Below, one piece after another: positions 1 through 58,681 of a DNA stretch of 58,681 nucleotides. How positions within the stretch are numbered: the stretch's first letter is position 1; each line of letters starts with the position of its first letter. The notes below the pieces were generated by a model, which was not told where the DNA came from, did no database searches, and saw nothing but the letters and a program-made list of their open reading frames with translations. Origin of the DNA: a virus. The position numbers and the translations under genes were made by a program. The DNA is taken from the IMG/VR virus record IMGVR_UViG_3300023174_000189, positions 1 to 58,681 of that record. One strand, written 5' to 3'.

Positions 1-50
1 CCTTGACTTCTTATGAAATCATAGACTTTTTCTTCAAGGCTTTTATTCAT
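1..50 (-). CDS. Partial CDS, start only; probable fourth metallopeptidase-family paralog
   Basis: Only the first 16 codons lie in the window; the rest is beyond the left edge. A good Shine-Dalgarno (AGGAG) precedes an ATG at 50, with spacing almost identical to that of the next gene of the cluster. The visible peptide begins MNKSLEEKVYDFIRSQG, which resembles the start of the third paralog (MISKKDMIYDLVSSRG). I infer a further member of the same tandem family, but no catalytic motif can be seen here. Confidence 0.5.
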   Translation of the reverse strand, partial: MNKSLEEKVYDFIRSQ

Positions 51-61
51 ATCTATATCTC

Positions 62-1168
62 CTACTTTAAGTTCTTCTTAACTACTTCCATAAATTTATC
101 CACCATAGGTTTTTGAGAGGGTTTAACAAGATTTAAAGTAATAAGGGTACACATCTCGGAAAAAAACTCTTCTTTATTTTTGGTGCTATATTGACTAGGA
201 CAATTTGACATATGAGAGATAGTTTTAGGATCAAGTCTAATCTCTTGATTTAACATATTAGTATAAATAAAGAGACCGTTTTCTATTTTAGTTAAATAGT
301 AATCCTTGTCATTTGCTTTTCTTACAGTCCAGTTCCAGGGGTAAGTCGTAGTATCTTTAGGATCGTAAGATAGTTTTAAGGGGTCAAGATTTAAATTAGA
401 TAGAGGGTCTCCTATTTTAGGTAAATTACAAACACCACTCTTAGCTTCCTTATATAACTTTTTAATATCTTCATTTTCAAACCCATTAATCATATATAGA
501 TCATGAAATTTATGTGCATATTCATGAATGAGTGTTATATATGTAGATATTCTAGAAGAATTAGGATTTAAAAAATAAAATACTCCCCTAAAAGGAGAAG
601 TATATAGTGCATCAGGAGTCTCCTCTGATTTGTGAAGTCCTTTAAAATCTTCACGATAACCAATAGTTATTAAACCATTAAGTGTTTTTTCAAACCCTTC
701 TATTTTAGAAGATAGTATCTTAGTAGTTGCTTTATGATAGTCTCTCTTAAAATTTTGTAGCTGATCTTCAGTTATATTAGAAACAAAATTTAATATAACA
801 TCACCCTTTCTAATTATTGTGTTTTTTACTTTCTTTTCATTTTGAAAAAACTTTTGTACACTTTCTTCTTTGATTATTCTAGGGTTTTGTTGAATGTCAG
901 GATCAAGTATTAAAAAAATATTAGGGTCTATTTTCAAAGCTAACAAAACAAAATCTATGTCCCTTTGAATTTTAAAAGTAGCATACCTAAAGGCATTGGG
1001 GTTTTGTTTTATAGCTTCTAAGACTATTTTTTTGTCATTTTTTAATGATGCTCCAGCATCTGCTAAAAATAAACCATTTTGTTTTACTAGTTCTAAAACA
1101 ATATCTTTATCATCCCATCTAGAATCACTCCAAGACATAGGAGTCCCTTCCCATATAGCAGTACTCAT
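62..1168 (-). CDS. Putative zinc metallopeptidase with N-terminal DUF4116-like repeats (paralog 1)
   Basis: A 368-residue protein. The N-terminal ~90 residues contain two or three repeats of the DUF4116 kind (patterns such as DIVLELVKQNG and KIVLEAIKQNPNAFRYA). The C-terminal half carries HEYAHKFH near residue 215, a classic HExxH zinc site, followed about 120 residues later by EEFFSEMCT, whose glutamate could be the third zinc ligand. That FFxE arrangement resembles lethal-factor/PPEP-like (M34-type) metallopeptidases. No signal peptide or membrane segment is visible. SD AGGAG precedes the start. The C-terminus MEVVKKNLK is repeated exactly in paralog 3. Substrate unknown; proteolytic activity is inferred from the motif only. 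Confidence 0.65.
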   Translation of the reverse strand: MSTAIWEGTPMSWSDSRWDDKDIVLELVKQNGLFLADAGASLKNDKKIVLEAIKQNPNAFRYATFKIQRDIDFVLLALKIDPNIFLILDPDIQQNPRIIKEESVQKFFQNEKKVKNTIIRKGDVILNFVSNITEDQLQNFKRDYHKATTKILSSKIEGFEKTLNGLITIGYREDFKGLHKSEETPDALYTSPFRGVFYFLNPNSSRISTYITLIHEYAHKFHDLYMINGFENEDIKKLYKEAKSGVCNLPKIGDPLSNLNLDPLKLSYDPKDTTTYPWNWTVRKANDKDYYLTKIENGLFIYTNMLNQEIRLDPKTISHMSNCPSQYSTKNKEEFFSEMCTLITLNLVKPSQKPMVDKFMEVVKKNLK

Positions 1169-1179
1169 ATCTGTATCTC

Positions 1180-2148
1180 CTAAATTAAGTTCTTCTTAAC
1201 TATATTTATAAACTTATTAGCAATATATAATTGAGAATCTTTCACCTTATTCAAGGTGATCATTGTACACATTTCGGCAAAAAACTCTTGAGGGTTAGTT
1301 GTCCCATATTGACTCGGTCTCCTAATCATTGAGTATATTTCCTCAGGAGTAAAACTCAATATTGCATCTTCACTCTCATAGACAAATTCTTTTATTACTC
1401 CACTTTCATAAATAATATCTGTAAGATAATATTCTTCACTCGCTTTCTTAACTGTCCACTCATATTCAACAGATTCAGGGCTAGAGGTATAATTTACAAT
1501 ATTTGATAAAGGGTCTCCTATTTTAGGTAAAGGTATCTTTTTATGTTCTTTCCCATCTATAAATTCGTTATATAAATTTATTATATCTGTATTATTCTTC
1601 CCCAAATACTCCCAATGGAATTTATGTGCATACTCATGTATTAAGTCACTCTCTCTATCTTTAGGGCTTCTATCCTCATCTACTACTAGAAATACAGACA
1701 TAGATCTAGGAATATACCAAGCATTATTATTCTTTCTCTGTCGTTCAAAGGAACTACCTTGACCTAGAAAACCTTTCATGTCATTCGCTAATTCTTTATT
1801 CCCAACATATAAGTTACCTGTTAATGCTTTATCAAAACCTGTAACTAATGAGTTCTTTATATACATCATTGTTTTCATAAGTTCTTTTTTTATATCTAAA
1901 GTACCTTCTTCATCTAGGTAAGAATATACAATGACAGACCCTAAGCTAAAAACAAAAGGATTTCTTACAGGTTTGTTTTTCCTAAAGATATATCTGTCTA
2001 TGTTTAATAACTCTTTAATTAGAGTAGGTGAAAAATCTTCTCTATTTATTAGTCTATGTTTTAGGAAAGTTTTTTCATCCTTAGTTAGTCTTTGAGTTTG
2101 TTTTTTCTTAACTATTGCTACAAGTCTTTCATCAGCAGAATCTAACAT
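1180..2148 (-). CDS. Putative zinc metallopeptidase (paralog 2)
   Basis: 322 residues from the ATG at 2148. An in-frame ATG at 2160 exists, but GGGAG lies between the two ATGs and is the only SD in range, so 2148 is preferred. The catalytic-type motif HEYAHKFH is near residue 170, with EFFAEMCTMITLN as the likely third-ligand region. The N-terminal half differs from that of paralog 1 and lacks clear DUF4116 repeats, while the C-terminal catalytic half is conserved. Conserved catalytic ends with variable front ends are typical of effector or toxin families. Function beyond zinc peptidase-like is inference. Confidence 0.65.
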   Translation of the reverse strand: MLDSADERLVAIVKKKQTQRLTKDEKTFLKHRLINREDFSPTLIKELLNIDRYIFRKNKPVRNPFVFSLGSVIVYSYLDEEGTLDIKKELMKTMMYIKNSLVTGFDKALTGNLYVGNKELANDMKGFLGQGSSFERQRKNNNAWYIPRSMSVFLVVDEDRSPKDRESDLIHEYAHKFHWEYLGKNNTDIINLYNEFIDGKEHKKIPLPKIGDPLSNIVNYTSSPESVEYEWTVKKASEEYYLTDIIYESGVIKEFVYESEDAILSFTPEEIYSMIRRPSQYGTTNPQEFFAEMCTMITLNKVKDSQLYIANKFINIVKKNLI

Positions 2149-2152
2149 TCTA

Positions 2153-2181
2153 ACTCCCATCTAAGTATCTATATAGGGAGT
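2153..2181 (-). promoter_or_regulatory. SD-sequestering stem before metallopeptidase paralog 2
   Basis: On the minus strand ACTCCC (2181-2176) can pair perfectly with GGGAGT (2158-2153), which contains the SD for the ATG at 2148. The 17-nt loop is AT-rich with TATATAGAT. It belongs to the recurrent pattern described in the findings. Confidence 0.45.
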
Positions 2182-2195
2182 GATATATAAAGATA

Positions 2196-3074
2196 TTACT
2201 TTAAGTTCTTCTTAACTACTTCCATAAACTCATATGCCACTCTCTTTTGAGATGGCTTAACTAATCTTAAAGTAATAAGAGTACACATCTCTGCAAAAAA
2301 TTCAACAGCATCTGTAGCACCATAACTACTAGGACACTCAATCATCTTAATTATCTCTTGCTTACTAAAATTTAAAAAACGACCATATTGATCTTGATAT
2401 ATATAATTACCATCTTTTATTGATTTGAGATAATACTCAGAATTACTTGATCTCTTTACAGTCACCCACCAACGATCACCCTTAAGAATATTAGTTAAAG
2501 GTGAACCTAAACTTGGCATCTTACTATAAACACACTCAGTTTTAGACATAGTTGCTCTCTCAAATAACTCTTGTATATCGTTATTCCTATACCCTTGTTC
2601 TATAAACCTATAATGAAGCCTATGAGATAACTCATGTACTAAATTATCACCCATCTTCTTAACATCTAATAACTTCACCACAACATGATCTCTTGATGGT
2701 GAATAATAAGCACCTGCATAAGATTCTATTTTAGACAAACCATGTTTCTCTATATCATCAGGAGTACCTATATAAATATTACCATATAAGACTTCACTGA
2801 AATTAGATATAGGAGAGTTGTCTATTAATCGCAAAGACCTTTTGAACTCATGAGAGATATCTTGTTTTTGTTCCTTTGTTAGTGGAGAAACAAAATATAA
2901 GGACATACCCTCTATTACTATCCTATTAGAGAATTTAGATTGTAATCTAATACTAGCAAATTCTATAAAAGAAGGGTCTATAAGCATAGCTTCAGATACT
3001 ACATCTTCATTATCACCATATAATTTACCTCTTGATGAAACTAGGTCATAAATCATATCTTTTTTACTTATCAT
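2196..3074 (-). CDS. Putative zinc metallopeptidase (paralog 3)
   Basis: 292 residues from the ATG at 3074, chosen because AAGGTGA lies 8 nt upstream; the frame is open to 3155, but that extension would run through the divergent promoter region. The motif HELSHRLH near residue 145 and EFFAEMCTLITLRLV near the end match the other two copies, and the last residues MEVVKKNLK equal those of paralog 1. The N-terminus has one DUF4116-like unit (DVVSEAMLIDPSFIEFA). It is divergent from the terminase gene, with about 65 bp between the start codons. Confidence 0.65.
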   Translation of the reverse strand: MISKKDMIYDLVSSRGKLYGDNEDVVSEAMLIDPSFIEFASIRLQSKFSNRIVIEGMSLYFVSPLTKEQKQDISHEFKRSLRLIDNSPISNFSEVLYGNIYIGTPDDIEKHGLSKIESYAGAYYSPSRDHVVVKLLDVKKMGDNLVHELSHRLHYRFIEQGYRNNDIQELFERATMSKTECVYSKMPSLGSPLTNILKGDRWWVTVKRSSNSEYYLKSIKDGNYIYQDQYGRFLNFSKQEIIKMIECPSSYGATDAVEFFAEMCTLITLRLVKPSQKRVAYEFMEVVKKNLK

Positions 3075-3082
3075 TTTGTATA

Positions 3083-3134
3083 TCACCTTAAATGTATTAT
3101 ATAGTATATATGTATATATAAATAAAAGAGGTGA
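3083..3134. promoter_or_regulatory. Divergent promoter region of metallopeptidase and terminase genes, with SD-SD stem
   Basis: TCACCT at 3083-3088 is complementary to AGGTGA at 3129-3134; each is part of the Shine-Dalgarno of the gene reading away from it. The AT-only loop holds TATAAATA at 3117-3124, which equals the T4 late-promoter core, and several TATA-like elements on both strands. For a divergent pair this complementarity follows partly from both genes having strong SDs, so the stem alone is weak evidence. Confidence 0.4.
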
Positions 3135-3139
3135 ATTAT

Positions 3140-5986
3140 ATGTCATTTTCATCAATAGCGATATCTGCTAGTGCTAAAGCAGGTATACAATCTAAAGAAG
3201 ATGCTAATATCATTGAATTTGTAGAAGCCCCCTGGGGTCTAGGTATGACTTTATTCCCTGTTCAAAAAGTTATCCTTAAAGCACACTATGGTCTCGAACT
3301 CGATGATACTAATAAATTTAAAATCTCCGATTGGAGAAGAGAGAATTGGAAAGAAGTTACTGAGAAAGAATACCTTAAACATATTTATGACGAAGGTCGG
3401 TGTAATATAGGTGAAGTTATACCAGGTCATGAAAGAAGAGAAATGGTATTGTCGATTGGCAGAAGATCTGGGAAAACTACGATTTCTGCTTGTATCGCAG
3501 CATATGAGACCTATAAACTCATTAAGAAAACAGACCCCCAAGCATATTATGGTTTACCTGCAAGTAATAATATACAGATCATATCTGTCGCTACAGATAA
3601 AGACCAAGCAGGGTTGTTATATAATGAGGTGTCAGGTCACTTTAGAAATTGCTTTGCTTATGAAACAGAAGTAATTACCGATCAAGGTGTTAAGAAGATA
3701 GGAGATATTGCAGGAACAGAGCAAGTTCTCTTAACAAGAGATGGTAGTTGGGTTAAAGCACCTATACGATCTTTCGGTAAACAAAAGCTATATAAACTAA
3801 CCCTTATGAGACAAGGTGTTGTAAAAGAAATTTATACAACAGAAAACCATAGGTGGTATGCTAGAGATGCTAGAGCTAGATATAGGGGTAAAGGATTTAT
3901 AGAATTTACCACCTTAGACCTAAGAAAAGATAAGCATCGGCTTCAATCTGTATTCGGTCGTAGTTATAAGAACCGAATAGATGCTTCACCTTTTGGTATT
4001 GCACATGGATTTACTTATGGTGATGGCAGTACTAATAAAGGCATGAGAAATGCAAATGAAGTCCATTTAATTGGAGAAAAAGATAAAGCATTATTGCCTT
4101 ATTTCTCTATGTGTCCGATTAAAGAAAAAACATATATTAATGGAATTAAAGCATCTGCTTTACCTAATTTCTTTAGGGAACTACCTTCAATCAATGAGAA
4201 TAAAAGTTATTTATTGGGGTGGTTGATGGGTTATTTTGCAGCTGATGGGACTGTAAGTAATGGTCAGATAGATATGACTAGTGTCCATAGAAAGAACATT
4301 GAATTTTTTAGAGATGTTTGTATCTTGTTAGGGATCGGCACTTATGATATTAGGGAAGAAAAGAGAATCTCTAACCTTAATAATAAAGAGTTCACTATGT
4401 ATCGTATGAAGCTCATGCGACAAACATTAGATGAATCTTTCTTTTTAATCGAAAAACACAAGGAATCATTTTTAGGGGCAGGGGCAGAAGATGTAAAAAG
4501 AAAAGTTATTGAATGGGTTGTAAAAGATATTGAAGAAACAGATAGATATGAAGAAGTGTATTGTGCGACTGTGGAAGGGCATGGCAATTTTACTTTAGAA
4601 GGGAATATAGTAACAGGGAATTGTGCCTTCTTTGGGCCCTATACAGCAAACAACACACAATCGTATGCTCGTTTCCAAACACCTAAAGATGTAGAAAGAT
4701 ATGGTAGGTATATAGAAGACCCAACAGCCAAAGCGACCTTAAAGGTCACCTTTAGAAGTTGTGTCGCTAAAGGGCTTCGTGGTGCAGGTAATATTTGCGT
4801 TATCATGGATGAGATCGCCCACTTTACCGAAACAGGTCAAAGTGGTGCTGAAGAAGTCTATAATGCTGTTGTCCCTTCTACTTCTGCTTACTCACCTAAA
4901 GACCCCACTGATCGTAGAATCCCTGTTGGTCCTGTGGAAGGTCGTGTTATCTCTATTTCTTCACCTTTAGGTAAACAAGGTCTATTCTATAAGTTATTTA
5001 ATATCGGTATGCAAGGTGGTAAGGCTTCAAGTAATATGTTATGTGTACAAGCACCTACATGGGAAGTAAACCCCACTGTTCCTGCAACCGAATTTGAAAA
5101 ACACTATTTAAAAAACCCTACAGTATTCTTTACAGAATATGGTGGTGAATTTACAGATAGAACTCGTGGGTGGTTAGAAGATAGTAAAGATTTATATGCT
5201 TGTGTAAATCCTAAGAGAGTAGTTCAAGAAAGAGGTATACCTAGAAAACCATATTTTATGGGTATAGACTTAGCTTTAGTAGGTGACGGCACTGCTGTTG
5301 CTATTGGTCATGTGGAAGATGATAAGATCGTATTAGATAAGATAGATATGATTAAAGCAGGTGTGGGTAAATTTAGAGATAAAGAGAGATTAGATTTTGA
5401 TGATGTAGCAGATTGGGTGTTAGATTATACAAAGAAGTTTTATATAACTGAAGGAATATTCGACCAATGGGCAGGTATACCATTTGAACAAGCCTTAGCT
5501 AAAAGAGGGTTAAGTCAAATGAAAACAGTAAATATGACAAAGCAATTAACAAGTCAGATGTTTCAAAACTTTAAAGATATGATGTGGGATGAGAGATTGG
5601 ACTTGTATGATAAACCTAATCCTGATGTTAATGGGCATGAAGCATATTTAGAAGAATTGTTAGAGTTGCAACAGACAGTGCATAGTAAGAATTTAATCAC
5701 AGTAGAAGCACCGCAAGCAGATGGTAAGCATGACGATATGAGTGATGCTTTAGTGAGAATGATATGGATAGCGAGTCAAAATGTGGGGAGTAAGCAAAAG
5801 ACCATATATACAGCAGGTGGAAGTGGAGGTATGTATAGTCCTAGAAGAGGTGGAGAAATATATTTTGGGAGAACATCAAGTGCCCAGGGGTCATCGGTGG
5901 GAAGAATAGCACCTAAGGTACAAACAAGAGGTGGGAGTTTAAGAGAGAGTATATTAGGTAAGGGGGGATTTGGGAGAGGTAGATAA
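3140..5986 (+). CDS. terL: Terminase large subunit (packaging ATPase/nuclease) with intein
   Basis: The motor that translocates DNA into the prohead and cuts the concatemer. The unspliced product is 948 residues; removing the 324-residue intein leaves 624, normal for TerL. Visible motifs: Walker A SIGRRSGKTT near residue 105, Walker B with catalytic glutamate VIMDEIAH near unspliced residue 553, and the RNase H-like nuclease acids GIDLALVGDGTA (~708), GIFDQWAG (~772) and HDDMSDAL (~863). The start at 3140 follows AGAGGTG; a GTG at 3131 in frame is part of that SD and was rejected. The C-terminal ~50 residues are Gly/Arg/Ser-rich. A small gene and the portal follow in the same direction. Confidence 0.96.
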   Translation: MSFSSIAISASAKAGIQSKEDANIIEFVEAPWGLGMTLFPVQKVILKAHYGLELDDTNKFKISDWRRENWKEVTEKEYLKHIYDEGRCNIGEVIPGHERREMVLSIGRRSGKTTISACIAAYETYKLIKKTDPQAYYGLPASNNIQIISVATDKDQAGLLYNEVSGHFRNCFAYETEVITDQGVKKIGDIAGTEQVLLTRDGSWVKAPIRSFGKQKLYKLTLMRQGVVKEIYTTENHRWYARDARARYRGKGFIEFTTLDLRKDKHRLQSVFGRSYKNRIDASPFGIAHGFTYGDGSTNKGMRNANEVHLIGEKDKALLPYFSMCPIKEKTYINGIKASALPNFFRELPSINENKSYLLGWLMGYFAADGTVSNGQIDMTSVHRKNIEFFRDVCILLGIGTYDIREEKRISNLNNKEFTMYRMKLMRQTLDESFFLIEKHKESFLGAGAEDVKRKVIEWVVKDIEETDRYEEVYCATVEGHGNFTLEGNIVTGNCAFFGPYTANNTQSYARFQTPKDVERYGRYIEDPTAKATLKVTFRSCVAKGLRGAGNICVIMDEIAHFTETGQSGAEEVYNAVVPSTSAYSPKDPTDRRIPVGPVEGRVISISSPLGKQGLFYKLFNIGMQGGKASSNMLCVQAPTWEVNPTVPATEFEKHYLKNPTVFFTEYGGEFTDRTRGWLEDSKDLYACVNPKRVVQERGIPRKPYFMGIDLALVGDGTAVAIGHVEDDKIVLDKIDMIKAGVGKFRDKERLDFDDVADWVLDYTKKFYITEGIFDQWAGIPFEQALAKRGLSQMKTVNMTKQLTSQMFQNFKDMMWDERLDLYDKPNPDVNGHEAYLEELLELQQTVHSKNLITVEAPQADGKHDDMSDALVRMIWIASQNVGSKQKTIYTAGGSGGMYSPRRGGEIYFGRTSSAQGSSVGRIAPKVQTRGGSLRESILGKGGFGRGR
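3650..4621 (+). other. Intein with LAGLIDADG-type endonuclease in TerL
   Basis: In-frame insert of 324 residues. It starts with Cys (CFAYETEVI, typical splicing block A) and ends VTGN followed by Cys+1 of the extein, a canonical Asn/Cys junction. The central part has a LAGLIDADG-like helix LLGWLMGYFAADG and an earlier YGDGST segment, so a homing endonuclease is likely present. The insertion point lies between Walker A and Walker B of the ATPase, after extein GHFRN and before CAFFGPY. Boundaries come from the splice motifs and are accurate if Cys1 and Asn/Cys are read correctly. Confidence 0.9.
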
Positions 5987-6034
5987 TTTATCTATTTATT
6001 GAGAATAGGTATAACATACAAGGAGAAGATAAGA

Positions 6035-6292
6035 ATGAAACCAAGAGAATTAGAAACAGCTTATGAGAGAGTGATCTCAAGAATATTAGAAATAAGTCAT
6101 GATGGTAAAAAAGATAATTTAAATCTTATACATAGCATAGAAAAAATGTATAGTTTAAAGGGAGGATCATGGGCAAAATTCTTTAGAGGGGATTCAGCTC
6201 ATGCTTCATTATTAAAACAATGTACTAAGAAATTAGTTAAAGCAGAAGAGGAAATAAATGACAGAAGAAGAAAAGCCCAAAACGGTAAGTAA
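6035..6292 (+). CDS. Small basic hypothetical protein between terminase and portal
   Basis: 85 residues from the ATG at 6035, preceded by AAGGAG; the frame is open upstream from a TTG at 5999, without an SD. It is mostly helical and rich in Lys/Arg/Glu (for example ELETAYERVISRILEIS). It overlaps the portal start by 35 bp, so the two are translationally coupled. Position between TerL and portal suggests a head or packaging accessory, but no family is recognised. Confidence 0.7.
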   Translation: MKPRELETAYERVISRILEISHDGKKDNLNLIHSIEKMYSLKGGSWAKFFRGDSAHASLLKQCTKKLVKAEEEINDRRRKAQNGK

Positions 6293-8150
6293 GATAAATA
6301 CTAAGTCTAAGGCTAAAGTAAAACCTGTAAGAAAACTATCTGCTTCTGAAATGAAGTCTAGGGTTAAAGTAGCTATGTCTACAGCTCCTATGTTAGGTGG
6401 TGGAGGTAATTTTTACTCACCTGAACTTTCTACTGACTTTCTTGAATTACCACAATCACTAGATGAACAAAGGAACTTTTATAGGTTCTTTTATAGAACT
6501 GATCCTTTTGTTGGTCAAGCGATTGACTTACATACTGAATTACCTTTATCTAAAATTCGTTTAGGTATGCCTGTAGCTAAGAATAAAGACTTAGCTAGAA
6601 AAGCATTAAATTTTTGTGAAAAATGGGCTAAGAAAGTAGGTCTCTTACATAGACTTATTGAAATTATCCATGAATATAACTTACTAGGTGAAGTGTTTGT
6701 ATTCTGTGAAGATAATAATCCTGATATGCCTAAAGAAGTAACCCATTATAGGGTTACTAAACAATTAAAGAAAAAGAGTGCTGATGAAAAGAAGCAACCT
6801 AATAAAGAAGAACCTAAAGTAGAAGTTAAAGTAGAAGTTAAAAAAGAAGAAGCACCTAAAGCTAAAGAAAAAAAAGTAGAAATTAGTAAACCTAAAAAAG
6901 AAGAACCTAAACCTACACCTGAAGATGATGATATTAGATTAACTCCTGATGAAGTAGATGAAGAAGAACAAGAAGAATACGAAGAAGTAGAAGAATATTG
7001 GAAAGAAAAAGAAAATGCTCATGAAGAAGCATATGCTTGGTTAAAGAAAAATTATAAAGGTTGGACTGCTGTAAGAATACTCCCACCTGAACAAGTACAT
7101 ATGGAAGTATTCCCTTTTACTGATGAAAAGATTATAGAACTTATTCCTGACAGTAAAACAAGAGATGTAGTAGAAAGAGCAAGTTTAGAAGACCCTAATG
7201 CTTTAAGAGTCGCTCAATCTATGCCCCCTGATGTTGTTGAAGCTATTAGAGAAGGTAGGAACATACCTTTAAATACTGACCCTGAATTAGGTTCTTTTGT
7301 ATTTTATATGGCAAGAAAGAAATCTCAATATGAACCTAGAGGTCATAGTATCCTAGAACGATGTCTTCGTATTCTTATCTTTAGAGATAAATTAAGACAA
7401 GCACAAACATCTATTGCTTCAAGACACATGACACCTATAAGATTAGTATATGCTGAAGATATGGATGCTATGGATGTTGAGTCTTTAAGAGATCAAGTAG
7501 ACTTGGCTTTATCTGATCCTGACTATTCTATTATCTCTAACTTTCAAGTGAATTGGGAAGAGATGGGTGCAGATAGTCGTTTATTAGATCTATCCTCTGA
7601 GTATGATATGACAGATAGACAGATGTATGCAGGTTTAGGTGTAACAGAATCATTATTAAGTGGTGAGAGTGCTTATAGTGGAGATAGAATACACCTTGAA
7701 GTAATTAACACTCGTTATATGTTAATGAGAGAAATATTACAAGAAATGGTGGAAGAGAATATGCTTAAACCTATGTGTAAAAGAATGGGATTTATAGAAG
7801 AAGACGATGATGGTGAAGAGAGAGTAGTTCACCCAACATTAACCTTTACTCGTTTAGGTTTAAGAGATAATCAAGACACCTTTGATGCTTTGTTTAACTT
7901 ATATCAAAAGGGTTCTTTAGATGTAGGTGTGATTTTAGAGTTATTAAATATAGACCCTGAATTAACAAAGGCTAAATTGGCACAAGATGCTTTCACCTTA
8001 AATGATAGTACCTTTAATGAAGTATTGAGAGGTATATATTCGGCTGCAGGTAATAGTTTAGCTGAGAATAGTGATGCTATTGAGAAGATAGCTAAACATT
8101 TAGGATTGAAATATAGTAAACCAGCTGAAGGTGGTGGTGGTAGATTCTAG
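6258..8150 (+). CDS. Portal protein
   Basis: 630 residues. The portal forms the ring at the capsid vertex through which DNA enters. Portal-like features: an N-terminal segment RNFYRFFYRTDPFVGQAI, a central region with RHMTPIRLVYAEDMDAMD, and a C-terminal segment LGVTESLLSGESAYSGDR, typical of large myovirus portals. Position directly after TerL supports the call. Odd: residues ~165-255 are an almost pure Lys/Glu/Pro stretch interrupting the fold, probably a surface loop. SD GAGG precedes the start inside the upstream gene. The 3' end overlaps a convergent gene by 4 bp. Confidence 0.85.
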   Translation: MTEEEKPKTVSKINTKSKAKVKPVRKLSASEMKSRVKVAMSTAPMLGGGGNFYSPELSTDFLELPQSLDEQRNFYRFFYRTDPFVGQAIDLHTELPLSKIRLGMPVAKNKDLARKALNFCEKWAKKVGLLHRLIEIIHEYNLLGEVFVFCEDNNPDMPKEVTHYRVTKQLKKKSADEKKQPNKEEPKVEVKVEVKKEEAPKAKEKKVEISKPKKEEPKPTPEDDDIRLTPDEVDEEEQEEYEEVEEYWKEKENAHEEAYAWLKKNYKGWTAVRILPPEQVHMEVFPFTDEKIIELIPDSKTRDVVERASLEDPNALRVAQSMPPDVVEAIREGRNIPLNTDPELGSFVFYMARKKSQYEPRGHSILERCLRILIFRDKLRQAQTSIASRHMTPIRLVYAEDMDAMDVESLRDQVDLALSDPDYSIISNFQVNWEEMGADSRLLDLSSEYDMTDRQMYAGLGVTESLLSGESAYSGDRIHLEVINTRYMLMREILQEMVEENMLKPMCKRMGFIEEDDDGEERVVHPTLTFTRLGLRDNQDTFDALFNLYQKGSLDVGVILELLNIDPELTKAKLAQDAFTLNDSTFNEVLRGIYSAAGNSLAENSDAIEKIAKHLGLKYSKPAEGGGGRF

Positions 8151-8749
8151 TAATTTCGGATTTTAGACATATTTAATTTAGAATAGGCATTTAAAGTATT
8201 TTGAAAATCATTAAATACTTCTAAGGGTTCATATAAGTCTTTGGGGTCGAAATCAAAAAAGATATTGGAATATTCATCTTCTGTTAATAACATATCATAA
8301 TTTTGTCTTAATTTTTGAGCAACATCTTCTCGGTATATATCAAAATCAAAATCTTTATAGAAAAGAACATTTAATTGATAGAGGGGAGAAAACCAAATAC
8401 CCCTACAATAAATAGTAACATATAAATCTCTCTTAACAAGAGTAGCAAAAAGAAAGTCATCATGAGATAAAGGATATACTTCTGGAGGAGGACTATCTGT
8501 CAAACTAAAACCTTTAGAAAGTAAATAGTCGCCAATCATTTCAAAAACTAATTGAGTAGCATTATAAGAGACAATAGATTCTGGTGTTATTTTTCTTTTA
8601 AATAACCCTAAAAACCCACCACCACCAATTCTTTTAGAAATTTCAAGAATGTCTTCATCAAACTCTTTCTTTTGTTGTGGAGGTAGAGGTATAGAAGGAT
8701 TTTCAACATAAGCCTTAAAGTCAATGAGATACTTTTTAATATCCTTCAT
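8147..8749 (-). CDS. Hypothetical protein
   Basis: 200 residues, SD AAGGA before the ATG at 8749. No signal peptide or membrane segment, and no family recognised. A Gly/Lys stretch (RIGGGGFLGLFKRK) near residue 40 and aromatic-rich beta-like segments are the only landmarks. It is an opposite-strand insert between portal and the following head-region genes, convergent with portal and divergent from the next gene. Confidence 0.7.
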   Translation of the reverse strand: MKDIKKYLIDFKAYVENPSIPLPPQQKKEFDEDILEISKRIGGGGFLGLFKRKITPESIVSYNATQLVFEMIGDYLLSKGFSLTDSPPPEVYPLSHDDFLFATLVKRDLYVTIYCRGIWFSPLYQLNVLFYKDFDFDIYREDVAQKLRQNYDMLLTEDEYSNIFFDFDPKDLYEPLEVFNDFQNTLNAYSKLNMSKIRNY

Positions 8750-8758
8750 AATAGATTT

Positions 8759-8813
8759 TCCTTGTATATCTTTTTTATATCTTTGTGTATAATAAGATTA
8801 GATATATAAAGGA
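8759..8813. promoter_or_regulatory. Divergent promoter region with SD-containing stem
   Basis: TCCTT-g-TATATC (8759-8770) pairs with GATATA-ta-AAGGA (8801-8813), giving 11 base pairs with one small internal bulge. Both arms contain the SD of the gene reading outward. The loop includes TATAATAA at 8788-8795, a good -10 element for the rightward gene. Part of the complementarity is expected from two facing SDs; the extra TATATC/GATATA pairing is not. Confidence 0.45.
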
Positions 8814-8822
8814 GATAAAATT

Positions 8823-9170
8823 ATGATGTTTCGTAGAGCAATGGTAAGAAGAATCGCACAACAATTTGCTAATACTTTTTATAGCGAGATTGATAAAGTT
8901 GCCGATAGCAAATTAGCTAAAATGGGTTTTGTTATGGTAGTGTTAAAACATAAAGGTGAAGATTCAGCACTCGAACTGTTAGAATATTTAACTAAAAAAG
9001 AAGCTGACACTGACACTCTTACTAAATACTCTAAAACACCTGCACTTGTTAAACTTGTAAACCTAATAGACACTTCTTTAGAATATCAAGAATTTGTAAG
9101 ATATGCAGGTGAAAAGATATTTAATGTAGACGAATTAAGAGGTGCTACTGAAATTGCTCTTATGGAATAA
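8823..9170 (+). CDS. Hypothetical basic N-terminal helical protein
   Basis: 115 residues with a strongly basic N-terminus (MMFRRAMVRRIAQQF) and otherwise mixed helical composition. Strong SD AAAGGAG. No recognised family. It ends 3 bp before the stop of the next, convergent gene. Head-region location suggests a virion or accessory role, which is inference only. Confidence 0.65.
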   Translation: MMFRRAMVRRIAQQFANTFYSEIDKVADSKLAKMGFVMVVLKHKGEDSALELLEYLTKKEADTDTLTKYSKTPALVKLVNLIDTSLEYQEFVRYAGEKIFNVDELRGATEIALME

Positions 9171-9172
9171 CT

Positions 9173-9487
9173 CTATCTATAAAAATCTTTATTGCCTTCT
9201 TCCCATAAAGTATTCACAATTTGTTTTAAAGAATCTAAATTATAAGGTCTTATATAATGTGTTTCTGTATACCCTCTCAAAGATAAAACAATCTTATAAG
9301 AAACATCAGGTACTCCATTATCAAGAAAACCTTTATATAACACACTTGCTTTTAAACTTGAATTATAACTAAAAGCAAATAAAGGATATTCTAAAATAGA
9401 CCCTCTTTCTAAATGAGGTGGGGACATTAAGTTCTCAGACTCCAATACAAAACCTAGCTCTAAAAATTTATTTTTAATAATATTCAT
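9173..9487 (-). CDS. Hypothetical protein
   Basis: 104 residues, SD AGGAG before the ATG at 9487. No motif recognised; the sequence alternates aromatic and charged residues with beta-like segments (ILEYPLFAFSYNSSLKA). Like the gene at 8147, it is a lone opposite-strand gene within the head cluster. A 76-residue frame on the other strand overlapping it has no SD and was discarded. Confidence 0.65.
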   Translation of the reverse strand: MNIIKNKFLELGFVLESENLMSPPHLERGSILEYPLFAFSYNSSLKASVLYKGFLDNGVPDVSYKIVLSLRGYTETHYIRPYNLDSLKQIVNTLWEEGNKDFYR

Positions 9488-9643
9488 CTTATACTCCTAT
9501 ACAAAATAAGTGTTATATATTATACTTATACAATTACACCTCACCAAAAAATAGAGATTTATATGTTAAACATGATTATTTGTACAATACTATTTTCTTT
9601 ACTCATTTACATACACATAAAACTTTAAAGTATTTATATCTCA

Positions 9644-9666
9644 CCTTATATTTAACTAGTATAAGG
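9644..9666 (+). promoter_or_regulatory. SD-sequestering stem
   Basis: CCTTATA (9644-9650) and TATAAGG (9660-9666) form a perfect 7-bp stem with a 9-nt loop. The right arm contains the AAGG of the SD for the ATG at 9676. Translation would need melting of the stem or a transcript starting inside it. Confidence 0.5.
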
Positions 9667-9675
9667 AATAAGTGT

Positions 9676-10344
9676 ATGAGAAGAAGATATGCTAATTTAA
9701 ACCATCAAGAATCTGAAAAAGACCTTGATCTATTACCTATTATGAATCCTCTCTTTAATATGAGAGAAATTTGTAAACAAATGGTTCTTTTAGAAGACCA
9801 CCTAAATAATATTCGTAAAAGATGTCATGATTGTATTAGAAAACATTTTCTTACGATTGAAGCCTTCTTTGAAGAAGCGATTTCTCTTGATAAAGATTTA
9901 AAGTACCTTGATATTCTTGAAGGACAAGCTCAAAATGTAAGAAACCTTCAAGGTGTTTGGTTAAGATTTAAAGACGATAAAGATAGTAAAGGTTATTATT
10001 TAATCTCTCAAAAGCTAAGAGAGATTAGAAAAGAACTAACACCTTATTGTTTTGATGTAGTAGAAATGGATAATAGCCCCTTTAATAAGAAGTTTGCTTG
10101 TTCTTTAGCGACCTGTCCGCATAGAGTAGCGAAATTGTATTTAGCTACTAAATCTATGGCTCAAAAAGAAGATGAAGAAGTTTCATCTATGGTAAAACCC
10201 CACCCTAAAAAGAAACCACCTAGACAAGATTTAAAAAAAACTAGAATATCTGTTAATGATAATGACCTAGAAGATTTATCAGGTGATGGAGATAGAGATC
10301 TATCTTTACATAATACTAAGGTAGGATCAAGGTATCGTTTTTAA
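9676..10344 (+). CDS. Conserved-looking phage protein with CxxC motif, unknown function
   Basis: 222 residues from the ATG at 9676, chosen because AAGGAATA precedes it; the open frame extends to 9580 but without an SD. Residues ~45-80 hold RKRCHDCIRKHFLTIEAFF, with a CxxC pair in an amphipathic helix, and a second Cys-rich spot occurs at KKFACSLATCPHR. Four cysteines could bind a metal or form disulfides. The tail is basic (PHPKKKPPRQD). Placement in the head module suggests a structural or assembly role, unproven. Confidence 0.75.
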   Translation: MRRRYANLNHQESEKDLDLLPIMNPLFNMREICKQMVLLEDHLNNIRKRCHDCIRKHFLTIEAFFEEAISLDKDLKYLDILEGQAQNVRNLQGVWLRFKDDKDSKGYYLISQKLREIRKELTPYCFDVVEMDNSPFNKKFACSLATCPHRVAKLYLATKSMAQKEDEEVSSMVKPHPKKKPPRQDLKKTRISVNDNDLEDLSGDGDRDLSLHNTKVGSRYRF

Positions 10345-10348
10345 TAGT

Positions 10349-10389
10349 TTATAATCCCTATCTTATAAATAGTCTTAAAGGGATCATAA
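10349..10389 (+). promoter_or_regulatory. Promoter-like TATAAATA inside an SD-sequestering stem
   Basis: TTATaATCCCT (10349-10359) pairs with AGGGATcATAA (10379-10389): 10 base pairs and one A-C mismatch. The SD AAAGGGA of the ATG at 10392 lies in the right arm. TATAAATA at 10364-10371, matching the T4 late-promoter core, lies in the loop. A transcript started there would lack the left arm and leave the SD open. Confidence 0.55.
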
Positions 10390-10391
10390 AA

Positions 10392-12290
10392 ATGAATTTA
10401 GTAGACCGTATTGTAAATAAGCATATAGAGAAATTAGCAGGATCTCTCACTAAAGTTAAAGATATATTAAGAGATAAGAAATATAGAGATGAAGAATCAG
10501 GACGAGATATCTCTTTCACAACAGCTTATGGGAGAGGAAATGAAAAAGCAGTTGCGGACTTCAAAGAGATCAATAGTAAATTAAAACATGAAGAAAAAAA
10601 ACCTTCTGAGAAAAAGAAAATCACCAAAAAAGTAGATATGGGTGAACTACCTAAACTTGATGAAAAATCAATAAAGTCTATTCAGTCTATGGACTCTTGG
10701 ATGAATAAGAAAAAACAAAAACAACTTAATAACATTAAAGCTATACAAAAAGAGATAGAAGATATTAAATCAGACTCTTCCATATCAAACAATAAAAAGA
10801 AAAAAGAAATCAAAAAACTTAATGAGAAAATTAAAATAGAAAATAAAGTCTCTTATAGTGCTTTAGATAGAGATGGTGTAGAAGCTTTAGGTAAATTGTT
10901 AAGAGGAACAGAACTCACCGAGTTATTACCTAAAGAAAATTTTGAAGATTTTATGTCTAGTCTTGTTAAAAGAAATAGTGAATTGGGTGCTGAGTTTAAA
11001 AGTATGAACTCTAGAGATGCTCTTGATACTATCAAATCTATGAAAGGTGAGAAAATAGAAAAACCTAAAAAAGAAGAAGAAGACGAATTTGGATTCGGAA
11101 GAAGTCTAGATAAGGATAAAGTTGAAGAAATAGTTAATAAATCAGATTTTAAACCTGTATCTGATATTGTTAAAGAAATCAAATCTCTTAAAGGTAAAAC
11201 AGATAAAGAGAGTGAAGCTAAATTAGGTGAACTTACAAATCAATTAGCTGAGTCTTTAAGTATAGAATACACTTTAGATAATGTTATTTTAAACCCTACT
11301 GCAGGATTGCCTAAATTCAAAAATACTAAAATGATGACACCTAAAGCTATGTCTAAATTATATAAAGATCAACAAGACAGATATGGATCATTACCTGCTA
11401 AAGAAAGAAATATAATGATGAAGAAACTTGAGAAGAAATTAGAATCTGCTCAAGGTGTTCAAAAAACAATTCTTGAAAAAGCTATGGATGCTGCTGTTAC
11501 TGATGTCTTTATGTCTGCCCTCGAAGACCCTAATAGCAAAGAAAATAAATTACCTAAGAGTAGAGTAGTTACTGACCCTAAACTCATGTATTTAGCAGAT
11601 AAATATGGTCGTAATGATTTTGTAGAAAAAGCTGCAGAATTAACTCGATCCACAGATGCTAATGTACATAGAGAGGTCACATCTTCTATGTTACATAGTT
11701 TATCCGATGATCAATTTAAAGATGTTATGGGTGAAGATAACCCTATGTTTAGACCTTTCTTAGAATTGTTAGAACCTGATTTTTGTCCTGTTCATCCTCA
11801 AAATGAAAGATCAGGTAGTAATGTAGATGATGACGAATGTCCTGTAAGATTAACTGAGAAAGAAAGATATGAGATAAAACAAAAAGTTATTGATATGTAT
11901 CAAGATACTACTTTCTTTATTGCAGGGGGTCTAAATTTAGAAGGTTATGATGATGATACTGATGTCAAAACATATAATCAAAGATATGATAAAGTGACAA
12001 AAGCACAAAAAGAAATTAAACCTACAGCTAAAATTAAAGAAAAAATTAAAGATGTTGTTGAAGGTATTACTAATAAAGACTTACAAGATGTTATGACAGA
12101 ACAAGAAGCTAAAAAATTAGAAGCTGAAATGAGAAAAGAAATTACTCAAGAACATATAGATAAATTAGGTTCAGTGGCTACAGGTTTAGCTAAATTATTA
12201 AGTGATAGAAAGAATGCTTCTAATACTCAAAAAATAGAATGGGTACAAAGTGCTTTTGCAACTATCCCAGGTTTTCCTGCTTTAAAGTAA
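10392..12290 (+). CDS. Large charged helical protein of the head region, unknown function
   Basis: 632 residues, very rich in Lys/Glu, with long predicted helices and coiled-coil-like stretches (KKKQKQLNNIKAIQKEIED near residue 100). Near residue 465 there is a short Cys/His segment, FCPVHPQ followed about 13 residues later by ECPV, possibly a metal-binding knuckle. No enzyme motif is recognised. It precedes the zinc-ribbon and protease genes on the same strand; an internal virion or assembly protein is a reasonable inference. Confidence 0.75.
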   Translation: MNLVDRIVNKHIEKLAGSLTKVKDILRDKKYRDEESGRDISFTTAYGRGNEKAVADFKEINSKLKHEEKKPSEKKKITKKVDMGELPKLDEKSIKSIQSMDSWMNKKKQKQLNNIKAIQKEIEDIKSDSSISNNKKKKEIKKLNEKIKIENKVSYSALDRDGVEALGKLLRGTELTELLPKENFEDFMSSLVKRNSELGAEFKSMNSRDALDTIKSMKGEKIEKPKKEEEDEFGFGRSLDKDKVEEIVNKSDFKPVSDIVKEIKSLKGKTDKESEAKLGELTNQLAESLSIEYTLDNVILNPTAGLPKFKNTKMMTPKAMSKLYKDQQDRYGSLPAKERNIMMKKLEKKLESAQGVQKTILEKAMDAAVTDVFMSALEDPNSKENKLPKSRVVTDPKLMYLADKYGRNDFVEKAAELTRSTDANVHREVTSSMLHSLSDDQFKDVMGEDNPMFRPFLELLEPDFCPVHPQNERSGSNVDDDECPVRLTEKERYEIKQKVIDMYQDTTFFIAGGLNLEGYDDDTDVKTYNQRYDKVTKAQKEIKPTAKIKEKIKDVVEGITNKDLQDVMTEQEAKKLEAEMRKEITQEHIDKLGSVATGLAKLLSDRKNASNTQKIEWVQSAFATIPGFPALK

Positions 12291-12346
12291 TTAGTTTTTT
12301 AATATTCCCTTTATATATATATGCTATAAATTTCAAGGGGCTATAT

Positions 12347-12841
12347 ATGTATAGAAAATCTACAACTATACCTAATTATCAAACACTTGCTAGGTCTTTT
12401 AAACCTGGCATGAAGGTCTATTCATTCTATGGTGGGTCTTCTGATAAAGCTGGTATTGTCTTAGCTGTATTCCCTGCTATCGGTATGGTGGATGTTCAAT
12501 TCCCTCATGGTAGCTCTCGTTATCCTGTAGAAGATTTAGTAATAAATACTGATGCAGATATTAAACCACTAAAAACAGATTCTGTACCTGGTGGTCTTTC
12601 TACTGTACCTGTTAGTTCAGGACAAGGTATGTCCAAAAAAGCAATTTATTGGGCAGATAAAGACCGTAAGTATAGAATGTGTAAAAAAGAAGATCACCCT
12701 TCTTGTCCTAGATGTCCCGATTCCGTCTTCCTAAAAAAAGTTATTTATAAACGAAACGAAGGAAGATCGGAAAGACTACTCTGCTGTCCAGATTGTCTCT
12801 TTCTCATTAAAACCTCTGACATCTTAGGTTTTAACCTTTAA
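12347..12841 (+). CDS. Small protein with SH3-like front and C-terminal zinc ribbon
   Basis: 164 residues from the ATG at 12347, preceded by AAGGGG; a longer frame from 12239 would overlap the previous gene without an SD. The first ~80 residues look beta-rich (GMKVYSFYGGSSDKAGIVLAV), as in small SH3-like domains. The C-terminus carries CPRCPDS and, ~22 residues later, CCPDCLF: a four-cysteine zinc-ribbon arrangement. A weak 5-bp stem (CCCTT/AAGGG) could cover the SD. It lies directly before the capsid protease gene, 23 bp upstream. Confidence 0.75.
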   Translation: MYRKSTTIPNYQTLARSFKPGMKVYSFYGGSSDKAGIVLAVFPAIGMVDVQFPHGSSRYPVEDLVINTDADIKPLKTDSVPGGLSTVPVSSGQGMSKKAIYWADKDRKYRMCKKEDHPSCPRCPDSVFLKKVIYKRNEGRSERLLCCPDCLFLIKTSDILGFNL

Positions 12842-12864
12842 CACCCCTAGAGGAGATTCTAATC

Positions 12865-14337
12865 ATGGCTTTTTTACGATATGCAAGATCTAATGTAGTC
12901 AAACCCAAAATTTATGCAAATGAATGGGACAAAATAAGAGTAGCTTCTGCCGTTAAACGAATGGACTATTCTCTTAAGGAACAAGCTGAAAGAATTTTAG
13001 GTGAACCTTTCTCTCCTGATAAATACTTATTAACTCATTCTACTATCGTATGTTCTGTAGATGCTGTTAATGGTTATGATACTGCTTTAGGTGAAGTCAC
13101 CTATGATGGAGAAAAGATTAATCGTAGATATAAAGATTATGCTGTAACCACCGAAACAGATCAATTTATAAATAATAATATGGACTGTTGGTCTAGGGGT
13201 GTTATTGAAAAATCTTATAAGTCTTTTATTGGTGCTCATAACTTTGTTGAACATATCCAAGTAGAAGAATTATCTAAAGGTAAAATTATTGATGCTGTTC
13301 TTAGAGATGTAGGTGAGTCTCTATATGTAGATATATTAGTTGCTACTAATAAGAAACATACAGAACTTGTAGAACAAATCATGTCAGGGCAAATGAATGC
13401 TATGAGCATGGGTTGTAGTGTCGATTTCACCGTCTGTACTAAATGTGGGAATGTAGCTGCTGATGAAACAGAAATGTGTCGCCATGTTAAATATGAAAAA
13501 GGTAATGTGTTTTATGATGAAAAAGGTCAACCACATAGAGTAGCTGAACTTTGTGGTCATGAATCAGAAAATCCTAATGGTGCTGTTACATTTATTGAAG
13601 CATCATGGGTAGCTACACCTGCATTTAAAGGTGCTGTTGCTCGTAATGTACTCGAAGTACCCACCCCTTTCACCGATAAACTTGCTAAAGAAGAAGTGAT
13701 TAGTAAGAAAGCTCACCAAGTATATGCTTTGACTAACGACAAATTAGCAGGTCCTTTTGATGATATGGATTTCGGTGGTGGGGGTGGTGATGCTGGTGGA
13801 GATGCTGCAGGGGGAGAAGGTGGTGATGCTAAACCAGCAGCACCTGCACAACCATCTCCTTTTGATGATCTTCAAAAGGAACTCCAAACCTTTTTAGTTG
13901 ATAAAATTAAGAATAAACTCATTGAAGAATTTGAGTTTAAACTTGATAAGAAAAAGAAAGATAGTGAATTGGATATGAGTAAATCATCTGTCCATGAAAA
14001 TGACACTATCATTCGTGAAGCTAAAAAGACTGCGAGTCAAAAGAAAATTTCTAAAGTGGTTAAAAATTATACTCATGCTTTAGATGTTGCTATTAAAGTA
14101 GCTAAATCTGATATCGATGCTATTAAAAATATTGCTTATGTTAATGAAAACTTTGGTATTGAATTGCCTAGTCATTTGTATAAGTTAGCTTGTAAATTAG
14201 GTTCAGCTAAACAATATGGCTCATTAGATACATTTTTAATTGTAGCTGATGAGTATTCTAAAAAACCATTAAAAGATAATGAGAAGATGATTCTTGTTAA
14301 ATTTGCCAAATTACTTTCCTCTAAAAAAACAAAGTAA
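12865..14337 (+). CDS. Capsid maturation (prohead) protease, possibly fused to a core domain
   Basis: 490 residues. The N-terminal ~270 residues fit large-phage prohead proteases: a conserved AHNFVEHIQVEEL segment (candidate catalytic His), then MNAMSMGCSVDFTVC (candidate nucleophile Ser), with EASWVATPAFKGA further on. A Cys/His cluster (CTKCGN, MCRH, CGHE) suggests a bound zinc. The remaining C-terminal half is Gly/Ala-rich, then Lys-rich helical, like a scaffold or delivery segment. Such enzymes cleave scaffold and capsid proteins during head maturation. SD AGAGGAG. The acidic scaffold gene follows 16 bp downstream. Confidence 0.78.
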   Translation: MAFLRYARSNVVKPKIYANEWDKIRVASAVKRMDYSLKEQAERILGEPFSPDKYLLTHSTIVCSVDAVNGYDTALGEVTYDGEKINRRYKDYAVTTETDQFINNNMDCWSRGVIEKSYKSFIGAHNFVEHIQVEELSKGKIIDAVLRDVGESLYVDILVATNKKHTELVEQIMSGQMNAMSMGCSVDFTVCTKCGNVAADETEMCRHVKYEKGNVFYDEKGQPHRVAELCGHESENPNGAVTFIEASWVATPAFKGAVARNVLEVPTPFTDKLAKEEVISKKAHQVYALTNDKLAGPFDDMDFGGGGGDAGGDAAGGEGGDAKPAAPAQPSPFDDLQKELQTFLVDKIKNKLIEEFEFKLDKKKKDSELDMSKSSVHENDTIIREAKKTASQKKISKVVKNYTHALDVAIKVAKSDIDAIKNIAYVNENFGIELPSHLYKLACKLGSAKQYGSLDTFLIVADEYSKKPLKDNEKMILVKFAKLLSSKKTK

Positions 14338-14353
14338 AAACAGGAGAATAACG

Positions 14354-16402
14354 ATGACTTTTCGTAGAAGAATGAATCGTAAAGCAGACTCTGGTATTCC
14401 AGGTTATGACAATCTTGGTCGTCTTAACATGGGTCATCCAGCTTCTAAAGAATTACCTACTATTGACCAATATGGCTTCGATGCTGAATTTGGTGAAGGC
14501 GTTCGTAAGGGTCCTTATTTATCAGGTCCTCCACCAGCAAGTGTTGGTTGGATGCCTGAACACCCAGCTACAAAGAAATCTTTAGTTGAAGATTACGAAA
14601 TTGGTCAAGAACTCCATGATGCTAATATCAAAAAAGCTATGGAAAGAAAAGCTAACAAGTGTATTTCTATCGCTGAACATCGTCTTGGTCGTACTGCTAG
14701 TGCAAGAGAAATTGAATCTCTCGCATTAAGACTCATGGATCTCCCAAATAGCACCATCAATTCTAAATATGCTTCTACCGATTTCATGGCTCAAGATGAA
14801 GAAATGATGGCTATGGATGAAATGGGAAGTGAAGAAGAAGAATTGGCTTCTCTCATGGCTGAACTTGAAGCTAGTGAAGAAGAACATGAAGCTTCTTTCA
14901 TGGCTGGTATGCACCATAAACAAGCATCTCGTAGAAACAAAAAAGCTTCTTTCCGTAACAGAAGAAGAGCATCTATGTTCGGTCATAATGATAATGTAAT
15001 GGCTGAAGATGATGAATTAGCTTCTATGTTAGCTGATCTTGAAGCTGGTGATGAATTGCAACAAGCTACAGGTTATCATGGCTCAGACATCGGTCCAGGT
15101 AATCGTAATGCTGACTTCGATGGTGGCATTATGGGTTATGATGAATTTGATATGATGGATGGCGGAATGATGATGGAAGATGACTTCAGTGATGCTATGT
15201 CTCCTGTTGATGTTCTCGCTGAAGAACTTGCTACCCTTAAACAAGCTAATGCTAACCTTAAGAGAAGATTGAAGAAAGCTGAAGAAGCTGTTCAAGAAGC
15301 TACAGGTTATCACGGTGAAGAAGACAGTGTACAACCTGCTGGTCGCTATAAAGAACCAGGTGAAGGTGCTCCTACTGCTAAATATGCTTCTAAAAAAGGT
15401 TTAAAGAGATTGGCTAGTGTTTTAGCTGACTATTTAGCTGAAGAAGAACCTGTTGCAGGACACTACAGCTCTTTTCAAGCTGAAGATAAAGAAGAAAATG
15501 TAATGGCTGAAATTCTTGCTGAACTCGAAGCAGGTTATGATCCAAATGTTTCTCAAAATGATTCTTCTTTTGGTTATCAAGAAAACCTAGTTGGTGAAGA
15601 AGAAGAAGCTGATGAAGATGTTGCTTCTATGTTAGCTTCTATGTTAGCTGAAGAACAAGCTAAAGAACAAGCTAAAAAAGCATCTTTAAGAAGAAAAGCT
15701 AAAGCTAAAGCTGAAGCCGAAAAAGCATCTGCTAAAAAAGAATCTGAAGACCCAATGGGACTCGATGAAGAAGCTGATGATGATGAAAAAGATCCTAAAT
15801 TAGCATCTCTCTTTGCCCGATTCGCTGAAGAAGAAGAAGCTGAAGACGAAGAAGCTGAAGAAGAAGAAAAATCATCTTCTAAGAAAGCATCTGCTAAAGG
15901 TAAGAAAGCTGAAAAAGGTTCTAAGTCTTCTACTAAAGGTAAATTAGCTGAAGAAGAAGAAGCTGACGAAGAAGAAGAAACTGCTTCTAAGAAGTCCTCA
16001 AAGGGTGAAAAGAAGTCAACCAAGAAGGCTTTTGAATGGAAGTTCTCTGCTGAAGAAGAAGCTGATGAAGAAGAAGCCGATGAAGAAGAAGCTGAAGACG
16101 AAGAAGCTGAAGAAGAAGAAACCACTGCTTCTAAGAAGAAAGCATCTTGGAGATTCGCTGAAGAAGAAGAAGCTGATGAAGAAGAAGCCGATGATGAAGA
16201 AGCTGAAGATGAAGAAGCTGAAGAAGAAGAAGAAAAGAAATCCTCTAAGAAAGCATCTTTCTCTCCAAGACCTTCTTTAAATTCTCGCAAGGCTTCTGTA
16301 AAGACTCTTGGCAATATTTCTCGCACTGCTTCTAAGTCAGATTCTAATGAACTTTCTAAGTTATGGGAATCTGCACCTGATGTTAGCAAGTATTTTAATT
16401 AA
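14354..16402 (+). CDS. Acidic scaffold / prohead core-like protein with Glu-Ala repeats
   Basis: 682 residues from the ATG at 14354 (SD CAGGAG); an upstream in-frame ATG at 14294 lies inside the protease gene and has no SD. The N-terminal ~100 residues are an ordered segment (PGYDNLGRLNMGHPASKEL). Then come acidic helical blocks, a repeated ATGYHG motif (two copies, ~residues 239 and 317), and from ~residue 410 on long runs of Glu/Ala/Asp alternating with KKAS-type basic patches. Position between protease and capsid genes and the extreme acidity fit a scaffold or core protein removed by proteolysis. Scaffold assignment is inferred from context, not homology. Confidence 0.65.
   Translation: MTFRRRMNRKADSGIPGYDNLGRLNMGHPASKELPTIDQYGFDAEFGEGVRKGPYLSGPPPASVGWMPEHPATKKSLVEDYEIGQELHDANIKKAMERKANKCISIAEHRLGRTASAREIESLALRLMDLPNSTINSKYASTDFMAQDEEMMAMDEMGSEEEELASLMAELEASEEEHEASFMAGMHHKQASRRNKKASFRNRRRASMFGHNDNVMAEDDELASMLADLEAGDELQQATGYHGSDIGPGNRNADFDGGIMGYDEFDMMDGGMMMEDDFSDAMSPVDVLAEELATLKQANANLKRRLKKAEEAVQEATGYHGEEDSVQPAGRYKEPGEGAPTAKYASKKGLKRLASVLADYLAEEEPVAGHYSSFQAEDKEENVMAEILAELEAGYDPNVSQNDSSFGYQENLVGEEEEADEDVASMLASMLAEEQAKEQAKKASLRRKAKAKAEAEKASAKKESEDPMGLDEEADDDEKDPKLASLFARFAEEEEAEDEEAEEEEKSSSKKASAKGKKAEKGSKSSTKGKLAEEEEADEEEETASKKSSKGEKKSTKKAFEWKFSAEEEADEEEADEEEAEDEEAEEEETTASKKKASWRFAEEEEADEEEADDEEAEDEEAEEEEEKKSSKKASFSPRPSLNSRKASVKTLGNISRTASKSDSNELSKLWESAPDVSKYFN
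15590..16245 (+). repeat. Low-complexity GAA/GCT repeat encoding Glu-Ala tracts
   Basis: Dense reiterations of GAAGAAGAAGCTGA units inside the scaffold-like gene, encoding blocks such as EEEEADEEEA and separated by Lys/Ser patches. The reverse strand therefore shows a long Ser/Ala open frame that is only a shadow. Such repeats are prone to slippage and length variation. Confidence 0.85.
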
Positions 16403-16409
16403 TACTTGA

Positions 16410-16455
16410 ATAGGGTTTAAACCCTATAGTTTGAAAACTTAATAAATTTTCAAAC
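16410..16455 (+). terminator. Two tandem hairpins after the scaffold-like gene
   Basis: ATAGGGTTTAAACCCTAT (16410-16427) is a perfect palindrome. It is followed at once by GTTTGAAAA (16429-16437) pairing with TTTTCAAAC (16447-16455). No long U-run follows, so these may be RNA processing or stability elements at the 3' end of the scaffold mRNA rather than a classic intrinsic terminator. Confidence 0.45.
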
Positions 16456-16497
16456 AAAAACTCAAAATATAGGGGGTTATTTATAATAATCTTTCTA

Positions 16498-16505
16498 TAT
16501 AAATA
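16498..16505 (+). promoter_or_regulatory. Candidate late promoter core before capsid genes
   Basis: TATAAATA, followed by AGTCTTA, about 120 nt upstream of the decoration/capsid pair. A closely similar TATAAATAGTCTTA occurs at 10364. The 220-bp gap 16403-16624 otherwise contains the tandem hairpins and an imperfect hairpin ACTTCCCT/AGGGAGT near 16588-16610 just before the SD. Promoter function is inferred from T4 late-promoter similarity; the element also occurs by chance in this AT-rich DNA. Confidence 0.35.
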
Positions 16506-16624
16506 AGTCTTATAAGTAGATATATAAACTTATATATTTATGGGCTTTAAAACTTTAAAAAACTTTCTTTTTAACCCTTCCACTTCCCTTGAAAACAGGG
16601 AGTAGAATAACATAGGAGATTACT

Positions 16625-17242
16625 ATGGCTCTACTTGGACAAGCTAGTGGTGGTTTTACTGAAAGCAACAGTGCTTTGCGAATCCTTCATGTTGGTGTTC
16701 GTAATACTGTTACTCAGCTCGTTGCTGATGCTTTCACACAAACCAACCCTCCAGTTGTAACAACAGCAGTAACCGCTGCTGCAGGTTTCTCTGCAACAGT
16801 ATTTGGTGTATTGAGCGGTTCTATCGCTTTCACTAGATCTGATGCTGGTGTTGTTGGTGGTATCGGTGGTCCCGTTGAAGACAATGACAACGAAAGACCA
16901 CTTGGTATTTTCATCAATACAGCTAACGGTCTTGCTTTCACCAATCAACCTGGTGTTGCATCAAATCGTGGACCTTATGTTTCTGCACAAGGTACTTATG
17001 CTAACAAGCTCTATGAAACCAAGAACTTGAATAGCGGTCTTGGTCTTACTTATACTATCGGTGAAGAACTTTTAGCTTCTCGTAATGGTTATTTAACTAA
17101 TGTAGCAGATGGAGATAATTCTCATGATATTACATTACAATCAGGTCCAGCTAAGGTAGCAGATGCTTATTGGACTATCGGCATCTTGACAATTTCTCCA
17201 GACTCTAATTCAGACGAATTAGTTTATGACCAAAGAATTTAA
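16625..17242 (+). CDS. Candidate capsid decoration / head protein
   Basis: 205 residues, Gly/Ala/Thr/Val-rich and beta-like (VFGVLSGSIAFTRSDAGVV). There is no signal peptide, membrane segment or enzyme motif. It lies 14 bp before the major capsid gene, with a strong SD (ATAGGAG), and shares that gene's codon style (more G/C, typical of highly expressed genes here). Small beta-rich proteins in this position are often decoration proteins or head fibres; this is inference from position and composition. Confidence 0.5.
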   Translation: MALLGQASGGFTESNSALRILHVGVRNTVTQLVADAFTQTNPPVVTTAVTAAAGFSATVFGVLSGSIAFTRSDAGVVGGIGGPVEDNDNERPLGIFINTANGLAFTNQPGVASNRGPYVSAQGTYANKLYETKNLNSGLGLTYTIGEELLASRNGYLTNVADGDNSHDITLQSGPAKVADAYWTIGILTISPDSNSDELVYDQRI

Positions 17243-17256
17243 GGAGGATTGTTAAA

Positions 17257-18135
17257 ATGACAAATACAGTTGATAATGCAGTAAAACAAAAGATCATTTC
17301 TGATTACATCAAGACCCCACAAGGTCGTGCTAAATTAGCCGCTTCTATGACACAACCATTGCGTCTTAGAAGAGATTATACCTCTGTCGGTCGTAAGACT
17401 TTCTTGGTAGAACAATTACCTGATGGTGCTTTGCCAATCTATGACAAAGATCCTGATGTTACAGCTTTCGTAGTTGGTGAAGAAGGCGAAAACATTCTCG
17501 CTATTACTAAGCCACGCAGAGTTATTTTCCCTCTCTTTGAAATCGCTTCAAATCCTGAAATTCCTTTAACTCAAATTAAGGAAAGACGCTTTGACTTGAT
17601 CGAAAGAGCTCAAGATTTAGCTAGAGCTCAAATCCAAGCTGCAGAAGATGAAAGAGTATTCGCTATTCTTGATGCTGTTGCTACTCAAGGTTTTGATTCT
17701 CTTCCTGGTCAAACCAATGCTGATATTCCAGTTGTTGCTCCTTTAAATGGTGCTGTATTGGCTGATGCTTATTCTCTAATTGAAAGACATGATCTTCGTG
17801 TTGCTCGTGTATTCATGAACGCTCGTGATTATGCTGATATTAGAAAATTCGGTCGTGACATCTTGGACATCGAATCACAAGCATCATTATTGAAGACAGG
17901 TCTTCAAGCTACTCTTTGGGGTGCTCAATTAATCACCTCTCGTTTAGTTCCTGTTGGCACAGTATATGTATGTTGTGAACCAGAAATGTTCGGTCGTATC
18001 CCAGTTCGTACTGAATTGACCGTCCTCTCTGCTGATGATCCTAAAGCTCGTACAATCGGTTTCAGTGTGTTTGAGAATTTAGGTGTGGGCGCTTACAATC
18101 CTCGTGGTTTGGCTCGTTTGACCGTTACTCGTTAA
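17257..18135 (+). CDS. Major capsid protein (HK97-fold type)
   Basis: 292 residues, in the short range for HK97-fold capsid proteins. Recognisable layout: an N-terminal arm, a segment with IFPLFEIASNPEIPLTQI, the long spine-helix region RRFDLIERAQDLARAQIQA, an A-domain stretch VARVFMNARDYADIRKFG, and C-terminal strands ending GAYNPRGLARLTVTR. SD AAGGAGG. It lies directly downstream of the candidate decoration gene and is followed by a strong terminator, as expected for the most expressed gene. No obvious N-terminal delta domain, which fits a separate scaffold upstream. Confidence 0.86.
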   Translation: MTNTVDNAVKQKIISDYIKTPQGRAKLAASMTQPLRLRRDYTSVGRKTFLVEQLPDGALPIYDKDPDVTAFVVGEEGENILAITKPRRVIFPLFEIASNPEIPLTQIKERRFDLIERAQDLARAQIQAAEDERVFAILDAVATQGFDSLPGQTNADIPVVAPLNGAVLADAYSLIERHDLRVARVFMNARDYADIRKFGRDILDIESQASLLKTGLQATLWGAQLITSRLVPVGTVYVCCEPEMFGRIPVRTELTVLSADDPKARTIGFSVFENLGVGAYNPRGLARLTVTR

Positions 18136-18165
18136 TAGTTAAAACCTCGATTTCTTGGGACTTAG

Positions 18166-18207
18166 AAAACCCCAATGTCTTTTTTAGGCATTGGGGTTTT
18201 TTATTTT
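18166..18207 (+). terminator. Intrinsic terminator of the capsid transcript
   Basis: AAAACCCCAATG (18166-18177) pairs perfectly with CATTGGGGTTTT (18189-18200), followed by TTATTTT. It lies 30 bp after the capsid stop codon. Confidence 0.9.
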
Positions 18208-18220
18208 GTGCTAAAAAAAC

Positions 18221-18264
18221 TTGCACCACACTCCTTGTTTTAATATAATATAAATACAAGGAGG
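18221..18264 (+). promoter_or_regulatory. Sigma-70-like promoter embedded in an SD-sequestering inverted repeat
   Basis: -35 TTGCAC (18221-18226), 17-nt spacer, -10 TATAAT (18244-18249); TATAAATA also reads at 18249-18256. CTCCTTGT (18231-18238) is a perfect inverted repeat of ACAAGGAG (18256-18263), which contains the SD of the endonuclease gene. Transcripts starting near 18256 would have a free SD; read-through from the capsid gene would fold it away. Confidence 0.65.
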
Positions 18265-18270
18265 ACAAAA

Positions 18271-19200
18271 ATGAAAAAGATACCATGTCCAATTACATCT
18301 GAAAGATTATCAGAGTTATATACTAAAGAATTTCTAACCGATGAAAAGATAGCCGAACTATTATGTTCAGAGGGTTATGAAGCAACTAAAAAAAGAGTTC
18401 TCAGATGGAGAATCGATTTCAATATTCAAACCCTAAAACAATATGAGAGATTTACACCCCCACCTATTGAAGGTGAATTGAAATCCTTATTGATAGGAAG
18501 TATGTTAGGTGATGGTCGTATAGCATTTAGAGCAAATTCTTCACATTATGAAGAAAGACATTCTCCTGAACAATTAGACTATTTGAAATGGAAAGCTAAC
18601 ATTTGGGGTGAATGGTCTAGTGGTGAGTTGAGTGTTGCTTATAGTAGAGAATTTGCAAGTCATATCTTTAGAACTAAAGCACATACTGATCTTAACCCAT
18701 ATAGAGATTTATTCTATGCTCAAAGAGAACATGGGTGGAAGATTGTTAAGAATGAACTTGTAGATATGGTAGACCCATATGCTTTAGCTATATGGTATTT
18801 AGATGATGGGTGGGCAGGTCATTACCCTGCTATATCATTTGGTGCTAAAGGAGAAAGCAGAGGTAATGTCTATCTTATCTTTGAGAAGTTTGGATTAAGA
18901 CCTAAATGGAAAGTAAGAAAAGGTGAAACAGGGGAGTTTCATTTTGAGAAAGAAGAAGGAGATAAGTTTATAGAGATTATTAAACCTTATGTGCCTGAGT
19001 GTATGAATTACAAGATGACCTTTGCTTATAGGGATGGGAAGATTAATGCTGTTGCTAGGAAGATGAAGAGAGAGGTGATCGAAGAGATGGTAAATAAAGG
19101 GTATACTTATGAGATGATGAGCAAAGAATTAGAAGTGGGAGAGGGGACTATAGGAAGATGGTTAAAAAAGTTTGATTTAAAGACAATTAATAGTAGATAA
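18271..19200 (+). CDS. Free-standing LAGLIDADG homing endonuclease with flanking HTH segments
   Basis: 309 residues. Two LAGLIDADG-type helices, KSLLIGSMLGDGRI (~residue 70) and YALAIWYLDDGWAG (~residue 170), each ending in the expected acidic residue: a monomeric double-motif enzyme of the LAGLIDADG_2 kind. The N-terminus (residues ~5-45) and C-terminus (~270-305, TYEMMSKELEVGEGTIGRWL) both look like helix-turn-helix DNA-binding segments. Placed right after the major capsid gene; endonucleases of this type usually cut near their own insertion site in phages lacking them. SD AAGGAGG, hidden in a hairpin. Confidence 0.9.
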   Translation: MKKIPCPITSERLSELYTKEFLTDEKIAELLCSEGYEATKKRVLRWRIDFNIQTLKQYERFTPPPIEGELKSLLIGSMLGDGRIAFRANSSHYEERHSPEQLDYLKWKANIWGEWSSGELSVAYSREFASHIFRTKAHTDLNPYRDLFYAQREHGWKIVKNELVDMVDPYALAIWYLDDGWAGHYPAISFGAKGESRGNVYLIFEKFGLRPKWKVRKGETGEFHFEKEEGDKFIEIIKPYVPECMNYKMTFAYRDGKINAVARKMKREVIEEMVNKGYTYEMMSKELEVGEGTIGRWLKKFDLKTINSR

Positions 19201-19203
19201 AAC

Positions 19204-19230
19204 TTGCATAAAAAAGAATATTCTTATAAT
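19204..19230 (+). promoter_or_regulatory. Candidate promoter of small RNA 1
   Basis: TTGCAT (19204-19209) and a perfect TATAAT (19225-19230) with a 15-nt spacer, followed by TCTAAG. The same TCTAAG follows the promoter region of small RNA 2. Confidence 0.45.
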
Positions 19231-19236
19231 CTAAGG

Positions 19237-19318
19237 ATAGACAGACTCATGTGTGTGGCTGTTTGTTTTGTTTAGAATGAAAGGGGTGGTATTAATTTAT
19301 CATCCCTTTTTTCTTTTT
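19237..19318 (+). ncRNA. Candidate small RNA 1 with intrinsic terminator
   Basis: About 82 nt from the predicted start to the end of a U-rich tract. The 3' end folds as AAGGGGTG (19281-19288) pairing with CATCCCTT (19301-19308, one G-U), then TTTTCTTTTT. An upstream short hairpin ACAG-CTGT flanks a TGTGTG loop. There is no open frame or SD. The twin layout with small RNA 2 supports a real transcription unit; function unknown. Confidence 0.5.
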
Positions 19319-19320
19319 AA

Positions 19321-19349
19321 TTGACATTAAAAAAGAGATAGGATATTTT
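19321..19349 (+). promoter_or_regulatory. Candidate promoter of small RNA 2
   Basis: Consensus TTGACA (19321-19326), exact 17-nt spacer, TATTTT (19344-19349). It begins directly after the U-tract of small RNA 1. Confidence 0.55.
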
Positions 19350-19356
19350 CTTTAAT

Positions 19357-19437
19357 CTAAGACCTTAGGTTCTGTCCTTTCTTACTAAGGTCTTAAAGTG
19401 AAGGGGTATGAGATTATTTTTTCATACCCCTTTTTTA
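19357..19437 (+). ncRNA. Candidate small RNA 2 with 5' hairpin and strong terminator
   Basis: About 81 nt. AAGACCTTAG (19359-19368) pairs perfectly with CTAAGGTCTT (19385-19394), leaving a 16-nt loop. Then AAGGGGTATGA (19401-19411) pairs perfectly with TCATACCCCTT (19422-19432) followed by TTTT. No coding potential. Both terminators share AAGGGGT at the 5' arm, suggesting duplication of one RNA gene. Confidence 0.6.
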
Positions 19438-19524
19438 TTTAATGTAAAAAAGTAATTGTATAATGCTTATAAATGAATGTATATAGAATACATATATACT
19501 AAACAATAAAGAGGAGTATCCTTT

Positions 19525-20586
19525 ATGTCAGATATTAATTTTTTTAAAGGAACTTTTGTAAAAGTTCAAGCGACAACAACAATCCACTTAGGTAAATTAG
19601 AAAGAAATCTTTATCAAGGTGATATTGTTGAATATGATGGTGTGACTTTAAAGATTGGAAATGAACAAGTTGTAATGCCTGAATTGAAATCAGGTGTAAA
19701 AAGAGGTTGGTTAAAGATTGTAGAAGAAGTATCTACACCTGTAGATACTAATACACCTGTAGTAGTTAAGAAAGAAACAACACCTGCACCTGCTAAGAAA
19801 GAAATGGCTGTTCAAAAAGTATATGACGAAGAAAAGTCAGTACAAAATTTAAATAAGAAAGCTGTGGAAGAACCTAAAAAATTCCCCTTGAAGATTGAAT
19901 CTCAAGATGAAGATGTTAGACCAGTACATAAGGTAGACAATAAGAGTGGAGCTACAGTAACAGGTGCAACAAGTGCAATGGATAATGTAAGTTCACAACA
20001 AGGTGCTGAAGCTGTTAAGATTCCTTTAAAGACAGCAAGTAAGCAAAAGTTAGTAATTTCTGACGGTAGTCAAATTACAAAAGAAATGGCTAAGTTAGAG
20101 AATCTTTCAAGAGATGCTGTAAAGAAGCCTGTTGTAATTGTAGATGATCAACAAGAACCTAATGTAGTAAGTAAAGTAGGACAAGAAGCTACTGTAGAAG
20201 TAGATGAGTTTGAAGATTTACAATTAGGTGAAGAACAATCAGGTGAATTAGAAGTATCTATTGAAGAACTATCTGATATTATCAATAGTGATTTAGAAGA
20301 ATTAGATTTATCTGGTGAAGAACCTGCAGTAAGTCAATTTGAAGAAAACTTACAAACATTAAATGCTTTAGAACAAGTAACACCTACAGGTGCAGTGATT
20401 ACAGGTGCAGATACAAGTAAAGTTGTAAGTGTAGATGGTATTGATTGGGATAAATCAAAGCATTGGCAACATCGTGTAAAGTTAGCGATTGAAAAGTATA
20501 AAGACAATCCTGAGATGATGGACAAGATTAAAGCGATTGAAACTGAAGGTGTAGTAAAGGCTATTGATAAGGCATTAGGTCAATAA
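19525..20586 (+). CDS. Hypothetical acidic protein with conserved-looking ends
   Basis: 353 residues. An ordered N-terminal ~75 residues (FKGTFVKVQATTTIHLGKLE) form a beta-rich module; a long low-complexity middle is rich in Val/Glu/Lys/Thr; the C-terminal ~55 residues (DKSKHWQHRVKLAIEKYKDN) look helical and conserved. TATAAT at 19459-19464 and SD GAGGAG precede it, starting a new operon after the small RNAs. No enzyme motif; a structural or assembly role is possible by position. Confidence 0.7.
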   Translation: MSDINFFKGTFVKVQATTTIHLGKLERNLYQGDIVEYDGVTLKIGNEQVVMPELKSGVKRGWLKIVEEVSTPVDTNTPVVVKKETTPAPAKKEMAVQKVYDEEKSVQNLNKKAVEEPKKFPLKIESQDEDVRPVHKVDNKSGATVTGATSAMDNVSSQQGAEAVKIPLKTASKQKLVISDGSQITKEMAKLENLSRDAVKKPVVIVDDQQEPNVVSKVGQEATVEVDEFEDLQLGEEQSGELEVSIEELSDIINSDLEELDLSGEEPAVSQFEENLQTLNALEQVTPTGAVITGADTSKVVSVDGIDWDKSKHWQHRVKLAIEKYKDNPEMMDKIKAIETEGVVKAIDKALGQ

Positions 20587-20668
20587 TATATAGTTTATAG
20601 TGGGTTAATATTTAATTTATATAGGTCTAATATATATATATATCTTTAACCTTATGTGGAGTTTACAC

Positions 20669-21526
20669 ATGAACGCACAAACTTTAAATCGTATGATCAA
20701 AGCATCATATTATGCACCCAATGGTGCTCAATTAAGAAAAGCCTGTTATGGGGTTATGGCAGTAAATAGCCGTAGAGCTTCCGTAGGTGCTATGTCTTTA
20801 GAACAAGTAGCAGAATTACCAAAAGAAGAACAAACTGAAGTAAAGTCTCAAATTGTTCAAGAAGCATTAGTACAAGGTTCAGCAGAAGACCAAGCTAAAT
20901 TAGCAGGTCATGGCTTAAAAAATGTACAAATGTACTTAAAGCAAGAAGGCGTAACACCTGAAGAACTCGCTAAAGAAGTTCAAAAAGCTGATCCTGTAAT
21001 TGTAAAAGCAATTAAGTCTGAAACACATGACTTAAAAGGTGCTGTTCAAGTTGCTGGTGCTATTGCTAAAGCAGGAACATTTGAAGAAATTTTTAGTTTC
21101 TTAGATATTCCTATCAATTATGTTCAAAGAAAATACCAAGATTTCAATTGGTTTAAATGGTCTGCTATTATTGGTGCTATTGGTTTCATGTTTGAAATCA
21201 TTGGTGCTGGTAGTGTAGCTGGTCTAAGTGGTGGTTTGATCGCTTTGACTGCTATTATTGGTGTAGCAGGTTATGCAGCACTAGCTCTTGTTATTTATTA
21301 TTTGTTTGGTGATATTATCAAATGGGTTAATAAAAGACTTGCTATGTTAGATGCTTGGGTCTTCTTATTGCCCTTTAGAGCTTTAAGTTTAATCTTAAAG
21401 CTATTCGGTTGGGGTTTAGATCAATTTGTAGGTGGCATTAAAGATGCTTGGAATAGCTTCTTTAGTCGCCAAGCAAGTATTGCTATGCAATCACCTGAAT
21501 TTAGAAAAGTTTATTATAGTATTTAA
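20669..21526 (+). CDS. Membrane protein, unknown function
   Basis: 285 residues from the ATG at 20669 (SD GTGGAG; an in-frame ATG at 20654 is too close to that SD). The N-terminal ~150 residues are soluble and helical. Two hydrophobic segments follow, ~164-182 (WSAIIGAIGFMFEIIGAG) and ~188-214 (GGLIALTAIIGVAGYAALAL), then an amphipathic stretch ~230-255. A GG(TTAA) inverted repeat lies upstream of the SD. Could be a virion or inner-membrane protein; no family recognised. Confidence 0.7.
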   Translation: MNAQTLNRMIKASYYAPNGAQLRKACYGVMAVNSRRASVGAMSLEQVAELPKEEQTEVKSQIVQEALVQGSAEDQAKLAGHGLKNVQMYLKQEGVTPEELAKEVQKADPVIVKAIKSETHDLKGAVQVAGAIAKAGTFEEIFSFLDIPINYVQRKYQDFNWFKWSAIIGAIGFMFEIIGAGSVAGLSGGLIALTAIIGVAGYAALALVIYYLFGDIIKWVNKRLAMLDAWVFLLPFRALSLILKLFGWGLDQFVGGIKDAWNSFFSRQASIAMQSPEFRKVYYSI

Positions 21527-21537
21527 TTTATAATTCT

Positions 21538-21570
21538 CATATCTTTATAGTATTTATATATAAGGATATG
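21538..21570 (+). promoter_or_regulatory. SD-sequestering stem
   Basis: CATATCTTTATA (21538-21549) pairs with TATAAGGATATG (21559-21570): 12 base pairs including one T-G, 9-nt loop. The right arm contains AAGGA, the SD of the ATG at 21575. The loop and stem also read as TATTTATATATA, AT-rich like a -10 region. Confidence 0.55.
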
Positions 21571-21574
21571 AAAA

Positions 21575-21940
21575 ATGAAAAGACAAGCATCTAGCCAAGC
21601 ATCTTGGTCATTATTAGCTGAAGGTGTTACATCAGCAAGAGTTCAAGCACATAGAGTAAGAGCATCTGTTATTCAATTACAAAATGCTATTAAAGGAACA
21701 CCTTTAGAAGAAGAATTACAAAGACTTTGTGGTGATGTTTTATTGGCTATTCCTAGAGCAGCTGAAATTATTGAAAGAGATCTAGATAGAACTAATTATG
21801 CTTTAATCAAATTAGGTGAAGGTTTTTATAGATCAAGATTACCTATCGAAGATAGAGAAATTGTTGAAATATCATCTAAGTTCAATCCATATCCAAGTCC
21901 TAAAAAAGTTGCCCATAAATATCTTAACTCAAAGAGATAA
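21575..21940 (+). CDS. Hypothetical helical protein
   Basis: 121 residues, four probable amphipathic helices (AHRVRASVIQLQNAIKG and following). No known motif. The next gene starts 5 bp after its stop, so they share an mRNA. Unknown role. Confidence 0.7.
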   Translation: MKRQASSQASWSLLAEGVTSARVQAHRVRASVIQLQNAIKGTPLEEELQRLCGDVLLAIPRAAEIIERDLDRTNYALIKLGEGFYRSRLPIEDREIVEISSKFNPYPSPKKVAHKYLNSKR

Positions 21941-21945
21941 TCAAA

Positions 21946-23259
21946 ATGGATAGATATGCTTATCGAGCACCTGCACAAGATTTAGCAGGTGTTAAGACAT
22001 GGGTAGAAAAAGAAAGAGCTAAAGGAACAGCACCTGAAAAAGGTAGAGAACAATATGAGGATGGAAAACCTCAAAGAGATAGAGTATTGCCTTTACCTAG
22101 TGGTCATCCTAAAGGAAGAGATGTAGAGAAGTATGCACCAGGTGCTATGAATACACCTAGTGATAGTCAAGATAGTCCTTTAAAACCATCTCATTCTTAT
22201 GCTAAGTCTAATAAACCTATGGGTAAGCCTTTACATGAATCACCTAGAACAACAGGTGTTCCTGGTGAACAATATGGTCATCCTTATATAGATATGGGAA
22301 CTATTGTAAATCAAAGAAGAACAATGACAGCTAGTGAGGATGATATTGTCATGGGGGATATTAATTTTAGAACACACCCCCAATATACAGATAGACAAAG
22401 AAACCAACAAGGTGAAGCTAAGAGATATTATAAGCGATGGTATAGAGAAAATAAGAGAAATGTTAAGAGAAGAATGAGGAAATATAATAGAGAGAATAGG
22501 GTGGATATAAAGAGATATAATAAGAAGAGAAATGATAAGCCTGAAAAACATACAAGAATAAAGCCCTTTGGTGTTCGTTCTATGAAAGAAAGAAACAAAG
22601 AAGCTATGGCTATAAGAGTAGCAAGTATGTATATAGAAGCTAGACCTAAAACAGGGCCAGGTAGTCATAGTGGTCCAGGGGTTAAAAGAAGAAAACCTAT
22701 GAGAGGTATGGCTAAACTTAAAGCTAAACAAAGTTATATTCGTAATAAGATAGATCGTTTGAAATATCAAAAACACTACTACAAAAAAAACAAAAGGAAA
22801 ATACAGATGTATCGTAAAGCAAGTTCCGACAAGTTAATGTACTTACAAATGTTATTGAGTGGGTTAAGAGCTGCTCACTTCGCACATTGGACTACACATT
22901 GGCAAGTACAAGGTCAATCATCTTATGGAGATCATTTACTTATGGAAAGACTATATACAGGACTAGTAGATGAGATTGACACCTTAGCTGAAAAGCTAGT
23001 AGGTGAATTTGGTCCAGGTGCTGTTGAACCTGAAAGTCAAGTAACTCAAATGTCTGTCTATATTAAAGGTTTAGTTAATTTAGAACAAGACCCCATTTAT
23101 AGAGCAATGTTAGTAGAAGAAGGCTTACAACAATTATTCACTTATGTATATAATAAACTTGAAGGACAAATGTCATTAGGTTTAGATGATTATATTATGA
23201 GTACTGCTAATGCCCATGAAACTAATGTTTATTTGTTAAGACAAAGGACAAGTAAGTGA
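21946..23259 (+). CDS. Basic protein fused to a C-terminal Dps/ferritin-like domain
   Basis: 437 residues in three parts. Residues 1-130 are Pro/Gly/His-rich and extended (RVLPLPSGHPKGRD, GVPGEQYGHPY). Residues ~140-285 are extremely Arg/Lys/Tyr-rich, suited to DNA binding. Residues ~290-437 form a ferritin-like four-helix bundle resembling Dps: AHFAHWTTHWQVQG, then YGDHLLMERLY and DEIDTLAEKLVG, placing His, His, Asp and Glu in the order of Dps ferroxidase ligands. Dps proteins bind DNA and oxidise iron. The fusion suggests a DNA-compacting or protective protein packaged in the head; that role is inferred. Confidence 0.75.
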   Translation: MDRYAYRAPAQDLAGVKTWVEKERAKGTAPEKGREQYEDGKPQRDRVLPLPSGHPKGRDVEKYAPGAMNTPSDSQDSPLKPSHSYAKSNKPMGKPLHESPRTTGVPGEQYGHPYIDMGTIVNQRRTMTASEDDIVMGDINFRTHPQYTDRQRNQQGEAKRYYKRWYRENKRNVKRRMRKYNRENRVDIKRYNKKRNDKPEKHTRIKPFGVRSMKERNKEAMAIRVASMYIEARPKTGPGSHSGPGVKRRKPMRGMAKLKAKQSYIRNKIDRLKYQKHYYKKNKRKIQMYRKASSDKLMYLQMLLSGLRAAHFAHWTTHWQVQGQSSYGDHLLMERLYTGLVDEIDTLAEKLVGEFGPGAVEPESQVTQMSVYIKGLVNLEQDPIYRAMLVEEGLQQLFTYVYNKLEGQMSLGLDDYIMSTANAHETNVYLLRQRTSK

Positions 23260-23260
23260 A

Positions 23261-23923
23261 ATGATTCGTCTAGCTAGAGATAAATTTGGTATTCATTCTC
23301 TTATATTAGCTAGAGCCACTTATTCAAATAGAATTAGAAAAGCCAATTTAAACTTTTGTGAAGTCAATAAAAACACTTGCTCAGGTAATATGGGTATCTC
23401 TCGTATAGATATGCCTGTGGTTAAAGATTTAGATGAGATTATTGAATTAATGGAAGAAGGAATGTTAGATATAAATAACATTCCAAGTGAAGCTGAGGAA
23501 GATTATTTAGAAAGTGGTTTTGGTCTTAAAAAGAATAAGGTGAAAGCCATAGATAAGAAAATCAGTGTAAAAGATTTAGTAGCGACACAAGATGAATTAT
23601 GGTTGGGTAAAGCTATAGATATGGCTATATCAGGTAAGGGGTTAGATAAACCTATAATCGTATCTAAAGATGGTTACATTATGGATGGGCATCATAGGTG
23701 GGTTGCTTATTTGTTATTAGGTGCATATAATAGAAAGCAATTAGAGAAGATATATAAGATTGTCAAGAAAGACAATATGGAAGAAGTTAAAGGTTTATTT
23801 GATGACTATAATGTAAGTAAGGATATGAAGATAGATTGTGTAGAGTTTCAATTAGGTGGAGATAGGTTATTGAAAGTATTAAATGCTTATACAGATGCTA
23901 AAGGGATAGAGAGGAATATTTAA
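23261..23923 (+). CDS. ParB/sulfiredoxin-fold-like protein
   Basis: 220 residues, starting 1 bp after the previous stop. The ParB-like core is at ~residues 105-155: LVATQDELWLG, then KPIIVSKDGYIMDGHHRW, whose GHHRW corresponds to the nucleotide-contacting GxxRx motif of the ParB N-terminal fold. There is no HTH domain, so this is not a partition ParB but one of the stand-alone ParB-like proteins common in phages, some of which act as nucleases or nucleotidases. Exact activity unknown. Confidence 0.65.
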   Translation: MIRLARDKFGIHSLILARATYSNRIRKANLNFCEVNKNTCSGNMGISRIDMPVVKDLDEIIELMEEGMLDINNIPSEAEEDYLESGFGLKKNKVKAIDKKISVKDLVATQDELWLGKAIDMAISGKGLDKPIIVSKDGYIMDGHHRWVAYLLLGAYNRKQLEKIYKIVKKDNMEEVKGLFDDYNVSKDMKIDCVEFQLGGDRLLKVLNAYTDAKGIERNI

Positions 23924-23968
23924 TTTATAAAGAGGTATATATAAAATTTATATAAACAAGGATAGAAA

Positions 23969-25417
23969 ATGTTAAATAAAGTAGCTAGACTTCTTTTAAA
24001 AGAGATTAGAAATAAAGCACCTGAAGCTAGATTAAAAAAGATAGCTAAAGTGTTATTTAAAATAGCATCCGCTAGTGCTTATAAAAGTGAAGTTATAGAT
24101 AATTTTATCAAAATGTTTGTTAGTGTAAATGCTTCAGACCTTAGTTTTATGATTTCACAATATGCTTTAGGTAAAAGATTTCATAGTGGTGACATCGCTA
24201 AAATAAAAACAGACTCTGTGGATGTTTCTTTAAAAGTTAGAGTATTGAGAGAAGCACTTTCTAATCCTAAAATATCTGTTTATGAGATAGCAAATATAGC
24301 AAATGATCTTATTGAAAAGAATATCAATATTAAGAATGGATTAAAAACTGTAATCACAAGCTATAAAAATTTAGCACCTGTTAAAATAAACTCAAGAGAT
24401 GGAAGTAAATATACTTTTAACTTTTCAGGAACAGATCACTTTGCTCATAGAATTTACTTAAGAGGAATAAGTAAAAAAGAATTACATAAAGCATTATCTG
24501 ACCTTTGTTTAAATTTAATAGAGAATCCTAATTCTATACTTCAATATAAGACTCAAGATATATATGGTGATAGTATAGGTGATAAATATAAAGTCACCAC
24601 CAAAGTGAGAAAATTAAGCACAGATATGTATATCACCTTAGTGTTTGGTATCAAAACATTAAATAACTTAGGTGGTGAACTTGTATTGATTACTGCCTAT
24701 CCTGAAGATAAAGAACCATCTATTAAAACTGTAACTTCTGACTCTTATTTTGTAGATGAATATGTAGAACCAAAAACCACTACAGATGATGAAGTTATTG
24801 AACAATATAATCAATACCTACAAAGAAAAATATCACCTGTACAAACCCCTACCGTAGAAGAAAGACCATCTAGAATAATTGAAAGAAGAAGAGAAGCACC
24901 TACCCCTGAACAACTCTTCTTAGCTAAGAAACCTACAGGTGAGGGTACTAGTTCTCTACTTTATTGGAAACCTATGTATAAAGGATCTAAACCTGAACAT
25001 AATGAATATGGTAATCTTCTCATCACCTATCCTAAAGAACTTAAATATGCTATAGGCGAACTAAACTTTAATAGAGTACTTAATCGTGTAGGTATTCTCT
25101 TAAACCTATGGTATATTAAAAAGAGCTTTGTAGCAAAAGTACAAATCCCTTGTGCTGAATGTAGAGATCTTGAAACAGGTATGAGTACAAGTCCTTTTGT
25201 TTATGTCGTATTAAGATTAAATAAAGTATTTAATGACCCCAATAATCCTAAAGCAGGTTATTCTTACAATATTGATGCCTTTAACATCAAAGAGTCTGAG
25301 AATAAGATAGATCCTGCTTATCATTATAGTCTTGAAACTAGAGATAGTATTCCTGTCCCACCTCCTGCCCCTACACCTAAAACAGCTAATTATTTATACA
25401 GCCCATATATATGGTAA
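23969..25417 (+). CDS. Hypothetical protein
   Basis: 482 residues. The N-terminal ~60 residues are basic and helical (ARLLLKEIRNKAPEARLKKI), then mixed alpha/beta, with a Pro/Thr-rich linker near residue 280 and a C-terminal Pro-rich end (PVPPPAPTPKT). No motif recognised. SD AAGGA. Its 3' end overlaps the convergent glycosylase-like gene by 24 bp. Confidence 0.7.
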   Translation: MLNKVARLLLKEIRNKAPEARLKKIAKVLFKIASASAYKSEVIDNFIKMFVSVNASDLSFMISQYALGKRFHSGDIAKIKTDSVDVSLKVRVLREALSNPKISVYEIANIANDLIEKNINIKNGLKTVITSYKNLAPVKINSRDGSKYTFNFSGTDHFAHRIYLRGISKKELHKALSDLCLNLIENPNSILQYKTQDIYGDSIGDKYKVTTKVRKLSTDMYITLVFGIKTLNNLGGELVLITAYPEDKEPSIKTVTSDSYFVDEYVEPKTTTDDEVIEQYNQYLQRKISPVQTPTVEERPSRIIERRREAPTPEQLFLAKKPTGEGTSSLLYWKPMYKGSKPEHNEYGNLLITYPKELKYAIGELNFNRVLNRVGILLNLWYIKKSFVAKVQIPCAECRDLETGMSTSPFVYVVLRLNKVFNDPNNPKAGYSYNIDAFNIKESENKIDPAYHYSLETRDSIPVPPPAPTPKTANYLYSPYIW

Positions 25418-25822
25418 ATCACCTGACACACCTTTAAACATATCTCTATAATAGTCAGGCTTCTTTTTTATTAAATTACTTTGATGACTCATATGTATAT
25501 CCTCCCTTCCCCACCAATTAGGTTTATTCCTATTCTTACTGAATAATAAACCCACCTCAAATCTCTCTTTAAGAGTATCTTTATAACCTAAAGAAATCCA
25601 TTTATTACATATAGCAATAGCATATTCACATAAAGCACCTTCATAACCTTCCCACATTTTTACAGCAGGGTGATTAAACCATGCACCTTTTACCACACCC
25701 CTCTTCTTTGCATATAACACTTTTAAGATTTGATATGCTTCTACTCTCTGTTTACCTAATCTTTGCCTATCTAAAGCATTTGCTATTTCTTCATAGCTTT
25801 TATATGGAATGAATGTTTGCAT
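25394..25822 (-). CDS. MSMEG_6728-like / pyrimidine-dimer glycosylase-type protein
   Basis: 142 residues from the ATG at 25822, chosen because the conserved family start is MQTFIPYKSYEEIANALD; the frame stays open to 25927 but without family similarity. Family-like blocks are visible: LDRQRLGKQRVEA, NHPAVKMWEGYEGAL, HMSHQSNLIKKKPDYY and the end LPYIW. Proteins of this group are annotated as pyrimidine dimer DNA glycosylases, acting on UV damage, though I know of little direct biochemistry. SD AAAGGA is 12 nt from the start. Base-excision repair is a plausible role. Confidence 0.7.
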   Translation of the reverse strand: MQTFIPYKSYEEIANALDRQRLGKQRVEAYQILKVLYAKKRGVVKGAWFNHPAVKMWEGYEGALCEYAIAICNKWISLGYKDTLKERFEVGLLFSKNRNKPNWWGREDIHMSHQSNLIKKKPDYYRDMFKGVSGDLPYIWAV

Positions 25823-25832
25823 TTTTTTATCT

Positions 25833-25869
25833 GTCCTTTCTATGTTTTTATTATATTTTTTATAAGGAC
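25833..25869 (-). promoter_or_regulatory. SD-sequestering stem before glycosylase-like gene
   Basis: On the minus strand GTCCTT (25869-25864) pairs perfectly with AAGGAC (25838-25833), which contains the SD. The 25-nt loop includes TATAATAA-like sequence. The + strand SD of the divergent gene is elsewhere (near 25907), so this stem is not explained by facing SDs. Confidence 0.45.
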
Positions 25870-25920
25870 TTGTATAGTTAAAATCATTAAATTGAACCCC
25901 TTCAAAAAGGATAAATGTAA

Positions 25921-26313
25921 ATGCCATTACATCACCAACATATCGTCATTAAGGCTTATGTAAAAAATACACCTATGACACAAGAAGCTATTGAACAATG
26001 GCTTCTCGAACTTATTCCTGCTATTGATATGAAAATCCTAGCTGGTCCTTATTCTGTTTATCTAGACCGTGTAGGTAATAGAGGACTCACAGGTGTCGCT
26101 ATTATTGAAACTTCTCATATCGTTGCTCATGTGTGGGATGAAGATAATCCAGGTCTTATTCAACTTGATGTTTATTCTTGTAAAGAATTTGATAAAGAAA
26201 CTGTATTTAAACACCTTGATAAATTTGAAGTGGTTTCTGCTGAGTGGTTTATGTTAGATAGAACTGATAATATTGTTATCACCGACCAACCTACAAAAGG
26301 TATCTCTTATTAA
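25921..26313 (+). CDS. speD: S-adenosylmethionine decarboxylase-like protein (SpeD family)
   Basis: 130 residues, the size of bacterial SpeD proenzymes. SpeD self-cleaves at a serine to form a pyruvoyl cofactor and decarboxylates S-adenosylmethionine for spermidine synthesis. Visible: GVAIIETSHIVAHVW with Ser65 and His70 in the S-x4-H spacing of the pyruvoyl serine and proton-donor histidine, and LDVYSCKEF with Cys87 where the catalytic cysteine belongs. Odd: the residue before the serine is Thr rather than Glu. No spermidine synthase is in the window. SD AAAAGGA, partly in a short CCTT/AAGG hairpin. Confidence 0.7.
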   Translation: MPLHHQHIVIKAYVKNTPMTQEAIEQWLLELIPAIDMKILAGPYSVYLDRVGNRGLTGVAIIETSHIVAHVWDEDNPGLIQLDVYSCKEFDKETVFKHLDKFEVVSAEWFMLDRTDNIVITDQPTKGISY

Positions 26314-26352
26314 GATTAGAACATAATAGTATATTATATATATAATAATATA

Positions 26353-26376
26353 ATAATACTCTGAAAGGAGTATTAT
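26353..26376 (+). promoter_or_regulatory. Hairpin covering the SD of the clamp-loader gene
   Basis: ATAATACTC (26353-26361) pairs perfectly with GAGTATTAT (26368-26376), loop TGAAAG. The SD AAAGGAG spans loop and stem, 9 nt before the ATG at 26380. TATAATAATATAATA lies just upstream as promoter-like DNA, so all transcripts would carry this hairpin: a candidate translational operator, as known for T4 replication genes. Confidence 0.5.
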
Positions 26377-26379
26377 ATT

Positions 26380-26973
26380 ATGATTATAATACATCATGGA
26401 CCAGGTGTCCAATCTGGCATAGGTGAATATATCAATGAACTTAACTTAACACAAGTTAAAGAAGCCTATGAGAAATTAAATGCTGAGGAGATAAGAAATC
26501 TCTGTGAAGACTTAAAACAATCTTATCCTTATCAAAATCCTTGTTTAATTGCTGGTCCGATAGACGATGCGGACCCCACCCAATTAGACACTCTTTTAAA
26601 GATTATTGAAGAACCTTTACCTAATACCCCTATTCCCATTTTATGGGCTAATGATTTTGGTGCTATCCCTAACACTATCAGATCACGATGTGGTGAAAGA
26701 TATTGGTTCGATAATCAAACAGAACACCCTATGCTAGATAAAGCATTAGAGTTTATTAATGCTCTTATATCTAAAGATAGCTATAAATCTTTCTCTATCT
26801 TAAAATCGGTGGATAAATCTAAAGAAAGAGATTTTATAGATGCTCTTGCTGAAGCTCTTGTAGTTAAAAAACAATTTAAACTATGGGATACTATAAAACC
26901 TTATACTCTCTCTAAGAGAGTAAGTCGTATAGGTTTATATTCACTATTTATAGAACTTGAGGAGAATAAATGA
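26380..26973 (+). CDS. Clamp-loader delta-prime-like subunit (AAA+ without P-loop)
   Basis: 197 residues. Similar to the AAA+ part of DNA polymerase III delta-prime: LLKIIEEPLPNTPIPIL is the conserved LEEPP region, followed by ANDFGAIPNTIRSRCGE, matching sensor-1 and the SRC motif. No Walker A is present, and the protein is shorter than HolB (~330 residues), so it would be a non-ATPase stator-type subunit or a minimal loader. Overlaps the next gene by 4 bp (ATGA), implying coupled synthesis of the two loader subunits. Confidence 0.65.
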   Translation: MIIIHHGPGVQSGIGEYINELNLTQVKEAYEKLNAEEIRNLCEDLKQSYPYQNPCLIAGPIDDADPTQLDTLLKIIEEPLPNTPIPILWANDFGAIPNTIRSRCGERYWFDNQTEHPMLDKALEFINALISKDSYKSFSILKSVDKSKERDFIDALAEALVVKKQFKLWDTIKPYTLSKRVSRIGLYSLFIELEENK

Positions 26974-27887
26974 AAATCCACCTTAATGGAGATTTTGAAG
27001 ACCTTAAATACTTCAAATTGAAAAAACTCAAAGAAGAGAAAAACTCTAAGGGCTATGACATTAGGGAAGTAGAAAACAAAGAAGATATAGATCAAGCTAT
27101 ACAAGTAGGTTTATTTGATACTAGACCTGTTATTGTCATTATACATAATGCTAATAAGATTGCTAAATCAGACCTTGAAAGAGTCTTAACAGCATCAGAT
27201 GGTTTTGAACTTGTTTTAGTAGATAAAGGTATCGCTAAATTAAAAGCTACTCACCCACAACTTAAAACTGAAACTATTGAAGAACCTAAGAAACTTGAAG
27301 AGTGGTGTATTAAGTTTATACAAGATCATTTAAAGGTAGATTATAATATCAACATAGAAGATAATCTAGCTAAGGCTATTATAACTCGTGTAGGTACTGA
27401 TTTAGGTCATATTGTCTTTGAGTGTTATAAGTATAGTTATCTTGCTAAAGATGGCAAATTAGAACCTAAAGATGTAGCTAGTGTTTTATCTCAATTAGGT
27501 GATGTAGAAGGCACTAAACTTATAGATGCTATTAAAAGACTTTCTATAAAAGACTTTTTAACTATCTCAGGTGAGATGGGTAAATCTAAAATAGATCCTA
27601 CAATGGGATTTATAGCAGGGTTATACACCTATAATGTGAGTATGTGGCTAGAAATAGCTTTATTATTAAATAAGGGTGTTTCACCTAAAGACATGGTGAA
27701 TTATATAAAAATGAATCCCTGGTTTTTAGAAAATATTTTAGTACCTGAAGTTAAAAATTTAGGACTAGAAAGAATAAAAAAATTTGTAAAAATAGGCAGT
27801 CAATGTGAAACAGGAGTGCTTACAGGTCAAAGAGATGTATGGAACTGTTTTAAAACCAGAATTATAGGTGTTATGAATTTTAAATAA
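26970..27887 (+). CDS. Clamp-loader delta-like subunit (HolA-type)
   Basis: 305 residues, close to HolA length (~340). The N-terminal part resembles the HolA AAA+ fold without P-loop (a GLFDTRPVIVIIHNANKI segment corresponds to the strand and clamp-contact region), followed by PKKLEEWCIKFIQDH and a helical lid/collar region (KAIITRVGTDLGHIVFECYK). Delta opens the sliding clamp. SD GAGGAG inside the previous gene. The pairing of two clamp-loader-like genes supports both calls, but no sliding clamp or polymerase lies in this window. Confidence 0.65.
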   Translation: MKIHLNGDFEDLKYFKLKKLKEEKNSKGYDIREVENKEDIDQAIQVGLFDTRPVIVIIHNANKIAKSDLERVLTASDGFELVLVDKGIAKLKATHPQLKTETIEEPKKLEEWCIKFIQDHLKVDYNINIEDNLAKAIITRVGTDLGHIVFECYKYSYLAKDGKLEPKDVASVLSQLGDVEGTKLIDAIKRLSIKDFLTISGEMGKSKIDPTMGFIAGLYTYNVSMWLEIALLLNKGVSPKDMVNYIKMNPWFLENILVPEVKNLGLERIKKFVKIGSQCETGVLTGQRDVWNCFKTRIIGVMNFK

Positions 27888-27902
27888 TGTTATGTATGTT
27901 TT

Positions 27903-27923
27903 TACACAAGGTATAGTTGTGTA
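27903..27923 (+). promoter_or_regulatory. Dyad upstream of nrdA, possible operator
   Basis: TACACAA (27903-27909) and TTGTGTA (27917-27923) form a perfect 7-bp inverted repeat about 30 nt before the nrdA start, overlapping TATAG elements that could be a -10. It superficially resembles an NrdR box, but its spacing is 3 bp too long. Confidence 0.4.
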
Positions 27924-27953
27924 TAGAATTAAACTCAGATGGAGAAATATAAA

Positions 27954-30779
27954 ATGTTAGAATTTTCAGATCATGCTATTAGTCTACTAGAAAACTATTA
28001 CATGATGGATGACGAAAAAACCCCTTCAGAAGCATTTAAACGAGCTTCTGATGCCTTTTGTGGTGGAGATAAAGAATTAGCTAGTCGTATTCTCTCTTAT
28101 GTAGAGAATGGGTGGTTTATGTTCTCAAGTCCTATCTTATCTAATGCTAGACTAGAAGGACAAAAGAAATCAGGTCTTCCTATTTCTTGTTTCTTAACCT
28201 ATGTAGATGACTCTCTCGAAGGTCTTATCTCTCATAGTGAAGAATTAAGATGGATGAGTGTTATGGGAGGTGGTGTAGGTGGTCATTGGTCTAATGTTAG
28301 ATCAGTATCAGATAAAGCACCTGGCCCTATTCCTTTCATTAAGACGATTGACAGTGATGTCGAAGCTTATAGACAAGGTAAAACTCGTAAAGGTAGTTAT
28401 GCTGCATATATGGATGTCTCTCACCCTGATATTATTGAGTTCCTAAATATTCGTGTACCCACAGGTGGAGATACTAATAGAAAGTGCTTTAATCTCAATA
28501 ATGCTGTTAATCTCACAGATGCTTTTATGACAGCTGTAGTAGAGAATAAAGAATGGAACTTAATTGACCCCCATACTAAACAAATTAAAGAAACAGTACA
28601 AGCAAGAGAACTTTGGCAAAGAATTTTAGAAGTTAGATTTAGAACAGGTGAACCCTATTTCTTTTTCAGTGATACTGCTAATAAGCATTTACCCCAACCC
28701 TTAAAAGACAAAGGGTTGAAAATTCATGGTTCAAATTTGTGTATTGCTGGAAGTGATAGGGTTGTAACCAATAAAGGCTATTTAACAGCTAAAGAGCTTT
28801 ATGATCTTGGTGAAGAACTTGAAGTGTTTGATGGCACAGCAAGTCAAAAAGCAACAGCTATGCAATTAATTGAAAAAGATGTTGCAACATATAAAATCAC
28901 TTTAAAGAATGGTTTAGAACATACGGTGACAGGCTACCACAAGATTAAAACTGAAAAAGGCGATATTGCTTGTGATGATTTGAAGATTGGCGATAGAGTA
29001 TTTATCCAAAGTAATAAAGGTCTTTTTGGCACGATCAATATGGAAGATGAAGCATTTCTACTTGGTCAATATCATGCTGATGGTACTCAATATCAAGACA
29101 TTATTATGCTTGATTTATGGGAAGATGATTTTGATCTTGTGCTAGAGATAGAAGAAAGATTTGCTCGTGTACATAAGAAATATGGCTGTGATACCTATGA
29201 AGTCAAGAATCAACATGGTACTGTTTGTACACGAGGAAGAGAACCTGCAGTATTCACCAACTGCACCGTAAATCAAAGCACTGTCGCTAAGAAAAGACTA
29301 GCATCAAAAACTTTAAAGAAAGCCTTAGATTTCACCAAAGCTACAATACCCTATTGGATATGGGAATCAGATGAAGCGACACAGTGGCAATATGTAAGAG
29401 GTTTATTTTATGCTGATGGTACGGTTAGTGTCGGTGGTGGTAAAGGTGAACCTATTTATCTATCAATCACCAATGTCAATTTACCATTTATCAAAGAGCT
29501 TCAAATTCTGCTTAGAAACTTGGGTATGCCTTTTTCTTTGCATATTTCAGCTGAAGAGGGAATGAAGTTAATGCCAGATGGTCGTGGTGGATACAAAGAA
29601 TATGCTTGTAAAACAGCCTATCGCCTAGTCTGTGGGTCTAAAAATGCTTGTTTAGTCTTTGAAGAGAAAACAAACTTCTTAACTAGAAGAGGTGTCAATA
29701 TAGAAAATAAAGTGTGGAGAGATAATAGTCGTAAGGTATCTGAAGTTATTAGTATTGAATATGCAGGACATCAAGATGTTTATTGCCTAACTGTTGATTC
29801 AAAAGAAAACCATTTTGTGTCTAATGGCTTTATTACTCACAACTGCAATGAGATTTTTTTGGCGACAGATAAAGATAGAAGTGCTGTATGTTGCTTATCT
29901 AGTCTTAATGTAGAATATTTTGATGAATGGAAGAATACCTCTATTGTAGAGGATTGTATTACCTATTTAGATAATGTCTTACAATACTTTATAGACAATG
30001 CCCCACAACCACAAATGAAAAGAGCAGTATACTCAGCTATCCAAGAACGATCTTTAGGTTTAGGTGCTATGGGTTTCCACTCTTATCTACAAAGAAAGAA
30101 TATAGCATTTGAATCACCTATCGCTAAAGGTGTAAATAAGAAAATCTTCTCTCTTATTAAAGAAAGAGCAGTTAAACAGACTGAACTCTTAGCTAAAGAG
30201 AGAGGTGAGTATTTAGATGGTGTTGGTTATGGTAGAAGAAATAGTCATTTATTAGCTATAGCCCCTAATGCCAATTCGGCTATTATTTTAGATACCTCAC
30301 CAAGTATTGAACCCTGGAAGTCAAATGCTTTCACCCATAGAACAAGAGCAGGGGCTTTTTTATCTAAGAATAAGTATTTAGATAAGATTCTCTTAGATAA
30401 GAATATGCCTAAAGAAGAATATGATGCTATATGGCAATCTATTATTTTGAATCAAGGGTCAGTACAACATTTAGAGTGTTTAACTGACTATCAAAAGGCT
30501 GTGTTTAAGACAGCATTTGAATTAGATCAAATGTGGTTAATTGAACATGGTGCAGATAGACAAGAGTTTATCTGTCAGGGTCAGTCATTAAATCTCTTTT
30601 TCCCTGCAGGGAGTGATAAGGCATATGTAAATGCAGTACATTTAATGGCTTGGAAAAAAGGATTAAAGGGATTGTATTATTTAAGAACAAGTACAGGTGT
30701 GGTAGCTGAAAAGGTATCCACCAAGATAGAAAGAAAAGCTCTTAAAGACTATGATGAGTGTATCGCTTGTCAAGGGTAA
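27954..30779 (+). CDS. nrdA: Ribonucleotide reductase class I alpha subunit with intein
   Basis: Reduces ribonucleotides to deoxyribonucleotides with NrdB. Unspliced 941 residues, ~573 after splicing: short because the ATP-cone domain is absent. Visible: GLPISCFLTYVDD with the N-side redox cysteine (~residue 78), HGSNL-[intein]-CNEI carrying the active-site cysteine and glutamate, AVCCLSSLN with the partner cysteine, and a C-terminal CIACQG for re-reduction by thioredoxin or glutaredoxin. Start 27954 is preferred (GGAGA at 8-9 nt); an in-frame ATG at 27939 lies at that SD. Followed by a 70-residue gene and nrdB. Confidence 0.95.
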   Translation: MLEFSDHAISLLENYYMMDDEKTPSEAFKRASDAFCGGDKELASRILSYVENGWFMFSSPILSNARLEGQKKSGLPISCFLTYVDDSLEGLISHSEELRWMSVMGGGVGGHWSNVRSVSDKAPGPIPFIKTIDSDVEAYRQGKTRKGSYAAYMDVSHPDIIEFLNIRVPTGGDTNRKCFNLNNAVNLTDAFMTAVVENKEWNLIDPHTKQIKETVQARELWQRILEVRFRTGEPYFFFSDTANKHLPQPLKDKGLKIHGSNLCIAGSDRVVTNKGYLTAKELYDLGEELEVFDGTASQKATAMQLIEKDVATYKITLKNGLEHTVTGYHKIKTEKGDIACDDLKIGDRVFIQSNKGLFGTINMEDEAFLLGQYHADGTQYQDIIMLDLWEDDFDLVLEIEERFARVHKKYGCDTYEVKNQHGTVCTRGREPAVFTNCTVNQSTVAKKRLASKTLKKALDFTKATIPYWIWESDEATQWQYVRGLFYADGTVSVGGGKGEPIYLSITNVNLPFIKELQILLRNLGMPFSLHISAEEGMKLMPDGRGGYKEYACKTAYRLVCGSKNACLVFEEKTNFLTRRGVNIENKVWRDNSRKVSEVISIEYAGHQDVYCLTVDSKENHFVSNGFITHNCNEIFLATDKDRSAVCCLSSLNVEYFDEWKNTSIVEDCITYLDNVLQYFIDNAPQPQMKRAVYSAIQERSLGLGAMGFHSYLQRKNIAFESPIAKGVNKKIFSLIKERAVKQTELLAKERGEYLDGVGYGRRNSHLLAIAPNANSAIILDTSPSIEPWKSNAFTHRTRAGAFLSKNKYLDKILLDKNMPKEEYDAIWQSIILNQGSVQHLECLTDYQKAVFKTAFELDQMWLIEHGADRQEFICQGQSLNLFFPAGSDKAYVNAVHLMAWKKGLKGLYYLRTSTGVVAEKVSTKIERKALKDYDECIACQG
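28740..29843 (+). other. Intein with LAGLIDADG endonuclease in NrdA active site
   Basis: 368-residue insert. Begins CIAGSDRVVTNKGYLT and ends NGFITHN before Cys+1 of the extein (CNEI). Two LAGLIDADG-like helices are visible: AFLLGQYHADGTQ and YVRGLFYADGTVS. The Cys+1 nucleophile is also the catalytic cysteine of the reductase, so unspliced enzyme must be inactive. Confidence 0.92.
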
Positions 30780-30783
30780 GTAA

Positions 30784-30996
30784 ATGTTAAAAATCGTATC
30801 TGCTTTATTATTGTATGATCTTAATCGTCTATATATGGATTCTTTAGATGTATCTGTAGAAGATGTTGATTTAAAAGAACCTGTTATTATATCTCGTCAA
30901 GAGGGTAAGATAATTTCAGGTGAGAGAGTACTATTAAAAGTGTTAAAGTCAAAAGACCTAGTAAATGTCTATTACAAATTTGAGGATGAAGTATGA
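30784..30996 (+). CDS. Small hypothetical protein between nrdA and nrdB
   Basis: 70 residues starting 4 bp after nrdA and overlapping nrdB by 4 bp (ATGA). Beta-like and charged (ISRQEGKIISGERVLLKVLK). No cysteine pair, so it is not a glutaredoxin. A role linked to the reductase is only suggested by its position. Confidence 0.65.
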   Translation: MLKIVSALLLYDLNRLYMDSLDVSVEDVDLKEPVIISRQEGKIISGERVLLKVLKSKDLVNVYYKFEDEV

Positions 30997-32936
30997 GTAA
31001 GCTATTAGAACCTACATTAACCTATAAACCTTTTCACTACCCCTGGGCTATGGAATATGCTGAAAAGCATGAAAAAATCCATTGGGGTACATGGGAAGCT
31101 AAACTACAAGAAGATGTTAAACAATGGAAGAATGGTGGTCTTACTGACCATGAAAGAAAACACATTACTTCTATTCTTAGAATCTTCACTCAAAGTGATT
31201 GTGCCGTAGCAGGTAATTACTGCGATCAATTTATTCCTGTCTTTAAAAATAATGAGATTAGGAATATGCTATTGAGCTTTGCCAATAGAGAAGGCACTCA
31301 CCAAAGAGCCTATGCTTTATTGAATGACACTTTAGGTCTAGCTGAAGAAGAATACTCAAGTTTCTTATCCTATACAGAGATGAAAGATAAAATTGAGTTT
31401 ATGCAAGAGTCAGGTATTCATAATGACCACCCTACTTTAAAAGCTATTGCTACATCATTAGCACAAGCAGTATGTAATGAGGGTATGAGCCTATTCAGTG
31501 CTTTTGTTATGCTTTTAAATTATCAAAGATTTGGTAAAATGAAAGGGATGTGTGAAATTGTTGAATGGAGTATTAAAGATGAAACTTGCTTTACACCTGA
31601 TACTGAGATTCTAACTGAGAAAGGGTGGGTTTCATTTGAGTCTTTACCTAAAGATTTAAAAGTTGCTCAATATAACTCTGATACACAAGAAGTCTCTTTT
31701 GTATTACCTGTAAGTTATATAGATAAAGAATATCAAGGTGATCTCGTTACTTTTAAAAATATGAAGTGTGGGATTGATATCACAGCAACAGCAGACCATG
31801 ATTTACTTTATCTACATTCTTATAAAGATGGTTTAAAGCCCACTAAGGTGAAGTTTAATGACTTTGAACCCCATTATAGAAAAAAGATTATTGTATCTGG
31901 GTGGAAGCAAGAAGGTGAATGGGAATCACTTACAGCTAAGGATAGATTCTTAATCGCTTTACAAGCTGATGGTTCTCTTGATTATCGTATTAAGGAATAT
32001 GGTAAAAACACAGGTCTTAAGAAAGCTCATTTCTCTTTAAAGAAAGATAGAAAGAACGAAAGACTACAAGAAATTTTAGATGAGTTAGGGTGGAAGTACA
32101 CTAAGACTTATAATGAGAAGAGAGAAGATTATACTTGGTATGTATGGAGTCCTGATTTAACCTTATCTAAGACTTTTAATTGGGTAGATTTATCTAAAGC
32201 TACAAGTCAATGGGCAGAAGAATTTATCAAGGAACTTATGTTTTGGGATGGTCATGATGTTAATAAAGATGGTCAAACTATTTATTATTCCTCAGTAGAG
32301 TCTTCTAATGTAGATGTAATTCAAGCATTAGCTACTTTTGCTAATATTAAATGCTCTAGGTCTTTAAAAGAAGATAATAGAAAAGATAGTTATAAAGACA
32401 CCCATAGAGTATGGTTATATTTAGATACCTCTTATATTCCTACAGGTAGAGCAAAAAAGACAGTTAAGACCTATGTAGGTCGTGTTATGTGTGTATCTGT
32501 CCCTACAGGTAATATTATCGTAAGACAAAACAATAAGGTAGCTATCGTAGGTAATTGCCATGTTGAAGCAATGAATAAATTGTTTCAAACTTTCTGTGAA
32601 GAAAACCCAAGAGTCGTCAATAATGAATTGAAGAAGCAAATCTATACTAACTTTACTCGTGCAGTAGAATTAGAAGATGCTTTAGTCAATTTGATTTATG
32701 AGAATGATGAAAATGAGATTTGCACCTTAAAGGGTAAAGATATTAAAACTTATGTGAGATATTTAGCAGATCGTAGATTATTACAATTAGGCTTAAAACC
32801 TATCTTTGAACAAAAAGAGAATCCATTACCCTGGTTAGATTGGATTGTGTCAGGTGATAGTTTCAAGAATTTCTTTGAGGGTGTGGTAACAGATTATAAT
32901 GCAAGTGGTATGAGTGGTGAGTGGGGGTGGGATTAA
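30993..32936 (+). CDS. nrdB: Ribonucleotide reductase class Ia beta subunit with intein
   Basis: Holds the di-iron site and tyrosyl radical for NrdA. 647 residues unspliced, 324 spliced, a normal NrdB size. Ligand pattern: TQSDCAVAGNY (first acid), NREGTHQRAY with Glu, His and the radical Tyr in the E-x2-H-x3-Y spacing, CNEGMSLFSAF (Glu), and KDET-[intein]-CHVEAM supplying the last Glu and His. The C-terminus GEWGWD resembles the tail that docks on NrdA. The extein Cys+1 stands where Leu is usual (DE-x-L-HxE). Confidence 0.94.
   Translation: MSKLLEPTLTYKPFHYPWAMEYAEKHEKIHWGTWEAKLQEDVKQWKNGGLTDHERKHITSILRIFTQSDCAVAGNYCDQFIPVFKNNEIRNMLLSFANREGTHQRAYALLNDTLGLAEEEYSSFLSYTEMKDKIEFMQESGIHNDHPTLKAIATSLAQAVCNEGMSLFSAFVMLLNYQRFGKMKGMCEIVEWSIKDETCFTPDTEILTEKGWVSFESLPKDLKVAQYNSDTQEVSFVLPVSYIDKEYQGDLVTFKNMKCGIDITATADHDLLYLHSYKDGLKPTKVKFNDFEPHYRKKIIVSGWKQEGEWESLTAKDRFLIALQADGSLDYRIKEYGKNTGLKKAHFSLKKDRKNERLQEILDELGWKYTKTYNEKREDYTWYVWSPDLTLSKTFNWVDLSKATSQWAEEFIKELMFWDGHDVNKDGQTIYYSSVESSNVDVIQALATFANIKCSRSLKEDNRKDSYKDTHRVWLYLDTSYIPTGRAKKTVKTYVGRVMCVSVPTGNIIVRQNNKVAIVGNCHVEAMNKLFQTFCEENPRVVNNELKKQIYTNFTRAVELEDALVNLIYENDENEICTLKGKDIKTYVRYLADRRLLQLGLKPIFEQKENPLPWLDWIVSGDSFKNFFEGVVTDYNASGMSGEWGWD
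31587..32555 (+). other. Intein with LAGLIDADG-like endonuclease in NrdB
   Basis: 323-residue insert: starts CFTPDTEILTEKGW (splicing block A), ends VAIVGN before Cys+1 of CHVEAM. Endonuclease helices: RFLIALQADGSLD and a second, more diverged one, FIKELMFWDGHDV. It sits directly before the HxE iron-ligand motif. Confidence 0.9.
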
Positions 32937-33739
32937 TCTTCCCAACCATCACCTTCGGGTTCAGACATTGGTCCCCATTTAGTCATATGTTGAGAACTGA
33001 CACCACTATTTGATCTTTCTTTAATTCTCTTATGGTGAATCTCTTCCTTTAAATTTAAGAAGATACTAGAAAAAGTCTGACCCCATTTATTTGTTTTAAT
33101 GACATCCCCTTGTTCATTTAAACCATATTCGTCCCATACTTGTTTAAAATCACCATCAGAGAGTTCATAACCTAGTTTACTTAGGCTATTTACTATATAG
33201 CTTTGAAATTTAGTCTCATCCTCAAATTCAAGATACTTATCAAAAAGAGGTACGATAAACTTCTCTAAGTTGAAAAGAATAGATTGAATGATAGCTTTGT
33301 CTTTAAGAAGAGAAGTGAGGATGTCTTTTTCAAAATTAGCATCAGGAATATCCCATTTCTTAACTAGAATATCAAAATGGTTTTTAGCTTTGTTTTCATC
33401 TATAGCATATACTTCTTTAACATAAGAGAAGATATATTCAGCATTGGTAGGAATATCCCATTTAGTAATCTCAATAGACTTCTTGTTATTTTGATTGGTG
33501 ATTTGAAAACCACTCGCAATTTCTTCATCCATCTCTTTATCCCAGAGAGAACATTTAACTCTTGAAATTTCACCATATTTAGGGGTTTCAGGTTGTCTTG
33601 CCAATTCAACTACAATTCTTCTTTTTCTCATTTGAGAAGTAGGTGAAACAGGCCCATTATATAACTCATCAGCGAGAGATGGGATATGCCATACTTTTTT
33701 AGGTAAGAGTCTCCCATTAGGTATTTGTTTAGCAAACAT
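32933..33739 (-). CDS. Hypothetical protein
   Basis: 268 residues, SD AAGGAG before the ATG at 33739. No signal peptide. Charged, mixed helical; a repeated KWDIP motif occurs near residues 93 and 126 (ITKWDIPTNAEY, VKKWDIPDANFE), suggesting an internal duplication. Convergent with nrdB (4-bp overlap of ends) and divergent from the next gene. Not recognised. Confidence 0.7.
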   Translation of the reverse strand: MFAKQIPNGRLLPKKVWHIPSLADELYNGPVSPTSQMRKRRIVVELARQPETPKYGEISRVKCSLWDKEMDEEIASGFQITNQNNKKSIEITKWDIPTNAEYIFSYVKEVYAIDENKAKNHFDILVKKWDIPDANFEKDILTSLLKDKAIIQSILFNLEKFIVPLFDKYLEFEDETKFQSYIVNSLSKLGYELSDGDFKQVWDEYGLNEQGDVIKTNKWGQTFSSIFLNLKEEIHHKRIKERSNSGVSSQHMTKWGPMSEPEGDGWED

Positions 33740-33747
33740 AGATAATT

Positions 33748-33812
33748 CTCCTTATCTGTATATATACAAACACATATTATAAAAATGGTATAGTAGATAA
33801 ACCTTAAAGGAG
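33748..33812. promoter_or_regulatory. Divergent promoter region with complementary SDs
   Basis: CTCCTT (33748-33753) and AAGGAG (33807-33812) are the SDs of the two divergent genes, and pair. The region between is AT-rich, with TATAAAAA and TATATATAC elements. Expected in part for any divergent pair with strong SDs. Confidence 0.35.
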
Positions 33813-33820
33813 GATATAAA

Positions 33821-34114
33821 ATGAAATTGAGATTTATAAAGAAGTATATAGATGAGAATGACCCATCTATATTAGTAATAGAAGCCGATGTGTTTAAGTC
33901 CAAGCATCAGCCTGATCCTGATGAGAGAGTTTTATTAAGAGTGCCTGTGGAATCTAGATATACAAAGAAAGAATTAAAAGAACAAGTGAATCAACCTGTA
34001 GGGGAAGAACAGATACCTGAAGAAATAGATTTTGAAAATTTAGGGGTATATAATGTTTCTATTTTATATGTGGTGATGAATTACTTATATAGATATTTAG
34101 GTATTTGGGTTTAG
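33821..34114 (+). CDS. Hypothetical small protein
   Basis: 97 residues, strong SD AAAGGAGG. Acidic linker in the middle (ELKEQVNQPVGEEQIPEEI) and a C-terminal hydrophobic stretch (VYNVSILYVVMNYLYRYLGI) that could be a membrane segment. No recognised family. Confidence 0.6.
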   Translation: MKLRFIKKYIDENDPSILVIEADVFKSKHQPDPDERVLLRVPVESRYTKKELKEQVNQPVGEEQIPEEIDFENLGVYNVSILYVVMNYLYRYLGIWV

Positions 34115-34162
34115 ATAAACATTTAATAATAAGTCTTTAGTATGTAATCTATAAGGGAGCTA

Positions 34163-37100
34163 ATGATGATTGATAGACTTATGAATCCATATAAAAAGAA
34201 TATTCTTTTAAAGTTAAAAGCAAGATATAAAGGTATATGGAAAGACTTATATGCGATATTTGAGGTATATCAGTTTTTAATACAACTAGATGAGTATCTA
34301 GTATTGACTATTCAGGACACTACTCTTTTTAGTCCGTTAGAAGAAAGATTCTTGACATTCCTCAAAGAATTTAAAAGACATTATGAGATACAAGAAAATT
34401 TTAATCCTCTCTATATTAGAAAAGTGCTACAAATCATAGACACCGCTTTTCAAAGCATAGAGATAGACAATAAGAATTTTATACTAAAACTAGGACACAA
34501 TCCTAAATTTAGAGATGCTTTAAAAGGAATACAAGACACCATACAATTTATTTTCGTAGTAAATCAAATACCCTTTATGATGACATATAGGACATCACCT
34601 AATGGATTTAAATACCTTGAATTTAAATCTAACATTAAATCTACAGATGTAGATACTACAGAAGATATTAAGCTACAAATTGAGATCAACAATAAACTTG
34701 TCGAATATCAAGAACTAGAAAAGAGTAAGTATATTAAAGAGAATAATCTTAGTCTTAATGTACAAGAACTTAATGGTGAAGAATATGGAATTGCAATTAA
34801 ACCTAATGGTACGGTAGATACGATTTACACCTCAGATAGTAAAAAACACAGAACAATAGAACTTGCTATACAACATAATGAAGAAAAAAGAATGGTAAGC
34901 GAGAACTATAATAAATTCACTTTAAATGGAGATAAACTGCTTTATGATGGTGAGGTCTATGGGATTGTAGAAAAAGTAAATAACTTAGAGGAAAGAATCC
35001 ATAAATACAATCAAGAGTTATTAGAATATAATAACCACCTTAAACTATATGAAGAGAAAAAAGAAAACAATGTTGTATCGGTGTCTTTATCGGAAAATAA
35101 TTTTACTAGACAAGTAGCTACCATAGACATTAGAGATGATAGAGGACTTGTAAGACCTGTTATTATACAAGGTAAGTTTAAAGGAGTGTATTTAGATCAA
35201 ATTGTTTCTAGTGTTGGTCATATGTTAGATACTGAATTTTATATGCTCCATACAGACAGCCAAGTATTAGAAAAAATTAAAAATGATATAAACATCTTAA
35301 ATGAACCTTATATCACTTTAGAAGACGAGTCTCTTCTCTTATATTTGCCTTTAAAAGCAGTTAAAGAAAGAGAAATTGTTTCTAAACTCACTACACAAAA
35401 AAATAGAAATGAATTTTATATAGACCCTAAAGATTATTTGAAAATTAGAAATTACTTAGGCTCTGTTATACTCTCGAAATCAGCTAAAGACTACATCTTT
35501 AAATATTTACAGATACAAGATAAGAATACTTATTTAAAAGTGTCCGATCACTTAAATCAATATAGTACTCGTCAAATAGATGGTTTTAAAAAAGATAGTG
35601 TAGATCTCACCTTAAATGAAAAACAAGCTATTGATTGGTTAGAGAATAATACTAATGGGATTATAGGCATTAATAAAACGATTGAAAAAATAGCTTTAGC
35701 TTTAGCTTTAAAAAACACAAGTAAGAACTATCTTCTCGTATCTAAGGAAAAAGGCAATCTAGCTAAAGAGGTTCATAACTCTTGTGAACTATTCCCTACT
35801 AACATAGTAGAAATTACACCTAGTGAATTAGGTAAAGCTAACCCTAGCAAATACTCTAAAATCCTTTTCAATAATGTAGAAGGTGAGATAAACCATAAAG
35901 CTAAATTCTTTTTCACTGAAACATCAGTGTCTAAAAGAATAGAGGTCTTGTTCCACCTTAATAAGTTTGTTAATAACTTAAACTATACAGACAAAGAAAA
36001 AGAAACTTGGTGTTCTAAATATTCTCATAAAGTAGTAGATACATATGTAGGATTAAAGAGTGAATTTAAAGAAGAATTTTTTGAATGGTTAAAAGATAAT
36101 TGTCTTATTCTCTCTAATAAAGATATGACTTTAGAATCTGCTTTAGGTATTAAAGAAGAAAAACAAAGTGAAATACAAGTAACTAAAATAGACCCTCAAA
36201 TAGAAGGTCTTTATATAGCCACAACTAAAGAGATTACGAATAATCTTAAAGGTGGCAACTTAGATAAAAAAGCCCTTGCCCATAAAATTGAAATCCTCAC
36301 CTTACTTCTCAATAACCCTAAAAAAGCTCTTTCTATCTTAGGTAAAACCATACCTAATCTATCCAATCCTAAAATCAATAAAGCAATATCTCTTGCTAAA
36401 CAAAATGAAGGTAAAACTTTATTCTTTACTGAAGATGATTCTCTTGCCCAAGAAACTGCCTCTCTTATATCTAAACAAATACCTGGTCTTCATGCTTATA
36501 TTGTAGATGGTGTTCCATATATATATGAGAATGGATTTTCTATTAAATCTAAATCAAATGATTTTAAAACATTAACATCAAGTCATTATGATTTAAAGAA
36601 TATAGACACTGAGGGTTATAGTTTATATGCTCACCTTGATCGTGGTAATTATAGCACTCAAATTTTAGCCGAAAGAGCTTCTCTTATAGAGGATAAAAAA
36701 GAAATCTATATAGATGCTATATCTACAAATCCGACCTTAGATAAAGTCTTCTCTCAATTATCTTTAGAACAAAAAGAAGAAATAGAAAAAGTCTTTGAAG
36801 AACACAAACCTGTTTATATTAAAGTAAATACAAACCAACAAGGTTTAAAGATCAATAGGGATTTATTAGAAGCCTGTGTTTCTGCTAACCCTTCTTTATA
36901 TCCTATTGTAAATAAAAGAATTGTAGAAGGTGAGAAATACCCACTTATAAATAAGTCTTTCTTAGATGATAAGAGAGTAGAGAAATTAGAGAAGAATAAC
37001 CCTTATGTAGTAGCTAAGGTGAGAAGTGCTTCTTTACAATTACAAGTACCTTATCAACATATCTTAGATATCTCTTCATTATCTATTTTACATAATCCTA

Positions 37101-38320
37101 TTACTAAAACAGAGAAGGATCAAAGTAGTGTTACAGTAGAAGATAAAGGGTCTTATAAAGAAATACATATCTTACAAAAACATGATATGTTAGGAATGTA
37201 TAGCAAAGACACCTCTAATTACTTAGAGAGAATAATCAAAGTTAAAAATGGGATGCTTGTTTCTGTATCTAATGAGATTTTAGCTACATCTTCTTGTTCC
37301 GCTAAAGGTATAGGTACAAGAGCTATCTTTACACAATATAAAACAGCTATTAAATATGGTTTAGAAGAGATAACTACCCATGCTGCAGGGAATTATGATT
37401 CTTTTGATTCTCAAGGTAATATTAAACCTGAAAAACTTATAGGATACTATGTCTGGGGTAAATTAGGTTATAATACAAATATCTTAAAAAACTCTGCTCT
37501 TAGTACGAGTGAGAAAGAAAAAATTATCAAGTCCTTAGATTTACCTAAATGGCAACCTGTTAAAGAATGGCTTCTTAAATATACTTCTTTTAATTCTAAC
37601 ACCTTATGGTTATCCGATGTATATGCTTGTACTGTTAACGGTAAATTATTAGGTCAACAATGGTGGAAAGAAAATGGTGGTGGTCTTTATGTCACCCTAG
37701 AAACTGACCCTGCTTCTATCTCTTATCGTGTTATCAATAACTACTTTAAAAAGAAATGTGAAGAAGAAGGTCTCACCGAAGAAGAATACCTAACTAAAGA
37801 ACTCCCACCTTTTGATGTCGATTCTTTAGATTGCTGGAATAGTATCTTATCTCAAAAAGAATTTTTAGGAATCACTGACTCTAATATCAAAGATGTTGTA
37901 GACGAATACTCTAACAATCTTATTAAAGCTCTTATTAAAGAATCTGAAACTTATCCTTATCTTCCTCCCCTTAGAATGTTCTTATATAACATCTATAAGA
38001 CACCTAATAGCATTCGTAAAAAGAATATCTTTAATGCTATCCCACAACCTGTACTTAAAGGTATTCTCAAAAAACTCTATAACGAAGAAACTAAAAAAAA
38101 GAGTTTAAATCAAACCCTTACCGCACTCTTTGATGATATTACTAAAGGTAATATTAAACTTGCTAATGAAAATATGAGTAATGACCATTTCTTACTAGAA
38201 ATTGCTAATGACCCTCTTTTAGATAAAGAATGGATTGCTATCGGTCTACAAAAACAAAGTAATGCTCTTAAAAAAGAAATTGTTGAAGCTGACCCCCTAC
38301 TAAAGAATAAGGTGAAATAA
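34163..38320 (+). CDS. Giant multidomain protein: degenerate SNF2-like ATPase plus acetyltransferase-like domain
   Basis: 1385 residues, no signal peptide. The N-terminus (KKNILLKLKARYKGIWKDLY) and several later blocks match the 783-residue protein at 41819, so the two are paralogs. Around residues 485-620 the order LNEKQAIDWLE, NGIIGINKT, YLLVSKEKG, ILFNNVEGEINHK, FFFTETSVSKRIEVLF follows SNF2 motifs, but Walker A has Asn for Gly and DEAH is replaced by NNVEG: a dead ATPase. Around residues 1010-1100 AKGIGTRAIFTQ...YYVWGKLGYN resembles a GNAT-type fold. Possibly a polyvalent virion protein injected with DNA; inferred. Confidence 0.7.
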   Translation: MMIDRLMNPYKKNILLKLKARYKGIWKDLYAIFEVYQFLIQLDEYLVLTIQDTTLFSPLEERFLTFLKEFKRHYEIQENFNPLYIRKVLQIIDTAFQSIEIDNKNFILKLGHNPKFRDALKGIQDTIQFIFVVNQIPFMMTYRTSPNGFKYLEFKSNIKSTDVDTTEDIKLQIEINNKLVEYQELEKSKYIKENNLSLNVQELNGEEYGIAIKPNGTVDTIYTSDSKKHRTIELAIQHNEEKRMVSENYNKFTLNGDKLLYDGEVYGIVEKVNNLEERIHKYNQELLEYNNHLKLYEEKKENNVVSVSLSENNFTRQVATIDIRDDRGLVRPVIIQGKFKGVYLDQIVSSVGHMLDTEFYMLHTDSQVLEKIKNDINILNEPYITLEDESLLLYLPLKAVKEREIVSKLTTQKNRNEFYIDPKDYLKIRNYLGSVILSKSAKDYIFKYLQIQDKNTYLKVSDHLNQYSTRQIDGFKKDSVDLTLNEKQAIDWLENNTNGIIGINKTIEKIALALALKNTSKNYLLVSKEKGNLAKEVHNSCELFPTNIVEITPSELGKANPSKYSKILFNNVEGEINHKAKFFFTETSVSKRIEVLFHLNKFVNNLNYTDKEKETWCSKYSHKVVDTYVGLKSEFKEEFFEWLKDNCLILSNKDMTLESALGIKEEKQSEIQVTKIDPQIEGLYIATTKEITNNLKGGNLDKKALAHKIEILTLLLNNPKKALSILGKTIPNLSNPKINKAISLAKQNEGKTLFFTEDDSLAQETASLISKQIPGLHAYIVDGVPYIYENGFSIKSKSNDFKTLTSSHYDLKNIDTEGYSLYAHLDRGNYSTQILAERASLIEDKKEIYIDAISTNPTLDKVFSQLSLEQKEEIEKVFEEHKPVYIKVNTNQQGLKINRDLLEACVSANPSLYPIVNKRIVEGEKYPLINKSFLDDKRVEKLEKNNPYVVAKVRSASLQLQVPYQHILDISSLSILHNPITKTEKDQSSVTVEDKGSYKEIHILQKHDMLGMYSKDTSNYLERIIKVKNGMLVSVSNEILATSSCSAKGIGTRAIFTQYKTAIKYGLEEITTHAAGNYDSFDSQGNIKPEKLIGYYVWGKLGYNTNILKNSALSTSEKEKIIKSLDLPKWQPVKEWLLKYTSFNSNTLWLSDVYACTVNGKLLGQQWWKENGGGLYVTLETDPASISYRVINNYFKKKCEEEGLTEEEYLTKELPPFDVDSLDCWNSILSQKEFLGITDSNIKDVVDEYSNNLIKALIKESETYPYLPPLRMFLYNIYKTPNSIRKKNIFNAIPQPVLKGILKKLYNEETKKKSLNQTLTALFDDITKGNIKLANENMSNDHFLLEIANDPLLDKEWIAIGLQKQSNALKKEIVEADPLLKNKVK

Positions 38321-38322
38321 TT

Positions 38323-38574
38323 ATGAATACTCTCGAATGGTCTAATTTTATTCTATCTGTTCCAGATGAGGAACTATTAGATATGGCTATACACTTAGGC
38401 TCTCAAGCCTTTATTGACACTATGTTACAAAAGAACATCCCTTTATCCGATATTCTACAAATACATAAACTTGTAGCTCAAAAATTTATTACTTCAAGCA
38501 GACTTGTTCCCCAAAAACTAGACGGATGTGTTGTTAATTACTATAATATTTTATATCCTCCCACCCAAGTATAA
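38323..38574 (+). CDS. Small hypothetical protein
   Basis: 83 residues, 2 bp after the giant gene and before the helicase. Helical, acidic front (EEELLDMAIHLGSQAF is typical). SD AAGGTGA. No family recognised; probably translated from the same mRNA as its neighbours. Confidence 0.6.
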   Translation: MNTLEWSNFILSVPDEELLDMAIHLGSQAFIDTMLQKNIPLSDILQIHKLVAQKFITSSRLVPQKLDGCVVNYYNILYPPTQV

Positions 38575-38615
38575 TATAATATATTTAGTGTTTTTTTAAT
38601 ATAAAGAGAGTATTT

Positions 38616-40682
38616 ATGCCTTATTATGTCGCTGAGATATTAGGTCAAATTTTTGCTAATCCACCCTATTATATCCTTAAAGCTAATGTCGTTTCTGAAA
38701 CCGAAACAAAAAATATCGTTATCAAAGGTAATATACCTGGCCCTACTTCTAGAGATACTATCGTCACCTTTGAAGGTAAAGTAGTTGACCATAAAACTAT
38801 TGAAGTCACTAAATCACCTATTAACCCTAAACTACTTAAAGGTGAAGCATATGTCTTTTATCAACAAAAGACACCTGCTATCACTAAATCTATTGAAGTC
38901 CTCGCCCATATCGCTGATGCAGGTGTCCCTCAAAAACTTATCTCTGCTATCTGGGACTCCGTTCAAAGAGACCCCGACTTCTTTGCCGAAAACCCCTGGT
39001 CTCTTGTACATAAAGGTCTTCCCTTTAAAGTCGCTGATAAAATCGCTCTCGCTCTTAATCAACAAGGCTTCGACCCTAAATGTGATTCTCGTATCGAAGC
39101 ATCTATACATGAAGCCACCTCCGTTGCCTTTAATGAGGGTAATTGCTATATTGACTCTACCTCTCTCTTCAGAGAAGTCAGTATCCTCACTAATGAGAAT
39201 AACCCCACTAAAATTGCTACTCTCATTAAAAATATGATTAAAGAAGAGAAACTCGTTCTTGAAAAAACTCCCGATAATAACAATGCTATCTATCTCCCTT
39301 TTAATAACAAAATGGAAAATGACTTTGTTTCTCTTATCGCCCATAAACAAAGAAGATCTTGTTCTCGTGTAGATAAACCTACTATCCTTGCTAATGCTAA
39401 ATACCCTCTCACTAATGATCAAATTGAAGCTATTCAAATCGGTATATCCGAACCTGTTTCTATTATCTCAGGTTTACCAGGTACAGGTAAAACTACTATC
39501 CTTGCCACCTTATGTAAAATCCTTAAACAACAAGGTGAACAAGTTTTATTAGTCGCCCCTACTGGTATCGCTGCTAAAAGATTATCTTCTGTTGTTCAAA
39601 TTCAAGAAGCTCAAACTATTCATAGAGCTTTTGGTGCAGGTATCCCATCAGAATCAGATAAAAATATCTTCTCTAATTATGAAGGTGTCAGTCGTATTGA
39701 AGAATTTGATGTTATGTCTTTAAATAATGCTATTGACCCATCTAAAGAACATTGGACTTACCACCCTAATAACCCTAGACCTGAATCAGTTATTATTATA
39801 GATGAATCTTCTATGGTCGATTTACACCTTGCTTGGAGAATTTTAAGAGCTTTAACTCTACAATGTCGTGTTATCTTTGTAGGTGATATAGCTCAATTAC
39901 CACCTATCGGTGCAGGTTTCACCTTTAAAGAAATGATTGAAACTAATAAAATCCCATATACCCACCTCACTCAAATCTTTAGACAAGATAAAGGTAATGG
40001 TGTTGTTGAAGCAGCTCATTCTATCTTTAATAATATTACTCCCACCATGAACGATGATTTTGTCTTTCTTGAATCTCATAGCAACACTAATATCCTTAAT
40101 CTTATTATGGATAATTGTATAGACTTACAAAATCAAGGTATAGACTACCAAGTTATTGCTCCCTCTCATCATGGTGATTGTGGTGTTACTAACCTTAATA
40201 AAAACCTTAGAGCAAGATTAAACCCTACCCTTAGTCACCTATCTTTTAAAATAGGTAATGATGAAATTCGTGTAGGTGATAAAGTAATGATTACACAAAA
40301 TGACTATAAGCTAGAAGTCTTTAATGGCGATTTAGGTTATGTTCGTGCTATTAATAAAGACGATATAGAAATTCACTTAAAGACTAATAATTCTATTACC
40401 TCTATACCTAAAGCTAAAGTATCTACTCTAATCAGATTAGCTTATGCTATTACGGTACATAAATCACAAGGTCAAGAATACCCTGTGGTGATTATGCCTT
40501 TAGTTAGAGATTTTGGTTTAAGTCTTTTACAAAAGAACTTAATCTATACTGCTATTACTAGAGCTAAAACTAAATGTATTCTTGTTGGGGATAAAGGCTG
40601 TTTAGAACTTTCTATACATAATACTTCTAAATCTAAAAGTAAATTATCTCGAATTAAAGATAAACTTATTTCTCTTATTTAA
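38616..40682 (+). CDS. RecD2-type superfamily 1B DNA helicase
   Basis: 688 residues. A 5'-3' helicase for phage DNA recombination or replication. Walker A ISGLPGTGKTTI near residue 286, Walker B VIIIDESSMVD near 393, a QLPPIGAGF motif III, HLTQIFRQDK motif IV, and the C-terminal AYAITVHKSQGQEYPVV with YTAITRAKTKC (UvrD_C_2). The N-terminal ~90 residues form an OB-like barrel and ~100-250 helical hairpin-type repeats, as in RecD2. The coding strand in the first half is markedly rich in C and poor in G. Confidence 0.9.
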   Translation: MPYYVAEILGQIFANPPYYILKANVVSETETKNIVIKGNIPGPTSRDTIVTFEGKVVDHKTIEVTKSPINPKLLKGEAYVFYQQKTPAITKSIEVLAHIADAGVPQKLISAIWDSVQRDPDFFAENPWSLVHKGLPFKVADKIALALNQQGFDPKCDSRIEASIHEATSVAFNEGNCYIDSTSLFREVSILTNENNPTKIATLIKNMIKEEKLVLEKTPDNNNAIYLPFNNKMENDFVSLIAHKQRRSCSRVDKPTILANAKYPLTNDQIEAIQIGISEPVSIISGLPGTGKTTILATLCKILKQQGEQVLLVAPTGIAAKRLSSVVQIQEAQTIHRAFGAGIPSESDKNIFSNYEGVSRIEEFDVMSLNNAIDPSKEHWTYHPNNPRPESVIIIDESSMVDLHLAWRILRALTLQCRVIFVGDIAQLPPIGAGFTFKEMIETNKIPYTHLTQIFRQDKGNGVVEAAHSIFNNITPTMNDDFVFLESHSNTNILNLIMDNCIDLQNQGIDYQVIAPSHHGDCGVTNLNKNLRARLNPTLSHLSFKIGNDEIRVGDKVMITQNDYKLEVFNGDLGYVRAINKDDIEIHLKTNNSITSIPKAKVSTLIRLAYAITVHKSQGQEYPVVIMPLVRDFGLSLLQKNLIYTAITRAKTKCILVGDKGCLELSIHNTSKSKSKLSRIKDKLISLI

Positions 40683-40745
40683 TATAATATGATTGTAGAT
40701 GATACAAAGACACTAACAACAACATCGCTACAAGGATGAGCAAAA

Positions 40746-41078
40746 ATGACAGAAGATCAACTTTCTGAATTGAGAACAAAGATTACAAGATTAAAAGGTA
40801 ATCTAAATGTAAATCAAATTACAATCTCTCGTATTGTAAAATCAAAATCAGGAGACCAAGTATTCGTCTCTCTATCAGCTAACTACGGTGATGAAAAAGA
40901 TAGTGATAATAAACTCCCTATGGAAGATATATCATTAGCAACACATCTCTTAGGTAGAGAAGTAAATATCCTCGCTTATGAACAAGCACTTGCAGGTGGT
41001 TTAATTAACCAAATGCAATTCGATGAAGCCTTAAAGTATATTAAGGGCAACTACACTAAACTATTCACTAAAGGATAA
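40746..41078 (+). CDS. Hypothetical protein
   Basis: 110 residues; helical ends and a beta-like centre (SKSGDQVFVSLSANYGDEKD). SD AAGGATGAG. Follows the helicase and precedes a coiled-coil protein by 5 bp, so probably co-transcribed. Not recognised. Confidence 0.65.
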   Translation: MTEDQLSELRTKITRLKGNLNVNQITISRIVKSKSGDQVFVSLSANYGDEKDSDNKLPMEDISLATHLLGREVNILAYEQALAGGLINQMQFDEALKYIKGNYTKLFTKG

Positions 41079-41083
41079 TCAAT

Positions 41084-41764
41084 ATGATTGAACAATCATG
41101 GATCGACAACATCTTTAAAGACCTTCAAAGTATGGACATTCACTTAGATACAGACCCTCTCGCTTTTGGTCCCGACCGTCTTAACTCTAAGGTTGCTGAA
41201 GTTAGAAAACACCTTTCTCGTACCGAAAACCTTTTCCTCGAAATCTCACATAACCTACAAAAGTTTAAAAGAGATTTACTCCTCGCTAAAACTGATTTCT
41301 CTATTGAGAAAACTCGTCTTATGTCTGAAGACCCTTATGTAAGATCAGGTCGCTCACAACCTGAAAGAGAAGTTATTGCTGAACAAAGACTTGTAGATAA
41401 AACTAAAGCTATCAATTCTCTTGATATCACTATTCAAGACCTTGAAGCTATTGATAAGGTGGTTAAAGCTAAAAGAGCTGACTTGAAAGATATTCAAAAT
41501 CGTTTAAAGGATCAGCTTAAACTCTGCCAAGAACAAATCGGTTTAGGTCAAAGATGGGGTAAATCTGATATTAAACTCCTACAAGAATTTAATGATAGAT
41601 ATGAAGCACCACCTATGGTTGAAATTAAAACTAAACCTTTACCACCTGCTACTAATGACACTGATGATATTAATAGTTTCTTTAACACACCTATTGTAGA
41701 TGCTGTTAAACAACCACATACAGTTCAAGCACTTGACCTAGACGACCTATTCAAAGATATTTAA
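41084..41764 (+). CDS. Coiled-coil protein with acidic C-terminal tail
   Basis: 226 residues. A long helical/coiled-coil region at ~25-165 (KRDLLLAKTDFSIEKTRLM...), with a conserved-looking SGRSQPEREVIAEQR patch. It ends with a disordered linker and an acidic, hydrophobic tail LDLDDLFKDI, reminiscent of tails that dock on SSB- or clamp-binding partners. Location after a RecD2 helicase suggests a recombination or replication accessory; this is inference. Confidence 0.65.
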   Translation: MIEQSWIDNIFKDLQSMDIHLDTDPLAFGPDRLNSKVAEVRKHLSRTENLFLEISHNLQKFKRDLLLAKTDFSIEKTRLMSEDPYVRSGRSQPEREVIAEQRLVDKTKAINSLDITIQDLEAIDKVVKAKRADLKDIQNRLKDQLKLCQEQIGLGQRWGKSDIKLLQEFNDRYEAPPMVEIKTKPLPPATNDTDDINSFFNTPIVDAVKQPHTVQALDLDDLFKDI

Positions 41765-41786
41765 TTATATTTAATTTATATTTACA

Positions 41787-41812
41787 ACTCCTATATATAA
41801 CTAAATAGGAGT
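41787..41812 (+). promoter_or_regulatory. SD-sequestering stem
   Basis: ACTCCTAT (41787-41794) pairs perfectly with ATAGGAGT (41805-41812), 10-nt loop. The right arm is the SD of the ATG at 41819. The surrounding DNA TATATATAACTAAATA is AT-rich and could contain the start site. Confidence 0.6.
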
Positions 41813-41818
41813 CCTCAT

Positions 41819-44170
41819 ATGAATAGTCTTTTTAGACAAAATTTAATACTTAAAGCTAAATCAGCTTACACAGGTAACTGGAAAACAGCATCTAAAATAT
41901 TTGATCTATATGACCTCTTAGTTGATGTAAGAGCATATAATGAGTCTTATGAGAATTATGATGTTTATGAACAAAGAAGAGATATATATAACATATGGAA
42001 AGAAGTTCTTTTTGAACATAGAAAGCATCTTACTCTTAATGAAGAACTTGTAGATAAAATCACTTACATGACAAGACAAATAGATTCATTCTTTGCTAAA
42101 AACATGAGTGATAATCTGAAACTCTTAGGTATGGCTAAACTTGCTAAATATAAAGAATTTGTCCAAGCTCTTATTGCATATACTCAAGATTTCTTAAAAC
42201 AGTTAGGATTTAACACTAAAGTTCTTAAAGTTAAATCTGAATATACAGGTCTTATGACTTATGCTATCACTCCAGATATGTCAGAAAGTGAATCTTTTGT
42301 TTCTGAGCAAATTGATATGAATAATGCTTTTAAACAAAAGCTATTCTATAAGTTTAAACAAGACCTTGAAAAGAAAGATATGAGAGTTGAGGATGAGGGA
42401 GATCACTTTGTTATTAAACAGTACGGCGTTACTATAGGATATGTATCGGATAATAAGTTTGATAAGATATATCCTACACTTGAAGAACTCAACCATGAAT
42501 TAAAAAAGAATCAAATTATAGATGATAACTATGATAAGTTAGTTTTAGGTGAATCGGGTCAATTATTAACACCCACAGGTACAGTAGCTACTACATTAAA
42601 CTACTTACCACCTAAAACACTAGCTTCCGAAATTAAAAAGTATAATGAAAGTATCTCTCTTTATAACTCTAAACTTAAACCTTATGAACCTAAACTCTCT
42701 AACGACCCTAAAACTATACAATTAGGTGAATATACACTTAAAGTAGTTAAAGTGTTTTATAAGAATATAAATAGACCTGTGATTACAGAAGGACCCTATG
42801 CAGGTATCTTCCTTGATCAAATAGTTTCACCCACAGGTAAAGTCTTAGGATCAAGTTCTAAAGCTAGTCCTTACTTTATATCTAATAAACAAGTATATGA
42901 AGCTATAAGTGATAGTGTTAAGAAAAAAGATACTTTAGATATAGAACAAAATGTAGTGAGTAAAAAAGTTCAAGAGTATCAAAGAGAACGAAATTACTAC
43001 CCCTATCAGTATGAAAGAATGTTAAAGTCTAATATACAAGATAAAAAAATTAGAACTGCAATACCTGATTTAACTGGTGCAAGTATCTTAAATGATGTAG
43101 ACAGTAATATGGATGCTTATGTAGAATCTAATTCTTATGATAAGTTTACTAATATAGACCATAATATTAAGATGGATGATTCTCGAACTAAAATCAGAAA
43201 CTTAGAGATTACAAGATCTGTTCACCTTATTGATGGTAAACCTGAATATATTAAGAATGAATACTTTGAAATACATCCTTGTATGCCTGATGGTCTAGGC
43301 ACTAAAGTTTTCACTCAACAAGTTAAATCTGCATCAGAATTAGGTTTTAAATATATTAAAACGGATGCTGGAGGTGGCAGTATAGGTATGGTAGGTTATT
43401 ATGTATGGCCCAAATTAGGCTATAATGGCGACTTGTCTGACGACCTAAAACAAACTAGAAATAAATTACTTAATAATCCCACTAAAAACGAAAAAGAACT
43501 TAATACACTCTCTGAAATAGATACTTGGTTTCAAAATACACTAGGACATAGTGTTTATGATGAATGTATGGCTCTTGATTTATATGCCTGTAAGGTTAAC
43601 GGTAAATTTATTGGTCAAGAAATCTGGAAAAAACATGGTTCTACTGTTACTCTAAAATTTGATTTAACAGAAGGTTCTTTATCTATGAGAATCTTAGGTG
43701 ATTATATAAATAAAAAATCTAAAGAAATGGGTATCGCTGTTGCTGATTTTATCAATACTGACATCTCTAAATATAGAGGTAAAAATAATAACCTTGAATG
43801 CCTCCTTAGAAAATACTATGACAATATAGGTCGTATGGACTATGCCCTCTTAAATGCTCTTAAAATTGCTATTAAGAACCAAGAGAATGGTGAAATTGTT
43901 AAAATACTTAATTCTAATGATTATGATATAAGACAACCTCTGATAGACTTCGTAATTTACTTAAGTACATCTAAGCGATCCGATGAAAGACAAGTTGCTA
44001 AAGAAGTTCAAACCATCGCTAGAATTAATAAATCCACCTCTTACCCCAACTTGAAATTCGCCTCAGATAAAAACCTTATGGATGATCCTATGATTAGAGA
44101 AGTTGACTTTGCTATCCTTGATCAAGTTTGGGACGGTATCAATAAACTTTATGAATCAGGTAATTTTTAA
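41819..44170 (+). CDS. Large protein paralogous to the 1385-residue protein; acetyltransferase-like domain
   Basis: 783 residues. Shares with the 34163 gene an N-terminal block (RQNLILKAKSAYTGNWKTA), a central GIFLDQIVSPTGKVLG block and the domain PDGLGTKVFTQQVKSASEL...YYVWPKLGYN at ~residues 485-530. It lacks the ~500-residue segment with the SNF2-like remains. The G-x-G-T turn followed by a helix and a later Tyr/Trp-rich strand fits a GNAT-like fold, but family membership is uncertain. Its C-terminal ~50 residues reappear as a remnant at 48323-48517. Confidence 0.7.
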   Translation: MNSLFRQNLILKAKSAYTGNWKTASKIFDLYDLLVDVRAYNESYENYDVYEQRRDIYNIWKEVLFEHRKHLTLNEELVDKITYMTRQIDSFFAKNMSDNLKLLGMAKLAKYKEFVQALIAYTQDFLKQLGFNTKVLKVKSEYTGLMTYAITPDMSESESFVSEQIDMNNAFKQKLFYKFKQDLEKKDMRVEDEGDHFVIKQYGVTIGYVSDNKFDKIYPTLEELNHELKKNQIIDDNYDKLVLGESGQLLTPTGTVATTLNYLPPKTLASEIKKYNESISLYNSKLKPYEPKLSNDPKTIQLGEYTLKVVKVFYKNINRPVITEGPYAGIFLDQIVSPTGKVLGSSSKASPYFISNKQVYEAISDSVKKKDTLDIEQNVVSKKVQEYQRERNYYPYQYERMLKSNIQDKKIRTAIPDLTGASILNDVDSNMDAYVESNSYDKFTNIDHNIKMDDSRTKIRNLEITRSVHLIDGKPEYIKNEYFEIHPCMPDGLGTKVFTQQVKSASELGFKYIKTDAGGGSIGMVGYYVWPKLGYNGDLSDDLKQTRNKLLNNPTKNEKELNTLSEIDTWFQNTLGHSVYDECMALDLYACKVNGKFIGQEIWKKHGSTVTLKFDLTEGSLSMRILGDYINKKSKEMGIAVADFINTDISKYRGKNNNLECLLRKYYDNIGRMDYALLNALKIAIKNQENGEIVKILNSNDYDIRQPLIDFVIYLSTSKRSDERQVAKEVQTIARINKSTSYPNLKFASDKNLMDDPMIREVDFAILDQVWDGINKLYESGNF

Positions 44171-44215
44171 TTAAACAACGGTATATTTATTTAAACACTC
44201 TTAAAGGATTACTTT

Positions 44216-44620
44216 ATGTTTAAATACCTAATATCATTTCTTTTTTTTATTCTCGCACAACAAGTATCAGCTAATGATACTTGGGAATGTCAACTTTGGG
44301 AAACTAAATCAGAACCAAGACTCACAGGTCAAGGACATTCTCTTAGTGGGGCTCTTTACATGAACAATTTCGGTGTAAAGGCTTGCCTCGCTAATGAAAA
44401 TAATGTCTGTGATGATCTAGGGTCTTACATTAAGATTTCTGTTAACCCAAAAGCTAAATTTGATGTTTCTGTGTCCTCTTTTAGAGCAACCCTTTTACCT
44501 ACTGTCATTAAACCAGGAGAAAGCAAACTTATTGAATTTCACACTTATTTCCAAAAAAATGAAAAACGATTCATTGACTTGAGTATTCGTGCTTGCACTA
44601 AATACTCATTCAGCAAATAA
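44216..44620 (+). CDS. Small secreted protein with four cysteines
   Basis: 134 residues. Clear signal peptide (MFKYLISFLFFILAQQVSA, cleavage before NDTWEC). The mature part is ~115 residues, beta-rich, with Cys in WECQLW, KACLANENNVCDD and IRACTKY, suited to two disulfides in the periplasm. No family recognised. Convergent with the next secreted-protein gene. Confidence 0.7.
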   Translation: MFKYLISFLFFILAQQVSANDTWECQLWETKSEPRLTGQGHSLSGALYMNNFGVKACLANENNVCDDLGSYIKISVNPKAKFDVSVSSFRATLLPTVIKPGESKLIEFHTYFQKNEKRFIDLSIRACTKYSFSK

Positions 44621-44621
44621 C

Positions 44622-45164
44622 CTACCTACACTTATCCATATACTTCTCATATAATGAAATATATTTAGACTCTTGTCCTTTCTTTTTACTCTTCCTATAT
44701 TTATTTATCTCTGTTTCTAATAATAAACACCCTGCCTCAGACATAGATTTACTCTTACTCTCTTCTTGTTCTTTTTGCTTTTCATATTCTTGGTCTTGCT
44801 TTTCTCTTTCTTCCCTTGCTCTTTGCCTCATTTTTTTATCTTGTATTTTCTTCTCCTCATCAAATTTTTCTTGGAGAATCCGTTTCTTCTCTCTTAAAGC
44901 GTTCAAATCAAAAGGATATTGTTGTATTATATTAGAATATTGCTTATTTATGTCTCTCGTACAACCAAGTTCTCCCAAAGAATCATCTCTTGAACCGTAA
45001 TATTCTTTACACTCTTCTAGAGCATCTACCCTTTTTTGCAAATCAGCTTTCCAAATAGTCTCAGCCTTGTCTAATTCTTCTGTTACCGAAATTAACTGTT
45101 CTTCTAAAGGTTCTTGGCAATATCCCCATGATAACAAACATAATACAAAAAATAAAACTTTCAT
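44622..45164 (-). CDS. Secreted coiled-coil protein
   Basis: 180 residues, with signal peptide MKVLFFVLCLLSWGYC before QEPLEEQ. A cysteine sits at the end of the hydrophobic run, but SWGYC is not a good lipobox. The mature part is one long Glu/Lys/Gln-rich helix (~85-135), with cysteines at CKEYYG, LGCTRD, AGCLL and the C-terminus DKCR. SD AAAGGAG. Periplasmic location inferred; a cell-envelope role is possible. Confidence 0.65.
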   Translation of the reverse strand: MKVLFFVLCLLSWGYCQEPLEEQLISVTEELDKAETIWKADLQKRVDALEECKEYYGSRDDSLGELGCTRDINKQYSNIIQQYPFDLNALREKKRILQEKFDEEKKIQDKKMRQRAREEREKQDQEYEKQKEQEESKSKSMSEAGCLLLETEINKYRKSKKKGQESKYISLYEKYMDKCR

Positions 45165-45237
45165 TCTAAAACTCCTTTTATATTACATATACCAATATCT
45201 AGCACTTTCTTCTTAATAATTTTTTTAATCTTTACTC

Positions 45238-45297
45238 TTGACATTTATCCTCTTTGTGTGTATTGTGGATTATACAAACACACTAACTATCACAAAG
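45238..45297 (+). promoter_or_regulatory. Promoter and SD-sequestering stem of the restriction-modification gene
   Basis: TTGACA (45238-45243), 17-nt spacer, TATTGT (45261-45266). CTTTGTG (45252-45258), lying between -35 and -10, pairs perfectly with CACAAAG (45291-45297), which overlaps the SD AAAGGA. An imperfect dyad GTGTGTAT...ATACAAACACAC (45256-45283) over the -10 could be an operator. Local transcripts lack the left arm; read-through would be silent. Confidence 0.6.
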
Positions 45298-45304
45298 GAC
45301 AGAT

Positions 45305-48300
45305 ATGTTAAACAATTATCTTAAAGACTTGCAAACAAGACAAGCACAAAATGGCTCAGAATACTCTTATAGAGCAGACTTAAGACAAATCCTAAAAGGT
45401 TTAAGTATCACTGACGAACCTAAAGGTAAGAAAAAAGATAAAGTCGATATGGAAGTTTTTACTCCCGAAGGTCTTGTCTCTTTCTATATTGAAACTAAAG
45501 ACTTAGGCGAAGACCTCAGCCATAAGAAACATCAAGATCAATTCAATAGATACAAGTCCGCATACAAAAAACTCGTTATCACAAATTTTCTCGACTTTGA
45601 ATTTTATCGTGATGGTGTCTTACTAGGTAAATGCACTCTTGCCGATCTTAAATCATTCACAGGCAGTCAAGCTGACTTCGATCAATTCAATAACTTTATT
45701 GATGATTTTAAGAATGATTGTATCCAATTCACTAATCCTATCTTACTCGCTAAAAAACTCGCTGAGAAAACTAAATTCCTAAAGAATGAGATTTTTACAA
45801 CTCTTGAAAAAGATGATGCTGAAATTGCTTTAGGCAGTAAAAAGAATTTTAAACTCGTTGCCTATCGTAATGAATTTAAAAAAATGCTCCTCAATGATAT
45901 TGATAACGATCAATTCGCTGATCTCTATGCTCAAACAATCACCTATGGTTTATTTGCTAGTAGATACTATTCTTTTCAAAAAGATTCTAAAGCTACTTTT
46001 AAACGATCCGATGCCTCTGATCTTATCCCTAATACAAATCCTTTATTAAAGCAATTCTTTGATTCTATTAGTAGAGATAGTAAATCTTCTTCTTTAGGTA
46101 AAAATATCACTATTCATTTAGATGGAATTACTACTATCCTAGCTAATGCGGACATGACCCAAATTATTCAAAATTTGAAATTAGCTAACAATGATATTGT
46201 TATTCACTTCTATGAAACCTTCCTAGAACATTATGACCCAGCATTAAGGGCAAGTATGGGTGTATGGTATACTCCTGTTGAAGTAGTGGATTATATTGTT
46301 AAAGGTGTAGATAGTATTCTCAAGGACAAGTTTTCTATCAAAGATGGTATTTCATCTAGAGAAACACAAGACTTCTCATTTATTAGAAAAACTAAAGTTA
46401 AAGGTGGTGAGAAGACTGAGGAGGTAACTAAAAAGGGGGTACATAAAGTTCAAATCTTAGACCCAGCTACAGGCACAGGTAATTTCTTAAATTCCACTAT
46501 CAATTACATTAAGTCTAATTTTAAACACCCTACCTTATGGAAGGAGTATGTTAATAATCACTTGATCCCTAGATTAAATGGTTTTGAGTTAATGATGCCT
46601 TCTTATGTTATGGCACACATGAAGATGTATGAATTGTTAAAAGACTCTTTAGATGATAATCTATCTAATAGGTTTAATGTATATTTAACAAACACCTTAA
46701 ATGGTGGTGTTGTCTTAGAAGAAGAGAATGTTTTATCTGTGAGTGATTTAATACATCAGTTAAATGAAGAAGCATTAGGAGCTAATAGAGTAAGACAAGA
46801 ACAACCTGTGATGGTGATCATGGGCAACCCACCTTATAATAGTGCAAGTAAGAATCAAGGTGAGTTTATTACTGATCTTATGGAAGACTATCAAGATGTG
46901 AGTAAAAATACAGGAATTACTTTAAATGATGACTATATTAAATTTATTAGATATGGACAACACCTCATCGACCAAAATAATAGTGGGGTTTTAGCTTATA
47001 TTTCTAATAATAGCTTCCTTAAAGGAATCTCTATGGGGAAAATGAGAAAATCACTATTGAAGACTTTTGATGAAATTTATGTCCTTAATTTATATGGTCG
47101 CCCTATTGATGATAATATTTTTAAAAGTATCAAACAACAAGTTTGTATCACTTTCTTTGTTAAGACAAACAAGAAAGAACAAAACGAATTAGGTAAAGTC
47201 TTTTACTTTGAAATTAAAGGAGATAGACAACCTAAGTTGGACTATCTTGAAAAAAACACGGTGAATAATGATTTTAAAGAAATTGCTTTGATTGAACCTG
47301 AATATTACTTCATCCCACAAGACACTAGTATCCTTGAAGTATACAATAAAGACAGCTTCCGTTTAGATTCTATTTTCAAGTTTAAATCTAATGGTGTTTT
47401 AACAGGTTGTGATAGCTTACTAATAGATACTGATTTAGGGAGATTAGAAAATAAATTAAAAAATTATTTTGCTACAAATAAAAAAAAGGGAGTTTCTTCA
47501 ACAGATGACGGTCACTTTAAAAAAGTAAACTATAGAAATTTTGATACAAGACACTATTTTGATAGTGCTTTATCGAGTGCTAGAAAAGAAGAATTGGTCA
47601 AACATTCATTAGCATCAAAACAAATCTTCTTATCATACAAATCTTATTGTCGTGACAAGTTTGACTTCAAACATATCTTATTAACAAATAGGACTCCAGA
47701 CTATAACTTTTTGGGGGCATCGGCAGGATCAATCCATTGCTCTCCTCTCTATCAATACCACGAAGGAAACACTGTTTTAGGCACAGAACCATACCAAACC
47801 TCTAACTTCACTCAAGACTTCCTAGACCAAATCTCCCTCAAAATCGGTAAACTCTTTAATGATAACCCCACCGATGATACTACTTTCTCTTCCCTCGATG
47901 CTATGGATTACATCTATGGCTACCTTAATGATAAATCCTACACCACTACCTATAACCAATTCCTTAAATCTAACTACCCCAAAGTCCCTTTCCCCACTGA
48001 CCTTAACCACTTTGAAACCTATAGATTAAAAGGTGAAACCCTTAGAACTATCCACCTCGATGACTCTACAATAGACCCCACCTCTAACTTCACCGCTAAA
48101 AGCAACACTATCTCTAAGGTCTCTTTCGACCCCACTGATAATAAACTCTACTTTAACAAGACTAGCTACTTCGATAATATCACTAATGATATGTGGAATT
48201 TCAAAATAGGTGCTAGTCAACCACTTAAAAACTGGCTCGAAGCTAGAAAAGATGATGACTTAACTGAGAGTAGTGTTGATGAATTTCTAAATGTTATCTT

Positions 48301-48322
48301 TAAAGTAAGAAACTCTATCTAG
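45305..48322 (+). CDS. Type IIG-like restriction-modification enzyme (nuclease + N6-adenine methyltransferase)
   Basis: 1005 residues. N-terminal nuclease: Asp48 and IETKDL (Glu63-x-Lys65) form a PD-(D/E)xK site. Methyltransferase: ILDPATGTGNFL motif I near residue 386 and VIMGNPPYNSA (catalytic NPPY) near 510, as in gamma-class adenine methyltransferases. Residues ~680-1000 probably form the target-recognition domain. It resembles the nuclease and methyltransferase parts of type ISP enzymes, but lacks a helicase. No separate methylase gene is nearby, so self-modification is expected. A phage could use it against competing DNA. From ~47700 on, the coding strand becomes very C-rich. Confidence 0.85.
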   Translation: MLNNYLKDLQTRQAQNGSEYSYRADLRQILKGLSITDEPKGKKKDKVDMEVFTPEGLVSFYIETKDLGEDLSHKKHQDQFNRYKSAYKKLVITNFLDFEFYRDGVLLGKCTLADLKSFTGSQADFDQFNNFIDDFKNDCIQFTNPILLAKKLAEKTKFLKNEIFTTLEKDDAEIALGSKKNFKLVAYRNEFKKMLLNDIDNDQFADLYAQTITYGLFASRYYSFQKDSKATFKRSDASDLIPNTNPLLKQFFDSISRDSKSSSLGKNITIHLDGITTILANADMTQIIQNLKLANNDIVIHFYETFLEHYDPALRASMGVWYTPVEVVDYIVKGVDSILKDKFSIKDGISSRETQDFSFIRKTKVKGGEKTEEVTKKGVHKVQILDPATGTGNFLNSTINYIKSNFKHPTLWKEYVNNHLIPRLNGFELMMPSYVMAHMKMYELLKDSLDDNLSNRFNVYLTNTLNGGVVLEEENVLSVSDLIHQLNEEALGANRVRQEQPVMVIMGNPPYNSASKNQGEFITDLMEDYQDVSKNTGITLNDDYIKFIRYGQHLIDQNNSGVLAYISNNSFLKGISMGKMRKSLLKTFDEIYVLNLYGRPIDDNIFKSIKQQVCITFFVKTNKKEQNELGKVFYFEIKGDRQPKLDYLEKNTVNNDFKEIALIEPEYYFIPQDTSILEVYNKDSFRLDSIFKFKSNGVLTGCDSLLIDTDLGRLENKLKNYFATNKKKGVSSTDDGHFKKVNYRNFDTRHYFDSALSSARKEELVKHSLASKQIFLSYKSYCRDKFDFKHILLTNRTPDYNFLGASAGSIHCSPLYQYHEGNTVLGTEPYQTSNFTQDFLDQISLKIGKLFNDNPTDDTTFSSLDAMDYIYGYLNDKSYTTTYNQFLKSNYPKVPFPTDLNHFETYRLKGETLRTIHLDDSTIDPTSNFTAKSNTISKVSFDPTDNKLYFNKTSYFDNITNDMWNFKIGASQPLKNWLEARKDDDLTESSVDEFLNVIFKVRNSI

Positions 48323-48517
48323 AGAACTTATCTATATCTCCTTGTTTTTATACAAACCATCGCCAAAATCTATAAAATCAACTTTGAAGATAAACACCTT
48401 CACCACCTCTTCCAAAAAACTGCCTCTTCCCTACCATCAGAAGATGCCACTATCAAAGACCTAGACTTCTCCGTCCTTAATCAAACATGGGACTTTATCT
48501 CTAATACCTATTATTAA
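48323..48517 (+). pseudogene. 3' remnant of a paralog of the 783-residue protein
   Basis: Directly after the TAG stop of the restriction gene the same frame continues open to TAA at 48515-48517, without any ATG, GTG or TTG start. It encodes IQTIAKI, a diverged middle and IKDLDFSVLNQTWDFISN, matching the C-terminus of the 41819 protein (VQTIARI ... IREVDFAILDQVWDGIN). I read it as the tail of a lost third paralog, left when the cargo arrived. It overlaps the 3' end of the opposite gene by 17 bp. Confidence 0.7.
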
Positions 48518-49808
48518 GCTCTATCCTAAATCCTACCTTCTCATCCCCCATTCCTATATCTTCCACTATATTTATCTTTACTATTTCACCCACCATCCCC
48601 TTTATCTCCCTCCCCACTGACTCCCCCCGACCCCGACTACGACACCTTATCTCTAATACTACCTCCCACTTCCCACTACGACTAAAATCCACCACCATAT
48701 CCACCACCCTCTTCAATACCACATACGACTTCCCCACTATTACTTCATCTCCTCCCTTTACAAAATATATATCATCTACATCCCCACCTATAACCTCATC
48801 TTCACACCCATCATAATCCCTATACCCATTCATCACCTCCTTCTCTCCTACACACCTATCATATATGTCCATCACACCATCCCCATCATTATCCAAATCA
48901 GGACACCCATCCTCATCTAAATACCCATCCTTATCTTCACTATCCCCCTCACACCTATCCACACTATCCATCACCCCATCTCCATCCTTATCTCTCTTTA
49001 TAACCACCCCACCCTCTACTCCCACCACACCCCTATAACTTACACTCCCTATCCCACCTGTAAACCCTTGACCCACCCCCACTATTAACCACCCATCATA
49101 CCTAAACCCTATTATCCCATCTATAACATCCCCTAAACCCCCACTATATTTTACCTCCCCCTTTATATCCCACACCCCCATAACCTTATATACAACCCCC
49201 AACCCCACTATCATACCATTACCAAAATAATTAGTCTTCACCTCACCCTTATTTACTACACCTCCACCATCCTTATATCCTATATTTATAACCCACCTCA
49301 CATCCTTTAACTTCCATATACTATCTCCACTTATTAACACCCTATATATATTACTATATACTCCACTATCTGTAGGTACACTTATAACCACTGATAATCC
49401 TATATCCACTCCTAATATACTATACACCCTCAACTTAGGCATCACCCTTATATTATCTCCACCACTCTTATAACTTATAACCCCACCTCTATCACCTGTT
49501 ATATAATTATATCCCACACTCCCACCTATACTTAACCTCCCTCCTATTAATCCATATGTCCCACCTATGTTAACCTGATTGTAATTCTTTATTAAGGCTA
49601 TATTACTATAACTGTCCACTAAAGCATCTCGACTATAATTCATACTCACATTATAATCTAACTCACCCCCACCTAGAACTTTACCACTATCTAATGAATA
49701 TATCTTATACCTGTCTACACTCATCTGACTCGTCTGTATATCCTGTCCATATATATTACTACACCATACTACTATACTTATAAGTATAACTACTAGACTT
49801 CTTATCAT
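48501..49808 (-). CDS. OmpA-like outer-membrane protein with TSP3 calcium repeats
   Basis: 435 residues. Signal peptide MIRSLVVILISIVVWCSNIYG, cleavage before QDIQ. Residues ~22-275 alternate polar and hydrophobic residues as in an outer-membrane beta-barrel. Residues ~283-345 contain two thrombospondin-type-3 calcium repeats (DKDGDGVMDSVDRC, DNDGDGVMDIYDRC). The last ~85 residues resemble a shortened OmpA domain but lack a clear peptidoglycan-binding signature (IRCRSRGRGESVGRE). SD AGGAG, not covered by a stem, unlike many genes here. The sense strand almost lacks C. Probably of host origin and possibly expressed to alter the host surface; inferred. Confidence 0.8.
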   Translation of the reverse strand: MIRSLVVILISIVVWCSNIYGQDIQTSQMSVDRYKIYSLDSGKVLGGGELDYNVSMNYSRDALVDSYSNIALIKNYNQVNIGGTYGLIGGRLSIGGSVGYNYITGDRGGVISYKSGGDNIRVMPKLRVYSILGVDIGLSVVISVPTDSGVYSNIYRVLISGDSIWKLKDVRWVINIGYKDGGGVVNKGEVKTNYFGNGMIVGLGVVYKVMGVWDIKGEVKYSGGLGDVIDGIIGFRYDGWLIVGVGQGFTGGIGSVSYRGVVGVEGGVVIKRDKDGDGVMDSVDRCEGDSEDKDGYLDEDGCPDLDNDGDGVMDIYDRCVGEKEVMNGYRDYDGCEDEVIGGDVDDIYFVKGGDEVIVGKSYVVLKRVVDMVVDFSRSGKWEVVLEIRCRSRGRGESVGREIKGMVGEIVKINIVEDIGMGDEKVGFRIELNNRY

Positions 49809-50015
49809 TTTATCACTTCTCCTATATGTTCTTATATAATCCTATAACCCTATAATCTTTCACCTTATAAATAATTAACCCCCTTTCATTTCCACCCCAA
49901 AAATTTTCACCCAAAACTAATTTTCACTTTCACTTTTTACAACTCTCAAAAAAACAAGCCCCCCCTTATATAACCCCCCCCCTCTGGAGAGATACCCTTA
50001 TAAATCCCCACCCTA

Positions 50016-50073
50016 TATAAACACCACCCTATACATATATATATCTTATATCTTATAAACACCACCCTATACA
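50016..50073. repeat. Direct repeat of 20 bp, two copies
   Basis: TATAAACACCACCCTATACA occurs identically at 50016-50035 and 50054-50073 (offset 38 bp). A shorter related piece (CCCCACCCTATA) lies just to the left. Confidence 0.85.
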
Positions 50074-50110
50074 CGCAGATGTGTAGGTGGGGGGATATAA
50101 GATATATATA
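50036..50110. repeat. Long two-part inverted repeat (cruciform-capable)
   Basis: Outer arms of 17 bp are perfect: 50036-50052 against 50094-50110 (TATATATATCTTATATC and its complement). Inside, CCACC (50062-50066) and TACAC (50070-50074) pair with GTGTA (50081-50085) and GGTGG (50086-50090) across a 6-nt loop, with one 3-nt bulge. Confidence 0.85.
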
Positions 50111-50246
50111 AACCCTAGTTAAACTATAGTTTCATTTTCGGAATGTCATTTTCATTACGGACTCAATATGGCTTTTTTGACCCCTGACCCCCCTAAGTCC
50201 TACTTTTTAATGCAGTTCTACAGAGGTTGGGGTAAACCTTGTGAAA

Positions 50247-50696
50247 TTAGGACATTTTATCTATATAGTCTTGTATATCCTCTATATACTCATCTATGTC
50301 TTTATCCCCACTATACCATAAAAGACGAATAAAGCTCAGTACTAGATTACAGATGCTTATCTTAGGATTAAGGCTTAACTCAAATCTCTTTTTTTGATTT
50401 GCCATAACATCTACAATTAACTCAATAGCCGATAAAGTCATATTATTGTCGTAAAATCTCATAGAGGACATGATTTGATTTTTTGTAGGACTTGTTATTC
50501 CGAATTGGTCGTTTTTCATATATGTGCAAATAGACAGATCTTTCTTAAAAAAGAAATTGATCTCATGACTAGATTCTTCTCTTTTAAAACCCAAATCAAC
50601 AAAAAGATCAATCAAAATCTCATTTAATTCTTCAAATGTTTTAGGCTCGTTGCCTACATATTTTATCTCACGATTTTCTTTAATATAATTCGCCAT
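50247..50696 (-). CDS. Small paralogous protein, copy A
   Basis: 149 residues from the ATG at 50696 (SD AAGAGGTGG); a GTG at 50708 is part of that SD. Shares with the next two genes the layout PKTFEELNEILIDLFVDLGF near the N-terminus and NLVLSFIRLLWYS near the C-terminus, and is the most diverged copy. No signal peptide or catalytic motif. Confidence 0.7.
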   Translation of the reverse strand: MANYIKENREIKYVGNEPKTFEELNEILIDLFVDLGFKREESSHEINFFFKKDLSICTYMKNDQFGITSPTKNQIMSSMRFYDNNMTLSAIELIVDVMANQKKRFELSLNPKISICNLVLSFIRLLWYSGDKDIDEYIEDIQDYIDKMS

Positions 50697-50748
50697 CTTA
50701 CTCGCCACCTCTTAAGCATATACTCTCTCTCTAGGCATAGAGAATTTA

Positions 50749-51198
50749 TTAAATACTATATGCACTCTCTAAACTTTTAAACTGAGCATATAACTCCTTG
50801 TGGTCATATTGAAGTTCCCATAATACACGAATATGATCTAAAAGAAAATTTAACAAGCTAATGCTGTCAGGTAGTTTCAATTCAATTAGACAGTCTATGT
50901 CTTTAGAACTTTTTTTCAAGTGTATGCCACTATGTAATCGTAGGGCTATGTTTCTTAAGTTCTCAGGCTTGAGATAAAAAGTAGACCATACTCCTGTATC
51001 TTCCATTACCACAAGAACTTTATGTCCTATCTTATTGGCAAAGCGAACTTGAATATCGGATTTAATAAATTTGTCTTTGTCCTCAGTAAATTTAAGTTCA
51101 ATTAAAGTTTCTTTCAATATAGAAAAAAACTCATCTATTGTAGTAGGCTCATGCCCTTGATAAATGCTTATACCCTTAGGGGTTTTATAAATAGCCAT
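50749..51198 (-). CDS. Small paralogous protein, copy B
   Basis: 149 residues. Starts MAIYKTPKGISIYQG, like copy C (MTIYKTPKGINIYQG), and shares LLNFLLDHIRVLWE near the C-terminus. Alpha/beta composition, no known motif. A 5-bp hairpin covers its SD. The three copies form a tandem array upstream of the OmpA-like gene on the same strand. Confidence 0.75.
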   Translation of the reverse strand: MAIYKTPKGISIYQGHEPTTIDEFFSILKETLIELKFTEDKDKFIKSDIQVRFANKIGHKVLVVMEDTGVWSTFYLKPENLRNIALRLHSGIHLKKSSKDIDCLIELKLPDSISLLNFLLDHIRVLWELQYDHKELYAQFKSLESAYSI

Positions 51199-51205
51199 GT
51201 TAAAA

Positions 51206-51219
51206 TCCTATGGGTAGGA
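51206..51219 (-). promoter_or_regulatory. Tight hairpin over the SD of copy B
   Basis: TCCTA (51206-51210) and TAGGA (51215-51219) pair perfectly with a 4-nt loop. The minus-strand AGGA facing the start at 51198 is the SD. Nearly the same hairpin precedes copy C. Confidence 0.5.
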
Positions 51220-51633
51220 ACTTTGTAGTTGTTTAAATTGTTGAGATAGACTAGGAAGATCATTTTTATGTTGCCATGCTACTCGAATAAAATCTAAAAG
51301 AAAATTCAATAGACTGATATGATCAGGAATGTTTATGTCAATTATTGAGTCTATGTGATTAATGCTAGTGTTTAATCTTATCGCTAGGTTTCTTAAATTC
51401 CCTGCTCTCAGATAAAAGGTTGCCGTTATGAGGTCATTATAGATATTGATAATAACCTTATTTGCTATAATGAGAGAAACTTTAATGTCGCCTTTTACAT
51501 ATATGTCTGTGGGATTCTCAGTAAATTTAAGTTCTATGAGAGATTGTTTCAATATCGTAAAAAACTCATTTATCGTTTTAGGCTCTGTGCCTTGATAAAT
51601 GTTTATACCTTTAGGAGTTTTATAAATTGTCAT
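51208..51633 (-). CDS. Small paralogous protein, copy C
   Basis: 141 residues, closest to copy B: TINEFFTILKQSLIELKFTE and LLNFLLDFIRVAWQ are the conserved blocks. Its stop lies 10 bp before the start of copy B. Function unknown. Tandem duplication followed by divergence is the simplest history. Confidence 0.75.
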   Translation of the reverse strand: MTIYKTPKGINIYQGTEPKTINEFFTILKQSLIELKFTENPTDIYVKGDIKVSLIIANKVIINIYNDLITATFYLRAGNLRNLAIRLNTSINHIDSIIDINIPDHISLLNFLLDFIRVAWQHKNDLPSLSQQFKQLQSSYP

Positions 51634-51639
51634 GTTGAT

Positions 51640-51655
51640 GTCCTATGTCTAGGAC
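51640..51655 (-). promoter_or_regulatory. Tight hairpin over the SD of copy C
   Basis: GTCCTA (51640-51645) and TAGGAC (51650-51655) pair perfectly around TGTC. The SD AGGAC is in the start-proximal arm, 6 nt before the start codon. Upstream TATAATATAA could be the -10, so every transcript would carry the hairpin. Confidence 0.55.
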
Positions 51656-51668
51656 TTATATTATATTA

Positions 51669-52316
51669 TTAACCCATCAATTCAATGCTGTGTTTAAAAT
51701 GCTCATAGGCAAGTTCTTTTACAGCTTGTGCATACACTTGAATTTCATATTGTGAAGCTTTATCAATTCTCAACTGAATAAAGTGCATTAAGCCTTGTAG
51801 TGATGTTGTCCATATACATTCACTATAAGAGGATAAAGGCAAAACGATACGAGCTTGTTCTCTACATACACCAAGTTGTAATAGTTTCTCATAGTTTTCA
51901 AAAGCAAGATCATAAACTTCATTCATAAGTTGAGTAGCTTGTTCTTGGTTTTCAATAGCTCCATGAGAAGATTGTTTATTCTTATCATCTTGATAACGCC
52001 AGGTATCAGGTTTAAATTCGCCATGTCTTAATTCAGTGTATCGACCACTTTGTTCATTCCATGCACAGCCTATTTGATGTTTCATCCACTGCCTAAGCAC
52101 AAAGATCGGTGCTCTTACTCTAAAAGAAATAAAGCAGTGTCTGAATGGGCTTGTATGTTCATGTTGCCATAAGTAGTTTAAGAGCTTTAAATCTCTGTCA
52201 GTAAAATCTTTTGATTCTTTGCCATAAGAAACACGAGCGACATTAACAACTCTAAGGTCATCACCCATACTATCTATAACTTCAACGAATCCGTCATTAA
52301 ACACATCTTTTCTCAT
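51669..52316 (-). CDS. thyX: Flavin-dependent thymidylate synthase ThyX
   Basis: 215 residues. Makes dTMP from dUMP using FAD and methylene-tetrahydrofolate. Characteristic blocks: LWQHEHTSPFRHCFISF near residue 50, then FVLRQWMKHQIGCAWNEQSG, the ThyX signature region, followed by RYTEL; near the C-terminus REQARIVLPLSSYSE. Odd: the canonical RHR of the signature reads KHQ here. SD AAGGGAAG. First gene of a leftward group with the three small paralogs; works with the ribonucleotide reductase to feed phage DNA synthesis. Confidence 0.92.
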   Translation of the reverse strand: MRKDVFNDGFVEVIDSMGDDLRVVNVARVSYGKESKDFTDRDLKLLNYLWQHEHTSPFRHCFISFRVRAPIFVLRQWMKHQIGCAWNEQSGRYTELRHGEFKPDTWRYQDDKNKQSSHGAIENQEQATQLMNEVYDLAFENYEKLLQLGVCREQARIVLPLSSYSECIWTTSLQGLMHFIQLRIDKASQYEIQVYAQAVKELAYEHFKHSIELMG

Positions 52317-52399
52317 TTATATCTTCCCTTGTTTTTGAGATAAATCCTATCTATACTATACATACAATTAAAACGGATTTTAAGATAAATGAGAATAGC

Positions 52400-52660
52400 C
52401 TATATAAAGACATATGCCCACCTATAAATTCTATTCTATAAGACTATATCTATAACCACCTATAAATTCTATCTGTCTATAAAGACTACCTATAAGACTA
52501 TATAGCCACCTATAAATTCTATCTGTCTATAAATTCTATATACTCATCTATAAGACCATATGTCTATATAAGACTATATATGTCTATAAGACTATATAAT
52601 CACCTATAAGAGTATATAATCACTTATAAGAGTATATAAGACTAGATAGATAAGATTAGA
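52400..52660. repeat. Iteron-like AT-rich tandem repeats
   Basis: About 260 bp of degenerate repeats built from CCACCTATAAATTCTAT (near 52418, 52456, 52506) and CTATAAGACTATAT units (five or more from 52436 to 52650). A 28-bp stretch is identical at 52456-52483 and 52506-52533 (offset 50). No coding frame. Looks like an iteron or protein-binding array, possibly linked to replication. Confidence 0.7.
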
Positions 52661-53579
52661 GATAAGACAATAAATAGGCAATACAATCCCTATCTACTCT
52701 TAAAGTAGATTTTATATGTATCCATAGATAATATGATATTCCTATCTATACTTATCTATTTGTATCTTAAAGTTCTATTTTTAAGATACATCTACAATCT
52801 TTTGAAAGTAGATTTACTCGTTAAGAAGTTTAGTCTTAATCTTAGTGTTATTGCTATTACTAGTATAAGTAGTATTATTAGTAGTATAAGTATTAGAATG
52901 AGTAGTAGTATTTATTAAAAGATAAATCTTTTTCTAAATATATATATATAAATATACATATAGTAAATCTTAAAGAGAACATAATATTCTCTAAGATCAA
53001 TAGAGTTTATCTTATTGAGAGATTTATAGGTGATGGTAGTAGTAGTGGTAGTGACTAATGGTATTTAACTTAAAGATATTTATTTCAGTATCTACCTTTA
53101 GAGAGAAGATTAAGAATTTAATCTTATGAAGTTCTAAAGTGTTAAATAAGTCTTTATATCATTTAAAGATACTAGACCATAAACTAATCTCTTTATGGGA
53201 GAGATTACATCCATGCACGAGATTAAATAAAATTCAGATAACACCTGCTATGTTAAAAGGTTTACACCTTATAAGTAGATTGATAAACTTTAATATCTTC
53301 AAATTCTTAAAGTCTATACTAAAGAAACTGATCTTATAGCCTTGACTATAAGATCAGTTTCTAAAACCCCTTATCCACTCTTAAATCTCATTAAGATATT
53401 TAAGTAGCTTTTATTTGTTGTGCATTTTACCTTATGTGGGAATAGAAGGCAAGTAAAAACATTAATATTTTATTATCTCCTAGATCGCTCTATTATTCGT
53501 TTTAAAGAGCTTTTAAGGGTCAAGGGGTATCTTCATATACCCTGAGGTATTTAAGTGCTTAAAAACAGCCTTTTTGGTT
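52661..53579 (+). other. Hairpin-dense non-coding segment, candidate large structured RNA
   Basis: About 900 bp with no convincing gene but many perfect short inverted repeats in series: 52692-52710 (7 bp), 52761-52790 (11 bp), 52790-52813 (6), 52821-52839 (5), 52917-52932 (7), 52974-52992 (6), 53106-53125 (8), 53185-53207 (8), 53257-53270 (5), 53323-53362 (17), 53380-53404 (7), 53525-53542 (6). Some AT-rich palindromes arise by chance, but the density and the long ones suggest structured RNA or an origin. Two short frames inside have no SD. Confidence 0.45.
53323..53362. other. Perfect 17-bp hairpin
   Basis: AGAAACTGATCTTATAG (53323-53339), 6-nt loop CCTTGA, exact complement at 53346-53362. 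No strong U-run on either side, so a terminator is not certain. It could close a large RNA or be a protein-binding site. Confidence 0.8.
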
Positions 53580-53819
53580 GATTTAGGTAAATTTAGGTCT
53601 TGGGGGGAGAAGTTTAGGTAAATGAAGAAAGATTTAGGTGAAACAAGAGAGAAATTAGGTGGGAGGGGGGACAAGTTAGGTGATGGTGAAGAGAATTTAG
53701 GTGAGGGGAGGAAATATTTAGGTCTTGGTGGGAGAAATTTAGGTGGTGAGGAGAAAGATTTAGGTGGTGGGGAGAATAATTTAGGTGAAAGGGAGAATAA
53801 TTTAGGTTTAAAAAGAGAG
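53580..53819 (+). repeat. G-rich 21-nt repeat array (TTTAGGTG motif)
   Basis: Nine 21-nt units from 53631 to 53819, each beginning AATTTAGGTG or similar and continuing with G/A-rich sequence, with looser copies from 53580. C is almost absent from the + strand (none in 53761-53820), and G-runs up to six occur. Confidence 0.85.
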
Positions 53820-53837
53820 ATTTTTTGTATGATATAA
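53622..53837 (+). CDS. Possible small heptad-repeat protein encoded by the 21-nt array
   Basis: 71 residues. Because the DNA period is 21 nt, the product repeats every seven residues around Leu-Gly (KDLGETR, EKLGGRG, NLGEGRK, NNLGERE). GGAGAAG lies 9 nt before the ATG, an acceptable SD. It may equally be a non-coding DNA element whose frame is open by chance: no other start, no known family. Highly charged, with no membrane segment. Confidence 0.3.
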   Translation: MKKDLGETREKLGGRGDKLGDGEENLGEGRKYLGLGGRNLGGEEKDLGGGENNLGERENNLGLKREIFCMI

Positions 53838-53864
53838 TGTCATTTTAAGAAAAGGATTATGTTT

Positions 53865-54146
53865 ATGAGTGATCGAGAAAAATTTAAACAGATTACAAGT
53901 GAGCTAGGAGAACTACTAGCGATGAAAAATGAAGCATACGGCAGTGCTTTTGAAAAGACAACAGAGATACTTAAACTGCTCTATCCTAATGGGATTACTG
54001 TCGAGCAGTATAAAGATGTTCATGTGATTGTTCGTATGCTAGACAAGTTAAGTCGTATAGCAAGAGATAATGACCCAATGGGCGAAGATCCCTTTAAAGA
54101 CATAGCAGGGTATGCCATACTTGCACAAGTCATGAGATCAAAATAG
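53865..54146 (+). CDS. Nmad1-like (DUF1599) nucleotide-modification-associated protein
   Basis: 93 residues from the ATG at 53865 (AAAGGA at 8 nt; another ATG lies at 53859). Features of the Nmad1/DUF1599 fold: ELLAMKNEAYGSAFEKT, then VHVIVRMLDKLSRI with a conserved Arg/Asp-Lys pattern, and KDIAGYAILAQV at the end. The family is named from genome contexts with modified-nucleotide pathways, and its biochemical role is not established. TATAAT at 53833-53838 is a plausible -10. ThyX and the decarboxylase-like gene would fit thymidine or base modification, but no glycosyl- or hydroxymethyl-transferase is visible. Confidence 0.6.
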   Translation: MSDREKFKQITSELGELLAMKNEAYGSAFEKTTEILKLLYPNGITVEQYKDVHVIVRMLDKLSRIARDNDPMGEDPFKDIAGYAILAQVMRSK

Positions 54147-54167
54147 TTTCTTAAAGTCTTTATATTT

Positions 54168-54187
54168 TCTCTTTTAGAAAAAAGAGA
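54168..54187 (+). promoter_or_regulatory. Hairpin just before the 1360-residue gene
   Basis: TCTCTTTT (54168-54175) pairs perfectly with AAAAGAGA (54180-54187), 4-nt loop. The purine arm is the only SD-like sequence (GAGAGA) before the ATG at 54199. Confidence 0.4.
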
Positions 54188-54198
54188 GATATAAAAAA

Positions 54199-57100
54199 AT
54201 GAATATTGTTTTTAAAAATCTAGTTCGATTAGCATATGAAAATCCTAAGTATAGAAAAGAATTGTTTTTTTTATTGCAAAAAAAGACAATGTTGAAAAGA
54301 GCAGATAGTGATGTAAGCAAGATAAAAGAAGATGCAAGTAAAGGGGTTTTTAGTGGATATACTTTAGGAGTGTTGTCTGAATATTATTCAAGCAAAGGGA
54401 GTAAATTTAAAAATCCAAATCCTAGTGGTGGCAAAGATCAAATTGCAATGAGCACTCTTGTGAAATATTATACTGAAGCTCAAGAAAATCCAGAATATAA
54501 TAAATTTTTAGGACAGACCACAAGTGAAATACAAAGGGCATTCAATCAATTTTATTCTGAGTTTGAAAGACAACAAGAACAAAAACAAGAAGAAGATGAA
54601 GATGAGAGTGATGATGAAGTAGTAGATGAAGATGAATTAAGAAAGACTTTAAAAGAGAATGGTATTTCAGAAGCCCTAGCAGGATTAAAAGAGGAACAAA
54701 TAAAAGAGATAGGTTCTTTAGTAGATGAGATTAGCGATCCAGAGAAATTAGGAGTAAACACAGAAGAATTTTATAAATTAGCTGAGAGAATGATGTATGA
54801 GGTGGGCGATGATGAAGTGTGGCTGAGTTGTGGGTTAAAAGACACTCCCGAGGGTTTAGCACAAATGGAAGCCTATTTGAGAGATTTAGGTTTTGATCCT
54901 AAAAAAGTGTTTAATGAGAGTGGAATGAACGATATGAGTTTCTTTGAGCAAAACTTAGGTTTTACAGCTAAGTTTTCAAGACCTGTTGCAAACTTGATTA
55001 AAAAGCAGACAAATAGCTATGAGAGAACAATAGATTTATATGGGAACAAATTGTTTGGTGGTGCAATGAAAATGATAAAGGCAGTCAGTGGTAAAGACTT
55101 AGGTAAATTTGATCCTGACAATCCTGATGCTGTAACACAAAACGAATTTATGCAATATTTAAGTAAAAAATTTAGTACTAAGCCTGTCAATATGGAAGAA
55201 ATAATGAAGTCCTACCATGACGAATTAAAATCAAAATTTAAAGATGATGATTTATTCGATAAGGTCTATGAACAATTAAAGAAAGCAAATTTCTCAACAG
55301 TTCAAACTATGATGAGAAAAGACAGATTAGAAAAGCTAGACAAGTTGAAATTAGATAAAGAACATAAGACGGCTTTAGATGAAATGATAGCTAAAGGGGC
55401 ATTTAAAAAGGCGAGAAAGTATATAGAAGAAAAAAAGATTTTTAGTGAAGATTTGGAAGATTTTATGGGAAAACAGGTTGCACTCAAAGACACAATAAAA
55501 AAACTTACACAAGAGTATTATGAGAAAGAAGATATAGGTATCAATCCTGAAATGAGAAGACAACTAGGCAAGAACACTTATGCTCTCATGGGTTTAGTAA
55601 AAAAAGGTTTTGCAAATGAAATTTCAGAACAATCAGTGGATAAGATAAAAGACTATATAAAAACCAAAGTCACATCTTTTAATTCAAATTCTATTCCCGT
55701 AGATCAAGTTCAAAATCATTTAACAAATCTAAATGAGTATAACAAAGAAGTTTTGAACTATGCTAAAAAGGGAGCTAAAAAAGCCACTATGGCTTCTTTG
55801 GGAGGTATAGGAGGAAAATTGAATGATAAATCGGCTGATCTGATTACAAATAAAATACAATCATATCTTAAAAATAGTTTAGATAAAAAGGGGATTGATT
55901 ATCTTCAAGAAAAATTCTCCCCTGTATTGAAAGAACAACTAGGTTTTGATGAGAAACAAATTAAAGAGTTTTTCTCAATAGAAAAGGGAACAATAGATCA
56001 TTCTATGGGAATGCTAAGAAAGGCTTTAGAAAATAAATTAGATGTTTTCTCGAAACAACATGAAGATACCATTCTTAAATTTATGGGTGAACAAGGAAAT
56101 AAAATAGATGAGATTTTAAACAAAAGCACAGAACTGACAGAGGAATTAAAAGAACAAGTAAAAGACTTAAAACCTGAACAATTAAAAGATTTTCTAAAAG
56201 AAAGATCAGAAGAAGCATTAAAGAAAGCATTAGGTACTAAAATTGATTTTGATGGACTTCAAGAATTACAAATCAAAGAAATGCTTAAAAGCAATAAGAA
56301 AATTTTGTTTGATCTCATACCTGATAAAGACGAATTAAATAACATCACTAAAGATTTGAGTTCTGAGTTAAGTAAAGAATTAAACCCTCTTTATGATAAG
56401 TTCAAAGCAGTGGCTGTTGAAAAAACAGAAATACTTAAACAAGATATTATGAAAGAAGCAAATACAATAGCTGATGATGTAGAAGAAAAAGTTGCTGAGA
56501 AAACAAAAGAACTTTTAGATAAAAATTATGAGATTGCTGATAATTTAGTTAAGGGCGATGCAGGAGAATATCTTAATAAGTTGCTAGGTAAAACAAAAGA
56601 CATCATGGATGACACTGAAAATAAAACAAAGATGTTAAATTCTATTGTTGTGTCTATGAAAGATTTAGCTAGTAATGAAAATCTTTCTGCCGAAGCTAAA
56701 GAAAAAGGGCTAAAATCTTTAAACCTAGTTTTAGCAAATACAAAAAAAGAACTTAGCGAAAACATGAGCTTGTTAAAATTAAAAGACATTCCTGATTCAA
56801 TTAAAGAAAAAGGCTTTGGAGATGTAGACCCCCAAAAACTACTTGAAAAATATAACCCTGATATTTCTGCCTATCAAAAGAAAATTTTAGAACAAGTCCT
56901 CTCAGCTGAAAATCATTTAAAAGATGTTCAAGATAAGATCTCTACCATTAAAGGTTTAGCTGATAGTATTGAAATACCTAAAGACCTCAATGATGTTAAT
57001 TCTCTTGTTAAAAATGGAGTAGGCGAATTAAATTCTCAAATTGAAACTCAAGTTAAATCTACTTTGCATAAAGTCAGAGATGAGGGCATAAAAATGTTAT

Positions 57101-58281
57101 CCGATAAATTAGATAACATTAAACCAGGTGAATCTCTTGATAAATTTAAATCAGAAGCTGAGAACTTACTTAAAAACAAAGTTGAAACCTTGAAACAAGA
57201 ACTCGTCAATTCTAAAGAATATGCTTCCGATGAAATTGATAAACTGATTGAAGATGCCGAGTTATCAAAAGAAAAAGCACTTAAAGCTTTGAATAGTAAA
57301 TTAGAGGAAGGCTTTGATAAAGTAATAGAATATAAAAAAGACTTGCTCGGAGGATTACAAGTTACATCAGATAGTATTAAAAGAATACATGATTCTATTG
57401 ATTTGAAAGACCCTCAAGCATTTTTAGATAATTTAAAAATGCACAAAGTTGAAATGCTAAATAAAGCTCAAAGTAGTGCTACTTCTTTTCTTAAAGATAA
57501 ATATCAAGGGTTTCTTGAAAATGCTTCTATAGATACTAATGAAGACCCCACAGGAGCGAGTGCTCTCGTGTCTTCAGGTATAGGTGCTACTTTAAATATG
57601 GCAGGTGGTATGGTCATGGGTCTTGTTTCAAGTATGGTCATGTCTAAAGTTATGGAAAAATCTTTCTATAAACAAATTGAAGATAAGCATGGACAAAAAG
57701 AAGTTCTTATTCAAAAAATCCTCTCAGGCTCTATGACACCTGTAAAAATCGATAAAGAATATAGAAAAGAACATGATAAAATCATGAAAGACACAAAGAT
57801 GTCCCCAAGCAAAAGAGAACAAGAACTTTTTAAACTAAGACTAAAATATGAAGATCAAGCTAGACCTGCTATCGCAAGAGCTTTGTATCTCATGGGGCAA
57901 AGAGATGAAGAGGGCGAAAAAATTGAAGGTGCTTCCGAACAAATGAGGGCATTTTTGAAAAGAGCTTTTGATGAAGACTTTAACTCCAACGAAGAATTTA
58001 ACTATGCTAGTTTCTATATAGTCGCTTCCGAAGAAGATGCTGAAATCCCATTTTATATGCAAATTGAACTCGACATTGCTCAAACAGAATATCAAAAAGA
58101 AATGAAAAAACACACTGAGGACTTTTTTAGTGGCAAAAAAAATAAAGAACTATTTGAATACATGACAGGTAAAAAACCTATCCCTAGAAAATACTATGAT
58201 CAAGTTAAAAAAGAACATATAGAAAAAGCACACCAAATTAGTGAAGATTACAAAAAAAAGAAAAACCCTAAAACAAAATAA
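54199..58281 (+). CDS. Very long helical/coiled-coil protein, possible virion protein
   Basis: 1360 residues, almost entirely Lys/Glu/Leu-rich helices. The N-terminus FKNLVRLAYENPKYRKELF resembles front ends seen on internal proteins of large phages. An acidic run at ~130-150 (EEDEDESDDEVVDEDE) is followed by long apolipoprotein-like helices (~600-1100). A Gly/Met-rich hydrophobic segment at ~1119-1152 (GGMVMGLVSSMVMSKVMEK) could be one membrane hairpin. A tape-measure or injected protein is possible, yet no tail genes are nearby. The sense strand shifts from G-rich at the front to C-richer at the end. Confidence 0.75.
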   Translation: MNIVFKNLVRLAYENPKYRKELFFLLQKKTMLKRADSDVSKIKEDASKGVFSGYTLGVLSEYYSSKGSKFKNPNPSGGKDQIAMSTLVKYYTEAQENPEYNKFLGQTTSEIQRAFNQFYSEFERQQEQKQEEDEDESDDEVVDEDELRKTLKENGISEALAGLKEEQIKEIGSLVDEISDPEKLGVNTEEFYKLAERMMYEVGDDEVWLSCGLKDTPEGLAQMEAYLRDLGFDPKKVFNESGMNDMSFFEQNLGFTAKFSRPVANLIKKQTNSYERTIDLYGNKLFGGAMKMIKAVSGKDLGKFDPDNPDAVTQNEFMQYLSKKFSTKPVNMEEIMKSYHDELKSKFKDDDLFDKVYEQLKKANFSTVQTMMRKDRLEKLDKLKLDKEHKTALDEMIAKGAFKKARKYIEEKKIFSEDLEDFMGKQVALKDTIKKLTQEYYEKEDIGINPEMRRQLGKNTYALMGLVKKGFANEISEQSVDKIKDYIKTKVTSFNSNSIPVDQVQNHLTNLNEYNKEVLNYAKKGAKKATMASLGGIGGKLNDKSADLITNKIQSYLKNSLDKKGIDYLQEKFSPVLKEQLGFDEKQIKEFFSIEKGTIDHSMGMLRKALENKLDVFSKQHEDTILKFMGEQGNKIDEILNKSTELTEELKEQVKDLKPEQLKDFLKERSEEALKKALGTKIDFDGLQELQIKEMLKSNKKILFDLIPDKDELNNITKDLSSELSKELNPLYDKFKAVAVEKTEILKQDIMKEANTIADDVEEKVAEKTKELLDKNYEIADNLVKGDAGEYLNKLLGKTKDIMDDTENKTKMLNSIVVSMKDLASNENLSAEAKEKGLKSLNLVLANTKKELSENMSLLKLKDIPDSIKEKGFGDVDPQKLLEKYNPDISAYQKKILEQVLSAENHLKDVQDKISTIKGLADSIEIPKDLNDVNSLVKNGVGELNSQIETQVKSTLHKVRDEGIKMLSDKLDNIKPGESLDKFKSEAENLLKNKVETLKQELVNSKEYASDEIDKLIEDAELSKEKALKALNSKLEEGFDKVIEYKKDLLGGLQVTSDSIKRIHDSIDLKDPQAFLDNLKMHKVEMLNKAQSSATSFLKDKYQGFLENASIDTNEDPTGASALVSSGIGATLNMAGGMVMGLVSSMVMSKVMEKSFYKQIEDKHGQKEVLIQKILSGSMTPVKIDKEYRKEHDKIMKDTKMSPSKREQELFKLRLKYEDQARPAIARALYLMGQRDEEGEKIEGASEQMRAFLKRAFDEDFNSNEEFNYASFYIVASEEDAEIPFYMQIELDIAQTEYQKEMKKHTEDFFSGKKNKELFEYMTGKKPIPRKYYDQVKKEHIEKAHQISEDYKKKKNPKTK

Positions 58282-58319
58282 CATATAATAAGAAAAGACA
58301 ATCCTGTCCTCAAATTGAA

Positions 58320-58681
58320 ATGAGCTCTACTATGATTAATAAATGGAAAGCTACTGATACAGAAGACCTCGAACTTCTCGATCATGCTATTGCTAATTGG
58401 CATCCCTCTCTTGTTGATATTCGCCAAGAAATTGCTATCGTCTTTAAAGACAAAGCAGGTAAAGTAGGTGGTAAACCTAATCTCGGTAAATGTATCAAAG
58501 CACCAGGTATCTTATCTGTGCTTGGCGATAAAGAATATCAATTCATTCTTGAAATCGGTTATGATCTCTGGCTTGCCTTAGAAGATACTGATAAACTTGC
58601 TCTCATTGACCACTTGCTCTGTCATGTTCAAAGTGAAGAAAATGAACAAAATGGCGAAATGACTTATTCCATGAGAACTCC
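58320..58681 (+). CDS. Partial: phage metallopeptidase-like protein lacking the catalytic Glu
   Basis: 120 residues visible, cut by the window end. Matches the putative phage metallopeptidase family (PF18894 type) in layout: LLDHAIANWHPSLVDI, IAIVFKDKAGKVGG, ILEIGYDLWLAL, LIDHLLCHVQSEENE and MTYSMRTP. The zinc-site motif is normally DHELCH; here it reads DHLLCH, so the two histidines are kept but the catalytic glutamate is Leu, suggesting binding without proteolysis. The start may be 58320 or 58332; neither has a good SD. Confidence 0.6.
   Translation, partial: MSSTMINKWKATDTEDLELLDHAIANWHPSLVDIRQEIAIVFKDKAGKVGGKPNLGKCIKAPGILSVLGDKEYQFILEIGYDLWLALEDTDKLALIDHLLCHVQSEENEQNGEMTYSMRT

Follow-up and report, generated by a model that had tools for sequence, protein, structure and literature searches.

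The window analysed here (the whole stretch of DNA under study) is a piece of a virus record, 58.7 kb long, and carried genes for a large terminase, a portal, a protease, ribonucleotide reductase (RNR) and a major head protein (17257-18135, phrog_2522), on account of which it was assigned to a huge tailed phage. Its relatives in IMG/VR reached up to 376 kb, and its terminase displayed a 69% match in a deposited 485-kb genome from an uncultured phage. The major head protein was 87-98% identical across relatives, neighbouring genes mostly 50-70%. The terminase and both RNR genes (3140-5986, 27939-30779 and 30993-32936) displayed extra domains, and the terminase insert (approximately residues 170-500) resembled sequence within the RNR genes of further phages, which suggests shared inteins. 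A strong GC skew of -0.435 was found at 48001-52000, around the minus-strand genes 48501-52316, and adjoined an ORF-poor region (52317-53621).

Twelve hairpins whose 3' arm contains the Shine-Dalgarno sequence (SD) had been listed in the initial annotation. All could be read in the sequence (Table 1); when each was compared with 1000 SD-preserving dinucleotide shuffles, seven of the 12 were individually significant (p <= 0.013), three were marginal and two were not significant. Site 10349 had no stem by the SD definition used, because its stem covers AGGGA and the matched SD is AAAGG. Searches for related loci with genes 41819 and 54199 gave no matches. A hairpin of another kind (CTACTTCCCTTGAAAACAGGGAGTA-like, ~16585-16607) was observed upstream of gene 16625-17242; it left the SD uncovered, its loop was near-invariant across relatives and it was conserved in orthologs L048, L164, L162, L214 and L011.

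Table 1. Promoter-like elements and SD-covering stems of the window, with examples of T4 genes displaying strong SD-covering stems at GTTTAC early-type promoters (AF158101; 'early-type stem'). Anti-SD distances are counted from the last base of TTTATA.
Feature	Positions	Strand	Downstream gene	p	Remarks
TTTATA 2186-2191 and stem ACTCCC/GGGAGT	2153-2191	-	1180-2148	0.08	marginal; anti-SD at +6
TTTATA, promoter-like element	9633-9638	+	9676-10344		anti-SD begins at +6
Hairpin CCTTATATT/AGTATAAGG	9644-9666	+	9676-10344	0.008
TTTATA 10348-10353, then ATCCCT 10354-10359/AGGGAT 10379-10384	10348-10384	+	10392-12290		6 bp; not significant
Hairpin CTCCTTGT/ACAAGGAG	18231-18263	+	18271-19200, LAGLIDADG homing endonuclease (PF03161)	0.003
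TTTATA 21527-21532 and 13-bp SD-covering hairpin	21527-21571	+	21575-21940	0.002
Hairpin GTCCTT/AAGGAC	25833-25869	-	Pyr_excise (PF03013)	0.013	true start taken as ~25822, a Met close to the beginning of the Pfam domain
10-bp hairpin, 4-nt loop	26353-26376	+	26380-26973, DNA_pol3_delta2-like (PF13177)	0.003	SD AAAGGAG
TTTATA 41775-41780 and hairpin ACTCCTAT/ATAGGAGT	41775-41812	+	41819-44170	0.005	anti-SD at +8
TTTATC 45244-45249 and stem CTTTGTG/CACAAAG	45244-45297	+	45305-48322, Type ISP-like methyltransferase/restriction-modification protein (PF18135; PF02384, N6_Mtase)	0.10	marginal
5-bp stem TCCTA/TAGGA	51206-51219	-	50749-51198	0.16	not significant
Hairpin GTCCTA-gaca-TAGGAC	51640-51655	-	51208-51633	0.004	no TTTATA nearby
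TTTATA 54159-54164 and stem TTTCTCTTTT/AAAAGAGAGA	54159-54189	+	54199-58281	0.07	marginal; ribosome-binding site GAGAG, a non-canonical SD
T4 early-type stem			alc, 135772-136278
T4 early-type stem			modB, 12507-13130
T4 early-type stem			regB, 62279-62740
T4 early-type stem			denV, 64939-65355
T4 early-type stem			motB.2, 7661-8161
T4 early-type stem			alt.-3, 122742-123032

The analysed lineage set comprised eight records, namely the window and seven relatives (G002-G007 and G011) taken as 20-kb pieces; G004 and G007 were held out, being fetched once the method was fixed. Phages T4, phiKZ, T5, SPO1, RB49, KVP40, G and S-PM2, whole or in part, served as yardsticks. SD pairing probability over the whole upstream region gave a weak signal in the window (30.3 vs 25.8 ± 1.5), and since this measure saturates in A+T-rich DNA it was replaced by the best single ungapped stem with a 3' arm overlapping the SD by 4 nt or more. 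Genes were taken from a home-made caller, and the control for the set consisted of 20 shuffles in which SD and spacer were kept.

Among genes preceded by a gap of at least 30 nt, 111 stems of -8 kcal/mol or lower were observed in the window and its seven relatives where about 12 were expected from shuffles, related genomes in these counts not being independent of each other. The excess was found in the window (5 vs 0.1), G002 (10 vs 0.8), G003 (10 vs 0.3), G005 (18 vs 2.3), G006 (15 vs 2.7) and G011 (15 vs 1.9) as well as in the held-out G004 (31 vs 3.2) and G007 (7 vs 1.0). At -6 kcal/mol or lower the window displayed seven SD-covering stems against 0.9 in shuffles, and every relative tested displayed an excess too. 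Genes with gaps shorter than 30 nt displayed no clear stem excess in any record, and pairing of the SD with downstream sequence gave no comparable excess over shuffles. Chimeras made by swapping promoter segments within a genome retained few of the stems: 47 real stems of -6 or lower stood against 10.9, 32 of -9 or lower against 3.2 and, in the held-out G004, 27 against 7.7. The shuffle comparison, named in the initial annotation as a refuting test, did not refute it, the stems being several-fold to tens of times more frequent than in shuffles, restricted to genes with a gap and gene-specific.

Hairpins were also encountered at orthologous genes. Orthologs of gene 9676 displayed significant SD-covering stems in eight of 19 distinct upstream regions, with unrelated sequences (e.g. 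ACCTCTTTATCTGTG, a stem of 15 bp, in L214, and one of 19 bp in L016); those of genes 20669 and 21575 did so in five out of five and four out of eight cases, respectively. Control families yielded none out of 15 (major head protein), one out of 14 (gene 16625) and one out of 18 (gene 12347). A stem was also called in four orthologs of homing endonuclease 18271 (L046, L047, L164 and L053), and in one of the four it was individually significant. Pairing that is kept under changing sequence is what selection on pairing predicts.

SD hairpins were displayed by approximately 10-20% of the genes with an intergenic gap. They preceded genes for tail fibres and homing endonucleases, and also for a PolA-type polymerase, helicases, a clamp loader, the RNR small subunit and a ThyX-type thymidylate synthase. 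Such replication and nucleotide genes left the proposal that the device serves late genes only without support, and a reading of the hairpin genes as 'late' by function was rejected in view of their mixed classes.

A promoter-like motif, TTnaTA-N5-TTTATA, was reached from a seed, separately in G005, G006 and G011, by ZOOPS expectation-maximisation; its distance to the start codon was about 40 nt. Some of the genes from which it was learned were hairpin genes, and in A+T-rich DNA it stands out poorly from the background. It was associated with hairpins in G005 (p = 0.04), G006 (p = 7e-5) and G011 (p = 0.013), as well as in G004, which had no part in motif learning (p = 3e-5); in the held-out G007 the hairpins replicated and the association was absent (p = 0.74). 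Only seven of the 39 hairpin genes from A+T-rich genomes, the nearest kin of the window, exceeded the motif threshold. At four of nine hairpin genes in the window and at 16 of 23 in G006, against 0.5 expected in each, a TTTAT[AG] had its last base 1-13 nt ahead of the anti-SD segment. The initial annotation had placed a promoter element of TATAAT type between the arms; as stated this was not borne out, TATAAAT-like words being cheap in the A+T-rich window and the enriched TTTATA preceding the left arm.

The enriched element was not the T4 late promoter TATAAATA; seeds of this type, of sigma-70 type and of early type gave no stable hairpin-linked motif. The early seed yielded a separate AAGTGTTATA class in G002/G003, and genes with this motif in A+T-rich genomes carried hairpins in two out of 77 cases vs 46 out of 243 (p = 1.7e-4). 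The second promoter-like motif of G002/G003, read there as TCaCAAGTGTTATA (L148-L173), looked early, preceded RNR, ligase and methyltransferase genes and was almost never accompanied by hairpins. A literature search on promoter motifs in huge phages returned nothing useful. Pfam Sigma70_r2 scored over the cut-off in a protein of G008 and G009 and weakly in G004 and G006 (phrog_1740 in the latter). No match to a multi-subunit RNA polymerase beta' was found in the lineage; a search for single-subunit RNA polymerases was uninformative, as it gave no match in the lineage and none in the control genomes. Given a sigma-like protein in some relatives (for instance at L222:1336-1959) and no beta' match, it is plausible that the host polymerase works together with a factor of the phage, on the T4 model.

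Aligned on TTTATA, SD pairing was enriched at about -10 to -3 and at +1 to +13, and depleted from +14 on. The former zone had been considered a second arm position; this was withdrawn, as swap chimeras attributed it mostly to composition, and it was the +1 to +13 pairing and the strong stems that proved gene-specific. Purine content jumped at +14/+15 after TTTATA, as is characteristic of a start site, independently of the distance to the ATG, and this switch recurred in the held-out records (at +14 in G004, with a peak at +15 in G007). The same plot made on T4 late promoters peaked at +6, which is their known start-site distance. Transcription would most simply start at +14/+15 after TTTATA, inside the loop, as judged from composition. 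With the SD complement at +1 to +13 and the purine flip at +14, the arm probably lies between the promoter element and the transcript start; the order would most simply be a promoter element upstream of or overlapping the left arm, then the arm, then a start in the loop. The anti-SD arm would then probably lie wholly upstream of the start and be absent from the local mRNA. For a bacterial -10 element, TTTATA would be unusually far upstream of such a start. Were the start at +7 instead, the arm portion from +7 to +13 would stay in the local mRNA. Under an assumed +7 start, shuffling only the upstream part freed the SD (0.278 to 0.347, sd 0.010) and shuffling the leader had little effect; even with this conventional start, the segment upstream of it alone adds SD pairing beyond shuffles.

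Leader hairpins of T4 genes e, soc, 49 and I-TevI sequester the SD in read-through transcripts, and a promoter just upstream of these genes gives transcripts lacking the 5' arm; translation-initiation hairpins also occur at I-TevII, I-TevIII, segB and mobE of phage Aeh1 (PMC3014915, PMC2988022). T4 served as positive control and displayed 15 stems of -6 or lower against 1.3 in shuffles, with e, 49, I-TevI and I-TevII recovered. The present lineage shares with T4 the SD in the 3' arm, a predicted 5' UTR of similar length and use at a homing endonuclease (window site 18231), but differs in its putative promoter (TTnaTA-N5-TTTATA rather than TATAAATA), in an arm placed between the element and the inferred start and in the occurrence of hairpins at genes of all classes. 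The enriched element being what it is, the device would work like that of T4 without being built on the T4 promoter. Strong SD-covering stems were also observed in T4 at genes with GTTTAC early-type promoters (L223, L225, L226 and L227; Table 1), the left arm following the -35-like element, which suggests that T4 employs the device at more genes, early ones included, than usually cited.

Smaller stem excesses were displayed by KVP40 and phage G, and T5 and SPO1 displayed only few strong stems. In T5 (L267, L268) and KVP40 (L240), isolated SD stems enclosed a sigma-70-like TATAAT in their loop, which is the geometry expected in the initial annotation. No clear excess of SD stems was found among gap genes of phiKZ, RB49 and S-PM2. 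Jumbo phages of phiKZ type resemble the present lineage in their large genomes, but lack the hairpin excess and encode their own RNA polymerases.

The hairpins are likely to be promoter-coupled read-through insulators, following the logic of T4 e, soc, 49 and I-TevI with another promoter. The features seen directly, namely stems in numbers above those of shuffles and chimeras, their restriction to gaps, their retention at orthologs, the motif and the arm position, are best accounted for in this way. The motif would be a promoter, and genes possessing one of their own would carry an anti-SD segment between promoter element and transcription start. RNA polymerase reading through from an upstream gene would copy both arms, and the resulting hairpin would bury the SD and leave the gene untranslated. 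RNA started locally, at about +14/+15 after TTTATA, would begin in the would-be loop without the 5' arm, and its short, A-rich, unpaired leader would be translated. As the first arm stands at the gene's own promoter, probably only messages begun there are translated. Of the general insulator that had been suggested, the insulating role stands as best explanation of the stem excess; its generality was reduced, hairpins being common but not universal.

Hairpins within a gene's own mRNA could alternatively act as a switch (responding to temperature or a RegA-like repressor protein) or as a 5'-end stabiliser, and some of the arm would indeed remain in the transcript if synthesis began about 7 nt after TTTATA, the spacing of a standard -10 element. 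This is considered unlikely, since SD pairing in the local leader starting at +7 did not exceed that of shuffles (0.514 vs 0.532), the SD complement was depleted from +14 on, no stem or loop sequence was common across hairpin genes, unlike a protein or ligand site, and an Rfam search of the window at the gathering threshold matched no riboswitch or leader family. It is very improbable that the inverted repeats serve a promoter regulator as DNA operators, with SD overlap as a by-product: they do overlap the promoter-like motif, but neither different genes nor orthologs share their stem sequences, the SD is always covered by one arm, and internal mismatches were richer in G-U (86 out of 249) than in shuffles (22%), though G-U differed only weakly from A-C.

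SD hairpins might also be mimicked by terminators belonging to the upstream gene or by SDs that pair across a divergent junction, and 17 of the 111 stems were located at divergent junctions. Yet 93 had their upstream neighbour on the same strand, and in the listed cases inspection revealed a purine-rich spacer and ATG after the 3' arm, and no U run there or on the reverse strand, which makes this origin just as improbable as operators. The least credible source of the stems is chance, arising in A+T-rich sequence where a purine SD meets promoter spacers rich in pyrimidines. Several listed sites were individually weak and the zone at about -10 to -3 was mostly compositional, but for the whole set chance was refuted by the excess over shuffles and chimeras, which included mid-G+C genomes and longest stems of 15-20 bp, and identical analysis of phiKZ, RB49 and S-PM2 gave no such excess among gap genes.

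Insulation from read-through, the preferred reading, has a parallel in the fold-back inhibition of IS10 and IS50, in which transposase mRNA read in from outside forms a hairpin that hides the ribosome-binding site. The likeness would lie in a hairpin forming in externally initiated transcripts alone; the differences are that a single mobile-element gene is concerned, that the arm is part of a terminal repeat and that no homology is known. A literature search on IS elements returned nothing useful.

The device is known from T4; what would be new is its occurrence in this lineage and with this promoter, and the genome-wide statistical evidence. Whether insulation forms a general, rapidly re-evolved control layer of this huge-phage lineage, reached independently of T4 and based on promoters of a non-T4 class in which the stretch from element to start also serves as anti-SD, at some 10-20% of promoter-region genes of any timing class, is an evenly balanced question. 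Gene-dense phage genomes with leaky termination must keep successive expression programmes apart, and the T4 solution, described for a handful of genes, would here be a common design rule, open to statistical testing, in a lineage unrelated to T4. Each hairpin yields the prediction of a 5' end about 14-15 nt after TTTATA, in the loop, and the hairpins would allow insulated genes of uncultured phages to be located from sequence alone, together with their promoters and start sites.
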